Assembly: GCA_006503475.1 (NCBI GenBank)
Contig: RSEH01000305.1
Location: forward strand, 1 to 51,433
Length of the DNA: 51,433 nt
Reading direction: 5' to 3'
Origin: Stentor roeselii
Taxonomy: Eukaryota; Ciliophora; Heterotrichea; Heterotrichida; Stentoridae
Of the stretch, positions 1 through 51,433 are shown piece by piece; positions within the stretch are counted from its first letter, which is position 1, and each line of letters starts with the position of its first letter. The position numbers were made by a program, and so were the translations under genes. The notes under the pieces are model-generated. The model saw nothing but the letters and a program-made list of their open reading frames with translations. It searched no databases and was not told the DNA's origin.

Positions 1-1
1 T

Positions 2-1624
2 CAAATCAAACAAATTTTAAAAAAACCCATCATCAAAGAAATAACAATTTTCAAATATCAAAAACAACAAATCAAAAACAAATTCAAACATTTTTTACAA
101 AATAAAATCGGAGAACAGTCTACTTTGCATCTCTCAGAACATATTTTAATGAGTGGGGGAACTGATGGAAGAGTACGACTGTTCAATCCTCAAAACCTTC
201 AACAGATTGCGTGTTTACACTACCATCGAGCTGTTATTTATGCTCTTGATATTTCTGAAAACTATGGACTCTCAGGTTCGGAAGATGAATCAATATGTTT
301 GTGGAATCTCAACAAACAAAAACTCAAAACTGTCTTTCAAGGACATCAAGATAATATTTTTTCATTGAAGTTCTTACTTAATTCAAGACTTTTTGTAAGT
401 GGGTCGAGAGATAAAACTGTTCGAATTTGGAATTTTTTCAAAAGAACACTTGTTTTTCTCATTAATTTCGACTCTCCAGCAATATTTGTATCAATGAAGA
501 ATCAAGAATTTATTTTTGTTTGTAAAGATGGAAAAATTCAAAAGTTGACAAGTTCAAAGTCTGTATTCCGAACAAATCTTAGGCCAAGAGTCTTTCGCAG
601 TAAACAAGCCGAAGAAATTGATGTTCTGGTGACTGGGCATGAAGATGGGTGGATTCAATTTATAAATTCAAAATCTCTTTGCTTATTTGATCGTTTAAGG
701 GCTCATACTTCTACAGTTACTTCAATCGGATTTTGTAAACACTCAAAAAATTTTGTAAGTTGTTCTCTAGATGGCTCTTTAAAAGTATGGAGTTCAACTA
801 ATTTCAAACTTTTGAGAATCTTCGAAGACTTTGAATATGAAGTACTTTGTGTTGAAATATTAAAAAATGAGATTTTCTTGGGAAGTTTTAAAATAGAAAA
901 ATTGAATATTCAGACGCGTAGAACAATAAACAAAACAAGTTTATCAAGCTATTTCAGTTTTTCTATTTCAATAGAACTGAATTTGATTGTTTATGGTTTT
1001 GATGCAGTTTGTTTAATGAGTTTAAAATCGTTGAAATATTTAAACTCGAAGTCTTTTAATTGCAAAGTTGTTAGTTTGTGGTTTGTTAAGTCGATGATTG
1101 TATGTGGATTAGAAAGAGGTGATATTTTGTATTTAGATTGTCGTTCTCTGAGGGTTAAAAGGAGGTATTTATTTGAAAGATTGGCTATTTCTTTTATTTG
1201 TCCATCAATTGATTTGAAAGTTCTGGTTTATTCAACTTCAAATAAAACAAGTTTTGTTGATTTGAAATCAATGAAAAGTTTACTAAGTCATCATAATAGA
1301 ATTTGGAATGGGAAGTTTACATTATCGAGTTTTGTGTTCATCGATGTTGATTTCAGTTGTTTTATTGTTAAAAGTTTTGAAAAATGCATGAAAATAAATG
1401 ATTATTTACCTGGATATCAAATATATTTGTTTAAATGTGAAAATTATGTTATGATTAAAGAAGTGAATTTGAATGTCATTTTGATAAATTTAAAAGAACC
1501 TGAAAAGTATGAAAGAATAAAAAGTTTGAAAGAAGTACTGAAGGTAAATAAAAGAGAATTGTTGATGAAAAGGAGTAATTTGATTTTATCATCTCTGACT
1601 TCTTCTTCCACGTTAATAAGCTAA
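2..1624 (+). CDS. WD40-repeat protein, 5' partial
   Basis: Open reading frame that runs in from the window edge. No in-frame stop lies upstream and the first in-frame ATG is at 150. WD40 repeats are clear in the first third, with SGGTDG..RLFN, SGSEDESICLWN, SGSRDKTVRIWN and SCSLDGSLKVWS strands. The later part is more diverged propeller-like sequence rich in Ser, Lys and Phe. The residues just before the ATG at 150 (TLHLSE) align with the start of the next repeat (ALDISE), so I infer that coding begins upstream of the window. A start at 150 remains possible because bases 1-105 are A/C-rich like other leaders here. The sequence gives no catalytic function; WD40 propellers are protein-interaction scaffolds. 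It ends in TAA and converges on the EF-hand gene downstream. Confidence 0.75.
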   Translation, partial: QIKQILKKPIIKEITIFKYQKQQIKNKFKHFLQNKIGEQSTLHLSEHILMSGGTDGRVRLFNPQNLQQIACLHYHRAVIYALDISENYGLSGSEDESICLWNLNKQKLKTVFQGHQDNIFSLKFLLNSRLFVSGSRDKTVRIWNFFKRTLVFLINFDSPAIFVSMKNQEFIFVCKDGKIQKLTSSKSVFRTNLRPRVFRSKQAEEIDVLVTGHEDGWIQFINSKSLCLFDRLRAHTSTVTSIGFCKHSKNFVSCSLDGSLKVWSSTNFKLLRIFEDFEYEVLCVEILKNEIFLGSFKIEKLNIQTRRTINKTSLSSYFSFSISIELNLIVYGFDAVCLMSLKSLKYLNSKSFNCKVVSLWFVKSMIVCGLERGDILYLDCRSLRVKRRYLFERLAISFICPSIDLKVLVYSTSNKTSFVDLKSMKSLLSHHNRIWNGKFTLSSFVFIDVDFSCFIVKSFEKCMKINDYLPGYQIYLFKCENYVMIKEVNLNVILINLKEPEKYERIKSLKEVLKVNKRELLMKRSNLILSSLTSSSTLIS

Positions 1625-2668
1625 GATATTTGTTTAATCTAGTATTCTTGAATATAATCTATTATATTTATATCAATATTCCAATCATCCAAGCTGCTGC
1701 TACGAAATAATTTATTTTGAGTAGTCTTTTAATATTAAACATTAGTATAGATGTTGTTTTTTATATCACATCTATGCATTTGTTTAAAGAGAATTTTCTT
1801 CATTTTTTTATTGGTGAAAATACTTTCAAATATTAAATAGTTGAGTAATGCTTTAATCAAAATGATTATACCCAAAAGTTATTATTTAAAGAATTACTGA
1901 AGTTGTTTATTCAATTAAAAACAATTCTTGAATATTTATAATGTCATTAAACACCTATCATATAAATTCGGATACTAGAGAGTCTTGCTTGAACTTATAT
2001 TATTAACTTTTGTCTTTAAATTCCTGAATATGATAACAGTTTTGGTAATTATAATTTTAATCCTTGAATATTTTTCAAATATTTGATAATAAACTGTGAC
2101 TATAAGCTGCAAATGGTAGGGTTTTTAGATACATTAAATAGAAAATTAAAATTCAAGGCCATTATCTTTTGAATACACTATTATCATAGAAACTACTTCT
2201 CTGAACTTAGCCTTTTTGAACTAAAGATTCAAGTATTTGCTTTTTAAGCTTCAAGTCGATTTTGATAAATGTTTATTTTAATATTACCAATTTAATTAAT
2301 GTGAATTACATCTCTTGGATTAAATCAATTTTTGTGAGTTGATTCTTGTTTTTTATGAATACTCTTAACACTTTTAGAATTTTTCTATTTGAAAAGCACT
2401 TTTTACAGAAAAATGTTTTTTCAAATACATGGACTATTTACTGCTTTTTTATCAATCAAAAATTTTATAATTGATTATGTTTTAAAATTTCTTCGATTAT
2501 CTAAGATAATCTATTTATAAAAAAAACTCATTTTTTTTTTCCACAAATCCAAGCTAAAACCTTGCAAATAAACTCAAGCTAAATCTTTGTGCATATAGTA
2601 ATAGTTCTGAAAAAACAATATCTTACTAAAAATTATTGATATCTGATCTATAATTATATTTAATAATT
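1625..2668. other. convergent intergenic region, no gene seen
   Basis: About 1 kb of AT-rich sequence between two convergent genes. All frames are closed by frequent stops. I see no RNA gene or strong repeat, only poly-A/T runs such as the T-run near 2530. Confidence 0.6.
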
Positions 2669-5272
2669 CTAAAAGACTAGGCAACAGCATCCTCTACGCT
2701 TTGTTATTTTTCTCTCAGTGATCACATTCACGTCATTCAAATAAAGATCTTTTTTATTTTTTATCTCTGCAAAATAATTCTCTTCAAAGTTATTTTCCTC
2801 TAAACCATCTCCATCGATTAGACTTGCCGAAGTCTCTTCCATTACCTGATAAACTGAAGGGTAATCAATCATTTCACCTTCATTTCCAGAAATTTTCTTC
2901 AAGTGCTGATTAAACATAAACTTGTGAATATCCTGAAAATTGATTTTTTCTTTTTCAGTATAAATAAATCTTGCCAAATTTCTAACATCAGAAGAATTTC
3001 GACTAGAATTTTGAATGCAGTTAAAAATAATCTCAGGAGTGATGCAGTTTGAATTCGGTAATGCATTACTTTCTCTTAAATTACTTTGAAAATGTTTTTT
3101 TTCTCTTTCCCTTGAATTTATTTTCTCATCAATAGAAGTGGCTTCCAGCTGTAATGAAAAAATTTTCTTTTTTTGTTGAAAATTTGGAATAAAGTCATCT
3201 CTATCATTAAAGTTTCTAAGTTTCCTCAAAGCTAATCGCCTTGCAATCATTTTTTCATAGCTTCTGGTATCTTTATACATTATAAACTCTAAAAATCTTT
3301 TCATTTTAAGCTCTTTTCTCATCTTTTCATCTTTTTTTATTTGTTTCGGTTCTTTTGACTTGAGTATTGCCATTTTAACATCATCGAAGTCCCCATAAAG
3401 CCCTGGAATGAATTCATCAAAAAGACTGGTATTTTTCATGATTTTATTATAAATAAAAATCTTTTGGTTCACTTTTTTGTTCTTTTTCATCAAAAAATAA
3501 TGATCTTTGTAGAGTACCCTTGCGAAGACCAGCATGAGTTTCGTATTAGTCGTAAAATATAAAAGTCTCTGAAATAAATCATCGTTTTGCAGAATAAAGC
3601 GTAAATTAAACTTGATATTTTTCGTGTCACTTAAAGGCTCTTCTATTTTTGTGTTTTCAGGAGTTTTAATCAATTCAATTGCAATAAAAATCGCGGCTGG
3701 AGTCAATAAAGTCGGAATGGCTCGATGAAGGACGTAATCAAGACCTTTAACAAATTGATCGAAATTCGGGAAAGGCATGAAATTGAAAGCTTTTGACATC
3801 ATTTTGTGAATTAACTTTTTATTCACTGAATAACAAAGGGCTCCTCCTAATGTATTGACCATTTCGTCGTATTTTTCTATGCTGCTTGAATTATTTGATG
3901 AGGTCCATTTGATTTCTGTTAATATTCTACCAGAGATTTCGGGAAGAAGCTCTTTTATTGAGAATTTTTTTTTGGATTCTTGTGAGACTGGGTCGACGTC
4001 CATTAAAATTTTTAAGTCATTTAGGATTCGATTTATTGATTCGGAGTTTAAGAGCTTTGGAAGATTTTTTGCGCGATATTTGAGAATTGCTTCACAGACG
4101 ATTCGGTATGAAATTAAAGGTTTTTTTATATCAGATTCAAGTTTTAATAAGTTTATAAACTCACGGTATAAACCTTTTGGGACTCCTGAAGGATCAAAGA
4201 CAAGCTTTCCAATAGAATTGATTTTTCTCGGAATCCCAATGATTGTCTCACTATCTTGTTTTTTACTGAGAAAAAGTTTATTTTTATATTCAAGAAATAA
4301 TGCAATCATCAAAGGACCGATTTTAAATAAGTCGATGTACTGACTTTGATAAGATAGTAGCTTTTTCTTTGAATATGTGAATTTATACATATTAAATAAA
4401 TTGATATACGTGAGTTCATTGAAAGTTGTAGGTACCGTGTTTTCATGAAAGCAATTAATTGGATCTTTGACATAAACTTCAATTTCCTTTAAAGCTACTT
4501 TCATCTTTTTTTTGCCAATATACTTCTCTTGTGTTAAAAACTCAAAATATTCAATCATTTCTTTCATTTGTATTTTTTTATCTGAATTTCTATCGAAAGT
4601 CAATAAAAATGATTCAAAGAGCCTGCGAAATTCTTCCTCTTCATAAGAATTCAAGAAAAATACAAGAAATTGGTCAAAAAAGTTCTTATTAAGAACGAAA
4701 AACTTATAAAAAACATTTCTAATTTTTGGTGATGTCACTTGTTTTTCCTTCAAGTCTAAGTATTGCTTTTTATCTATTTTTTTGAATTTTTCAAGCAGGT
4801 TAAGAGTGAAGTCAATATGGCTTTTAATGGAGCCCTTCACTGAGGTGTAAGTCTCTTCTAGACTTGAAGGTGTCATGCCTAAGGTGTTATCTTTGAACAG
4901 AGAGGACTTAAGAGGCTTGATAGAGAAGTTTACTTGTGAATTTTTCTTAAACTTGAATTTTAATTCGGACTTTTCGTTCATTACTACTTCAAAGTTTCCA
5001 TCTGAGGAAGAACATTCTGAGGAACTCTCATTTTTCATGCCGCTTGATCTCAATGTCTCTTTATTATCTTTCTTTGAGTCAGTGTCCTCGCTGTTGAGAC
5101 TTTTAATTAAGTCGACAGATTCGATGATTGAGTTTAATATCAAAGCCGAATCAGAATCCTTTTCATCTTTGTTCGATAAAAATGATTCAAATTCTCTATT
5201 TTCGACAAGGTTGAGTTCATTTTGAATGAGTCCTTCAAAACTATCGCTGATGGCTTTGATGCTTTCTACCAT
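2669..5272 (-). CDS. EF-hand protein with CaaX-like C terminus (function unknown)
   Basis: Single-exon frame of 867 residues starting at ATG 5272 and ending in TAG. Residues 227-238 form one canonical-looking EF-hand loop (D227, N229, D231, K233, I234, E238), so calcium binding is likely. The N-terminal 100 residues are Ser/Asp/Glu-rich and look disordered. The middle (about 150-600) is a helical, Phe/Leu/Lys-rich domain that I do not recognise. The protein ends in three Cys then Leu-Val-Phe. That reads as a CaaX box (C864-L-V-F) with adjacent Cys that could be palmitoylated, after a basic KRR stretch. I infer lipid anchoring at a membrane and a calcium-regulated role. A Phe at the X position is usually linked to geranylgeranylation. 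No transmembrane segment is obvious. Confidence 0.8.
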   Translation of the reverse strand: MVESIKAISDSFEGLIQNELNLVENREFESFLSNKDEKDSDSALILNSIIESVDLIKSLNSEDTDSKKDNKETLRSSGMKNESSSECSSSDGNFEVVMNEKSELKFKFKKNSQVNFSIKPLKSSLFKDNTLGMTPSSLEETYTSVKGSIKSHIDFTLNLLEKFKKIDKKQYLDLKEKQVTSPKIRNVFYKFFVLNKNFFDQFLVFFLNSYEEEEFRRLFESFLLTFDRNSDKKIQMKEMIEYFEFLTQEKYIGKKKMKVALKEIEVYVKDPINCFHENTVPTTFNELTYINLFNMYKFTYSKKKLLSYQSQYIDLFKIGPLMIALFLEYKNKLFLSKKQDSETIIGIPRKINSIGKLVFDPSGVPKGLYREFINLLKLESDIKKPLISYRIVCEAILKYRAKNLPKLLNSESINRILNDLKILMDVDPVSQESKKKFSIKELLPEISGRILTEIKWTSSNNSSSIEKYDEMVNTLGGALCYSVNKKLIHKMMSKAFNFMPFPNFDQFVKGLDYVLHRAIPTLLTPAAIFIAIELIKTPENTKIEEPLSDTKNIKFNLRFILQNDDLFQRLLYFTTNTKLMLVFARVLYKDHYFLMKKNKKVNQKIFIYNKIMKNTSLFDEFIPGLYGDFDDVKMAILKSKEPKQIKKDEKMRKELKMKRFLEFIMYKDTRSYEKMIARRLALRKLRNFNDRDDFIPNFQQKKKIFSLQLEATSIDEKINSREREKKHFQSNLRESNALPNSNCITPEIIFNCIQNSSRNSSDVRNLARFIYTEKEKINFQDIHKFMFNQHLKKISGNEGEMIDYPSVYQVMEETSASLIDGDGLEENNFEENYFAEIKNKKDLYLNDVNVITERKITKRRGCCCLVF

Positions 5273-6682
5273 TAAATTTTTTCTAATCTCTTAAAAAATC
5301 TTGAATTATTTAAAACTTTTAAGGATATTCGAGAAATTTTGATAATTTTGAAGGTACTTTGAGGAATTTTTGGGAATTTTATATTATAGTAGTTGATTTA
5401 AATGATTTATACCTATTTAAGAATTGGTTTTTCGAGAAAAATGGAATTATGGGTTTGATACAGGATTAAATCTTGCAATTAAAGACCTGATAAATGAAAA
5501 TAGAGAGGACTATTGATGGTGTGTTCAAGTTTAAAGTTAATGCAAGTTTAAGTTTTTTCAGTAGTCTAAGTGAATCGGAAAAATTCTTGTAAATTTCTAG
5601 GAATCTTAATATTCTGATAGAAAACTCGTAGATATTAAAATATTTGGATTTAAATCAACTATTGGATGTTTTTAATCAGCTTTTATCTTACTGATTTCTT
5701 TATTCATTGTATGATGAAGTTTAAGATTTAAAATAAGGAGATAATAGAAGAATTAAGAAATTTTTTTGAATTGATTTTATTCTTTGAAGTATTTCTTATG
5801 TTATAACTCAGATTATAATATTCGAGATTACAAAAACTATAAAAACTCTAACAATATCGATTTCAGATTAAGCCAAGAACCTAATTTTCTCTAGTGATTT
5901 CTTTTTTCTTTACAAAAAAGATTTTTTCCCAATCAAATATTTAAATTCTCAAAAGAATTGGTAAAATTTGCAAATTTCTATGTTTTTAAATTATTATTAT
6001 AGATCAATTGTTTAGATTATCACTTAAATACTTTATTTATTCAAACTCATAAAAGCTCAAACTTTTACACTCCAGAATTCCTTAAACATTTTTCATATTT
6101 AAATAACACAACCTTGAATTTTCTGAAAGAGAATACATTAGATTATTAGAAGTAAGAAAGAAAGATAAGTAATGATTGATATCCCTATATATTTATATGC
6201 ATACTTTATGATTAACTTTAACTTCTTATTGAATTATAAGAAATGACCCTCTATTTGCCCGAAATTTATCTTCATTAGTCTCTCGTCATTGTTTAATTAT
6301 TTATTTTCAACTATAAATTATTATGTAAAAGGAAATTCCTATAATTGAATAAGAGCTGCCAATTTTACTCAGATGAAAACCATAAAAAATCTAAATTTTA
6401 CTTTGTTTTAAAAATCTTCAAACTTCATGCAGTTGATCGTACTTTATAGAAATATTTGAATGCTGATTTATTTCTTAAGTATTTGCTAATGGCTATATTC
6501 TTTAAAAATAAGTTTGGGTATCTTTGCAGACATAAAATCTTCAGATAGGAAAAATTCGAAGCATCTCGGAACACTTTTCATCAATAAAATCCTCTAATTT
6601 CTCATCATTTATCCTAAGTTTTACCAGGTCTTGGCTTCAATATTCCAAACTAATCAAATATTCCTAAATAAGAGGTCTTTAA
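5273..6682. other. divergent intergenic region, probable promoters of both flanking genes
   Basis: About 1.4 kb between divergently transcribed genes. No frame looks coding. The left end is G-over-C on the plus strand and the right end (about 6540-6680) is C-over-G. This matches the C-rich sense-strand leaders seen in front of other genes here. No specific site is identified. Confidence 0.5.
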
Positions 6683-6691
6683 GTGATAATA

Positions 6692-9600
6692 ATGTCTATT
6701 GTAGGTGATGCCATGGACGTAGGCAACGACCAAAACGAGCCTTTATTGAACCAAATCGATTTATCTCCTCCTTTCACAAACTTACCCCAAGAAACTGATG
6801 ACGTGAAAGAACTGACTCGAATTTTAGAAGAAAAAGAACTAATGATAAATCCCTCATCTTGGAACAGAACTTTAGATATATCGAACGAGACAACAAAAAA
6901 CATCACCTCCTTTGTTTTGAATTCTTCAGGAACCTTAATATTTTATGGGACTGAATCTGGAATAGTTAGTCTTCTCAAGCTTAATCAAAGTGAATCTCAT
7001 TTTAATGACGTAGGTTTTAATGCTTCATCAACTTTTTCTAATTACAACTCTGAGAACACCCAGATGATCCAAGGCAATAAAGAAAATCTCGACCATGGGA
7101 AAATCAATGACTTAGTTCTTTCAAATGATGAAAAATTTTTATATTGTGCAACGAAAAAAAGGAAAATTTTCAGAATCAAGATAAACGAGTTAAAATGGGA
7201 AATTGAAGAATTAGACGAAGTTTTGAAAGGAACTAATACAATAGTCTTAAGCCATGATGACAAGTTCCTTCTTTCAGGTTCAGATGACTCTTCAGTGCGA
7301 CTTTACGACCTGAGCGACGAGAAGCTTCAGGATAAATCATCAAAGTCAATCTTTCCAAAATACAATTACAAACTTTTCATTGGATTCACTCTTGACATCA
7401 AGTCAGTAGCTTTTACTAAAGATTCCTTAAAATTTTTGTCAGCATCTCTTGAAGGCTCATTAAAACTTTGGGACATTCAAAACTCCAGTCAACCAATTTC
7501 AACTCATTCTTCAAAAACAGGGAAAATCAAAAAAATGATTCTTACAAACAACGACTTTTTCTTGGTTTTTGGGACTTTTGACGGGTATGTGAGTGTTTGG
7601 TTGTTTGAAGGAATGATCGAGTATCATAATTTTTACGCTCATAGTCATCCGATTTCAACACTTCTGATAATTCCGAACAGCCATTATGTGATATCGACTT
7701 CAAAAGACAGTAAAATAAAAATTCTTAACTTGAAGGAAAAATTTGAAGAAATTTCAATTTTTTTCAATAAAAATATTCGAGAATGTGGAAAAGACATTTA
7801 TGAAATTTCATATGAAAACAAGTCAAAACGAAAAGCTACAAATGCAGGAAAAACTGAACCAATAAAATCAATTCAAATATCAAAAAACTCTGATTTTCTT
7901 ATTATTGCAACTGGTAAAACTTTTCAAATTTTAGATATTTACCAGCATCCATCATTAAATATAATCAAATCGAAGATAAGTCTCCTTGCTGACAAGAATT
8001 TCGGAGAATTGAAAGGACATGAAGGTCAAGTTTCAGTATTGCTTCAATGTCCGAAGACTCAAAGAATCATGTCAGGTTCAGACGACAATTCAATAATCAT
8101 ATGGAAAAATAAAACTATTGAAAAGAAACTGGTTGGCCATACAGGGCGTATCAGGTGCTTAGCAGTTGACATAAATGAGCAATTTTTATACTCTGGCTCA
8201 CATGATAGAACTGTCATCAAGTGGAATATCACTGACTCTAATATCGAAAAGTTTGAAGATCACGGAGGCTTTGTCTGGTGTTTAGCTCTTTTTCATCAAG
8301 ATTCAAAACTAGCTTCAGCCACCTCGGAAAAATTCATTTTCATTTGGAATGCTCATACTAGGACTAAGTTAAAAGTACTTGATGATAAACACTTTCAACT
8401 TCCGATAACTTCTATAGTTGTTGATAACTTCAGTGATAAAATGATTACTACATCTTTAGATGGATTTTTGAAAATTTGGAAATTGGAAAATATTGAAAAT
8501 TCTGGGAATATTTTAGAAGATGATTGGAAAAGTGAGATAACAATTGAACTTAAAGATTTACAAGATTATTGGAGGAAATTTAGAGAATTGGATTCAAGAA
8601 AACAAAAAAACCCTGAACCTCAATGTGCGGAATTAAATAAAAAATATGGAAAGTATGTTGTTGGATGTAGAAAAGGATTTATTTTGGTATTTGATGTTGA
8701 AGAGTTGTATGATAAAAATCGAAAAGAATTTAAAAAATTATTGGTTTTACTTGGGCATACAAGTTGGGTTAGAGGTGTCAGAATTATTGAATCAAATGAT
8801 GATTCTTATTCTGTGATATCTGTTGCTTATGATTGTACAATCAGAGTTTGGAAATTAAGTGATCACAAGATAATAGCCAAAAGTGTCACTTATTCAAATA
8901 ATGAACAGTTATTTGATATCTGTGTGTTCAATTCTCTTACAAATGAAAATAAATCTTTAGTCATAGTCCTAACTTGTTCTGTCTCTAAAGATATAAAATT
9001 ATGGGCACTTGATCTCTTGAATGAACCATCATTTAATAAAACCTCGAATACAACTCACTCAACTCCAATAAAATGCATGAAGATTTTAGAAAACCTAAAA
9101 ATTTTAACAGGTAGTGAAGATGGAAGTTTAAAAATTTGGAGTATATTAAAACGAAATAAAGAAAATAATGATTATGAAGTTATTAAATTAAACGATATGT
9201 CTGAAACCCACGAAGTAACTGAATACTTTAAATTTAACTACACAGTAACTCACATTGAAAAACTAGATAATAAAAAACTCATTATCGCACTTCAAACTGG
9301 TTCTTTTCATATCTTTGATATCGAATCTGCAAAAGAAAATGATTATCAATGTGAGGAGTGCTTTTCTTTGTATTCAGAAGTAGGAGAACTGCTTACTTTC
9401 AACGAAAAGTTGATATTGTGCACTAAAATCAATAAAGATGAAATCTTTCTTTACGACCTTGAAAGAATAAAAGAAACTTTCAGCCCATCTTTTATTTTTA
9501 ACTACAGTTTAACTTGTTTAATCAAAGATTCCTTCGATAAAGAAAACAACTCTTTCTTCGCAGCTTCAATTGATAAAGGAATCTACAAATTCATTATAAT

Positions 9601-11788
9601 TCCTGATAATTTTCCAGAAATTTCAAGAAATCAGAACAAAATTGCTGAAGACCTTGAAGGAATAACTAAACTCTGCCAAATCTCAAGTAATTTAATAGCT
9701 TGCGCTTTAAGAGACTACTCGATAGTAATTTGGATTCTCGACGGAAATTATAAATACCGAGTATTCAAAGGACATACAGAAAGAATCACAGCTTTGAGTA
9801 CCTTAGACCCTGTCAAATACCCAGATCAATTCATTTCTTGCTCTAGAGACTTGACTATCAGAAGATGGAATATTCAACTAAAAAGACAAGTTTTCCAGTA
9901 CCTCGGGCATGAACGGGTAATTAATGATGTAAAAAATATCGGAAAATTGATTTTTTCTATTTCCGACGATAAAAACCTGAGATATTGGGAAGATAGTCCA
10001 AAGGAAAAATACTGGATTTCTAAATTTTCAAGTCCAATTGAAAATTTCTTGTTTTTTTCTAGACTTCAGAGAAAAAAACTTCCTGATTTAAAATTGGTTA
10101 ATTCTCAATTTGGAGTTTCGAATCATACCCCTTTGCATTATTTTATGTTGAATGGAAATGCTAAACTTGTAGAGCAATGCTTGAATGTTGGGGTTGATAT
10201 ATTGAAAAATAAATATAATAAATCGCCACTTGCTTACTGTTTAAGTATTGAGAGAAATGATTACAGTGAAAACTTGGGATTTACCCAGAAAATAACACAA
10301 ACTCTTAGAAAAGGTTTGAAATTTATATCAAATAACGAAGTAAATCCTCAAAAAACAGATAACTCATCAAATAATCAACTAGATAAAGGAAGTAGAGAAA
10401 AATGCATTAATATTTTCCTGTCATTTATGATAAATCTTTGCATAAAGGATAAAGAAAAGTTCATTGTGAGCTGTTGTGTACTTGAAGATGAATTCATTGA
10501 ATTAATCAAATGCAGTTCAGTTCTTCTTAAAGACTTTTTCCAACTCTTGATGATTAAAAAGACCGAAACAAATATTCCATATTTCGTAAAGCCTCGAAAG
10601 TTCCCTTTAATTGATGTGAGCTGTTCAGATATAATAACTTTGAAGCAAATAGAAAAGCTAGAAAAAGAAAATCCTAGTGACTCTAGTGTTCAAATAGAAT
10701 TAAAACAAACTCCATTCAGACTTCCAATGAAATCTGGATCAGATGCAAGTAAATTATTGTTAAGAAATTTATTAAAATCAAAAAATCAAGCGATTTACAA
10801 TACTCCAATTATTCAATTTATCATCAAGTTTAAATGGGAAGCCTTGAAATGGTTCATTTTCCTATTTTCCATCTTAAACTGGACAAATTTTTTCTTTATG
10901 ACAATGGTTTTATTTTACAAGTCTTCAATTATCTGGATTATTTTCTTTATTATAAACATCAGCATTTTATTTCTTATTGAGCTTTTCCAAATTGTTTGCG
11001 CTGAATCATTGAGTAAATATTTCGATTTCTTGAATTTTATCGACTTACTTCGAGTTTTTATGAGCTATGTCTGGGTTTTGATGGTATTCACAGTAGGGGT
11101 CGATGATTATATTTTGATTACTTGGCTTATGGTCTTGGGAAATTTCATTCGGGGCATTTCAGGTTTCAAGTGTTTTGGGATCACGAGGTATTATATCAAA
11201 CTTATTAAGTATGCATTTATTGATACCTATTCTTTTATCATCATTTTCTTGTTTTCTACTTTGGGATTTGGAATATTGTATATGGAGTCTACTGCAAGTC
11301 ATAAAGACCAGGATACCTTTGATGTTATTTGGAAAACGCCTTATGAACTTAATATGGGAACTTTTAATACTGTGAATGAAATTCTTCCTTATACAACTTT
11401 TATGATTGCATCTATTGTGAATGTTATTATTATGCTTAACTTACTTATTTCTATACTTGGAGACTCTTATAGCAAATTTCAAGCTAATTCTGTTGAAGTT
11501 GATACAAAATCAATGGCGGAAATTATATTAGAACTTGAAGAGTTGTACTTGGGTAGAGATTCTGAAAACGAAAAAATGTTTATCAATGTCATTGATGTTA
11601 TTAACTCTAATAAGGCTCATACATGGGAAGGGAAAATTGAAAGGTTTGAAAAGAATTTCAAGAGAAATTCAATTGAATTAAAATCTAGAATCGAAAAGAT
11701 TGAAAATCAAATATCGGGATGCTGTAAATCAATTGCAAATGTTGAAAGGTATTTTGAAAATATAAGAGCAGTTAAGGAATCATTATAG
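6692..11788 (+). CDS. WD40/ankyrin-like/TRP-type ion channel fusion
   Basis: Giant single-exon gene of 1698 residues. The first ATG in frame is at 6692; the frame is open a few codons further but without ATG. Residues about 70-1120 contain many WD40 repeats (for example MSGSDDNSIIIWKN, YSGSHDRTVIKWNI and SCSRDLTIRRWNI), enough for two or more propellers. Residues about 1140-1185 hold ankyrin-like sequence (HTPLHYFMLNGNAKLVEQ). Residues about 1385-1600 are an ion-transport domain with roughly six hydrophobic segments. A pore-loop-like PYELNMGTFN is followed by a last helix ending MLNLLISILGDSY, typical of TRP channels. A coiled-coil-like tail follows. By family knowledge the membrane part should pass cations, possibly Ca2+. 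The propellers are inferred to be a large cytosolic N-terminal regulatory scaffold. It ends in TAG and converges on the mannosidase gene. Confidence 0.9.
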   Translation: MSIVGDAMDVGNDQNEPLLNQIDLSPPFTNLPQETDDVKELTRILEEKELMINPSSWNRTLDISNETTKNITSFVLNSSGTLIFYGTESGIVSLLKLNQSESHFNDVGFNASSTFSNYNSENTQMIQGNKENLDHGKINDLVLSNDEKFLYCATKKRKIFRIKINELKWEIEELDEVLKGTNTIVLSHDDKFLLSGSDDSSVRLYDLSDEKLQDKSSKSIFPKYNYKLFIGFTLDIKSVAFTKDSLKFLSASLEGSLKLWDIQNSSQPISTHSSKTGKIKKMILTNNDFFLVFGTFDGYVSVWLFEGMIEYHNFYAHSHPISTLLIIPNSHYVISTSKDSKIKILNLKEKFEEISIFFNKNIRECGKDIYEISYENKSKRKATNAGKTEPIKSIQISKNSDFLIIATGKTFQILDIYQHPSLNIIKSKISLLADKNFGELKGHEGQVSVLLQCPKTQRIMSGSDDNSIIIWKNKTIEKKLVGHTGRIRCLAVDINEQFLYSGSHDRTVIKWNITDSNIEKFEDHGGFVWCLALFHQDSKLASATSEKFIFIWNAHTRTKLKVLDDKHFQLPITSIVVDNFSDKMITTSLDGFLKIWKLENIENSGNILEDDWKSEITIELKDLQDYWRKFRELDSRKQKNPEPQCAELNKKYGKYVVGCRKGFILVFDVEELYDKNRKEFKKLLVLLGHTSWVRGVRIIESNDDSYSVISVAYDCTIRVWKLSDHKIIAKSVTYSNNEQLFDICVFNSLTNENKSLVIVLTCSVSKDIKLWALDLLNEPSFNKTSNTTHSTPIKCMKILENLKILTGSEDGSLKIWSILKRNKENNDYEVIKLNDMSETHEVTEYFKFNYTVTHIEKLDNKKLIIALQTGSFHIFDIESAKENDYQCEECFSLYSEVGELLTFNEKLILCTKINKDEIFLYDLERIKETFSPSFIFNYSLTCLIKDSFDKENNSFFAASIDKGIYKFIIIPDNFPEISRNQNKIAEDLEGITKLCQISSNLIACALRDYSIVIWILDGNYKYRVFKGHTERITALSTLDPVKYPDQFISCSRDLTIRRWNIQLKRQVFQYLGHERVINDVKNIGKLIFSISDDKNLRYWEDSPKEKYWISKFSSPIENFLFFSRLQRKKLPDLKLVNSQFGVSNHTPLHYFMLNGNAKLVEQCLNVGVDILKNKYNKSPLAYCLSIERNDYSENLGFTQKITQTLRKGLKFISNNEVNPQKTDNSSNNQLDKGSREKCINIFLSFMINLCIKDKEKFIVSCCVLEDEFIELIKCSSVLLKDFFQLLMIKKTETNIPYFVKPRKFPLIDVSCSDIITLKQIEKLEKENPSDSSVQIELKQTPFRLPMKSGSDASKLLLRNLLKSKNQAIYNTPIIQFIIKFKWEALKWFIFLFSILNWTNFFFMTMVLFYKSSIIWIIFFIINISILFLIELFQIVCAESLSKYFDFLNFIDLLRVFMSYVWVLMVFTVGVDDYILITWLMVLGNFIRGISGFKCFGITRYYIKLIKYAFIDTYSFIIIFLFSTLGFGILYMESTASHKDQDTFDVIWKTPYELNMGTFNTVNEILPYTTFMIASIVNVIIMLNLLISILGDSYSKFQANSVEVDTKSMAEIILELEELYLGRDSENEKMFINVIDVINSNKAHTWEGKIERFEKNFKRNSIELKSRIEKIENQISGCCKSIANVERYFENIRAVKESL

Positions 11789-12103
11789 AAATTAGATAAG
11801 TTAGTATAGAGTTTTAATGAATATGAGGAGTATATATTCTATTTGTAGAATTTTAGAAATAATATAAGTAAGAGACTATTTGAATAGCCTTTACTCAATT
11901 GATTGTGAAATAATAACTTTAGAATATCTATTATAGTCTAATTAATCAAAGTTCTCAATAATTAGAGAAATTTAAACGCATTGATATGCTATTGATAGTT
12001 AATATATCGATAAAACTTTGACTATTAGTAAAATTAAATCCTTAAAATTCATATCACATCCAAAATCTCTTAAATTTCTAAATTTCTACTTAAACTAAAC
12101 TAC
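11789..12103. other. convergent intergenic region
   Basis: 315 bases between the 3' ends of the channel and mannosidase genes. AT-rich with no open frame. The left part is A/G/T-rich and C-poor, and the right part is A/C-rich, as expected for two convergent 3' flanks. Confidence 0.5.
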
Positions 12104-15058
12104 CTATCTTTCTCTCAACTTGAATCTATAAAGATATAAAAATGCCAGAACAACAAAGACATTAAATCCAATCATCAAATTTACCCAATCAAAACTCTGT
12201 GCCTCTTGTAAAACCAATTTCTGATTCTGAGCAACCCTATTTCCAATCCCAAATAAATCAGAACTCTCAATTTCACGATCAGAATTCTTAGAATCTAATA
12301 AATTTCCAGCAGATTCAGTCCCTTCCAGATGATTTCGATCTGAAACTGAATTAATTTCAATTCCAACTAAATCAAAGCCAGCGATTCCATTTTCAACTTC
12401 ACTCGAGTTTATTTTAACAACATAAATCCCTGAATTATGATAGACCATGAATTCAATTTCTGTTCCAGTCTCCCAAATCTTCTTCTTTTCGCCATTTTCT
12501 ATCCAAGCAGGTAGAACAAATTTTGAATTCTTGAAAGGATTCTTTATTTTTTCAGGGCAAACATTTAAAACATTAGCGAAAAAATTATCTCCTCTCTTTG
12601 CATACCCAGCGAGATGTGCGCATTCATCAGCTTTTAAAATTTTCTTATTTTTGGGTATTGTGAAAGTTTTGATTTCTTCGGCTTCTTTATCGTTCTCTAC
12701 AAATGAGTCATCTTTTCCTTGGTAAAAAATAATTGGCTGGTTTCTATGATTTATGTAGTCTTTTAGTACTTTTTCGTAGTCAAGTGCTCTGAATCCTGAA
12801 GAAAAATCATGCTCGACTTCTGAATTATCTTCTGCTATTTGCAATAGCCCGAGTCCTTCATCGTGAGTTAAACTACGATGAAGGTGTATTTGGAAGCTGG
12901 TATTATTCACAAGTCCTCCACCTATTGGAAATCCAGGAATAATGAAGAAATTAGTTGATTTAAGGTCGATCAATAAACTTCCTGCTATTGGGTGATAATT
13001 ATCAGAGACTCTATTTGAGGTTGGAGGTGTGAACACCTTTCTCATCATGTTCATTGTGTTGAAAATCAGGAACCATGGGTCATCAGATATTGGCTTTTGG
13101 AAGCGAAGGAAAATATCAGAGTTTCTTGATGGCTTTATCTTGAGTTTTATTGAAAATTTTTTAGAGTTTTTTGGAAGAAGAACTGTTTGACTGAATTTGA
13201 AGTCATTTCTTGAAAAACCTGAATATGCCATTTGAACTACTTCACCTTTGAAAATTTTGACATTGCTAAGATAGCTGGTTATATCATATTCTGTCTAAAT
13301 GCAAATTACCACTGGAGTAAAAATATAAGGCCCACTATGCTCAGTATCATAATTAATAAGTCTAGACTTACACTGATATTCAAATTCATCCTTTTTGATT
13401 GAATAAATCAGTCCATCTTTGAATACAATCTCCAAATGATCATTTTTGATAGAATTACTCTCTTCGACCTCAGACATCTGACTTGCCCCATCTTCTTTCA
13501 AAGTGATTTCCCGAATAAAATAAGTATGAAGAGTATATGGTTCAAGTTTAAGACTGAAATAAAACCTATTAGTCCCTTCCCAAGGAACCTTTTGACTTAA
13601 AATCAAATTTTCACCTGAGGAATAAACCTTAATATACTCAAAATGACTTGAAAATTCCATCAACTTTTCTCTTTTCCATCCAAGTGAGTTAAAAACAAAC
13701 ATAACTTTAACCGGTACTCCAATAGCAAAATTTGAACTATCATCTAAAAATTTTTTAGTATTTTCTTCAAAAGAGTTTTCATAATGATCTTTTAATAATA
13801 CTTTAAAACTTCGATAATAAATATTGCTGACTGTTTTCATTTCTTTTGTCAACATCTCGAAATAATCTTTGCAAACATGTGGATCGCATGTTCCTGTGAT
13901 AGCATCATGATGAGTCATTAGAGCAAGATTATAATACAAGAATTTTTCATTCAATACAATTGAACTAAGCAGCTCAGTCGCTCTTACATGTCTTTGAGTA
14001 TCGATAATTGTTTTCTTTAGTAAAGGCCTTGTTGTGTAGAACCCTACCCAAGACCTAAAGTAAGAATCAGTGGGTGCTATGTATGGAAGAAATTCTCCTT
14101 TGTATATAGAGAAGGCTTTCTTTTCTTTGTAAACTGCTTCGAAGTATTCTGAAGGTGTAGCGAAAATGTATTCATGATTTTTTGATGTACTTTTGATGTG
14201 CTTTACTAAGGAAAAGTAATCGAATGTGTTTTGGTAGTCATCGTAATAGAAATCTCCACCGATTAACATTAAATGATTGTTGGTTCGGAATTTATAGTGA
14301 GTGTTTTTTACGAATTCATCTACTAGTTTAGCGCTTTTTGTAGATTACCATGAATGCATCTGCTCAGCAGTAACTGGCAAATGATACATACAACGATTTT
14401 TGTTCCAAAAAGCAAGATCCAAAGCATCAGGTGGAGAATAATGCCCATTTAACATATGAGTGAAAATGCCTTTATTCCCTAGTCCTTCAGGCTTCCAAAT
14501 GAACTCATTATTACTCCCCATCGCAAAGAACTTCTAAATAAACTTTACCCTTATTTCAGGCTCAGCCCTTGAAAACACAAGATACTCAAACCCCATTTTG
14601 CTAAACAATGCAGCAGTTAACGAAGAATGACCAAAAGGATCAATTTGCCAAGCTATTTTGATTTTGGTAACATTCAACTCATTTTTAAGGTACTGAAACC
14701 CAATTTCCATATTACGTAGAATAAGATCAAAGTCAGGAAGAGCTTCATCATGTTGAGCCCAACCCCCTCCCACAATTTCAATTCTTCCATTTTCAATGAA
14801 ATTCTTGAATTTCTCCTTTTTTTCAGGAAACTCGTTGAAAAACAATGGCAAATAAGCAATATCACTCCAAGAGAACTTCAGTTCAGGGTCTTCATCTAAA
14901 AATCTTAGAATGTTCTGCAAGATTGACCTGGTTTGACTTCTGTAGTACTCGTCAACAGTTTTTATCCAGCCGAGATCGCAGTGGGAATGAAGAATGATAA
15001 AAACTTTGATTTTGCTATGAACCAGGTAAAGAAGACTGAGGAAGACAAGTCTGAACAT
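12104..15058 (-). CDS. MAN2B1: lysosomal-type alpha-mannosidase (GH38), four exons
   Basis: Coding joins 15058-14549, 14533-14349, 14333-13310 and 13294-12104 across three 15-nt introns, giving 969 residues. GH38 enzymes hydrolyse alpha-mannose from glycoprotein N-glycans using zinc. Residues 1-15 form a signal peptide. [16 protein letters not shown] follows with zinc ligands H26 and D28. The nucleophile is D140 in WQIDPFGHS. The second and third exons carry the GDFYYDD and HHDAITGT motifs of the family. The WIKTVDEYY form resembles lysosomal MAN2B1 rather than Golgi mannosidase II. Near the C terminus a hydrophobic helix ([18 protein letters not shown]) is followed by basic residues. This suggests a type I membrane anchor, unusual for the soluble lysosomal enzyme. 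The gene is head-to-head with a serine carboxypeptidase 273 bp away, another digestive hydrolase. Confidence 0.93.
13295..13309 (-). other. 15-nt intron (mannosidase intron 3)
   Basis: On the minus strand this reads GTAATTTGCATTTAG, with A at position 10. Left unspliced it stops the frame (TAG). Removing it joins PV to [11 protein letters not shown] in frame. Confidence 0.93.
14334..14348 (-). other. 15-nt intron (mannosidase intron 2, AAG acceptor)
   Basis: On the minus strand this reads GTAATCTACAAAAAG, with A at position 10. It ends AAG rather than TAG. It is a phase-2 intron that would introduce TAA. Splicing makes codon TGC and continues [16 protein letters not shown] into the conserved [11 protein letters not shown] segment. 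Confidence 0.9.
14534..14548 (-). other. 15-nt intron (mannosidase intron 1)
   Basis: On the minus strand this reads GTAAAGTTTATTTAG, with A at position 10. It interrupts the frame after PEIR. Removing it continues [17 protein letters not shown], as expected for GH38. Confidence 0.93.
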
Positions 15059-15331
15059 TTATAACTATGGCTGAAATTTTTCAAAGTTTTAAGGAAATTT
15101 GATTATTAAATACTGAAGTTTTTAGGTGTTGTATGAAAAATCAGGAAGAATAGTAAAAAAGTCTCAGTTTTGACTTTTTATTTAAAAAAAAAGAAGATTT
15201 AAAGAAATTGATGAAAAGGTAGACATGAATAAAAGAATAAATGTAAAAGTTTATTTAATTTTAGATAATTTTTATGTGTTTAGTCTTGTTTATTCTTAAG
15301 TTAAAACGTGAGATTGAATGAGGAAATATAA
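15059..15331. promoter_or_regulatory. shared divergent promoter region of two lysosomal hydrolase genes
   Basis: 273 bp separate the ATGs of the alpha-mannosidase (-) and serine carboxypeptidase (+) genes. Both starts are preceded directly by TATAA on their own strand. I infer that promoters of both genes lie here; no factor-binding motif can be named. Confidence 0.55.
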
Positions 15332-16663
15332 ATGCTGGTTAATTCTATTTTGCTTTTCCTGGCAAACGGAGTGATTATCAAAGATAAAATTGTGAATTTT
15401 CCAGGGTTTCCTGAGGTTCCTGCATTTGATATGTATTCAGGTTACTTGGATATCCCGAATTCTAAAGGAAAGTCGCTTTTTTATGTTTTTACAGAAAGTC
15501 AAAACAATCCAGCTACTGATCCTGTCCTTCTCTGGCTTAATGGAGGTCCTGGATGCTCTTCGTTGGCTGGTCTTTTCACTGAGCTAGGTCCTTACATTTT
15601 TATTGGCCAAGGTTTGGACCTGGTGAAAAATCCATATTCCTGGAACACAAATGCTTCAGTCCTTTTTCTCGAATCACCAGCTGGAGTTGGTTTTTCAATG
15701 ATGGGAGATGCCTCAAACAATAACACCGATGATCAAACAACAGCTCACGATAATCTTCTAGCCCTGCTACAATTTTTCAAAGGATTTTCAGAATACCGAA
15801 GTAATCCTTTTTACATCAGCGGAGAAAGTTACGCAGGTATCTACGTGCCAACATTAGCCTTATCAATCCTTAACTACAATTCCTACGCTCCTTTTTCACA
15901 GATCAACCTCCAAGGAATGGCAGTTGGAAATGCATGCACTGACTGGTCCTACGACACAAACCCTGCCTACATGAAAATGCTTTGGACTCACGGAATGTTG
16001 TCACCTTCCTGGAACTCTAAAGTAGAAGAAAACTGTCAAGATTTCAACTTTTTCACAAGTAAATCCTGCTGGGATGTCATGAACGAGATTTACAGTCAAG
16101 TAGTTCCAAATGTAAACATTTACAACATTTATGATGACTGTTATCCAGTTACAGAAACTTATGAAACCCAAAAATTTAATAAAAAATTACTTTCTTTCCT
16201 TCTAAAATCAGGAAATTTAGAAGAACTTCCAGCTTGTGTACCATTAGATGGAATAATCGATTACTTAAACAACTCAACAGTTCAAAAAGCTTTTCATGTT
16301 GATTCTTCTGTTGAAAAATGGGAAATATGTGCAAATTTAGATTATAATGAAGATTTTTTGCATGGATCATTTTATACTTATCCCAACTTAATCAATGGTG
16401 GAGTCAATATTTTGGTTTATTCTGGAGATACTGATGGAGCTGTTCCTACTATTGGCACAAGAGAATGGATTAGAAATTTAAACTTGCCGATTGTTGAGCC
16501 TTATAGGTCGTGGAGTGTTGGTCAACAAGTTGCGGGTTATACGATTTTGTACTCTGGACTCAGATTTGTATCGGTTAAGGGGGCTGGACATATGGTGCCT
16601 CAGTATAAACCTGCTGAAGCTCATAAAATGATTATGTCTTGGCTTCATGGATTCGCTCTTTAA
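15332..16663 (+). CDS. serine carboxypeptidase (peptidase family S10)
   Basis: Complete single-exon gene of 443 residues from ATG 15332 to TAA. S10 enzymes remove C-terminal residues from peptides in acidic compartments such as lysosomes and vacuoles. The N terminus is short and hydrophobic (LVNSILLFLANGV) and fits a signal peptide. The substrate-binding motif LWLNGGPGCSSLAG is at 68-81. The nucleophile is S166 in ISGESYAGIY, the catalytic Asp is probably D368 in YSGDTDGAVP, and the His is H420 in VKGAGHMVPQYKP. All three are in the normal order. Length is close to that of cathepsin A and plant carboxypeptidases. It shares a divergent promoter region with the mannosidase, which suggests joint use in food-vacuole digestion. 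Confidence 0.95.
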   Translation: MLVNSILLFLANGVIIKDKIVNFPGFPEVPAFDMYSGYLDIPNSKGKSLFYVFTESQNNPATDPVLLWLNGGPGCSSLAGLFTELGPYIFIGQGLDLVKNPYSWNTNASVLFLESPAGVGFSMMGDASNNNTDDQTTAHDNLLALLQFFKGFSEYRSNPFYISGESYAGIYVPTLALSILNYNSYAPFSQINLQGMAVGNACTDWSYDTNPAYMKMLWTHGMLSPSWNSKVEENCQDFNFFTSKSCWDVMNEIYSQVVPNVNIYNIYDDCYPVTETYETQKFNKKLLSFLLKSGNLEELPACVPLDGIIDYLNNSTVQKAFHVDSSVEKWEICANLDYNEDFLHGSFYTYPNLINGGVNILVYSGDTDGAVPTIGTREWIRNLNLPIVEPYRSWSVGQQVAGYTILYSGLRFVSVKGAGHMVPQYKPAEAHKMIMSWLHGFAL

Positions 16664-17967
16664 GATTATTAGGGTTAGTAGTTTATATGGATTTTAGTTC
16701 GATTTGGATTAGGTTTGAAGTAGAAGAAAGTGGATTTTAAATAGGGTGTTAAAATTTTTACAAAGTGTTTATAGATTTTGTTGAATTTTTAGGAAGTTTA
16801 GTTAATTTGGAATATCTTAAGAATCACAATGTTTAGGCCTATAGAAAAAACGAAGTTTAATAGCATTAAAAAGGAGCAAATACTGTACACGTATAATAAT
16901 ATCAGCTCTAAATAGTATTAGATACTGCCTATCAATTTTTCTGCTCAACCCTATTCTTCACTTTTGCTTCTTTTAATCAGCGTAAACAACAAAGGATTTT
17001 TATATTTAGATAAAACATGCAAAATAATCTGATTTTAAAATTCACAAAAGAATATTCTTAAAGCTGATGAAACAGCTCCTTAATCTACTTAACAGTGATG
17101 ATCGCAACAATTTAAAAATAGTCCTCATAGTTAACCTTTTATTCTCAGTGATACTTCCAAATATTTTATAATATTAAAGAAGATATATAACTACAAAGAA
17201 AACTAAAGGAATAATTGAAATCAAATAATGCTATTTGTAAAATATTATCATTGAAAAGAAAATATTTCCACATTCTTTACAATTCTATTCAAGTCAATGA
17301 AGAAGAACAATTAGATATTGGCAAGGCACCATCTCTTAGAAGGAAAGAAGCAGATTAAAAATTGATGAAATTACTTAAAACTGGTAACTAGACTCAATAC
17401 GTTGAAAGTAAATTCCTGCAGCTGAAAGTAAAATTTCTACAGAAAAAATAAATCCTCAAAGTAGAAAATTGATTTGAGAATCTAATCTTTAATTTAGAAA
17501 CAAGGACTTTTATCTGGAAAAAAAATTGTGAGATAAGATTACTTGAGTTTAGGAAAGTAATCAAAATAAAATATCAGAGTAGAATAAGACTTTTATAGAA
17601 GGATTGATTAGAAATTTTAATGAAAATTACTTTATTTTTATCTATAAGAAAAAATAAACAGTTAATCTTTTCCTATAAATATGATTCATAAAAGTATCAT
17701 TAATTTTCTCGATTCTCATCAATGAAATTGCATTTCTATAAAAATTTCTGAGAATTATAAAATATTACTTAAAGCCATTGGCTGTATCCTTTCATCTTTA
17801 ACTTAAATTTTATTATTTCTTGAAGCATCAAGGTGAGCATTCACTAAATTAATAAAGATAATATTAGAATAAAGTTCAATTAATTTTAGGCAGATTAAAA
17901 GAATTATCCTTAAAACTGATAAAGAATATCTAAAAAGTATTAAACTATAAAAAATCATTCAATTATC
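16664..17967. other. convergent intergenic region, no gene seen
   Basis: About 1.3 kb between the 3' ends of the carboxypeptidase and the Cys-rich membrane protein. The first 150 bases are G/T-rich on the plus strand, a post-gene skew seen elsewhere here. The rest is AT-rich with stops in all frames. No RNA gene or repeat is recognised. Confidence 0.55.
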
Positions 17968-20900
17968 CTAAGCATCTTTATTCCTCCTAGTTTCTATATC
18001 CGGAGAAGTTTGATTTCGATACTTCAAACTCGTTTTCTTATTCTTCATTTTATTGATACAATTCTTCAAACTATCCCAAACGCCGAATCCAGTGCTATAA
18101 ACCCCAATGACAAAAGCGAAAGCCCAAACAGTAAAAATAAGATAAACACAAACATAGCTCCCAGACAACGAGTCCATCAACGAGTTTTCAACCTGACTAG
18201 CAAAGACAACACAAATATAAGAAGAAATAATCAGTTCATTCACAACATGAAAGAAATTTTGAGTTGAGGACTTGAAGCACCTGGTCATTCCCACATAAAT
18301 CGAAATCTATTTAAAAATTACAGCAAGACTCATAACAAGGTGAATCGCAAGTTGAAAAGAAGGCAAATCAATCATTTGAATTAAAATAATCAAAATCATT
18401 CTCCTTCCCACAAAGCTAAAGTAAAAAAGACGACTACCACTGTTTTCTTTAAAATCTTCAAAAAAAGTAGAATATTTCTCTACAAACAAAGCGATTTCAC
18501 CTTCATCACTCATCCTAGCCCTACGTACTAAAAGAAACATCAAAAAAAAGCAGCTAAAACAATGAACAAAAATTACAAAAACCGCTAAAAAATAATCAAA
18601 AATCTCTAAACTTCCTTCTTTTTTACTGAAAATAATTCCAAAAGTCGCAGTGAGCATCATTTCAAAGTTCGCTTGAATCCAAAACCTTAAAAAAAATCCG
18701 AATTTTAAACTTTTTCTGAATTTTTCTTTGTATCTAGGAGATAAAAGACTGAGAACTACCATTGAAACAGAGCAGGTGAAAAAAATTGTTAAATGAAGTC
18801 CGAGGTTTAAAATGATTAAATTTCTTTCAAAGCCGTATTTTTCTAGTTTTTTTGTTGTGGGTTGGCCTAGGTTCAGTGGAGACATTAGAGAAAAAGGAGT
18901 CGGGATGTATTTGATTACTTTCATTCCCATCAGGAACTCGGAAAGGACTGGGTTCAGGTCTAGATTAAAGAAGTAAACCGCGTAGATCATCTCAGATGAG
19001 TTGAAAAATTCGAACATTATGAAAGGGTTTAAGTAAGTCCAGGATAGGAAGCATATAATGCTGGCGAAGATTATTGAAGTGAGTTTAGCGGTTTTATGTG
19101 ATTTCTGACCTTTTTCTTCAAGGGCTTCATTTTTTATCATTTCTTGAGTTTTTGTAAGTTTTCCAGTTAGTTTTTTGGTCTCGAGTAAAGATTTATTAGA
19201 TGATTCCAGATCTTCCAAGAACTCAACTTGCAGCAAGTCTCCAGTCTCGACAGATCTAATCACAACTTTCAAGTGGTACTCAGATAAACTAACTTCTTTC
19301 AAGCTAAACTTAACCATCTTGTCATTAACAGCAGCAGTTATCATTCCAACACTCAACGACTTTCCCAAAGGCTCTGAAAAGCTCAAATTTGCCAAATTAT
19401 TCGAACTGACCTTCATACCTGCTGAGAAGAGCCTTCTTGAGCAGTTCCCTTGAAATTCATATCCAGTTTCACATACACAAACTGAATCCAATTCACTGTT
19501 TTCAGCGCAAGTCAAACATTCAGAGGCCGATAAACAAGTCAAGCAAAGATCAGGACAGGACTGGCAAGTTCTTGTTTTTAAATCGAAATAACTTGAATCT
19601 TCACATTTTGAACAAGTCCCGTTATTTAGTTCAAAATTTTTTTTACATAAAGTGCAAGTTTTGGAATTGTAGTTCTCGCAATTTAAACAATTTTCGTCGT
19701 CACATAAATTGCAATTTTTAGAATTTTTGCAAAAAGTTGGACATTTTGAAGGACATTTCTTGCATGAACTGCTTTTTTCATCGAAGTATTCTGTGGCACT
19801 GCAGTCAGGGAGACAAGTCAGGTCTTTTGTGCAGATGGAACAGTTTGGGCATTCAGTGATTAATGATTCTGAAGGGATTACTTTTGAGAATAACTTGAAA
19901 TCATACAGAAATCCGGAAAAAGTACGGTTTTTTTCAGGGCTTCCTCCTAAAAATATGTATTTGGAATACTGATCGATATAGTAAAATGTTGAAAGGACCT
20001 CATGAGCCAAAATGAGATTGTCTATTATGAGTTTTGATTGGGTGTTAATTGAGAATTCGATACTGAAATAAAAATGCATCCATTTTTGATTTAATTCTTC
20101 TTGACTGGCGATCTGGACAACCTGCTGACCAATAAAAACCTCAGCTGAAACTTTACCCTGCTCCAAAAAGTACCTAATCAAAGAGTCCTTCACAAACAAA
20201 TCAAAACTATCCAACAAAGGTTTAACCCAAACCGTAATACAGAAACTCGATCCAATCAATAAAATTCCTGAAATATTAACCCTGAGCATATCCGATCCAT
20301 CAAAAAAGACTCCCCTCTGATAAACATTACTAACTCCAATTTTTCCCTCATCCTCCAAGACCTGCTCAGCAATGAACCCATGGACGAAATCCCTAAAAGA
20401 AATCCCAACATCTAAAAACTTAAACTCCATAATTGTCTCATTATTTTCAACAGGAATACACAAAAAATCCAACAAAACATGATCCAAAGGGCATTCATCA
20501 AGACAAGAATTGAAAAACTTAACAAACTTACAAGTCAAGCATTCAAACTGAGAAGGTCCTAAACAAGTTTCACAAGTTTCATGACAATTAATACATTCAT
20601 GACTTTCACTATCCAAAAAAAACTCTTTATTACAAAAACAAAATCCTGAAGAATTTTTAAAAGAGTTCTCATCCCAACAAGTAAGACAACTGTTGTCATC
20701 AATGCAAGTCTTACAAGTTTCATGACACTTTCTACAGTCCGGTTCATCATCAATTCCATTCAAGTTAAAAAAATTTCCAAGGCAGCGGCAAGTGCCGCTG
20801 CTGATTTCTGCAAAAGTTGACGAGCATTGACTACAGGTTAAATTTGACTCACAAGTTTTGCATGATGAATGACATGCCAGGCAACTAGAGTCTGACTTAA

Positions 20901-22548
20901 AAAATTTTTCTTTACAGTCGCAGCTGTAGTCATTGTTAGGAATCGCGTTTATGTCTTTGCATGAATTGCAAAGATAGCTACCGTCACAGGAAGTGCATTC
21001 TGTACTGCAAATCAAGCAAATGTTTGATGGGGCCAGACCGTAGCCTGACTTGCACTCGCAGCCTGAAGATGATGGAACTGCGTTTGGGTCTTTGCAGAGT
21101 ATGCAGGTCGTCCCGTTGTCGCAGGAAGAACAGGCTGAATTGCATGGATAACAGTCTCCTGAACTTAAATAGGCCTCTGGACTGCACGTGCAGCCTGAGG
21201 TTGATGAAGGAATTTTACTTGGGTTTTTGCAGGTTAGACAAAGGTTTGACTGGCTGCAAGTCTGACAATCAGAATGACAAGCAATACATGAATTAGCAGA
21301 AACCAAGTTACTTCCATAAAACCCTTCATCACAAACACATCCCTTAACACTAGAAGGCTTAGAATTCAAAGCCTTGCAAGCAGTACAAACCTTATCCTGA
21401 TTACAAGAACTACATTCACTAAAGCAAGCTTGACAAGCATCTGCAGTATTCAAATCAAAATTCACTGAAAAGTACCCATTTTTACAAGCACAAATTTTAT
21501 CACCATTAAGAAAAGCATTCAAAGCAACACAAGTTTCACAACTAGAGCCATCCAAACAAGTCGCACAAGGCAGCAGACAAGCCAAGCAACTATCAAACTG
21601 ATAATAAAACTTATCAGGACATTTACAAGATGTTGCACTAGCTGTGGCACTTTCAGGACATAAACAAGTCGGCGTTTTTGATACCATTGAGCAACTTCCA
21701 TAAGAACATTTGCATTCTAAGCAAGTTTTGGAAGAATCGCATCCGTAATTTTTGCAGCCTTTTCCACAACCGTCGCCGTTTGAATTCTTGTCGTCTTTCA
21801 TTTCTTTTGATAAACAGCCTTCTTTGGTGAAGTAAACGTCTTTTACTGATTCGGTGCAAGACTTGCACCCGACTACGAGGCAGGTACTGGAGGCGGTCCC
21901 AATGAAATCCAGATAGTTCAACAGTGAGTTGGACAGTTCAAAGTAAAAAATAAAGCCTTTATACCCTGCAACGCCCAGTCCAGCCTTTCCTAGAAAAGTG
22001 TCAAATGTTCCTGATTCTGAATAAGAAGAAGTCAAAGTCAATGACGAGGAAAGAGTTTTTCCAATATATATATTTATAGTAGAAGAAGAGTAACTCATAA
22101 AAATCAACTTCCAGGTCTTATCAGGAAAGGAGTTCGATGCTGTTTCTTTCATTGAAGAGTCGAACGAAGCACTTTTCAGGCGATATCCGAGGTTTTTTGA
22201 TGTCGACCTTTTCACAATGATGTAATTTGATGAATCTTTTTGATGGAGAAGAATGATTCCTTCTTGGTCTTCTGATAGAGACCAGACCACGAAGGAAAAA
22301 GGGGAAGATAAAGATGTTGAGGATGAGGAAAGTGAATTTGGAGGACTTTGGATGAAAGATGATCCTGAGAAATAAGCACCTCTGTCTGTGGGAACCGTGT
22401 CGAATGAGTCAGTTGATTGGGAGTCGCCGTTTATCCCGTAGTAGTTGTTACCTGACCTGTCTTTGAAGACTTGACCGAAGTTGAACCCGAAGTGGTATGA
22501 AACACTTGAAGTTAAAAAGAATATTCTCATAAAGAGCCATGGTTTCAT
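17968..22548 (-). CDS. Cys-rich (furin-like repeats), LamG-like, multi-pass membrane protein
   Basis: Coding joins 22548-18322 and 18306-17968 across one 15-nt intron, giving 1521 residues. The N terminus has a signal-like stretch (MRIFFLTSSVSYHF). Residues about 60-220 resemble a LamG/concanavalin-like sandwich. About 225-700 is a long series of CxxC..CxxC modules of the furin/growth-factor-receptor or EGF type. A second LamG-like region spans about 715-885, then more Cys repeats to about 1050. From about 1140 several hydrophobic helices follow, so the C-terminal third is polytopic. The short second exon supplies the last membrane segments (SGSYVCVYLIFTVWAFAFVIGVY) and a basic cytoplasmic tail. 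I infer a surface protein with a large extracellular region, of a type common in ciliates. Ligand and activity are unknown. Confidence 0.85.
18307..18321 (-). other. 15-nt intron near the 3' end of the Cys-rich gene
   Basis: On the minus strand this reads GTAATTTTTAAATAG, with A at position 10. Unspliced, it ends the frame at TAG after VIFK. Spliced, LAISIYVGMTRCF continues for 112 residues including two more hydrophobic segments. Confidence 0.92.
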
Positions 22549-22951
22549 TGTTTTTTATTACTCTCCAAATAAGGTTGAGGAAAATGAAAGGATAGATGAT
22601 TTAGTCTGTTATAATTTGGGTTAGAATGAGATTTTTTTTTTAGTTGTTTTGAGAATTTTAAAGAAAGGATATTTTTATAGTTTTATTTGATTTACTTTTA
22701 GTTGAGTTCTAGGAAAGATTAGTGGTTAAATTCATGGAAAAGAATTGTGTTTCAAGAAGTTTCTTAAGGTTTTTTTAATTCTTTGATGGAAGTTATTCAT
22801 TTTTACCCTTAGAGCTATCAAGGTAGCTAATTACTTGGACAAATTTGAAAAATATGAAGTTTTCAATAATTATTCATTGATGAGATGAAGTTAAGATTTG
22901 AGTGAGAGTGATTTTTTTAATTTAAAGCTAAATTTAATTTGCTTGGACTGA

Positions 22952-23008
22952 TAAATATCTCTATCCAGATTATTAAATATCTCTATCTTATTATTAAATA
23001 TATCTCAG
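22952..23008. repeat. short direct repeat, period about 21-22 bp
   Basis: TAAATATCTCTATC occurs at 22952 and again at 22974, with a diverged third copy at 22995. It is low-complexity AT sequence and may be fortuitous. Confidence 0.45.
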
Positions 23009-24036
23009 AACAATTCTAAGAAATATGATTAAATATTCAGACAAAAAACGTGTAAGAAATGTTTTAGTAGAGAAGAGGAATTTCAACTAAACATGCTGGA
23101 AAGTTATAAATTTTATCGGGATTACAATCGTCAAGAATATTTGAGTTAAAGTAAGAATTTCAGTGAGTTAATAAAACTAAAGTAATAAAAAGTTTACAGT
23201 AATTAAAAATCGATAATTTGGGGTAATTTCAAAGAACTATTACTATTTTGATGATTATTTTAGTTGAGTTTCCTAGAATTTGTCTTGAAATCGAAAATTC
23301 AAATATAAGAGATTAAGGACTGTCATTACAGAGAGATTAAGATTCTGAGTATTTTCAAATTAAATTGAAAGAATAATTAAAGGTAAGGTTTTTAATACAC
23401 TTTAGACACTAAATTTGAATATGATGAATCTAGCTAGAATCACAATAATTGACCCGAGTTCTATCTTAATAAAAATATATTAAGGAATCACAATCAGGTG
23501 ATTTAATAATACTAGAATTAATAAGAGTTATCAACAGATGATTTTAAAACTAATTTTATAATCTTTCCTTAATGATGATCAAGTTATCTATTGAAGAATA
23601 GATCAAAACAAAAAAAAAATATTCAATCAAATATCAAACAAAAATCTTCAAACAATCCTTTATCTTTATTTTTAAGATTATATTGAAGTTGTATAAGAAG
23701 TGATTTAATTTTATTCTGTTGTCACTGATACAGGATGATAAGGTAAGAGTTATCCATTCTCTTTCTTTGATTTCATATAAAATTTAAGAAAAACGCTATA
23801 ATTATTTTAATAAAGTCCTTTAAGTATATGAAATCTGATTTCAAATGATGAATTCTTCTTCGTTAGTGTAAGTATTCTTAATTCTTGTAACAGTCAATAA
23901 AATAATAACATTAAAAAGCCTTATACCTTAAATCCTAACAAACCCAAATAAATATTAATACATAAACAACATAAACCATAAACTCCAGAAAAGTCATCCT
24001 AATTTATAAAAGCATAAAGACCCTAATAATCCACTG

Positions 24037-24234
24037 AAATTCCAATATCACCTTCAACAAACCCATAAACCCTTGAAATTCACTCTAAAATCCCATAAAA
24101 TTAATAATTCTAAAACATCCTAACCAAGAAAAAAAATCAAGACCTAAATTCCAATATCACCATCAACAAAACCATAAAAACCTTGAAATCCCTAAAAAAT
24201 CCCATCAAATATATAATTCTAGAACATCTAAACC
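24037..24234 (+). repeat. imperfect 89-bp direct duplication in the leader of the RING-CH gene
   Basis: Copies at 24037-24125 and 24146-24234 start with AAATTCCAATATCACC and end near CATC.TAA.CC. They are offset by 109 bp. Both are A/C-rich. The second copy ends 8 bp before the ATG at 24243. Confidence 0.85.
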
Positions 24235-24242
24235 TAGTATAA

Positions 24243-24995
24243 ATGCAACCATTAAACAATCCCGATAACCCAGACCAAAAACTTTCTCCAGACCCTTCAA
24301 ACAACACGAAATCTTCAACTCTCTTTCAAAAATTCTGCCGAATTTGCTTCGACGAGGAATCCTCTTCAAGTCGTTTAATCTCCACCTGCAAATGCCAGGG
24401 CTCAATAAAGTACATTCACGAAGAATGCTTGAAAAAGTGGATCCTTCTGCGAGTTTTCGACCCGACAAGGTACAAGTGTGATATCTGCAAAACACCCTTG
24501 AAGATGGAACTTAATTCAAAATTTGAACCGTCTTGCGAAAGGCTCAGGTCAAAAATTTTACGAATTTTAGTCATTCCTGTGATTTTCTGCATTTTCACTA
24601 ACTTCATTCTTTTGATCTTGTTTTTGTTGTTTGTTTCAGCACAGGATAAAAAAGTGTCTATTTTTATCAAAATTTTCCTTTTTTTGGTTCTTTGCTCTTG
24701 TGCTTTTATTGATTATGCCTTGATAAGAAAATTTGTCAAAGCTGTTAAAATTGGATGCTTTCGGAGAAAAATAATTCATTGGAAAATTATTGAAAACTTT
24801 GAGGATAATGACTTGGATTCTACTGATTTTAGTGAAAACTTGGAAAGTTTTGGAAAAGTTAAGGAAAGTCGAGAGAGGAAGGATTTGAAAGTTGGTGAAA
24901 GAGAGAATGAGTATAGGAATAGACTTATTGAGAATTGTTTGGAGAAAGAGGATTGTTTAGATGAAGTGACTCGTGAAGGGTTAAGGATAGATTAG
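24243..24995 (+). CDS. membrane RING-CH (MARCH-type) E3 ubiquitin ligase
   Basis: Single-exon gene of 250 residues; ATG 24243 is preceded directly by TATAA. Residues 32-82 form a RING-CH zinc finger with ligands C32, C35, C49, C51, H59, C62, C79 and C82 in the C4HC3 order that defines the family. They include the ECLKKWI segment and the closing KCDICK. Two hydrophobic helices follow (about 100-128 and 137-160), as in MARCH proteins, which ubiquitinate membrane proteins. The tail is charged and probably cytosolic. By family knowledge it recruits an E2 enzyme at an endomembrane; the substrates are unknown. It ends in TAG. Confidence 0.9.
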   Translation: MQPLNNPDNPDQKLSPDPSNNTKSSTLFQKFCRICFDEESSSSRLISTCKCQGSIKYIHEECLKKWILLRVFDPTRYKCDICKTPLKMELNSKFEPSCERLRSKILRILVIPVIFCIFTNFILLILFLLFVSAQDKKVSIFIKIFLFLVLCSCAFIDYALIRKFVKAVKIGCFRRKIIHWKIIENFEDNDLDSTDFSENLESFGKVKESRERKDLKVGERENEYRNRLIENCLEKEDCLDEVTREGLRID

Positions 24996-25642
24996 AATTA
25001 AAGTTATTATAGAGAATGAGATTTAGTTGAAGGATCGAAAAGTTTTGATGATATTTTTGTGATGTTTTGATTAGAGTTAGATGATTTAGGATGTTTTTAT
25101 GAGTATTGATAAGAGATTTAGGTTATGAAAGTCGATGTGTTAAGTGATGGAAAGTTGTAAGTTCAAAAACATCAGATAAGGAAACGAGTTAAGTTTAGAA
25201 ATAGTTAATTGAATCTTACTCAATTGATTATAGAAAAGATAGTTTAAAAAGATTTCAATCTTTTATAGAAACTAATGAGAATCTAATTAGTTAAGACAAA
25301 TATTACAGTTACATTGAAAACACATAGAAAAAGTAATGATAATACTCTGTGTGTAGGAATATGATGAAAAAACGAGCAACTTCTTTAAAAAATACAAAAG
25401 AATCATATATATTGAAAATATATATTTAACCCATTCACCAACCTCAAACAAAATAATCATTAAATTTTCATTTCTCTCTCTCAAATATTTCTAAAATTTT
25501 TCAGTTCCAAACCACTTTTTCCTATAAAATTTAATCAAAAAAGAAAATGATTAAATAAAACATGCTCTAAATATCCAGAAATCCCTAAAATTTCCAAAAT
25601 TAAGTATTTCATTAAAATCACAGCCTTCATTTTCATATAAAT
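24996..25642. other. intergenic region between tandem plus-strand genes
   Basis: About 650 bases. The first half is G/T-rich and C-poor (3' flank of the RING-CH gene). The second half is C-over-G (leader of the WD40 gene). A small imperfect AT palindrome around 25405-25430 is the only structure seen. Confidence 0.5.
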
Positions 25643-27745
25643 ATGAGTTGTAATATCTGTAATTTGGAAAAGCCAGCTTTTTTTTGCAAATGCCGAAATG
25701 TTTACATTTGCAAGAAAGATTGGGGAACACACTGCGACATCGAAGGTTATAATCACAAAGATTACGAAAAAGTAGAAATGATGAATGAAGATGAAAAAAA
25801 TCTCATAAATTCCAAAATAGACGAAATTCTTCCAAGATTAAAAAACCTTCGAGACCAAATTTATTCCCAAACTTCAAAAATAATGATAATCTTAGACTCC
25901 GCAAGTTCAGAACAAATAATAAAAATAAACGAGTTGATATCTGAATATGAAAGAATCCGATCAACAGAAGTCTTCCATAAAAATGATTCCAAAGAGTCTG
26001 AAATAGAACTTTCCAGGTCAATCCTAACAACAGAGATTATTATGGAAGACATAAACCTTTCAGACCTCTCAGATCAAATCCCTTCAAGATTTTCGTCTTT
26101 ATTATCAAAAAAAAAATTAAGCACTACTGAAATCCTCGAAAGGAAAAATGAGCATTTTTGCCTTTCACATTTAGGAGGATTAAGATGTATTGCAATATCA
26201 GATGATGGAAAAATTATTATGACAGGCGCTGGTGACTCGACTGTCCGCTTCTGGGATGTTGAAGAAAAGTCACAAATTGCTTGTTTTAATAAACATAAGT
26301 CTATTGTTAGGGCTCTGGCGGTAAATAGTCAAAATTACTTGGCGGTTTCAGGGTCTGATGATAGAACTGCAATTCTTTGGGACTTTCAGTTGAAACAAGT
26401 GAAAAATGTTTATAGAGGACATAATCAAGCTGTTTTTACTGTCGCTTTTAATGATGAATGCAGTGTAGTTGCTTGTGGAACGGAAGGACGTGAAATTGTG
26501 CTGTGGTCCACCAACCCTAAAGATTACTTAAAAAAAATAACGATAAATACAACTTTCAGTGTATTTTCAGGAGTTTTCTTAAATGATCATTTATTTTTAG
26601 CTGCTGTCGGTAGTACTATAGATTTCTGGAATATAAAAACTGAGAAACGTGAATATAATATCATAGCTCATGAATCAACAATCAATTCAATCAATTTAAC
26701 TCACAATAAATCATTTATAATCACTTGTTCTAATGACAGGCTTATCAAAGTCTGGGATAAAAATACCAGAAAACTCTCTTTTGAACTAAAAGGACACAAA
26801 AAAGAAATTTTAGCAATTTCAGTGACTCAAAATGACAAATATATTATTTCGAGTTCCTCTGATAAGATAATCATTATATGGGATTTAGCTCTTAAGCATA
26901 TAGTTCATCAACGTGAGTGGCCTAAAGAATTTATAACTGGAATCGTTATTTTCAATAGCAGCGCCTTTACTGCTGTTCACGACTCAAAAGTTCGCGAATT
27001 TCTAATCAATTCCCATGATTTAGTTAAAAAATCTTTTAAAATATCAAAATTTAACCAAGGGTCAGAAGATCGTAAAAGAGACTTTGTAAGTTATGGAAGA
27101 TCAAATCATGTGATATTGAGATATTTTCAAGAGCAGGGAAATAAAGTTGTCCTTAAGGACGGGCATCCTTCTAAAGTAACTGGAACTAGTGTGTCAGAAA
27201 AAAAGAAAATTATTGTTAGTTCGTCTCTTGGGATTGATAAAAACTTGGTGTTGTGGAATTTTGAAGGAAAACAAATTATATCTTATCTTAATGGACATAA
27301 AGCTAATGTAATTTGCGTTCAGATCTCAGAGGATGGATCAAAAGTTATATCTGGAGATGAGAGTGGAGTTGTTTTATTGTGGAATGCAATAGATTATAAT
27401 TTAATCCTTGATTTGAAAAAACATGACGATAGTGTTATATCAGTCAAGTTCACTGATGATATGAAATATGTTGCTTCTGTCGGAAAAGATTCGAAACTTT
27501 TTATTTTTAATATAGTAGAGCTTAGACTTCATCATTGCTTTGATGTGCATGTTGAAGCAACATTTAGATTACTTACAACTGGTGATAGTAATTTTTTCAT
27601 AACTGCTGATTTTTCAAATGGAATAGATGTTTGGTGCATCGAAGGTAAAAAGAAAGAAAATCATTTCAATGATTTTAATCAATCAAAAGTTTGGCTGGAA
27701 AAGTATCCAGACCTAGAAATAGCATTCAAAAAATATTTAGTTTAG
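25643..27745 (+). CDS. B-box-like zinc finger and WD40-repeat protein
   Basis: Complete gene of 700 residues from ATG 25643 (ATATAAATATG context) to TAG. Residues 3-38 are Cys/His-rich (C3, C6, C15, C17, C23, H30, C31, H38) and resemble a B-box-type zinc-binding fold. About 45-160 is charged and helical, probably coiled coil. From about 165 there are WD40 repeats over the rest of the protein, enough for two propellers (TGAGDSTVRFWDVE, SGSDDRTAILWDFQ, TCSNDRLIKVWDKN, SSSSDKIIIIWDLA, SGDESGVVLLWNA). No enzyme domain is seen. A scaffold role is inferred, possibly linked to ubiquitin if the B-box assignment is right. The repeats resemble those in the channel gene at 6692 and the partial gene at the window start, so all three may belong to an expanded family. 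Confidence 0.88.
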   Translation: MSCNICNLEKPAFFCKCRNVYICKKDWGTHCDIEGYNHKDYEKVEMMNEDEKNLINSKIDEILPRLKNLRDQIYSQTSKIMIILDSASSEQIIKINELISEYERIRSTEVFHKNDSKESEIELSRSILTTEIIMEDINLSDLSDQIPSRFSSLLSKKKLSTTEILERKNEHFCLSHLGGLRCIAISDDGKIIMTGAGDSTVRFWDVEEKSQIACFNKHKSIVRALAVNSQNYLAVSGSDDRTAILWDFQLKQVKNVYRGHNQAVFTVAFNDECSVVACGTEGREIVLWSTNPKDYLKKITINTTFSVFSGVFLNDHLFLAAVGSTIDFWNIKTEKREYNIIAHESTINSINLTHNKSFIITCSNDRLIKVWDKNTRKLSFELKGHKKEILAISVTQNDKYIISSSSDKIIIIWDLALKHIVHQREWPKEFITGIVIFNSSAFTAVHDSKVREFLINSHDLVKKSFKISKFNQGSEDRKRDFVSYGRSNHVILRYFQEQGNKVVLKDGHPSKVTGTSVSEKKKIIVSSSLGIDKNLVLWNFEGKQIISYLNGHKANVICVQISEDGSKVISGDESGVVLLWNAIDYNLILDLKKHDDSVISVKFTDDMKYVASVGKDSKLFIFNIVELRLHHCFDVHVEATFRLLTTGDSNFFITADFSNGIDVWCIEGKKKENHFNDFNQSKVWLEKYPDLEIAFKKYLV

Positions 27746-28660
27746 ATAATCAAACCAATTTAAAGGCAGAAAATATATTTACTACTAAGATCATTATAAA
27801 TCTTCATACTATTTAAGTATTTGATAATAAAATTTTAGTTTGCTCCAATAACTTAATCAACTTGTTAGAATAACAAGAAAAAGCTGTCTCATCAGCAACT
27901 ACCACTTGAAAAATAATAATAATTTAAAGAGGTAAGTTTATAGATTGAAAAACGATTAAATTCTTATTGGATCTGGAATACAACTAACTTAAACTTTGGA
28001 AGAAGAACTGTTGTGTAATTCAAAAAGTTTTCAATGTTTTGAAGACTAAAAAAAACACCTTAGATGCTGTTGTCTATAACAACTTATCAGAGTTTGTAAT
28101 TAATAATATCAATACAATTTACCGAATATTCTCAGCGATAACTTAATTATTAATGCAAATATTAACCAGTTGCTTCAAATAATTAGAAGATTTCCAGAAT
28201 TGCACTTCATTAGTACCATGATGACTTCAAAATCTTTATTATAACTATTGAGTCAGAGATTTTAGGTTAGTTAACAATTGAAAAAGTTACTGAATATTGA
28301 TATTAAGTTAAAAAATACTAGGCTTGGCAATTTTTAATGTAAATATATCTGAATATCCTAAAAACTAATGATCTTCACAACTCTATACCTTTAAATATTC
28401 ACAAGAAACAAAGAAGAGACTCATAAGATCTTGATTGGTAATTGTTTTTATTCAGTCTAAAGAACCTTGAGATGAAAAATAATCCAAAAAAAGCTAAAAA
28501 TAATCAAATCTCAAAAACCAAAACCATCCCAAATCCCAAACCCATTAAAAAAACCCTAAACGACCCCAATCCAAAATCCATAAATCCCAAAAACTTCCAA
28601 ATCTCCTAAATCAATCCACCCCAAAAATCCTCTAAAATCAAAAAAAAATCTCAACTTAAA
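27746..28660. other. intergenic region and A/C-rich leader of the SWR1-type gene
   Basis: About 0.9 kb without coding frames. Bases from about 28490 to 28660 are extremely poor in G and T on the plus strand, built of A-runs and CCC/CCAAA blocks. This is the clearest example of the G-poor pre-gene leader in the window. Confidence 0.55.
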
Positions 28661-31600
28661 ATGGCAGTAAATAAAGACTTTGAAATCTTAGATCTTTCAA
28701 GAAACTTTCCAAACGACCTGCCATTAAAACGAGTTCACGAAAGTGGAGATCAGGTCCAATCAGTACTTTTAAAACCTTCAGAAAAGCCAGAAAAGTCTTT
28801 GTTGAAGCCAAGTATCGTCGACCTTCACAGCCACTACAAAAAAGTCCTTGAAAAATCTTCAGTTCTCAAGTCAAACTTCGGTAAAAAGATGCCTCCAATA
28901 GCAGAGCCATCAAAAAACACGACAACCTGGGACTACCTCCTCGCCGAGATGGAGTGGATGTCGACTTACTTCGAAAAAGAACGAAAAACCAAAACAAGCA
29001 ACGCGAAAAAATGCCTAAAAGGCTGCCAACAGACTTTAAAATCACGAAAAGACTTTCAAGAAAAGCAAGAAGCTGAAGATATAAAACTCCGTTCTCGAAT
29101 AATTGGAAAAATCTGTAAAATCGTTCAAAAGTACTGGAAAAGTGTTGAAAAAATCGCGATACATGTAGGGACTTTACAACAGGAAGAAAAAAGACAACAA
29201 AGCCGAAATAAAAAACTTGATAGATTAGTTGACAAGCATCTGGAACTTTCAGCGAAAGTCGCGAAAAAACTAGTCGCAAGTCGTAAACCAGTCAATCTTG
29301 TCCTGCGAAGAGTTGACCAAAAGTGGCAGGTTGATGAGGAATATAAATTTGATGATGAAGAATTTCTGGAAAATTATTCAAAACCTTTACTTTGCACACC
29401 TTTGCCTTTTATGATGAAACATTCACTGAGGGAGTATCAAAGAGTCGGCTTGGATTGGATGGTCGCTCTTCATGATAAGCGTTTGAATGGAATTCTTGCT
29501 GATGAGATGGGACTGGGAAAGACTATTCAGACTATCGCGCTTTTTGCTTATTTGGCTTGTGAAAGAGGCGTTTGGGGACCGCATCTTATTGTTGTGCCTA
29601 CGAGTATTGTGATTAATTGGGAAATGGAATTGAAAAAATGGTGTCCTGGACTGAAAGTACTTACTTATTTTGGATCGCAGAAGGAACGGAAGATGAAAAG
29701 GGTTGGGTGGAGCAAGTTTAACTCGTTTAATGTTTGTATCACTTCTTATAAACTGGTGGTGCAGGACCAGTTCGCATTTAAGCGCAAGCAATGGTATTAC
29801 TTGGTACTCGACGAAGCACAGCACATAAAAAACTTCTGTTCCCAAAGATGGCAAGTTTTATTAAAATTCAACTCAAAAAGACGACTCCTACTCTCAGGTA
29901 CTCCTCTTCAAAATGACGTAATGGAACTTTGGAGCCTTCTTCACTTTTTAATGCCAAACTTATTCCATTCCCATCAAGACTTTTACGACTGGTTTTCCAG
30001 TCCCTTCAACTCCTCAATGATGGAAAACACTGAGTTCAGCTTAAACATAATCCAACGTCTTCATTCAATATTAAGACCTTTCGTTTTAAGAAGGATGAAA
30101 AAAGATGTCGAAAAGCAACTTCCCGATAAAATTGAACATATCGTTTTTTGCAACTTATCAAGAAGACAACAGTTCTTATATGACGAGTTCCTTGAAAGAA
30201 GATATTCAAATAAAGAAGACTGCGTAGGAATAATGAACATTTTAATGCAATTGAGAAAAGTTTGCAACCATCCAGACCTATTCGCGCCCAGGGCAGTTGC
30301 GAGTCCTTTTTACATGAGTCCTTTGAAGTTCAAGGTGAATTTTATGTTTGTACTTGACTTGAAAAAATGGACTTTTGGGAATCTTTCCATGCGAGACGAT
30401 TTTGATTTAGTTGAAAATGATTTACTTCAAGACATAATCCCCAGGATTTCAAAACAATCAATCACTTCTCTTCAAAGTCTTCAGGCGAAAGTCGCTCTTC
30501 TCGACCCTCGACCAGTCAGATTATCTCCTTTTTTTAAATACGACTTAAAACCCATCTACGGTTTCCGATTGTTATCAAAACTCAACCTAAACCTTCATCA
30601 TTTCTCATCAAAAACAAGTCTACCTCTTCAAAAATCTCTAAAATCACGTCTTCAAGACTTCTCTGATATTTTTTACTACTTTCAAACAATTCAACCTAAA
30701 ATTGAAACAGGTTCAGTCCAACTCGACCTAAACCGAAACAACGAAAAATCTCAAAATTTTCAATCACAAGAGAAATTTTTTTACTCAAGGCTTATTCCAA
30801 TTCTAAGCAGTTTTCATTTCTTGTTAAATCGTCTTCATCTGCTTTTTCCTGACCGTAAAAGTATCGAGCATGACTGTGGAAAATTACGAAAGTTATCAAA
30901 TTTACTTTCAGATTTAAAGCGAGAAGGACATAAATGCGTGATTTTCACTCAAATGGCGAAAATGCTTGACATTCTTGAGAATTTCATGAATATTCATGGC
31001 CATTCTTACCTTCGGCTTGATGGAAGTACCCGAGTAGAACAACGTCAAAGAGTAGTTGATTTATTTAACCTTGATGCGAAAATCTTTTGTTTTATTTCGT
31101 CGACTCGGTCTGGAGGACTAGGAATTAACTTGACTGGGGCTGATGTAGTGATTTTTTATGATACTGACTGGAACCCGGCGATGGACAAGCAAGCTCAAGA
31201 CCGTTGTCATCGAATAGGCCAGACGAGAAATGTTCATATTTATAGACTGATCAGTTCTTACACTATTGAGGAAAATATTCTAAAAAAATCAATGCAAAAG
31301 ACTCATCTTGATAATCTTGTCATGGAAGGTGGACAGTTCACTACTGTTTTTTTACAGAATCAGAAAACTCGGGTCAAAGAGTTCTTTGAGAATATTAAAG
31401 ATGATGAACTTGAAGCTGCTTGTCAACAGGTTGAAGATACTGAAGACCAGGCTGCTTTAAATTTGGCTAAAGAAGAGGATAGACTTGATAATCAGGATTT
31501 TGAAGATGGACAGTACGGGTTTTTAGAACAGCTTGATTGTGTTACTCAGAAATGTATTGAGAAGTACCTGGAGGAACACCCTGTTGAATGTTTAGACTCA

Positions 31601-31732
31601 TCAGCTACTGAAAATGAAAGTGAATGTGAAAGCAGCCAAAGCGAAGACATGGCAGTTGATATGATCTATGATGGAGAAAAAGTTTACAAGGAATATCTCA
31701 ACTTTTTGAAAAGCAGGTATTTAGTTTATTAG
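28661..31732 (+). CDS. SWR1: SWR1/SRCAP-type SNF2 chromatin-remodelling ATPase
   Basis: Single-exon gene of 1023 residues. SWR1-type ATPases exchange H2A for H2A.Z in nucleosomes as the motor of a large nuclear complex. An HSA domain (WDYLLAEMEWMSTYFEKERK, from about residue 89) for actin/Arp binding precedes the motor. The first helicase lobe carries LADEMGLGKT (Walker A, about 280), the SWR1-like GVWGPHLIVVPTSIVINWEMELKKWCPGL, and VLDEAQHIKNF (DEAQ rather than DEAH). The second lobe (about 755-880) has LRLDGSTRVEQRQ, SSTRSGGLGINLTGAD and QAQDRCHRIGQ. Roughly 200 residues separate the lobes; a long insertion there is typical of the INO80/SWR1 class and binds Rvb helicases. The protein is much shorter than yeast or animal homologues, missing most N-terminal extensions. 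Importin-beta starts 78 bp downstream. Confidence 0.93.
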   Translation: MAVNKDFEILDLSRNFPNDLPLKRVHESGDQVQSVLLKPSEKPEKSLLKPSIVDLHSHYKKVLEKSSVLKSNFGKKMPPIAEPSKNTTTWDYLLAEMEWMSTYFEKERKTKTSNAKKCLKGCQQTLKSRKDFQEKQEAEDIKLRSRIIGKICKIVQKYWKSVEKIAIHVGTLQQEEKRQQSRNKKLDRLVDKHLELSAKVAKKLVASRKPVNLVLRRVDQKWQVDEEYKFDDEEFLENYSKPLLCTPLPFMMKHSLREYQRVGLDWMVALHDKRLNGILADEMGLGKTIQTIALFAYLACERGVWGPHLIVVPTSIVINWEMELKKWCPGLKVLTYFGSQKERKMKRVGWSKFNSFNVCITSYKLVVQDQFAFKRKQWYYLVLDEAQHIKNFCSQRWQVLLKFNSKRRLLLSGTPLQNDVMELWSLLHFLMPNLFHSHQDFYDWFSSPFNSSMMENTEFSLNIIQRLHSILRPFVLRRMKKDVEKQLPDKIEHIVFCNLSRRQQFLYDEFLERRYSNKEDCVGIMNILMQLRKVCNHPDLFAPRAVASPFYMSPLKFKVNFMFVLDLKKWTFGNLSMRDDFDLVENDLLQDIIPRISKQSITSLQSLQAKVALLDPRPVRLSPFFKYDLKPIYGFRLLSKLNLNLHHFSSKTSLPLQKSLKSRLQDFSDIFYYFQTIQPKIETGSVQLDLNRNNEKSQNFQSQEKFFYSRLIPILSSFHFLLNRLHLLFPDRKSIEHDCGKLRKLSNLLSDLKREGHKCVIFTQMAKMLDILENFMNIHGHSYLRLDGSTRVEQRQRVVDLFNLDAKIFCFISSTRSGGLGINLTGADVVIFYDTDWNPAMDKQAQDRCHRIGQTRNVHIYRLISSYTIEENILKKSMQKTHLDNLVMEGGQFTTVFLQNQKTRVKEFFENIKDDELEAACQQVEDTEDQAALNLAKEEDRLDNQDFEDGQYGFLEQLDCVTQKCIEKYLEEHPVECLDSSATENESECESSQSEDMAVDMIYDGEKVYKEYLNFLKSRYLVY

Positions 31733-31810
31733 TTAGTTTTAATCAAAATCTCCATTTTTATAGTTAACACCCAAGATACCTCAGTGAATCTTCAAGTCCA
31801 ATCAGCGATA

Positions 31811-34225
31811 ATGTTAAATATCTCAGAGATCCTTCTTGACGCTCACTCTCCCGAGATTCAAAAGCGAAAACCTTCTTTAGAACTACTAAACCAACTAACC
31901 GAAAGCAACCCAGGGTCCCTTTTCACATCAATATCAATCCTTTTAAACTCCTCAGAGCCTTTCTACCTACGAAAATGCAGCGGCACATTCATAAAGTCAT
32001 CAATAACCCAAAAGTGGTTACAAATCCCAGAGTCCCAAAAACAACAAATAAAAATAAACTGCTTAAGTTCTCTTGCAAGTCCTGATAACATCACAAGTGC
32101 ATGTTTAGCGATTTCTACTCTTGCAAGTTTAGAACTTCCTGGAAATAACTGGCCTGAACTTTTTCAGATCCTTTTACAAAATTGTCATAATTCGAACCAT
32201 CATTATAAACTTGCTTCTCTTATGGCACTTAATTATATCTGTCAAGATATCAAACCGGAGTACTTTCCTTCTTCACTTAAAAATGAAATTTTAACAGCTA
32301 TTGTTGCAAACTTGAATAGTAAAGAACATGAACTCGTTTCGCATTGTTTCGATATTTTTGTTTATGCTCTTCAGTTTTTTGAAGAAAATTTTCAGGTAAA
32401 ACAAGAAAGAAAAGTGATTTTTCAGGCACTTTTTGAATGTTTTCCGATAAATCCTTATAAATGTACTCAGGCTTTTTGTGAAATAATGAATCTTTTTCCT
32501 GAGAATATTCAAGATGAGGTAGAAAAATTCGCTTTGATTACTTTTGCTGGAATTCAAAATGGAGATGAAAGTACTAAAATTTTAGCTGTTGAGATTTGGA
32601 ATACTTCGGCTGATGTTGATGAAAATAGAATGAGTTCAGGGCAGGAGCCTTTAGGGTATATCAGAAGAGTTTGCTTAGAACTGACTGATCCTCTTCTTCA
32701 AGTGTTTTTCGCTGAAGATATTCAAGAAGATAGTTGGAATTTAGGAAAATGTGTTTTTAATTTTTTTACTGCATGTTCAAGATTGTGTCCTGAAGAAAAT
32801 TGTTTCAAAGTGAATGATTTTTTAGAGAAAAATTTGAATCTTCTAGCAAGTGAAGCGCAGATCAGAGCTGGATTGACTGTTTTAAGCGCGATTACTGAGT
32901 GTCCGAGATCTGATAACTGCTGTTTTTTTGATAAATGCTTTAAAATCTGTCTGGACCTTGTTGAAAAATTCTCTGGAAAGACTCAGAAACTTGCTTTGTT
33001 AAGCTTTTCGAATTTGTTGAAAAACAGTATCTTGCAGTTATCTTCTAATGACTTGAACAGGGCTTTAACATTGCTGAAAAGTTTGATTTTTCGAAATACC
33101 TGCGACTTGAAATCGCCTTTCACTGCCCTTCAAAGTCTTTTAAAGAGTTACGGGTACAGATTTAGCATGAATGACTTTCAAGTCCTGCTTGATAACCTTT
33201 TATCTCTGATCCCTCAAAAACCTTGCAAATATGAAAAAAAAGAACAAGAAATCCTCCAATCTCTTATCAATTTTTTAGGAGAACTTCCTGATAGTTACAA
33301 TTCAATCTGTTCAAGAATTTTTCCAGAAATAACGAAAATCTTAAAACTTTCAATTTCTTCTAAAGATACTTTCTCAATCTCCAAGTTCAGTGAATTAATG
33401 AACCTTACAATTTGCCGTCTAAAGCCAGGAGGGTTATCTTTAAATGAAATTGAAATGTTATTTAAACTAGCTTTATCAGTCATTAACCAGTTCTCAATCA
33501 TCGAAGATTCATTTGGAATGATTGGAGCAATCGCTTTAAACAGTGGCAGAAACTTCGAAAATCACTACAAACACATTTCTCCAATAGTCTTACATCATCT
33601 TTCACTAGTTGACTTCCACGATACCCTCTCAGCAGCTCTGCTGCTGACAAGTGACTTAGCCCGTGCTTTAAGGATTAGAATTGTTGACTCTTTTCATTTA
33701 TACCTGCCAGCTCTTTACAATATTTTAGAAAATAACACCCTGAAGCTTTCTCATAAAGTCCAGGCAATTAATTGTTTAGGAGATTTCGCTGAAAGTGCCC
33801 AGGCTGCCATTGTTGTTCATTTGGATAAAATTTTTAAGTATGTCGATGCAGCTGCTGGTATTAGTTTGGACTTGGAAGTTGAAAGGGAAACAGGAGAATC
33901 ACTTGGTTCTTTAAGAGAAGTCATTTTACAGTTTTATTTGAGTCTTTTTATTGGACTTTCTGAATCTAAGCAACAGGGTGTTATTAATGACAGGATACCG
34001 AAACTTTCTATGTTTGTTTTAATGGTTGTTGATCAGAAGTTTAAGCCGAATATTGAAATTCATAGAAATTCGGTTTGGATTATTTCGGATATTGTTAAGA
34101 TTTGGGGAAAAAACTTGGTGTTTTTAGATAGGTTTGTTGAGTATTTGAAAAGTGTTGTTTTAGGGTTTAATGAGATCGCTGATGATGCTAGGGTTGTTAT
34201 TGGGAATATTAATTTGAGTAGTTAA
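31811..34225 (+). CDS. KPNB1: importin subunit beta (karyopherin beta-1 type)
   Basis: 804 residues from ATG 31811. The frame is open a few codons further upstream but has no ATG there. Importin-beta carries NLS cargo, with or without importin-alpha, through nuclear pores and releases it on Ran-GTP. The N terminus (ISEILLDAHSPEIQKRKPSLELLNQL..., then AGLIIKN-like CSGTFIKSSITQKWL) matches the importin-beta N-terminal region. LASLELPGNNWPELFQIL matches a conserved HEAT repeat. The whole protein is alpha-helical HEAT-like. It is slightly shorter than human KPNB1 (876). The SWR1-type gene ends 78 bp upstream on the same strand, so its promoter must lie in that gap or in the upstream gene. It converges with the PHD gene at 34439. 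It could instead be another karyopherin of the family. Confidence 0.85.
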   Translation: MLNISEILLDAHSPEIQKRKPSLELLNQLTESNPGSLFTSISILLNSSEPFYLRKCSGTFIKSSITQKWLQIPESQKQQIKINCLSSLASPDNITSACLAISTLASLELPGNNWPELFQILLQNCHNSNHHYKLASLMALNYICQDIKPEYFPSSLKNEILTAIVANLNSKEHELVSHCFDIFVYALQFFEENFQVKQERKVIFQALFECFPINPYKCTQAFCEIMNLFPENIQDEVEKFALITFAGIQNGDESTKILAVEIWNTSADVDENRMSSGQEPLGYIRRVCLELTDPLLQVFFAEDIQEDSWNLGKCVFNFFTACSRLCPEENCFKVNDFLEKNLNLLASEAQIRAGLTVLSAITECPRSDNCCFFDKCFKICLDLVEKFSGKTQKLALLSFSNLLKNSILQLSSNDLNRALTLLKSLIFRNTCDLKSPFTALQSLLKSYGYRFSMNDFQVLLDNLLSLIPQKPCKYEKKEQEILQSLINFLGELPDSYNSICSRIFPEITKILKLSISSKDTFSISKFSELMNLTICRLKPGGLSLNEIEMLFKLALSVINQFSIIEDSFGMIGAIALNSGRNFENHYKHISPIVLHHLSLVDFHDTLSAALLLTSDLARALRIRIVDSFHLYLPALYNILENNTLKLSHKVQAINCLGDFAESAQAAIVVHLDKIFKYVDAAAGISLDLEVERETGESLGSLREVILQFYLSLFIGLSESKQQGVINDRIPKLSMFVLMVVDQKFKPNIEIHRNSVWIISDIVKIWGKNLVFLDRFVEYLKSVVLGFNEIADDARVVIGNINLSS

Positions 34226-34438
34226 TTAGGGATGATGAGGATTTAAATAGATGAAGTTTAGGGTATGTGGTAATATGATGAATTTTTTATTTTAATAGAA
34301 GTTCTAGAAATACTTATAGTTCATTATTAAACAATCTACAAATCATTTAGATCACAATTATTTCCTAACTTAATCATCTCATACAAAAATCCAAAAATCC
34401 AACATCCAAATCCTTCTAAAATGATAATAAATCCCCTA

Positions 34439-36616
34439 TTAAATAATTAAACTCTGCACCTCAACAGCTGCCATTTCCAAGCTGGCACACGTTTGCAAAC
34501 ACTTCTGACAAACATACTCCTCAGGTAAATTATTAGAGTCAATGCCAATACACTTATAATGATACCACTCTTCACACTTCTCACAAAGTATCATCTTCGA
34601 GTCTTCAGTCCTCTTCAAAAAATCAGCTTCACTTTCCCAGATCCTTTTCACACTTTTTTCAACAAAAGGTTTTCTACAAATGCAATAAACTTCTTTAGTA
34701 ACAATATCTTCAACAATAACAGAATCAATTTTCTGCTGTACATAAACAACATCATTTTTCGGGAAATCAATTTTCGCGATTCTATTTTTAAGTTTTTTCT
34801 TAATTATTCCATTTTTTTTCTTTCCTTTCGGACTGAACTGAACGATAGTTTTTTTCATGATTTCCAGTTCTTTCTTCATAAGTGGGTAAATATTTTCCGA
34901 GTAAAACTTCTGACATTCAGCAGGTTTTCTTCCTTTTATTGCAAGTTTATGTTGAGTGATGGTATCAGGGTCAAGGAGGTTGTAACTTTCAGGTCGAAAG
35001 ACCTCGATTTTATTTCTGATACTTGAAGACTTGAGTTTAACCATCACTGAAAACTGTTTATTAGTAGTTTCTGATAATTTATTCACTTCACTTTCAAGTA
35101 ACTTTATCAGTTTAAGTTTTTCATCACTTGTAAAAGGACGGTCATTTGAAGTCTTTTTTAACGGCAAGGCCGAGACGAATTTAGTTCTTCTTTCAAGTCT
35201 ATCAAAGTGCTTAGCGAATGTAAAAATATCTTCAACGTATTTTTTTTCTTTGATTTCAAGAGTCCTTCTTAGTTTTAAAGGTTTATGAGCAGAGCAGTAA
35301 TAAGAAACTTCATCAGAACCTGGCTTATCTCTTGTACTTGTGAATAAGTCTTTACCGCATTCTGGGTGGAATGAGACTTGACAACGACCGAACTGGCATT
35401 GAAGACATGCACCGTCTCGTGTATTGCAAATTGAGCATTTTAACTGAAATCTTTTCGGGTCGATTTTGGTTAAGTCGATTTCATCAAGAAACTCTTTATC
35501 TTTAAATACTTCTACGTCTAAGTGAACAGCACAAAAGACATGACACCAAACTCGCTCATTTTTATTTGACTCGTAGTTAGGAAAGGACAAGTCACCAACA
35601 GTTGTGTGAATAGTTGGCTTCAAGCACCCTCCTCTTATAGGACATAAGGCACATCTTAGACTATCCCTGGCTTCTTTGCCTTGAACAGCTTTACAACCAT
35701 GACAAACCCAGTCATCTTCAGGGACTACAGGAATTCCATAGCATTTCATATGAGCACCCATTTCACAAACAGAGCAAATTACGATAAGATCATCATCTTC
35801 ATAGTCACCATCTCCACAAATATAACAAACGAAATCTTCTTCATTTTTTGGAACTTCTCTTAAAGAACTGGTCTTTTTCTCTGTATTTGAACCAGATTCA
35901 GATTCTTCTTTGATTTTACTTTCAAAGTACCTTAAATAATCTTCTAAATTGTCCTTTAAGCTAAGATCGCGAGTTTCTGCTAAGACCTGGTCTTCTTCTT
36001 TTAAGTCTTGAGGATCTTTCAGGGTGTTATTTATTTTTTCATTTGATATTTGAGAAAGTAGCTCGATTCTTGAGATTTGAAGTAAGGAAAGTTCAGATTC
36101 AATCATTTGAATGGAAAGTGGCAAGTCGTCTGACCAGCTTGTTGAAGTATTCGGAAGGAACTTCAAAGAAAGCTCTGGAAGGTTAAAGGAGACTGAAGGA
36201 AAGTACTGAGAGTTAACATTGAACCAAAAGACCTGCCCAGTGCAAATCGGGTAGACTTTATTATCAGATTCTTTGATTTTTTTAATAAAATCTTCTGAAA
36301 CCCCGACCTTATTCGTGACTTGTCTGGCAATCCAAAGTCTTTGAAGTTCTTTTCTCTTATTTTTATGCTTCTGGTGGACTTCACAGACCTGCTCTTTCAA
36401 ATCTTTCCCCTGAAAACGTAAAGAACAGTGAAGGTGAAAGGTCCGAGTGCAATCACGATGATGACATCGGATGCAAAAACCAGAGACCCCACAGAAACCA
36501 CAGCATTTTTCTTCAATACACGATAAATGGGCGAGACCTTCAGATGTGTAGACTTCCGCTGAAGCCAGATTTTCGATTTTTGATCGACAAAGGACACATG
36601 TTATAGAATTTTGCAT
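34439..36616 (-). CDS. PHD / extended-PHD chromatin reader (BRPF/Jade-like PZP module)
   Basis: Single-exon gene of 725 residues. The N terminus (1-85) is a Cys/His-rich, ePHD-like finger (CCGFCGVSGFCIRC..CTRTFHLHC). About 258-308 is a canonical PHD finger (CYICGDGD..IVICSVCEMGAHMKCYGIP..WVCHGC). A zinc knuckle (LRCALCPIRGGCLKPT) and an extended PHD (WCHVFCAVHL..CSICNTRDGACLQCQFGRCQVSFHPECG) follow. This PZP order is the hallmark of BRPF, Jade and AF10-type proteins, which read the unmodified histone H3 tail and DNA. The middle (about 485-590) is basic and partly SANT-like. About 640-705 is another PHD (YCICRKP..MILCEKCEEWYHYKCIGI). No bromodomain or PWWP is seen. I infer a nuclear subunit of a histone acetyltransferase or similar complex. 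It is head-to-head with the next gene, 123 bp apart. Confidence 0.9.
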   Translation of the reverse strand: MQNSITCVLCRSKIENLASAEVYTSEGLAHLSCIEEKCCGFCGVSGFCIRCHHRDCTRTFHLHCSLRFQGKDLKEQVCEVHQKHKNKRKELQRLWIARQVTNKVGVSEDFIKKIKESDNKVYPICTGQVFWFNVNSQYFPSVSFNLPELSLKFLPNTSTSWSDDLPLSIQMIESELSLLQISRIELLSQISNEKINNTLKDPQDLKEEDQVLAETRDLSLKDNLEDYLRYFESKIKEESESGSNTEKKTSSLREVPKNEEDFVCYICGDGDYEDDDLIVICSVCEMGAHMKCYGIPVVPEDDWVCHGCKAVQGKEARDSLRCALCPIRGGCLKPTIHTTVGDLSFPNYESNKNERVWCHVFCAVHLDVEVFKDKEFLDEIDLTKIDPKRFQLKCSICNTRDGACLQCQFGRCQVSFHPECGKDLFTSTRDKPGSDEVSYYCSAHKPLKLRRTLEIKEKKYVEDIFTFAKHFDRLERRTKFVSALPLKKTSNDRPFTSDEKLKLIKLLESEVNKLSETTNKQFSVMVKLKSSSIRNKIEVFRPESYNLLDPDTITQHKLAIKGRKPAECQKFYSENIYPLMKKELEIMKKTIVQFSPKGKKKNGIIKKKLKNRIAKIDFPKNDVVYVQQKIDSVIVEDIVTKEVYCICRKPFVEKSVKRIWESEADFLKRTEDSKMILCEKCEEWYHYKCIGIDSNNLPEEYVCQKCLQTCASLEMAAVEVQSLII

Positions 36617-36739
36617 ATATCAGTGGGTTTATTGGTGAAATGTTCGCGGGTTATGGACTAATGGAAATTTTTATGGGGACTGGAAAAGTTTTGGATGATT
36701 TAAGTTTATGAATTATTGAAAGGTGAATATATTTATTAT
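36617..36739. promoter_or_regulatory. compact divergent promoter region
   Basis: 123 bp between the ATGs of two divergent genes. The left half is G/T-rich on the plus strand, so it is A/C-rich on the sense strand of the PHD gene. No defined site is recognised. Confidence 0.45.
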
Positions 36740-37312
36740 ATGAGAGGAAATGCGAAAGTTATGAGGGTTCCTACAACACTTGCGAGGAAAGTAAGACTTC
36801 CACAAGATGCTGGGATTAAAGGAGTCTCTGAACTGCTTCACTCGATAACTCCTAATGAAAGAAGAAAAACCACGATTTCTTATCTTAAAAATAGTTCACC
36901 CCCCACCCCTGTTATTCGGCCTACTTCTGATATTGTTAGTGATTCGTCGTTTTCTAGTTATTTTCATTCGAGCTTTGTGAAACCTGAACAGAAAGGACAT
37001 GAAAAAAATAGGTTTAGGTTGTTTTCGAAGGGAATTCAGAAAAGGAATCAGATTGGACAGGCTCAAAGTGCTATGGAAAACTTTTCGAATAGGGGAAGTG
37101 ATAAAGATCATGATGAGAAAAATTTTGATTTTTCACCGATTTCGTTTGAAAATCTGCAAAATTTCAACTTTTTGATGATGAGGTCGAAAATTCCGGTTTT
37201 TAGGGAAAAAAGCTGCTTTTTGATGTCGAAGGAAGAGTTTGAAAATAAATTACCTAGACTGAAAGAAATAAAGAAACAGAAGGTGAAGATTACTAAGTCT
37301 TTGCCATTGTAA
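36740..37312 (+). CDS. hypothetical basic protein
   Basis: 190 residues from ATG 36740, the first ATG after an upstream in-frame stop at 36701; ends in TAA. I do not recognise the family. The N terminus (MRGNAKVMRVPTTLARKVRLPQDAGIKGVSELLHSI) looks ordered and helical. The rest is rich in Ser, Lys, Arg, Asn and Phe, with few acidic residues and a strongly basic C terminus (KEIKKQKVKITKSLP). There are no membrane segments or Cys motifs. A structural or nucleic-acid-associated role is possible but unsupported. Base skew agrees with its neighbours and argues that the frame is real. It is divergent from the PHD gene. Confidence 0.6.
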   Translation: MRGNAKVMRVPTTLARKVRLPQDAGIKGVSELLHSITPNERRKTTISYLKNSSPPTPVIRPTSDIVSDSSFSSYFHSSFVKPEQKGHEKNRFRLFSKGIQKRNQIGQAQSAMENFSNRGSDKDHDEKNFDFSPISFENLQNFNFLMMRSKIPVFREKSCFLMSKEEFENKLPRLKEIKKQKVKITKSLPL

Positions 37313-37518
37313 GTAAAAAGGATAAATTCATTTAAAAGTTATAATTATTGTCTTTGTGGTTCCATTCATGGTTTTTGAAATTTTGATAATTAGATTTTGT
37401 GAATTTTCTTGGTCTTCACAATTTAATCGCTTTTATTGTTGCATGATAGTTTTCATCAATTTCTTTCTAGCTTAAAGGTCCTCAAGCATTTACTTTATTA
37501 ATTCAGTTACTGTGGATT

Positions 37519-38349
37519 ATGATTAATTCTGACTTGCCCCTCAACCCCAAGTCCTCCGAAAACGAACTCTCAGTAATTCCGAATCCGATGTTACAATCCG
37601 ACTACTCAAAACTAACAAAAGAATACAACAAATCATGTTTCCACCAATCAGTCGAAAAAATAGCCAGAATAATCACCTTGAGTCCAAAGTTATATGAAAA
37701 CTTTCGTTTTCAGCCAACTTTCCTTCTACTCAAGTCAACAATCCACAGTCTATTAATGAACCCGATCGAAACAACAGTTCTTGCTCATCTACTAGACCAA
37801 ATTTTACAGGTTCCAACAAACTACACAGCTGAAGTATTTTTAATGTACAGTGGATACGCAGTAAAACAGTTCTTTTCATCAGACTTGCCTGAAATTTCAG
37901 CTTTTCTCGAAGCAAAGTTCGTGAATTTTCAGCATAATTTTGAAGAATGGGCAAAAAAAACTGGTGTTTCTCTGAACTTGACAATTGATCAGGTCCTTTC
38001 GATGTATAAGAATTTTTCTCGATTTTCAGGACTTCCTACGAATTACAATGCGTATGTTGATGAAATTTTACAGTCTTCTCCGCCTTATCAGGTTAATAAA
38101 AGGAATGAAGGGGCGAAGAAGAAGAAGAAAGGAAAGCCGAGGAAATGTGAAAGTGAGGAAAGTAGTGAAGAGTTTCTTGTTTTTAATGATTTTGGAAGGG
38201 ATTTAGCTGAACGGCAGGCTTATAGTAAGATTTGCCAGGTTTTGAATAAGGAAATCACTGGTGAAATCGATGTGCAGGAACTTGTGAAAGGGGTTTGCAA
38301 GTCGAGGAAGAAGAATAGGATTCTTGTTGAGGTATCTATGATGTTTTGA
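37519..38349 (+). CDS. hypothetical protein with a Lys-rich tract and acidic patch
   Basis: 276 residues from ATG 37519. Residues 1-190 are predicted helical (for example LLLKSTIHSLLMNPIETTVLAHLLDQIL). They are followed by a Lys-rich tract (AKKKKKGKPRK) that could be a nuclear localisation signal and an ESEESSEE acidic stretch. The C terminus ends EVSMMF. I do not recognise the family; an armadillo/HEAT-like helical adaptor is one guess. It is the only gene in the window that ends in TGA. If TGA were read through, the frame would go on about ten codons to a TAG. Confidence 0.7.
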   Translation: MINSDLPLNPKSSENELSVIPNPMLQSDYSKLTKEYNKSCFHQSVEKIARIITLSPKLYENFRFQPTFLLLKSTIHSLLMNPIETTVLAHLLDQILQVPTNYTAEVFLMYSGYAVKQFFSSDLPEISAFLEAKFVNFQHNFEEWAKKTGVSLNLTIDQVLSMYKNFSRFSGLPTNYNAYVDEILQSSPPYQVNKRNEGAKKKKKGKPRKCESEESSEEFLVFNDFGRDLAERQAYSKICQVLNKEITGEIDVQELVKGVCKSRKKNRILVEVSMMF

Positions 38350-38665
38350 AGGAGTTATTTAGGATTAGATGAGCTTAGATAGGAATATTTAACTTTTGAA
38401 AGAATTTTGAATAGGGTTTAGGATTGTGGTTTTTATATGATGAGTAAATGGAATGAATCAATTTAAGGATTTAATTATTTGATTTTTTGATTTAGGATTT
38501 GGAAGGATTAGGAAATGTTGATTTAAAGAATCTTTTAAGAAAAAACTGAAGATTAATTTCATTAAAACAATAAACAATAATATAAGTAAATATATCCCGC
38601 TTTTATTCGAAGGAATCACACTTCTTATACTAAAGATTATTTAATACTAATAATTTATTATTATA
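38350..38665. other. intergenic region between tandem plus-strand genes
   Basis: 316 bases. The first 150 are G/A/T-rich and almost free of C, the remainder AT-rich. Nothing else is recognised. Confidence 0.5.
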
Positions 38666-39406
38666 ATGATTCAGGACTTAAAAGAATCTATCAAGACTTT
38701 CAAGTTGAAATCTCTTAACACCCTGATCATCGGGTTAATTTTGTTTGGCCTGATGACTCTGATATCGAAAAAATCAAAGAAATCATCAAAAAAACCTCAG
38801 ACAGCGAATGATTATCAAGCAAAAACCAACTCATCTTCTCTATCTTCAATTCAAATATCAGAGACATACGAATTTCAGCTTTCAATAGTCAAAAGATCGC
38901 TTTTACTTGAATTACTTGAACTTATCAACTTTCAGCTCTTAGAAAAACTTGTAAATTTTAAATAGAAACCTCTTAAAGATCTGAATAGGCTGCAAAGAAG
39001 AGTTAATATCAAAGATAAGGAAAAGTACATGAAAATGATTTCTGCGGCAATTGAAGAGGAAACTAAAATCACTGATATTATCATTAATAAGGTATTAGAA
39101 GAGAGGAAGGTTCAAAGGGAAATGTTTGACTCTGCAGTAGAGATGTATAAAAATGATATCGATGTTATCAGCTTAATGGCAAAGTCAATATTTGAGCCAA
39201 CATCAGGAGTTGAAATAGGTCATCAAATCGTTGACAAGGTTTTAAAATACGAAGAAGAACACTTTTTTCACAATAATCCTATCCAGAAGTGCATCTTTGA
39301 AGATGAGATTTGGGAAATGTTTAATGTGGAAATTGGAGATGTCAGGAGTTTTGCCAAAGCCCGTAAAATAAATTTAAATAGGCTTCGACAGTGGGCGAAT
39401 TATTAA
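38666..39406 (+). CDS. small N-terminally anchored membrane protein, two exons
   Basis: Coding joins 38666-38950 and 38966-39406 across a 15-nt intron, giving 241 residues. One hydrophobic helix near the N terminus (LNTLIIGLILFGLMTLI, about 17-33) is followed at once by a Lys/Ser-rich stretch (SKKSKKSSKKP). This is the pattern of a signal-anchor with basic residues facing the cytosol. The rest is helical and charged, with likely coiled coil around RRVNIKDKEKYMKMISAAIEEETKITDIIINKVLEERKVQ. The family is not recognised. Neither exon alone makes sense, because the first would end in TAG inside the intron and the second lacks an ATG at its spliced start. Confidence 0.75.
38951..38965 (+). other. 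15-nt intron
   Basis: Reads GTAAATTTTAAATAG, with A at position 10. Splicing joins LLEKL to KPLKDLNRLQRRVN in phase 0 and removes a TAG stop. Confidence 0.9.
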
Positions 39407-40068
39407 GATTGCTGATTTTTAGGAGCTTAATGAATTCTGTTGTTTTATTTAATAAAGATTCAATTTCAAATCTAATATAACATCATTTAAAATCCGAAAA
39501 ATGCCTTCATATGTGTAGTTAAACCATTTTTTATTCTTGATTCTAAGTTTAAAAATGATTCCTTATAGGAATATATGTAAATTTTGTATGATTCATGGAT
39601 AATCATTTAGTCATGTACCCTATGATTATTAAATTTATGAGGAATCTGTAATAAAATAAAATATTTTGATTGTCATAATATCTCTGCTTTGGGTTAAAAA
39701 TGATGAAGAACTTGATAATTATTAATTAATTTCGTTTATTTAGTAAACTATTCAAAGGTAATTTGATCATGTTTTTTAAGAAATTGTAATTAAGGGATTA
39801 TAAGGATGTGTAACGAATAATATATTCTTATGCCTTAAATCGAATCTACTCATATTTCTTCATATATAAGCTAAATAATTTTCTATTTAACTTGAAGACA
39901 TAAGAAAAAAATATTAATCTCTCAGGTCTCTAACCTGGTTATCAGAATCAACAAAATCCAAATTATTAACCCATCACAAAACCCAAAAGATTTAAACCCG
40001 ACCTATTCCTTCCCAAAATCAAAACCTTGAATAAAATCCAAATCCAAAAGATAATAAATCATCCTAAA
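39407..40068. other. intergenic region and A/C-rich leader of the eIF4E-like gene
   Basis: About 660 bases without a coding frame. From about 39905 to 40068 the plus strand is A/C-rich and G-poor (ACCCATCACAAAACCC and similar), like other leaders in this window. Confidence 0.5.
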
Positions 40069-40674
40069 ATGGAATTCCGAAAATACCCCTTAGAGAGGAA
40101 ATGGGTGATATGGGAGATGTGGAACACAAAAGATACAAGTAACTACGAAAAAAACATGCAAAAAGTTGGAGAATTTTCAGATCTCTGGGGCTTTTGGCAG
40201 CATTGGGCGAATTTGCCTCATTCAGACCCGAAGTTCTTTTTCAATGATTCAGCGAAAGGAGAGGAAAAAATTCCAGCAGGTCTTCCAAGTCCAATAGAGG
40301 CAATAGGAATATTTGAAGATTCTGTAGTTCCTGCTTGGGAAGACAAGGCTAATAAGCCGGGATGTGACTTTTTCTGTCGTCTCACTGGCGACCAGGACAT
40401 GAAAAGCATTTGGCAAAAGACAGTCTTTACCCTTATCGGCGAAACTTTTCCCTTTGCGGACCAAGTGACTGGGGTCCGGATCGTTGACCGGGTGAAGATG
40501 TTTAAAATTGAAGTCTGGGTCAGATATTATGGTGATCCGGATAAAAATTTGCAAATGAAGGAAAAAATTGCGAAACTTTTTGACTTGCCAAAAGTCGACT
40601 CAGTCGAAATCACAGCTCACGAGGAGCGATTCAGCCAGACATCAAATAGAGACCCCTCTAGTAAAACTCATTAA
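40069..40674 (+). CDS. eIF4E-family cap-binding protein, 4EHP-like
   Basis: 201 residues from ATG 40069, the first ATG of a frame that is open for 14 codons upstream. eIF4E proteins bind the mRNA 5' cap between two aromatic residues. The fold is clear: YPLERKWVIWEMW, GEFSDLWGFWQHW, PAWEDKANKPGC and FTLIGETFPFADQVTGVRIVDR align with the family along its length. The residue matching human eIF4E W102 is W90, with E91 after it. The position matching W56 is Y26, in SNYEKNMQKVGEF. Tyr here, in a very similar context, marks the 4EHP (eIF4E2) class, which usually represses translation. The dorsal partner-binding residues equivalent to V69/W73 are L39 and W43. There is a Pro/Gly/Ala/Lys-rich insertion at about 61-80. 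The gene converges on a C2H2 gene 98 bp away. Confidence 0.88.
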   Translation: MEFRKYPLERKWVIWEMWNTKDTSNYEKNMQKVGEFSDLWGFWQHWANLPHSDPKFFFNDSAKGEEKIPAGLPSPIEAIGIFEDSVVPAWEDKANKPGCDFFCRLTGDQDMKSIWQKTVFTLIGETFPFADQVTGVRIVDRVKMFKIEVWVRYYGDPDKNLQMKEKIAKLFDLPKVDSVEITAHEERFSQTSNRDPSSKTH

Positions 40675-40772
40675 TTAGAAAGATTATCACTCAAAGCACC
40701 TAATAAACCATTATTACTGAACCCTATCTGTTTCATGATCTCAACATAATTAAGACTTAATTTTCTAAAGTA

Positions 40773-41210
40773 TTATGTAGAACGATCATTGAAAGTCATC
40801 AAAAATTCAGGAAGCTCAACCATTGCCGGTCCAGTGACCTGAGGAAGACTGACAGTCTCCAACGAATAAGGACTTTTCGGAATCTCATAAGTGAAGAAGT
40901 CAGTATCAGCAAGCCTACTAGTCAAGTAGTTAATGATTTTTTTCGTATAAAGTACTTTTGTATACTGATGAACTCGCTTATGCGCTGACACTGATCGTTT
41001 TGTTGAGAATTTCATCTTGCAAATGTCGCACTCGAATAAAAGTCTGTCTTCAGTCTCAAGCTCGTTTTGGGTGTGGACTTGGGAATGATAAGCTAACTGG
41101 TCTTCACTTCTGAATGACTTATTGCAGTCTTCGAATGAACAATAGAACCTTTTTATTTTCATTATATGGTCTATATTTGTTTGAAGGGTTTTAGAAATAC
41201 CATGCAGCAT
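40773..41210 (-). CDS. two-finger C2H2 zinc-finger protein
   Basis: 145 residues from ATG 41210; an internal ATG at 41162 is also possible. Two C2H2 fingers are seen: C24, C29, H42, H46 (C-x4-C-x12-H-x3-H) and C61, C64, H77, H81 (C-x2-C-x12-H-x3-H). They are separated by a 14-residue acidic linker, longer than the usual TGEKP linker. The C-terminal 60 residues have no recognised domain. By family knowledge it may bind DNA or RNA in the nucleus, but two fingers with a long linker give only modest specificity. It is convergent with the eIF4E-like gene. Confidence 0.8.
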   Translation of the reverse strand: MLHGISKTLQTNIDHIMKIKRFYCSFEDCNKSFRSEDQLAYHSQVHTQNELETEDRLLFECDICKMKFSTKRSVSAHKRVHQYTKVLYTKKIINYLTSRLADTDFFTYEIPKSPYSLETVSLPQVTGPAMVELPEFLMTFNDRST

Positions 41211-42134
41211 TAGAAAGAATTTTTAGTCATTTGAAAGGTCGGGAATCTTTTAGGGATTTAAGAATTTTAGGAAATTTTTGAAGGGTTTTGGAATGATGGA
41301 TGGGTGTTGATTTTTTGATTTGGATTTTGAGTTGGGATTTTGGTTGAGTTTTTGTTGAGGAAGGGTTTAAATGGCTTTTGATTGTTGGATGTTTTAGTTA
41401 AGTTAGAATAGTCTATTGAATTTGACGAAATTGGTGAAAATCTCGTATTTCAATAGAATTATTAGAGAGTAGTTGTGACTTTCTCAGAACTAATTTATGT
41501 GAATATATTTCGGTATTTTTGTAGGAAAGGTATATGAATAAGATAGAGGATGGACATCTAATACTTTTTCACGACAATTTTCATTAATTCCTTAGATACA
41601 AACAATACAAAAAGAAATCACTTGATACAATTCAGCTAAAAACTCAAATTACTTGTTATGAATAGTTAAATCAAATTATCATCAATCTAATCATTAGTCG
41701 AGTAAAATTTCATGAAAATATATAGATTAATTTAAAGATTACACTTAGAGTAATTATTCTACTGATTCCTTTAAAAGAGTATATTTGAATTACTATTATT
41801 CAAATAGATGAGATTAAAGTTATTATCTAAACTATTTTTAAGATTTTCAACTTATTACTTTTTTCAGCTATATAATAGAAACAATTATTCATATTCAAGT
41901 TAGGAAATATTCAACATCAAAACTTTCTCAAATTATTACAATCTTCATTTTCATTCCTTTAAAATATTCCAGTTTGAAAAAATTAAAATTCAAGAATCAA
42001 GATTTAAAATTTTCATTGAAAAATTTTAAATCATGAAAGAATAAACAACTTGAACAAGTAACTTTTAAATAATTTTAAGTGATTCCTTCTTTCTTCTAAA
42101 AACCCTAAAAATCACATTATCATAAATAATTACC
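41211..42134. other. intergenic region between tandem minus-strand genes
   Basis: About 920 bases. The left 200 bases are strongly G/T-rich on the plus strand, hence an A/C-rich leader for the C2H2 gene on the minus strand. The remainder is AT-rich. A perfect 13-bp inverted repeat lies at 42001-42032. No coding frame is seen. Confidence 0.55.
42001..42032. repeat. perfect inverted repeat, 13-bp arms, 6-nt loop
   Basis: The left arm is GATTTAAAATTTT and the right arm is its exact reverse complement, with CATTGA between. It lies about 100 nt past the stop of the minus-strand gene ending at 42135. It could form a hairpin in that gene's 3' transcript. Chance is possible in such AT-rich DNA. Confidence 0.6.
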
Positions 42135-42785
42135 TTAATTACTTTCATCCGATTCAAGCAACCTAATAAAATTAGAAAACAGTTCAGACCCAAAAATATA
42201 GTCAATATTCTGATAAATCATCCAGTTCCCCTCAAATTTCGGTTTAAACCGAAACCCATCAATATGCTGAAGTTCCATCGAATTTCTATTAACCCTGAAT
42301 TCTACTTTATTCCCATTTTTCCCAACAAAAACCCCCAAAGCACTTATAAACTTCAAATAACTTTCAATAACCTTCACACATTTTCTACTTTTTTCATCAA
42401 ATCCATTGATTTCCGTTTGAATTTCTTGAATTTTCCTATTCCTCTGAGCAAGTTTTTCTTTTTCCTGATCTAAAATCAAGTTCAACTGTTTAAACTCATC
42501 ATCTTTTCCAATCTTTATCCTTTCAACTTCCTCTTCTTTTTCCTTAAGTTTCATTTTAAAAGCTTCAACATCAAGTGAATTTCTATCAAATCCATGAATC
42601 CCCGTCTTTTCTTTAACTTTATCCAAAACCCTATCAGCCAATTGACATCGAATAAAATTCCTTTGATTTAAAAACTCTTTCATAGCTTCAAAGTTCCTGT
42701 CATACTCATCAACACCCACATCTCCTCCTTTCTTCTGCATGTCTTCAAAGAATTCAAAACTCTGAGTAATCCAGAAATTTTCCAT
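42135..42785 (-). CDS. coiled-coil protein, possibly kinetochore Spc25-like
   Basis: 216 residues from ATG 42785. Residues about 70-140 are a strong coiled coil (MKLKEKEEEVERIKIGKDDEFKQL...). The C-terminal 75 residues form a compact alpha/beta-looking domain (YLKFISALGVFVGKNGNKVEFRVNRN...FSNFIRLLES). Length, order and the LGV....NKVEFRV pattern resemble Spc25, a subunit of the NDC80 kinetochore complex with a coiled coil and an RWD-like head. This is a weak, pattern-based guess; another coiled-coil/RWD protein would look similar. The gene begins only 14 nt after the stop of the DOT1-like gene on the same strand. Confidence 0.7.
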   Translation of the reverse strand: MENFWITQSFEFFEDMQKKGGDVGVDEYDRNFEAMKEFLNQRNFIRCQLADRVLDKVKEKTGIHGFDRNSLDVEAFKMKLKEKEEEVERIKIGKDDEFKQLNLILDQEKEKLAQRNRKIQEIQTEINGFDEKSRKCVKVIESYLKFISALGVFVGKNGNKVEFRVNRNSMELQHIDGFRFKPKFEGNWMIYQNIDYIFGSELFSNFIRLLESDESN

Positions 42786-42799
42786 TTACCGCCATTCTA

Positions 42800-43579
42800 T
42801 TAACTATCCAAAGCTTTTCCGAATTCCTTCAAAAGTCTTTCTTGTTCTGCTGGGTCATGTTTTACTTGAATATAAACAGTGGCCTCTCCCCAGCTCATCA
42901 TTTTACGGACTACTTCAAGTTGAGTCCAAGTCGTGGCTGATAAAGGCCTGGTTAGAGAAATTGCCAGAGTCCCGATGCGGACCGGCTTTTCGGAGATGCT
43001 CATGACCATCTCGTCTGAAAAGCAAGTTGAGTTCACGAAGACCAGGTCGGCCTGGGACCAGTCGACTTTCAAAATATCTCCTAAAATTGACTTAACTGGC
43101 GGAAGGACAGTGAAAAGGTCTGGGTTTGCTAATATCTGTGATGTGAAGTTGGTGTTATAGTCTTCTACAAGTTGAACGCTTAAATCATGAAGAGATGGCA
43201 AGATCTCAATTCCAATACATTCGCTGAAACTGCCTAATAAAGCCGCTGCAACTAAAGCCTTTCCTACTCCAGACCCCAGGTCGTAGAATAAGCCGCCTTC
43301 GCCGAGGTTGTACCGGTTTTTTAATGTGAAGAAAATCTCACCGAATGGCTTGAACTCGATCTCGCCGTAGGTCAGGCTTGGGTCTTTTGAGAGGTCTAAA
43401 CGACTTCGCTCTTCTTGAGATAAACGCTTTGAGGTTGAGAGAGGAAAGTTCTGGGTTAAAAATGAGTAAATTACTGCTTTTCGCTGTAGTTCGAACTCTT
43501 CGGACTCGCTTAGGGTGTATGGGTTGTTTACTGTTGTGTTGTTTATGAAATAAGACGCGATTTCTGCCTCGATATCCAT
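42800..43579 (-). CDS. DOT1-like SAM-dependent methyltransferase
   Basis: 259 residues from ATG 43579. DOT1 enzymes methylate histone H3 in the globular core (Lys79 in yeast and animals). The loop SLTYGEIEFKPFGEIF (68-83) corresponds to the substrate/SAM loop with its YGE. The SAM motif I FYDLGSGVGKALVAA is at 98-112, with D100 and three glycines. GIE ends at E125 (acidic ribose binder), and FVNSTCF at 181-187 matches the DOT1 catalytic-pocket FVNN(F/Y)AF segment. The protein is essentially only the catalytic core, without the long extensions of animal DOT1L, as in other protist members. Some protist relatives may have non-histone substrates. It shares a 69-bp divergent gap with the gene at 43649. 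Confidence 0.85.
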   Translation of the reverse strand: MDIEAEIASYFINNTTVNNPYTLSESEEFELQRKAVIYSFLTQNFPLSTSKRLSQEERSRLDLSKDPSLTYGEIEFKPFGEIFFTLKNRYNLGEGGLFYDLGSGVGKALVAAALLGSFSECIGIEILPSLHDLSVQLVEDYNTNFTSQILANPDLFTVLPPVKSILGDILKVDWSQADLVFVNSTCFSDEMVMSISEKPVRIGTLAISLTRPLSATTWTQLEVVRKMMSWGEATVYIQVKHDPAEQERLLKEFGKALDS

Positions 43580-43648
43580 ATATTACAGCATCGAGAATAG
43601 ATCATGAAAGTTTATATAAATTCGATAAAAGGATAATAATTTATTGAC

Positions 43649-44143
43649 ATGGCCAATATACCAGAGGACCTTCCCTTTAGAATCATTGATAGAGAACTCG
43701 AACTTGAGCATCGTTGTGACTTGCACGTGGTTAATGATTTGGTCAGCATGTACAGAGTGCTTATTGAAGCTTATGAATCAGCAAAAGACCCAAAGTTTAT
43801 CGACTTCCAAAATAGACTTCATAAAATCTTGATGAGGGAGGACGTCCAAGATATGCTCAGAAAACAGTCAAGAATTGATAAAAGAAGAAAGGATGATCAA
43901 GAAACTGAAATGAAAAGAACTCAGTTTAGAAGTCGGAAAACTGCCAGCATGGAAGCTGATCAGGTTAAACTTAGTAGGAAACTCAGCAGGATCATGGAAA
44001 ATCGACAGAATATTGACAAGGGAACTGTTGGCAAAGCTGTTAATGATTTTGCATCTCAGAATACAAATCTGAGTGAAAGATTAGAAAAGAGGAGGAGACA
44101 AAGCAGCTTGTGTACCAGGCCTTATATTTTATTCACTAACTAA
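43649..44143 (+). CDS. hypothetical charged helical protein
   Basis: 164 residues from ATG 43649 to TAA. It is rich in Arg, Lys, Asp, Glu and Gln and predicted to be mostly helical. An ordered N-terminal part (LPFRIIDRELELEHRCDLHVVNDLVSMYRVLIEAYES) precedes a basic coiled-coil-like middle (MLRKQSRIDKRRKDDQETEMKRTQFRSRK). I do not recognise it. There is no signal peptide or membrane segment. The start lies 69 bp from the divergent DOT1-like start. Confidence 0.65.
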   Translation: MANIPEDLPFRIIDRELELEHRCDLHVVNDLVSMYRVLIEAYESAKDPKFIDFQNRLHKILMREDVQDMLRKQSRIDKRRKDDQETEMKRTQFRSRKTASMEADQVKLSRKLSRIMENRQNIDKGTVGKAVNDFASQNTNLSERLEKRRRQSSLCTRPYILFTN

Positions 44144-44395
44144 TGTTTGTAGTAGAGATTTACTCAATCATCAAACTTATCAATAAAATCTCAACAACGA
44201 ATTTTTCCTAATTTTTAAGATTTCTACTCCTTCCAATCCTTATCCTCTCTTAAAACCCTCGAATCCTAATATCATAAAAAATATCTTCCTCTATAAATGC
44301 CCCACTTTAAACCTAATCAAATTTTTATCATCCCAAGATTCATGTCGATTACCAGAATTCAAACAACTTCATTATAAAATTCCCTTCAACCCTGA

Positions 44396-44818
44396 ATGGA
44401 ATACTATTTGAAAGTACCAATAAGCCTAAAGCCTATTACAAAGAGAAAGTACCTCAGATCAACGAGTCGTTACCAAGAATACCTTCAGTTCTCATCTCAC
44501 ATGCGAACTCAAAGCGATAACCAAAGACATTCTTCTAAAAAAGGACAAGAAACATCAGATGCTTACCTAAGAAGCATTTATGACTCATCAATCGAGGCAC
44601 TTCCGAGTCTTTCTAAGACTTTCAAAAAAGTTCCCAATGTCAAAAGACCGGAGCCTAAAAATTCTTTAGAAGTGATGCGAAAGTTGTACTCTCCAAGTGA
44701 AACTAAAGATTCTAAAAAGGAAGTTTTGAACCTTCAACGTTACCTTCAAGAGTTTCATTCCAGGTCGAAGTACCTGCTTAGTCAGCTAGAAGCTAACATG
44801 AAAAAATCTTTATCTTAG
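44396..44818 (+). CDS. hypothetical small basic protein
   Basis: 140 residues from ATG 44396 to TAG. It is Ser/Lys/Arg-rich with a likely short C-terminal coiled coil (EVLNLQRYLQEFHSRSKYLLSQLEANMKKSL). The family is not recognised. The leader (about 44200-44390) is C-rich and G-poor like other leaders, which supports a real start. Its stop codon is only 2 nt from the stop of the convergent Ulp1-like gene. Confidence 0.6.
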   Translation: MEYYLKVPISLKPITKRKYLRSTSRYQEYLQFSSHMRTQSDNQRHSSKKGQETSDAYLRSIYDSSIEALPSLSKTFKKVPNVKRPEPKNSLEVMRKLYSPSETKDSKKEVLNLQRYLQEFHSRSKYLLSQLEANMKKSLS

Positions 44819-44820
44819 CA

Positions 44821-45792
44821 TTAATTACAGATTTTCACGATTCCGTGATTAAATAAAATAACCAACAACTTGAACCGAAAGTTCGGCAACGTTTTCAACT
44901 CAACCTCAGCTGAAGGTTTGACAGCAAGTTTATAAGCAAGTCTCAACGCAAGTCCTCCCGAGACAGGTTCATAATTTTCACTAGTTGGTGAAGTTTGCAA
45001 GTTTTCCACAACAAGATCACGCCATCCACTACTTTCCAAATTTTTTTTTTCATGATATTTAAGCTGTTGTTTGATGAACTCATTAACAGACAGAGTGATT
45101 TTCCTAGTTGTTTCTTCATCAAAAACATTAAAAATAGACAACTTGATGCATTGATTGTCTAAAGAAACCAGAGTCCAATACCCAAGAAACAACGGAAAAA
45201 GCACCTTATTGTACTTCAAAGGGTTTCTTCCCGTCATCGGCTGTACTCTGCTTGTAAAAACACTTTCCGAGTAACTAGTATCAATAATTAACACCCTTTC
45301 ATTCTCCTCATTACTCTTAAACTGCTTCCGGTTGATGTGTTTAAAGCACCTCAAACAAGCGTCTATCACTTTTCGGTCTATCCTCGAATCTGGTTCTAAA
45401 GTTTGAAGGTCTCCACGGGTCAGGCTTTGTTGTCCGACTTTTAAAAGCAACTCGTTCGCGTCTTGGGACTTGTTGAAAACCAAGTCGAAAATTTGGCGAT
45501 AAGACCTGGGCTCGGATTTTTGAAGCATTTTAGAGTCTTCTGTTTTTATTGAACTTGTGTTGGTTGCCACCTCGCTGCTTAAGTGTGAACTGTTCTTTTT
45601 TGAAGGAACTTGATCATGTGATTGTGATGGGTGGAGAAAAGAGGGAATGAAGAGAGTCTTTAAACTTTTGCTGGATAGGATACGGTTGTAGGGTGATGAG
45701 AATGAAACTGACTTGCAAGGCTTTATCAAACCAAGCTGAGGAGAAGGACTCTTCGAAAAATCAGGAATTCTCAGGTTGAGGCTCGGTTGCAT
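44821..45792 (-). CDS. Ulp1/SENP-fold protein lacking all three catalytic residues
   Basis: 323 residues from ATG 45792. The first 115 are Ser/Pro-rich and probably disordered. From 124 the sequence follows the C48 (Ulp1/SENP) SUMO-protease fold: LTRGDLQTL (124-132), VLFPLFLGYWTLVSLDNQ (197-213), ESSGWRDL and a Gly-Gly-Leu-Ala-Leu-Arg helix start near 279. In active enzymes the triad is His in a HW pair, Asp and Cys in DCG. Here the matching positions appear to be Y205, N222 and S278. The fold seems kept while protease activity is lost, so it may bind SUMO or a SUMO-like protein. The alignment is by eye and the family is divergent, so I am moderately sure. Confidence 0.7.
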   Translation of the reverse strand: MQPSLNLRIPDFSKSPSPQLGLIKPCKSVSFSSPYNRILSSKSLKTLFIPSFLHPSQSHDQVPSKKNSSHLSSEVATNTSSIKTEDSKMLQKSEPRSYRQIFDLVFNKSQDANELLLKVGQQSLTRGDLQTLEPDSRIDRKVIDACLRCFKHINRKQFKSNEENERVLIIDTSYSESVFTSRVQPMTGRNPLKYNKVLFPLFLGYWTLVSLDNQCIKLSIFNVFDEETTRKITLSVNEFIKQQLKYHEKKNLESSGWRDLVVENLQTSPTSENYEPVSGGLALRLAYKLAVKPSAEVELKTLPNFRFKLLVILFNHGIVKICN

Positions 45793-45903
45793 AATTGTAA
45801 AAAATGTTAATATTTGAATGAATAAAACAATCTAAATTTCCATATAACTCTTGACTCAATCTCCTAAACCATTTCTAAAATATTCGATCATTTTTCCTAT
45901 AAA

Positions 45904-48093
45904 ATGGTGGAACCAATGCAAATCTTTATTGAAGGCAAGTTGGACTATAAGTGTTACAAATTGAATCTAGAAACCGAGTTCAAGAAGAACAAAAGCCATG
46001 AATTTGTAGAGAAAATCGGAATAACAAAAGGAATTATCGATAATGACACCGGCGCGTTCCCTGATTACCTCCCGAAGCACAAATTTTTCATTGTAGTGAC
46101 GATGTATAACGAAGAGCCTGTTCTATTCGCCAAGACCATGAAAGCCATTCATAGAAATATTGAATCCTTTGTAAAAGAAGGACTTAATGTTGATGATATC
46201 GGAACTGTCATTATTGTAGATGGCATCAAACCTTTTTACGAAGGGATCAAGAGGTTGAAAGACACGAATAATAAAGAAAAGAATTATTATGACACTATTT
46301 TTGACTTGAACAAGATTTACGAATACCATGGAATTGGAAAGCTGCATAAAGAAACAACTGGTCAAGACCTTTCACCAGACAAGATGTTTCAAGAACTTCT
46401 GGCGAAGAAATACAAAATCGAGAAACAAACTTCTTTTGAAAGTCTTAAAAACAGCCAAAGACATGGACAAGAATACGCAAAAAAACTACTAAAAGCTACA
46501 GTAAAAGAAAGATTTTACGAAATCGCTCATTCTTTTCATTGTAAAGCAAAATTCGACATAAAAACAAGTTACCATGTAAATCTTTACTTTTGTGTAAAAC
46601 ATGAAAACAAGAGAAAACTAAACAGTCACCTCTGGTACTTTGGAGGCTTTTGCAAAGTAATGAACCCTGACTTCTGCATGTTAATCGACGTAGGCACTGA
46701 ACCAGAAGACCGAGCTTTATACCTTCTCTACAACGCACTTCAAAAAGACGCTCAAATCGCAGGTGTTTGTGGAGAAATCGTCCCTCGAAATGAAAACGAT
46801 TCAATATTCGACGTTCTCTGCTATGCTCAAAAAGTTGAATACAAATTTTCTCATATTCTAGATAAAGCCTTTGAAAGTATCATCGGGTACATCACAGTCC
46901 TTCCTGGAGCTTTCAGTGCTTATCGCTTTGAAGCCCTTCAGCCTGATAATGAAAAAGGTCCACTTTGGGGAGATTATTTTAAATCTATTCGAAAGCCACA
47001 TCTGATGGACTGTTATCATGCAAATATTTACCTTGCTGAAGATAGAGTTCTTTGTTTGTCACTTGTAAGTGCTGAGGGTAAGAGAAACTTGCTGAGATAT
47101 GTGAGAAGGTCTGTGGCTTATACCGACCCACCTCCTGACTTCGAAGCTTTGACCAGTCAGAGGAGAAGGTGGATCAACGGGTCGTGGTTTGCATTGTTGG
47201 ACTCAGTAAAAAACTCGAAAAAGATTTTGAAGTCTGATCATAATCCTTTGAGAAAATGCATTTTTATGGTACAGATGATGTATTATGTGATGAATATTAT
47301 TTACTCTTTTGTTATTGTTGGATGCTTTTGGCTTGCACTTAGTATTTGCATTAGGAGACTTTTTGATAGATCTGGGTCTACTGAAGTGAATACGAGTAGT
47401 GATTTAAATACTTTTATGTCAGGGCTACTTATTGGGTATATCGCTTTGTTGATAGCGACTTTGGTTTTGTCTCTTGGGTCGAAGATTAAGGATGTGAAAT
47501 TTGCTTTTCAGGTCATTTCGATTTTTTTTTCACTTTATATGGGGTTGTTTTTGGTGCTTTTGATAAAATTGTTTTTTGATTCTTGGGATAAAGTTAATGT
47601 GCTCTGGCCTGTCTTAACAACTGTCTTTGGATTCTTTATGATCCTGGTGCTTAATAACGCAGTTTGGAGCGTCTTGATTGGAGTGATTCAATTTTTAATG
47701 GCGACTCCAATTTACATCAATATTTTTACCATTTACGCCATATGCAACATTCATGATGTCAGTTGGGGAAACAGAGCTTCTGACCTGACTCAGCAAGAAA
47801 AAGACATGATGGATGAAAATGAAAAGTTTAGAGCTGGGTGGACTCTTCTTTGGGCTTTTATTAATTACTTCTTTGCTTATATTTTAGATGCAGCTGATGA
47901 AAGTAGTAGCGCATATGCTCAATATATTTATGCAGTTGGAATTGTTGGAATGAGTCTTATTTATATTAGGTTTTTTGGAGGATTTGCTCATTTCTTGAAG
48001 CAAAAATGCTGTAAATACACTTGTACTGAAAAAAGTAATACTCTAAGTGTGAGCGATGGTTCAGCTGAGAAAATCATCATCAATAAAGCATAG
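45904..48093 (+). CDS. chitin synthase (GT2 family)
   Basis: 729 residues from ATG 45904 (CTATAAAATG context) to TAG. Chitin synthases polymerise UDP-GlcNAc into beta-1,4-linked chitin at a membrane and extrude the chain. The catalytic domain shows FFIVVTMYNEEPVLFAKTM near residue 60, the acidic segment MLIDVGTEPED near 260, PGAFSAYRFEAL, the AEDRVL acid pair near 379 and the hallmark QRRRW at 419-423 (in SQRRRWINGSW). About seven hydrophobic helices follow from about 455. No myosin or chitin-binding domain is present. It is divergent from the Ulp1-like gene, 111 bp apart. A role in cyst wall or other extracellular coat is inferred. Confidence 0.93.
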   Translation: MVEPMQIFIEGKLDYKCYKLNLETEFKKNKSHEFVEKIGITKGIIDNDTGAFPDYLPKHKFFIVVTMYNEEPVLFAKTMKAIHRNIESFVKEGLNVDDIGTVIIVDGIKPFYEGIKRLKDTNNKEKNYYDTIFDLNKIYEYHGIGKLHKETTGQDLSPDKMFQELLAKKYKIEKQTSFESLKNSQRHGQEYAKKLLKATVKERFYEIAHSFHCKAKFDIKTSYHVNLYFCVKHENKRKLNSHLWYFGGFCKVMNPDFCMLIDVGTEPEDRALYLLYNALQKDAQIAGVCGEIVPRNENDSIFDVLCYAQKVEYKFSHILDKAFESIIGYITVLPGAFSAYRFEALQPDNEKGPLWGDYFKSIRKPHLMDCYHANIYLAEDRVLCLSLVSAEGKRNLLRYVRRSVAYTDPPPDFEALTSQRRRWINGSWFALLDSVKNSKKILKSDHNPLRKCIFMVQMMYYVMNIIYSFVIVGCFWLALSICIRRLFDRSGSTEVNTSSDLNTFMSGLLIGYIALLIATLVLSLGSKIKDVKFAFQVISIFFSLYMGLFLVLLIKLFFDSWDKVNVLWPVLTTVFGFFMILVLNNAVWSVLIGVIQFLMATPIYINIFTIYAICNIHDVSWGNRASDLTQQEKDMMDENEKFRAGWTLLWAFINYFFAYILDAADESSSAYAQYIYAVGIVGMSLIYIRFFGGFAHFLKQKCCKYTCTEKSNTLSVSDGSAEKIIINKA

Positions 48094-48400
48094 TTATTAA
48101 AAGTTTATAGTGGTTTAAGAGGTTTGTATTCAATTGATATTAGTTGTCTCTTAGAAGATTTATCAAACTTCACATATTTTCACCATTATAAACAATAATC
48201 ACATTATTTTATTCACTATCATAATCTGAAATCACATCATTTTATTCATAATAATAATCTTAAATCACATTATTTTATTCACCATCATAATCAATAATCA
48301 CATTATTTTATTCATCAATTTTTTTTATATTCGAACATCTATACTTTATAGTCATTCTATATCTTTATTCTAAATAACCCTCAGTTACCCTCTCGAATAA
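48094..48400. other. intergenic region with 33-bp tandem repeats
   Basis: 307 bases between the chitin synthase stop and the small TIM start. The centre is a 33-bp tandem repeat (48197-48320). The right end is the leader of the TIM gene. Confidence 0.6.
48197..48320 (+). repeat. 33-bp tandem repeat, about 3.7 copies
   Basis: Copies start at 48197, 48230, 48263 and 48296, exactly 33 bp apart. The conserved core is AATCACATTATTTTATTCA, followed by a more variable ATCATAATC-like part. One copy has CATCA for CATTA. Confidence 0.9.
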
Positions 48401-48649
48401 ATGGAACCGATTCAGGACAGCAAGACCCTTTCCTACATCCAAAAAGAAGAGTCAAAGTTCATCCGAGAAATTCACGAAGACTGTTTCAACACCTGCATAA
48501 AATCTCTAACATCTCCAAGCCTCAATCCTTTAGAATCATCCTGTTTGCAGTCCTGTTACCAGAAGTCATTTAAAGTTTCCAAGCTTCTAACAGAGTCCTA
48601 CACCTATGCAAGTAGTTTGCGTTCAAACTTATCTAAACCCATTACTTAA
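48401..48649 (+). CDS. small TIM chaperone (Tim8/9/10/13 family)
   Basis: 82 residues from ATG 48401 to TAA. The twin CX3C motif is complete: C28-x3-C32 and C48-x3-C52, with 15 residues between, inside the normal range. Two flanking helices give the family's hairpin. Small TIMs form hexamers in the mitochondrial intermembrane space. There they escort hydrophobic carrier and outer-membrane proteins to the TIM22 or SAM complex. Which of the four types it is cannot be decided by eye. Its last 21 bases overlap the end of the opposite-strand gene at 48629. Confidence 0.9.
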   Translation: MEPIQDSKTLSYIQKEESKFIREIHEDCFNTCIKSLTSPSLNPLESSCLQSCYQKSFKVSKLLTESYTYASSLRSNLSKPIT

Positions 48650-49150
48650 ATAAGCAGCGTAGCTATTTTTCAAGAAGTCGTCAGCGATTTTCATTACTTC
48701 GTTTTCTCTGTCGAACATCTCAGACCCTGTTCTGTCTAAAAAGCTTTTTGCTGCCTCGTATGAGGCTGTTATCGGCTCTTTTAGACCTGGAGAGACTTTG
48801 AATGACCTACTCTTGCTCGACTTCACTTTTGGATTGTCTTCCCAACGACTTGCTCGGAATCTTTCAGTCTTTTCGTCACTTTTTAACGGGTCGCTTAGCT
48901 GTTGAATGTCTAGAGATCTGTTGTGGGCTAGAGAGATGTTCATTGATGAAGAGGCTACTCGATCATGAGAATCATAAGGAAGACCAGAGACTGATAAGAG
49001 CTGAGGAACAGTCAACCCATAAGGAAATTTAGTCTTCAATGTACGTATTCCATAAAGCATAATAGCTTCAACACACGCAGAGCGTGCTTTTTCCGGATAT
49101 TTCGATAGAAATTCAAGAATAACCAAATTTTCCGTGCATATATTTAACAT
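48629..49150 (-). CDS. hypothetical protein overlapping the TIM gene tail-to-tail
   Basis: 173 residues from ATG 49150, which is preceded directly by TTATAA, to TAA. The N-terminal 55 residues look ordered (VILEFLSKYPEKARSACVEAIMLYGIRTLKTKFPYGLTVPQLL). The middle is Ser/Asp/Arg-rich and probably disordered, and the end is helical. I do not recognise the family. It is head-to-head with the TPGS1-like gene across 75 bp. The last 21 bases of its coding sequence lie on the opposite strand of the TIM gene's last codons. Confidence 0.65.
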   Translation of the reverse strand: MLNICTENLVILEFLSKYPEKARSACVEAIMLYGIRTLKTKFPYGLTVPQLLSVSGLPYDSHDRVASSSMNISLAHNRSLDIQQLSDPLKSDEKTERFRASRWEDNPKVKSSKSRSFKVSPGLKEPITASYEAAKSFLDRTGSEMFDRENEVMKIADDFLKNSYAAYLSNGFR

Positions 49151-49225
49151 TTATAACTCACATATAATAATATCTCTAACCTAAAAAAACATGGAAAATC
49201 CTTCAATAACATTCAAAATATTCTA

Positions 49226-49900
49226 ATGTCATCAAAAGAAAACCCGCTTTCATCTCTTCTCCCAGAAGAATACCTCGAAAAAACAGGAGTATCAACAACT
49301 CTAAAAGACCTAGTAACCTCCCTGATCGAAAACCGTCCATCAAACCCAATCCACTTCATCAGCGACTATCTAAAAACAAGTTCCACATCAGGAGTCCTTA
49401 AAAGTTACAAACAACTAAAACTAAGCAAATACGACAGAAAGTGCTTCATGGACAACCTGGTCTCAGCCTACATGAACCTTGACAACAAACGTGGAGGACT
49501 CAGTTCAGGCATCACAGGCATTGACTATATGAAAATACTTAAAATGATCTGTTTGGACTTTCCTCAGGAAGTCGTCGATGAGGTCTTGGCTGTTGTTGGA
49601 AAAAGAGACACTGACATTGTTTGCTTTGAAGAATTCTCTGCTGGTATTCATGCTGTTTTAATGTATGAAGAGTTTTTTGCTGAAGCTGAAGAACTTTTCG
49701 TGTTTTTAGATCAGAATAATGGTGGACTTGTGGAAACTCAGAAGATTTTAGCTGGGTTTAAGAAAGTTGGAGGAAATAAAAGCTTTCCTATGCCGAGTTT
49801 TGAGGAAATTAAAAGTGCTTTAGAGAGGGTTAATTTGGATGAACGGCAAAGTATCACTTTTCCTGAGTTTTGTCTTGCTTTATTTAAGGTTATTTCTTAG
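49226..49900 (+). CDS. TPGS1: tubulin polyglutamylase complex subunit 1-like protein
   Basis: 224 residues from ATG 49226 to TAG. Residues 14-50 (EEYLEKTGVSTTLKDLVTSL, then ENRPSNPIHFISDYLK) form an RIIa/DPY30-like docking motif. In detail they match TPGS1, the scaffold that targets the TTLL1 polyglutamylase to cilia and centrioles. Downstream similarity continues: FMDNLVSAYMNL, DYMKILKMICLDFPQEVVDEVL, the short KRDTDIVCFEEFSAGI and a final EF-hand-like helical region (ITFPEFCLALFKV). No enzyme motif is expected, because TPGS1 is structural. Tubulin polyglutamylation is abundant in ciliates, so the gene fits. An RIIa/EF-hand protein of another ciliary family is the alternative. Confidence 0.75.
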   Translation: MSSKENPLSSLLPEEYLEKTGVSTTLKDLVTSLIENRPSNPIHFISDYLKTSSTSGVLKSYKQLKLSKYDRKCFMDNLVSAYMNLDNKRGGLSSGITGIDYMKILKMICLDFPQEVVDEVLAVVGKRDTDIVCFEEFSAGIHAVLMYEEFFAEAEELFVFLDQNNGGLVETQKILAGFKKVGGNKSFPMPSFEEIKSALERVNLDERQSITFPEFCLALFKVIS

Positions 49901-50032
49901 CTGTTTGTTTAAAGAAGCTGGATGAGATTAGAATTAATTTGTTTGAAAGTTATTAATTGAATTTAGGATTAGTTTAGGGAATAGTGGATTGAGATTAAGG
50001 ATTTTTTAAGGTAAGATGATTTTTTTATTAGC

Positions 50033-50914
50033 TTAAAATAACTTTCCTAACATGCATTGTGAAGAACCTCCTCCCACGTCTTCGATCACGGATAAGTTGA
50101 TGAAATGAAGGGGACAGTTTAATCTGCCTGCTAATGTTTGAGCCTTGCTACTTGCGAAAGTAATGGTTTTACCTTCTGAGTTTAGAGATTCTAAGTTTCC
50201 AGCGAAGTCTCTGGCTTCTTGATGAGAAATCTCCAGGAGTGAATAACCTTCGAGTTGTTGTACAACTTTTTCACGATCTGATTGGTTTAATGCTTGAGTA
50301 TTTAAGATGGCCTGGTCATCAGTCAAAGAAAGGACAACATTAGTATGATAAACACTTTTCCCTTGCTCATCAAAAGCATCAAACACAACTTTGGTCCACT
50401 GAAAATGACTGATCTTATTAAGTTCACCAATTAAAAAATCAAGAACCTCTTCACTCGAGCGATCACTTCGACTCATGAAAATCTTATGATTTTTCCTATC
50501 AATAACAAGACTTCCAGTTCCTTCCAAAAACTTATCCTGTGACTCAAAAACAGTTAAATCAATCAAATTGGGATACAACTGAATCAATTCTTGAACAAAC
50601 TCTTCCCTTCGTTCAAGTCTTCTAGATTGATGTTTCATAGAACAAAGAACTAAAGTAGGCAGTTGGACAAGTGGTGGTGCAAAAGTACTAAACCAGTTAT
50701 TCGCAAAAATTGAATCCTTCGCTCTCACATCAGGGTTTTTCCAGTGAATCACTTGAATTCCATTCACTTCAAGAAGAGCCTTATACTGCAAGAATTGTTC
50801 AAGAAAGTTCTGCCCAGATTTCCTTATCATAAAGCTATTATCACTGCCAGTTTCTTCATTGAACTCAAACAGTGCAGGTTCAATCATCACTACCTTCTGA
50901 GCGAAAAGTGACAT
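50033..50914 (-). CDS. amidinotransferase-superfamily hydrolase, CtlX-like
   Basis: 293 residues from ATG 50914, the first ATG of the frame and the expected N terminus (KVVMIEPALFEFNEETGSDN). Members of this superfamily (CtlX, DDAH, arginine deiminase) hydrolyse guanidino or ureido groups of arginine- or citrulline-like substrates. Family motifs present are ANNWFSTF (71-78), EGTGSLVIDR (131-140), VYHTNVVLSLTDD with catalytic H180, and GGGSSQCMLGKLF with catalytic Cys C287 six residues from the end. Many bacterial relatives have His where F78 stands. No signal peptide is seen, so it should be cytosolic. The start codon lies 45 bp downstream of the stop of the homocysteine methyltransferase fragment on the same strand. 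Confidence 0.85.
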   Translation of the reverse strand: MSLFAQKVVMIEPALFEFNEETGSDNSFMIRKSGQNFLEQFLQYKALLEVNGIQVIHWKNPDVRAKDSIFANNWFSTFAPPLVQLPTLVLCSMKHQSRRLERREEFVQELIQLYPNLIDLTVFESQDKFLEGTGSLVIDRKNHKIFMSRSDRSSEEVLDFLIGELNKISHFQWTKVVFDAFDEQGKSVYHTNVVLSLTDDQAILNTQALNQSDREKVVQQLEGYSLLEISHQEARDFAGNLESLNSEGKTITFASSKAQTLAGRLNCPLHFINLSVIEDVGGGSSQCMLGKLF

Positions 50915-50959
50915 TAATATCCAATAAAACCTTTTCACCTTAATCAATAAGCTAAACTA

Positions 50960-51193
50960 TTAAGAAAAGCAAGCTTCACATACTTTTTCTAAATGTCTCA
51001 AATCAGTCCCGCAGCAACCTCCGAAAACTCGAAGATGAGGCCAAAGATCCTTGATTTCTTTTAGTTCTCTTCCGAATTCTTCTGGGTTTCCGTCGTCTAG
51101 TTCAGTTGAATTGTTCAGCTCTTCGTGGCTTTTTCTTGAAGCGTTTGGGAAAAGCGCTAATTTCGATGAATCCAATCTTGATCGTGGTTTTTT
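50960..51193 (-). pseudogene. C-terminal fragment of a homocysteine S-methyltransferase
   Basis: The frame is open from 51193 (after a TAA) to the stop at 50960 and contains no ATG. It encodes about 77 residues that match the end of homocysteine S-methyltransferases. SSKLALFPNAS corresponds to the LVVYPNSG-type strand, and RVFGGCCGTDLRHL carries the GGCC zinc-binding pair. The intact enzyme is about 300 residues and needs a further upstream Cys ligand that is absent here. The 240 bases to the window end show no matching coding sequence in any frame, and no 15- or 16-nt intron joins the fragment to upstream sequence. I call it a 5'-truncated remnant. An upstream exon beyond the window or an assembly break are alternatives. 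Confidence 0.6.
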
Positions 51194-51433
51194 TTAAATT
51201 ATTTTAAAATGAACACAGAGGACCTATTTTTGTAATTTAGTATATCGTTGAAATGAAATCTTCTATTGAAAGACTAAAGGCAAGTTATCTGTCTGTTTTG
51301 AATGTAAATGATTTTATTAAGATTATGTTTCTTGACTTTGAAGTTTTTAAGATTTCGATTGCTTTCTGGGTAGTTTAAGGTGTACTTTCCAAATAACTAA
51401 ACTTAAACTTCTATATTTTCCTGTTAAACTATT

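Follow-up and report, generated by a model that had tools for sequence, protein, structure and literature searches.

The window, i.e., the whole stretch of 51,433 nucleotides that was analysed, carries an alpha-mannosidase gene, a member of a large gene family designated G2, and a pair of ORFs that can be read as one gene of unknown family. Each of them appears to be interrupted by introns of exactly 15 nt. The relevant features, with positions inside introns counted from the intron's first base, are:

12104..15058, minus strand, alpha-mannosidase (GH38) gene, 969 aa once three 15-nt introns are removed
14534-14548, minus strand, putative mannosidase intron 1, GTAAAGTTTATTTAG, phase 0, in-frame stop TAG at 13-15
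14334-14348, minus strand, putative mannosidase intron 2, GTAATCTACAAAAAG, phase 2, in-frame stop TAA at 2-4 (of GTAA)
13295-13309, minus strand, putative mannosidase intron 3, GTAATTTGCATTTAG, phase 0, in-frame stop the terminal TAG
13973..13987, minus strand, intron-motif match that is exon, GTAAGAGCGACTGAG, encoding VRATE in the mannosidase, aligned to paralogs without gaps
17968..22548, minus strand, G2-family gene with one 15-nt intron seen, by inspection a large cysteine-rich membrane protein
18307-18321, minus strand, putative intron of the G2-family gene, GTAATTTTTAAATAG, phase 0, in-frame stop the terminal TAG
35905..35919, minus strand, intron-motif match, in frame and stop-free, in a PHD-finger gene outside its Pfam domains, intron or exon
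38666..39406, plus strand, ORF pair read as one gene, 241 aa when spliced
38951-38965, plus strand, putative intron of this ORF pair, GTAAATTTTAAATAG, phase 0, in-frame stop the terminal TAG

An earlier note on this DNA had placed at these five positions 15-mers that begin with GTAA, have A at position 10 and end with AG; all five were confirmed, with sequences exactly as claimed. The claim that protein continuity demands their removal also held: in the 40 codons inspected on each side, retention leaves one in-frame stop in every case, while removal lets the same frame continue (5/5). Four of the five interrupt the frame in phase 0, and 14334 does so in phase 2.

The motif alone is no evidence for introns; it is length 15 that stands out by its context. 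The pattern GTAANNNNNANNNAG occurs 10 times in the window versus 8.15 expected (at least 10 in 34 of 100 shuffles), and its genome total of 10339 is below that of the reversed-pattern control, 10765, so that motif enrichment was rejected as an argument. The ten window matches comprise the five introns, the exon at 13973, three matches antisense to long ORFs, and the remaining match at 35905. A frame-rescue test was run on 251 kb (the window plus C1:1-150000 and C2:1-50000, contigs of its own genome), counting the GT..AG segments whose excision eliminates an in-frame stop and leaves 70 or more open codons to either side. It gave 14 such cuts at length 15, 13 of them with GTA and A at -6, and 1–6 at each of the other twelve lengths divisible by three between 9 and 45. 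A frame-join test over lengths 12–39 (GTA and A at -6) gave 19 cases at 15 nt, none at 16, one each at 13 and 14, and 0–2 elsewhere; with counts near zero outside 15, it neither shows nor excludes small classes of 14 or 16 nt. Scoring the flanks by codon usage to sharpen the intron test proved too weak to separate frames.

The mannosidase product matches Pfam Glyco_hydro_38N (9.9e-60) and PDB 1hty, alpha-mannosidase II (2.4e-64), presumably the Drosophila protein. The alignment to 1hty is gapless across junction 14534 and has a gap three residues beyond junction 14334; junction 13295 lies outside its coverage. The genome contains 11 further mannosidase paralogs, one read in part, with about 30–67% identity, and five-codon insertions at three fixed columns are present in some and absent in others. 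At the column of intron 1 the insertion is found in paralogs, is absent in L038 and is 14 nt long in L040; at that of intron 2 it is present in paralogs, absent in L039, L041 and L042, and 14 nt in the gene on contig C113, and the stop there is TAA or TGA. Intron 3 has 15 nt in all 11 genes covering the site (the window gene and ten paralogs). The candidate intron at 38951 has frame continuity as its one line of evidence, without a homolog; a Pfam search with the spliced product gave no match. An identical 15-mer is a visible intron at C1:48024-48038, in a gene named by inspection as dynein-heavy-chain-like.

The putative intron at 18307 is supported by homologous domains. The G2 family gave 134 matches in the genome, the window gene included, and at this position the paralogs have an intron ending in TAG, CAG or AAG, one of 14 nt, or none. 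Among G2 domains without a stop, 13 of 20 have a stop-free 15-nt intron here, and a pair of paralogs on C1 (72228 and 74921, transporter-like by inspection) likewise shows a hidden stop-free intron. Both observations bear out the suggestion in the earlier note that ORF scans conceal further introns: phase-0 introns that end in CAG or AAG and contain no stop are invisible to such scans. ORF-based gene models in genomes of this kind would silently gain five residues from each. Within ORFs, in-frame stop-free GTAA motifs in phase 0 number 8 at length 15, where other lengths average 2.8 and length 9 reaches 8 as well; in phase 1 there is no excess at length 15 (7 versus 9.3). Stop selection is far from absolute, since 17 of the 24 15-nt introns sampled at the G2 position are stop-free (13/13 from rows without a stop and 4/11 from a one-TAG sample), a sample biased towards stop-free introns because 13 of the 24 were drawn from no-stop rows. 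For 10 of the one-TAG rows, of which 17 were read, the TAG was taken to be the intron end rather than located there, and 35 two-TAG rows were set aside.

Position 10 is A in every one of the 28 mannosidase introns of 15 nt that are anchored by alignment, which supports, as an inference, the earlier proposal that this fixed A is the likely branch point. The same holds for 55 of 55 tabulated 15-nt introns, and no insertion without the A was seen, 26 of the 27 non-mannosidase rows having come from lists prefiltered for A at -6 or having been read after such a list (L078). Since 14-nt forms exist, the A is better defined as six bases from the 3′ end. The AU content over the 55 introns is 75.9%. 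A search for U1, U2 and U6 snRNAs revealed one locus each above the Rfam cut-offs, with the motifs ACUUACCU, GUAGUA and ACAGAGA, respectively; the introns are GT-AG, matching the U1 snRNA found. With its 44.4 Mb, AT-rich composition, standard genetic code and 15-nt introns, the genome fits a Stentor-type heterotrich.

Five putative introns of 14 nt, all fitting GTAANNNTAAWYAG, were found in the DNA of other genes of this genome:

C1:123279-123292, plus strand
C142:72133-72146, plus strand
C113:88478-88491, plus strand
C17:47510-47523, minus strand
C493:6046-6059, minus strand, by arithmetic from L056

Their hosts include the mannosidase L040, the C113 mannosidase, a G2-family paralog and a SERINC-like gene; a PDB search with a fragment of the SERINC-like protein gave no match, and the full spliced form found one. 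A suspected 14-nt intron in C354, where the match stops at the intron, was ruled out, a stop-free 15-nt intron being located there. The fit of 5/5 to the pattern is post hoc; the genome-wide count is more independent, though it includes those five, and gave 208 occurrences of GTAANNNTAAWYAG versus 123 ± 8 simulated, with no excess at spacings 13 and 16. The codon-aware simulation was added because the reversed-pattern controls differ in trinucleotide make-up; over 80 Mb it yielded 124, 123 and 115 at spacings 13, 14 and 16 (each ± 8) and 135 at 17, following a first run of 12 Mb with 155, 141 and 111 at spacings 13, 14 and 16, each good to about 23. Among 60 anchored introns, 55 have 15 nt, 5 have 14 nt (four tabulated and the SERINC-like one) and none has 16 nt. 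Since four of the five lie at sites where paralogs have 15-nt introns, a strong branch context seems to make the loss of a single base, below 15, tolerable.

Slabodnick et al., in 2017, are said to have reported introns of 15/16 nt in Stentor coeruleus. In a survey of this species, 8173 of 8806 introns had 15 nt, 633 had 16 nt and none was shorter, the 15-nt introns having A at position 10 and 75.63% AU (PMC9505925). The present introns agree with these in length, GT-AG borders, A at 10, about 76% AU and the standard code, as well as in the U1 ACUUACCU and U2 GUAGUA (PMC9505925); unlike in S. coeruleus, none of the 60 anchored introns has 16 nt and five have 14. Blepharisma stoltei shares the main length, with 15/16-bp introns in a compact, gene-dense macronuclear genome of 41 Mb, but UGA encodes tryptophan there (PMC9942806), whereas TGA terminates 9 of 77 long ORFs here. 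Loxodes magnus, from the sister group of heterotrichs, also has very short introns, although with a mode of 17 bp, a negligible share below 16 bp and a depletion of 3n lengths (PMC11441545). Mikrocytids show a similarly narrow length range at the short limit, 16/17 nt, but are unrelated rhizarian parasites whose introns are one to three bases longer (PMC10245619). As 15-nt introns with A at 10 are already published for Stentor, the core finding is known, and the five window 15-mers, which the sequence evidence confirms as looking like real introns of a kind known from Stentor-like ciliates, by themselves repeat it. What appears new is the five 14-nt introns: no heterotrich intron below 15 nt was found in the published literature searched, and these cases, with the motif excess, suggest that the published floor of 15 nt is not kept here.

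Very probably, the 15-mers are U2-type introns, removed by the spliceosome of a heterotrich ciliate of the Stentor type, a reading supported by frame rescue, presence and absence among paralogs, and canonical snRNAs. Each would consist of three splice signals placed end to end: GTA(A), the target of U1 and afterwards of U6; the branch-point A, six from the 3′ end; and, as the 3′ signal, [T/C/A]AG. The excised intron would form a lariat of some 10 nt carrying a tail of 5 nt. In the minor class, the A at position 9 would probably be the branch point. Such a class of 14-nt spliceosomal introns (GTAANNNTAAWYAG, about 9-nt lariat loop), below any found in print and of the order of 85 of the strict form, is likely. 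If real, it brings the branch A one base closer to the U1/U6 site and stringently tests how a spliceosome of megadalton size can hold a 9-nt loop.

A reading in which the gene models are wrong and GTAA..A..AG merely happens to overlie true stops would accord with the chance-level motif frequency in the window and with a genome count no higher than the reversed control; it is nevertheless very improbable, as frame rescue peaks at length 15, and homologous five-codon insertions are missing from some paralogs, which cover four of the five introns. Equally improbable is recoding or read-through of the stops, in which case the protein would retain five additional residues. The preserved frame would permit this, and TAG accounts for 155 of 165 in-frame stops in the G2 family (C384, with 4 TGA and 5 TAA, left out), which could suggest TAG suppression. 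However, every stop that was located falls within a GT..AG segment at a fixed column, and some paralogs lack these segments altogether; site 14334 has TAA or TGA instead, 35 of 77 long ORFs terminate with TAG, and the 14-nt forms shift the frame, which read-through alone cannot restore. These shorter forms could in turn be 15-nt introns from which the assembly has lost a base, or lie in pseudogenes. GTAAGTTTAAACAG contains two 3-base runs, the C113 mannosidase has scattered extra matches, some with stops, many-stop wrecks occur in the genome (C185, C59, C384), and the frame-join test does not single out 14 nt. We consider this unlikely: 22 dynein-heavy-chain-like genes are open over 4026–4658 aa without a stop in their matches, 280 kb in all (setting aside C1, where the single TAG belongs to an intron; C511, which has stops in two rows; C339, with two short rows of which one contains a TAG; and C390, whose open frame measures 3016). 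This bounds frame breaks at about 1e-5 per base; at that bound, the chance of finding five among some 900 bases of intron would be P ~7e-13. Moreover, GTAANNNTAAWYAG is common to all five, and of the spacings 13, 14 and 16, only the 14-nt one is in excess genome-wide.

Returning to spliceosomal introns of 15 nt, this length is a multiple of three, so a retained intron keeps the reading frame. The sequences, the continuous frame, the pattern among paralogs, the stop content and the canonical snRNAs can be read directly from the DNA; what we infer is the host group, the act of splicing, the branch point and a role of nonsense-mediated decay in the presence of the stops. Many of the introns do contain an in-frame stop, whose source varies with phase: phase 0 mostly uses the terminal TAG, phase 2 the TAA or TGA at 2-4, and phase 1 a stop at 9-11 in the branch region, as in two of only three cases (C1:123704 and C1:60249; in C2:36564 the stop is at 6-8). 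A considerable fraction of phase-0 introns, with CAG or AAG at the end, lack a stop. A possible, somewhat less favoured explanation is that such stops arise from splice-signal preferences only, without selection by mRNA surveillance: the consensus GTAA and TAG themselves contain stops, and many phase-0 introns are stop-free. Against it, 18 of 20 phase-0 mannosidase introns end in TAG versus 3 of 8 in phase 2 (Fisher p 0.009, the paralogs not being independent), and intron 3 of the mannosidase paralog L042, which ends in AAG, yet carries TAA at 4-6. In the 134 G2 matches, the in-frame stops (155 TAG, 12 TAA, 7 TGA) differ from the terminators of the 77 long ORFs (35 TAG, 33 TAA, 9 TGA; Fisher 7e-13). 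In-frame stops are likewise enriched in short frame-preserving introns of Paramecium and other ciliates, which, however, avoid 3n in most length classes (PMC5014332), whereas most introns here are 3n and the stop comes from a different splice signal in each phase. RNA interference is reported to work in Stentor (PMC4019465). This phase dependence provides a ready test of whether mRNA surveillance shapes frame-preserving introns, and UPF1 and UPF3 domains are present in the genome.

The five 15-nt segments that the earlier note had described as introns (13295–13309, 14334–14348, 14534–14548 and 18307–18321 on the reverse strand and 38951–38965 on the forward strand) are present at these places, and each has the form GTAA-N5-A-N3-AG. 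The claim that protein continuity demands their removal was confirmed: each 15-mer contains one in-frame stop, and its excision leaves an open frame over 40 codons on each side. Four of them are in phase 0, with the terminal TAG as the stop, while 14334–14348 is in phase 2 and its stop lies within GTAA (G/TAA, the G being a codon's last base). Occurrence of the motif alone is no evidence for introns, and the length test is the meaningful one: no enrichment was found in the window (10 matches versus 8.15 in shuffles) or genome-wide (10339 versus 10765 for the reversed pattern). In a frame-rescue test on 251 kb, where a GT..AG cut counted when an in-frame stop disappeared and both flanks stayed open for 70 codons or more, 14 cuts were obtained at 15 nt, versus 1–6 at each of twelve other multiples of three (9–45 nt), and 13 of the 14 had GTA and an A six from the 3' end. 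Of 8806 published Stentor coeruleus introns, 8173 measure 15 nt and 633 measure 16 nt, and 8005 have A at position 10 (PMC9505925); Blepharisma stoltei introns are predominantly 15 and 16 bp (PMC9942806), and about 95% of heterotrich introns are given as 15 bp and the remainder as 16 (PMC11441545). Since such introns are in print, the 15-nt finding as given is already known in kind.

By its Pfam and PDB matches, the gene at 12104–15058 is a GH38 alpha-mannosidase. A search of the organism's own genome with it gave 23 matches. Of these, L032–L039 (eight loci, including the window copy) and L040–L042 were read, together with 121 bases from a twelfth gene (L077, contig C113). All introns fall at one of three constant columns. 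In 9 of 11 genes intron 1 measures 15 nt, while L040 has a 14-nt version and L038 has none; intron 2 is 15 nt long in 8 of 11, absent from L039, L041 and L042, and 14 nt in the C113 gene; intron 3 is 15 nt long in all 11. Junction 1 is gapless in the alignment to alpha-mannosidase II (PDB 1hty, which we take to be the Drosophila enzyme), and junction 3 lies outside that alignment. The invariant A at position 10 held in all 28 of the 15-nt mannosidase introns.

The window gene at 17968–22548 (reverse strand), which carries intron 18307, belongs to a very large family (G2) of what appear on reading to be cysteine-rich membrane proteins, with at least 134 matches in the genome including the window copy (150 of 195 candidates scored); the intron position is kept in most members read, not all. 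In-frame stops inside the matches listed, which were found regardless of stops, are TAG in 155 cases, TAA in 12 and TGA in 7, versus 35, 33 and 9, respectively, among the codons that end 77 ORFs of 300 codons or more (Fisher 7e-13; 1e-16 without contig C384). Intron regions were read in all 20 stop-free matches and in every fourth of 68 one-TAG matches (17) among those listed, with 35 two-TAG matches and the mixed ones outside this reading. At the position of 18307, 13 of the 20 stop-free matches carry a stop-free 15-nt intron, six have no intron and one has a 14-nt intron. Among the 17 one-TAG matches, seven have a TAG-ending intron; in the other ten (four with a stop-free intron, five with none, one with a 14-nt intron) the TAG was not traced to the end of an intron. 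An additional one-TAG row chosen for its broken-off match (C354) has a stop-free 15-nt intron, and a paralog pair on contig C1 has, at the same protein position, an intron with TAG (72228) versus a stop-free one with AAG (74921). The suspicion that further introns escape an ORF scan was thus right. The family is a natural data set on intron gain, loss and shortening.

Five introns of 14 nt were found.

Probable introns of 14 nt in the Stentor roeselii genome
GTAAATATAATTAG, contig C142 (L040), mannosidase intron 1
GTAAAAATAAATAG, contig C113 (L077), mannosidase intron 2
GTAAATGTAATTAG, contig C493, G2 position
GTAAATATAAATAG, contig C17, G2 position
GTAAGTTTAAACAG, C1:123279–123292, SERINC-like gene

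In the first four, the frame shifts across the segment and paralogs have 15-nt introns at the same place; for C142 the length follows from the search table alone, with one match running to query residue 171, the next starting from 172 and 14 bases between. Four tiny introns lie in the SERINC-like gene (C1:122.8–124.2 kb): besides the 14-nt one, it has a visible intron of 15 nt and two further 15-nt candidates that are free of stops. Splicing at all four sites raises the Pfam Serinc score to 228 bits, versus 39.6 for the first frame alone, and the product's alignment to serine incorporator 3 (PDB 7ru6, presumably human) has no gap where the 14-nt intron is removed. This was the sole 14-nt case in a frame-join scan of 251 kb, and that scan alone does not single out 14 nt.

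Assembly errors, taken jointly with pseudogenes, are an unlikely source of the 14-nt cases. Twenty-two genes, read as dynein-heavy-chain-like and counted outside C1 and three other contigs, have open frames of 4026–4658 aa that are stop-free in the matched stretch (280 kb in total); the 95% bound derived from these genes gives P ~7e-13 for finding five frame breaks within about 900 intron bases. In a further gene of this kind on C1, the single in-frame TAG belongs to a 15-nt intron. All five 14-nt introns fit GTAANNNTAAWYAG, a motif derived from these introns themselves; the analogous form fits only 7 of 55 15-nt introns. Genome-wide, GTAANNNTAAWYAG occurs 208 times at 14-nt spacing, 126 at 13 and 96 at 16, while a simulation combining a codon chain for coding DNA with a four-base-context chain for the rest expects 123, 124 and 115 (each ± 8); there is therefore an excess of about 85 at 14 (Poisson 1e-12, or 3e-8 with the expectation raised two standard errors to 139) and none genome-wide at 13 and 16. 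A smaller first simulation gave 141, 155 and 111, each good to about 23. Reversed-pattern controls number 262, 251 and 201, and after scaling by them 14 stands above 13 and above 16 (P 2e-5 each). At spacings of 17–112 in the real 251 kb, the exact form shows no inflation of the residue class to which 14 belongs (2 modulo 3), the counts being 18 for class 2, 22 for class 0 and 29 for class 1; a looser TAA form gives class 2 up to 1.23-fold higher. A 2025 paper places Stentor's 15 nt among the shortest introns known (PMC12316389), and our literature search for 14-nt or shortest introns found no heterotrich intron below 15 nt, although the length plots of Slabodnick et al. 2017 could hold some. 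Relative to the published record, what is new here is the probable 14-nt class.

The genome has one U1, one U2 and one U6 above the Rfam cut-offs; splice recognition should be ordinary, since they carry ACUUACCU, GUAGUA and ACAGAGA, respectively. In 55 15-nt introns, T9 occurs in 41, A9 in 7, T8 in 31 and A11 in 23. With these base frequencies treated as independent, the T8-A9-A10 seen in 14-nt introns is likelier by a factor of about 1550 if the branch is A9 (six from the end) than if it is A10. This speaks for a constant spacing between branch and 3' end and for a distance from 5' site to branch that could shrink to 9. Most 16-nt introns of Stentor carry A at position 11, likewise six from their 3' end (PMC9505925).

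Each of the three splicing signals of a 15-nt intron lies in a codon register of its own and can supply a stop: bases 2–4 in phase 2, 9–11 in phase 1 and 13–15 in phase 0. An in-frame stop is present in 27 of the 28 15-nt mannosidase introns, and TAG terminates 18 of the 20 in phase 0 versus 3 of the 8 in phase 2 (Fisher 0.009; being paralogs, these genes are not independent). Intron 3 of L042 ends in AAG, yet has TAA at 4–6. Only three phase-1 introns with a stop, GT, AG and A at 10 stood out in the 251-kb scan, two with the stop at 9–11. Stop enrichment is known for short introns of length divisible by three in other ciliates (PMC5014332). The many stop-free G2 introns stand against strong selection for stops. 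Nonsense-mediated decay is possible, since UPF1 and UPF3 domains are present in the genome. The UPF1 zinc domain has eight matches (C52, C515, C90, C49, C505, C1), one strong (C52, 1.1e-57) and the other seven far weaker, so UPF1-like proteins may form a family here.

The chitin synthase gene of the window (45904–48090) reads as one ORF, which agrees with the single-exon chitin synthases of heterotrichs (PMC10946202), and may contain hidden introns. Just downstream of it lies a tandem array (48179–48319) of 4.2 copies of a 33-bp unit.
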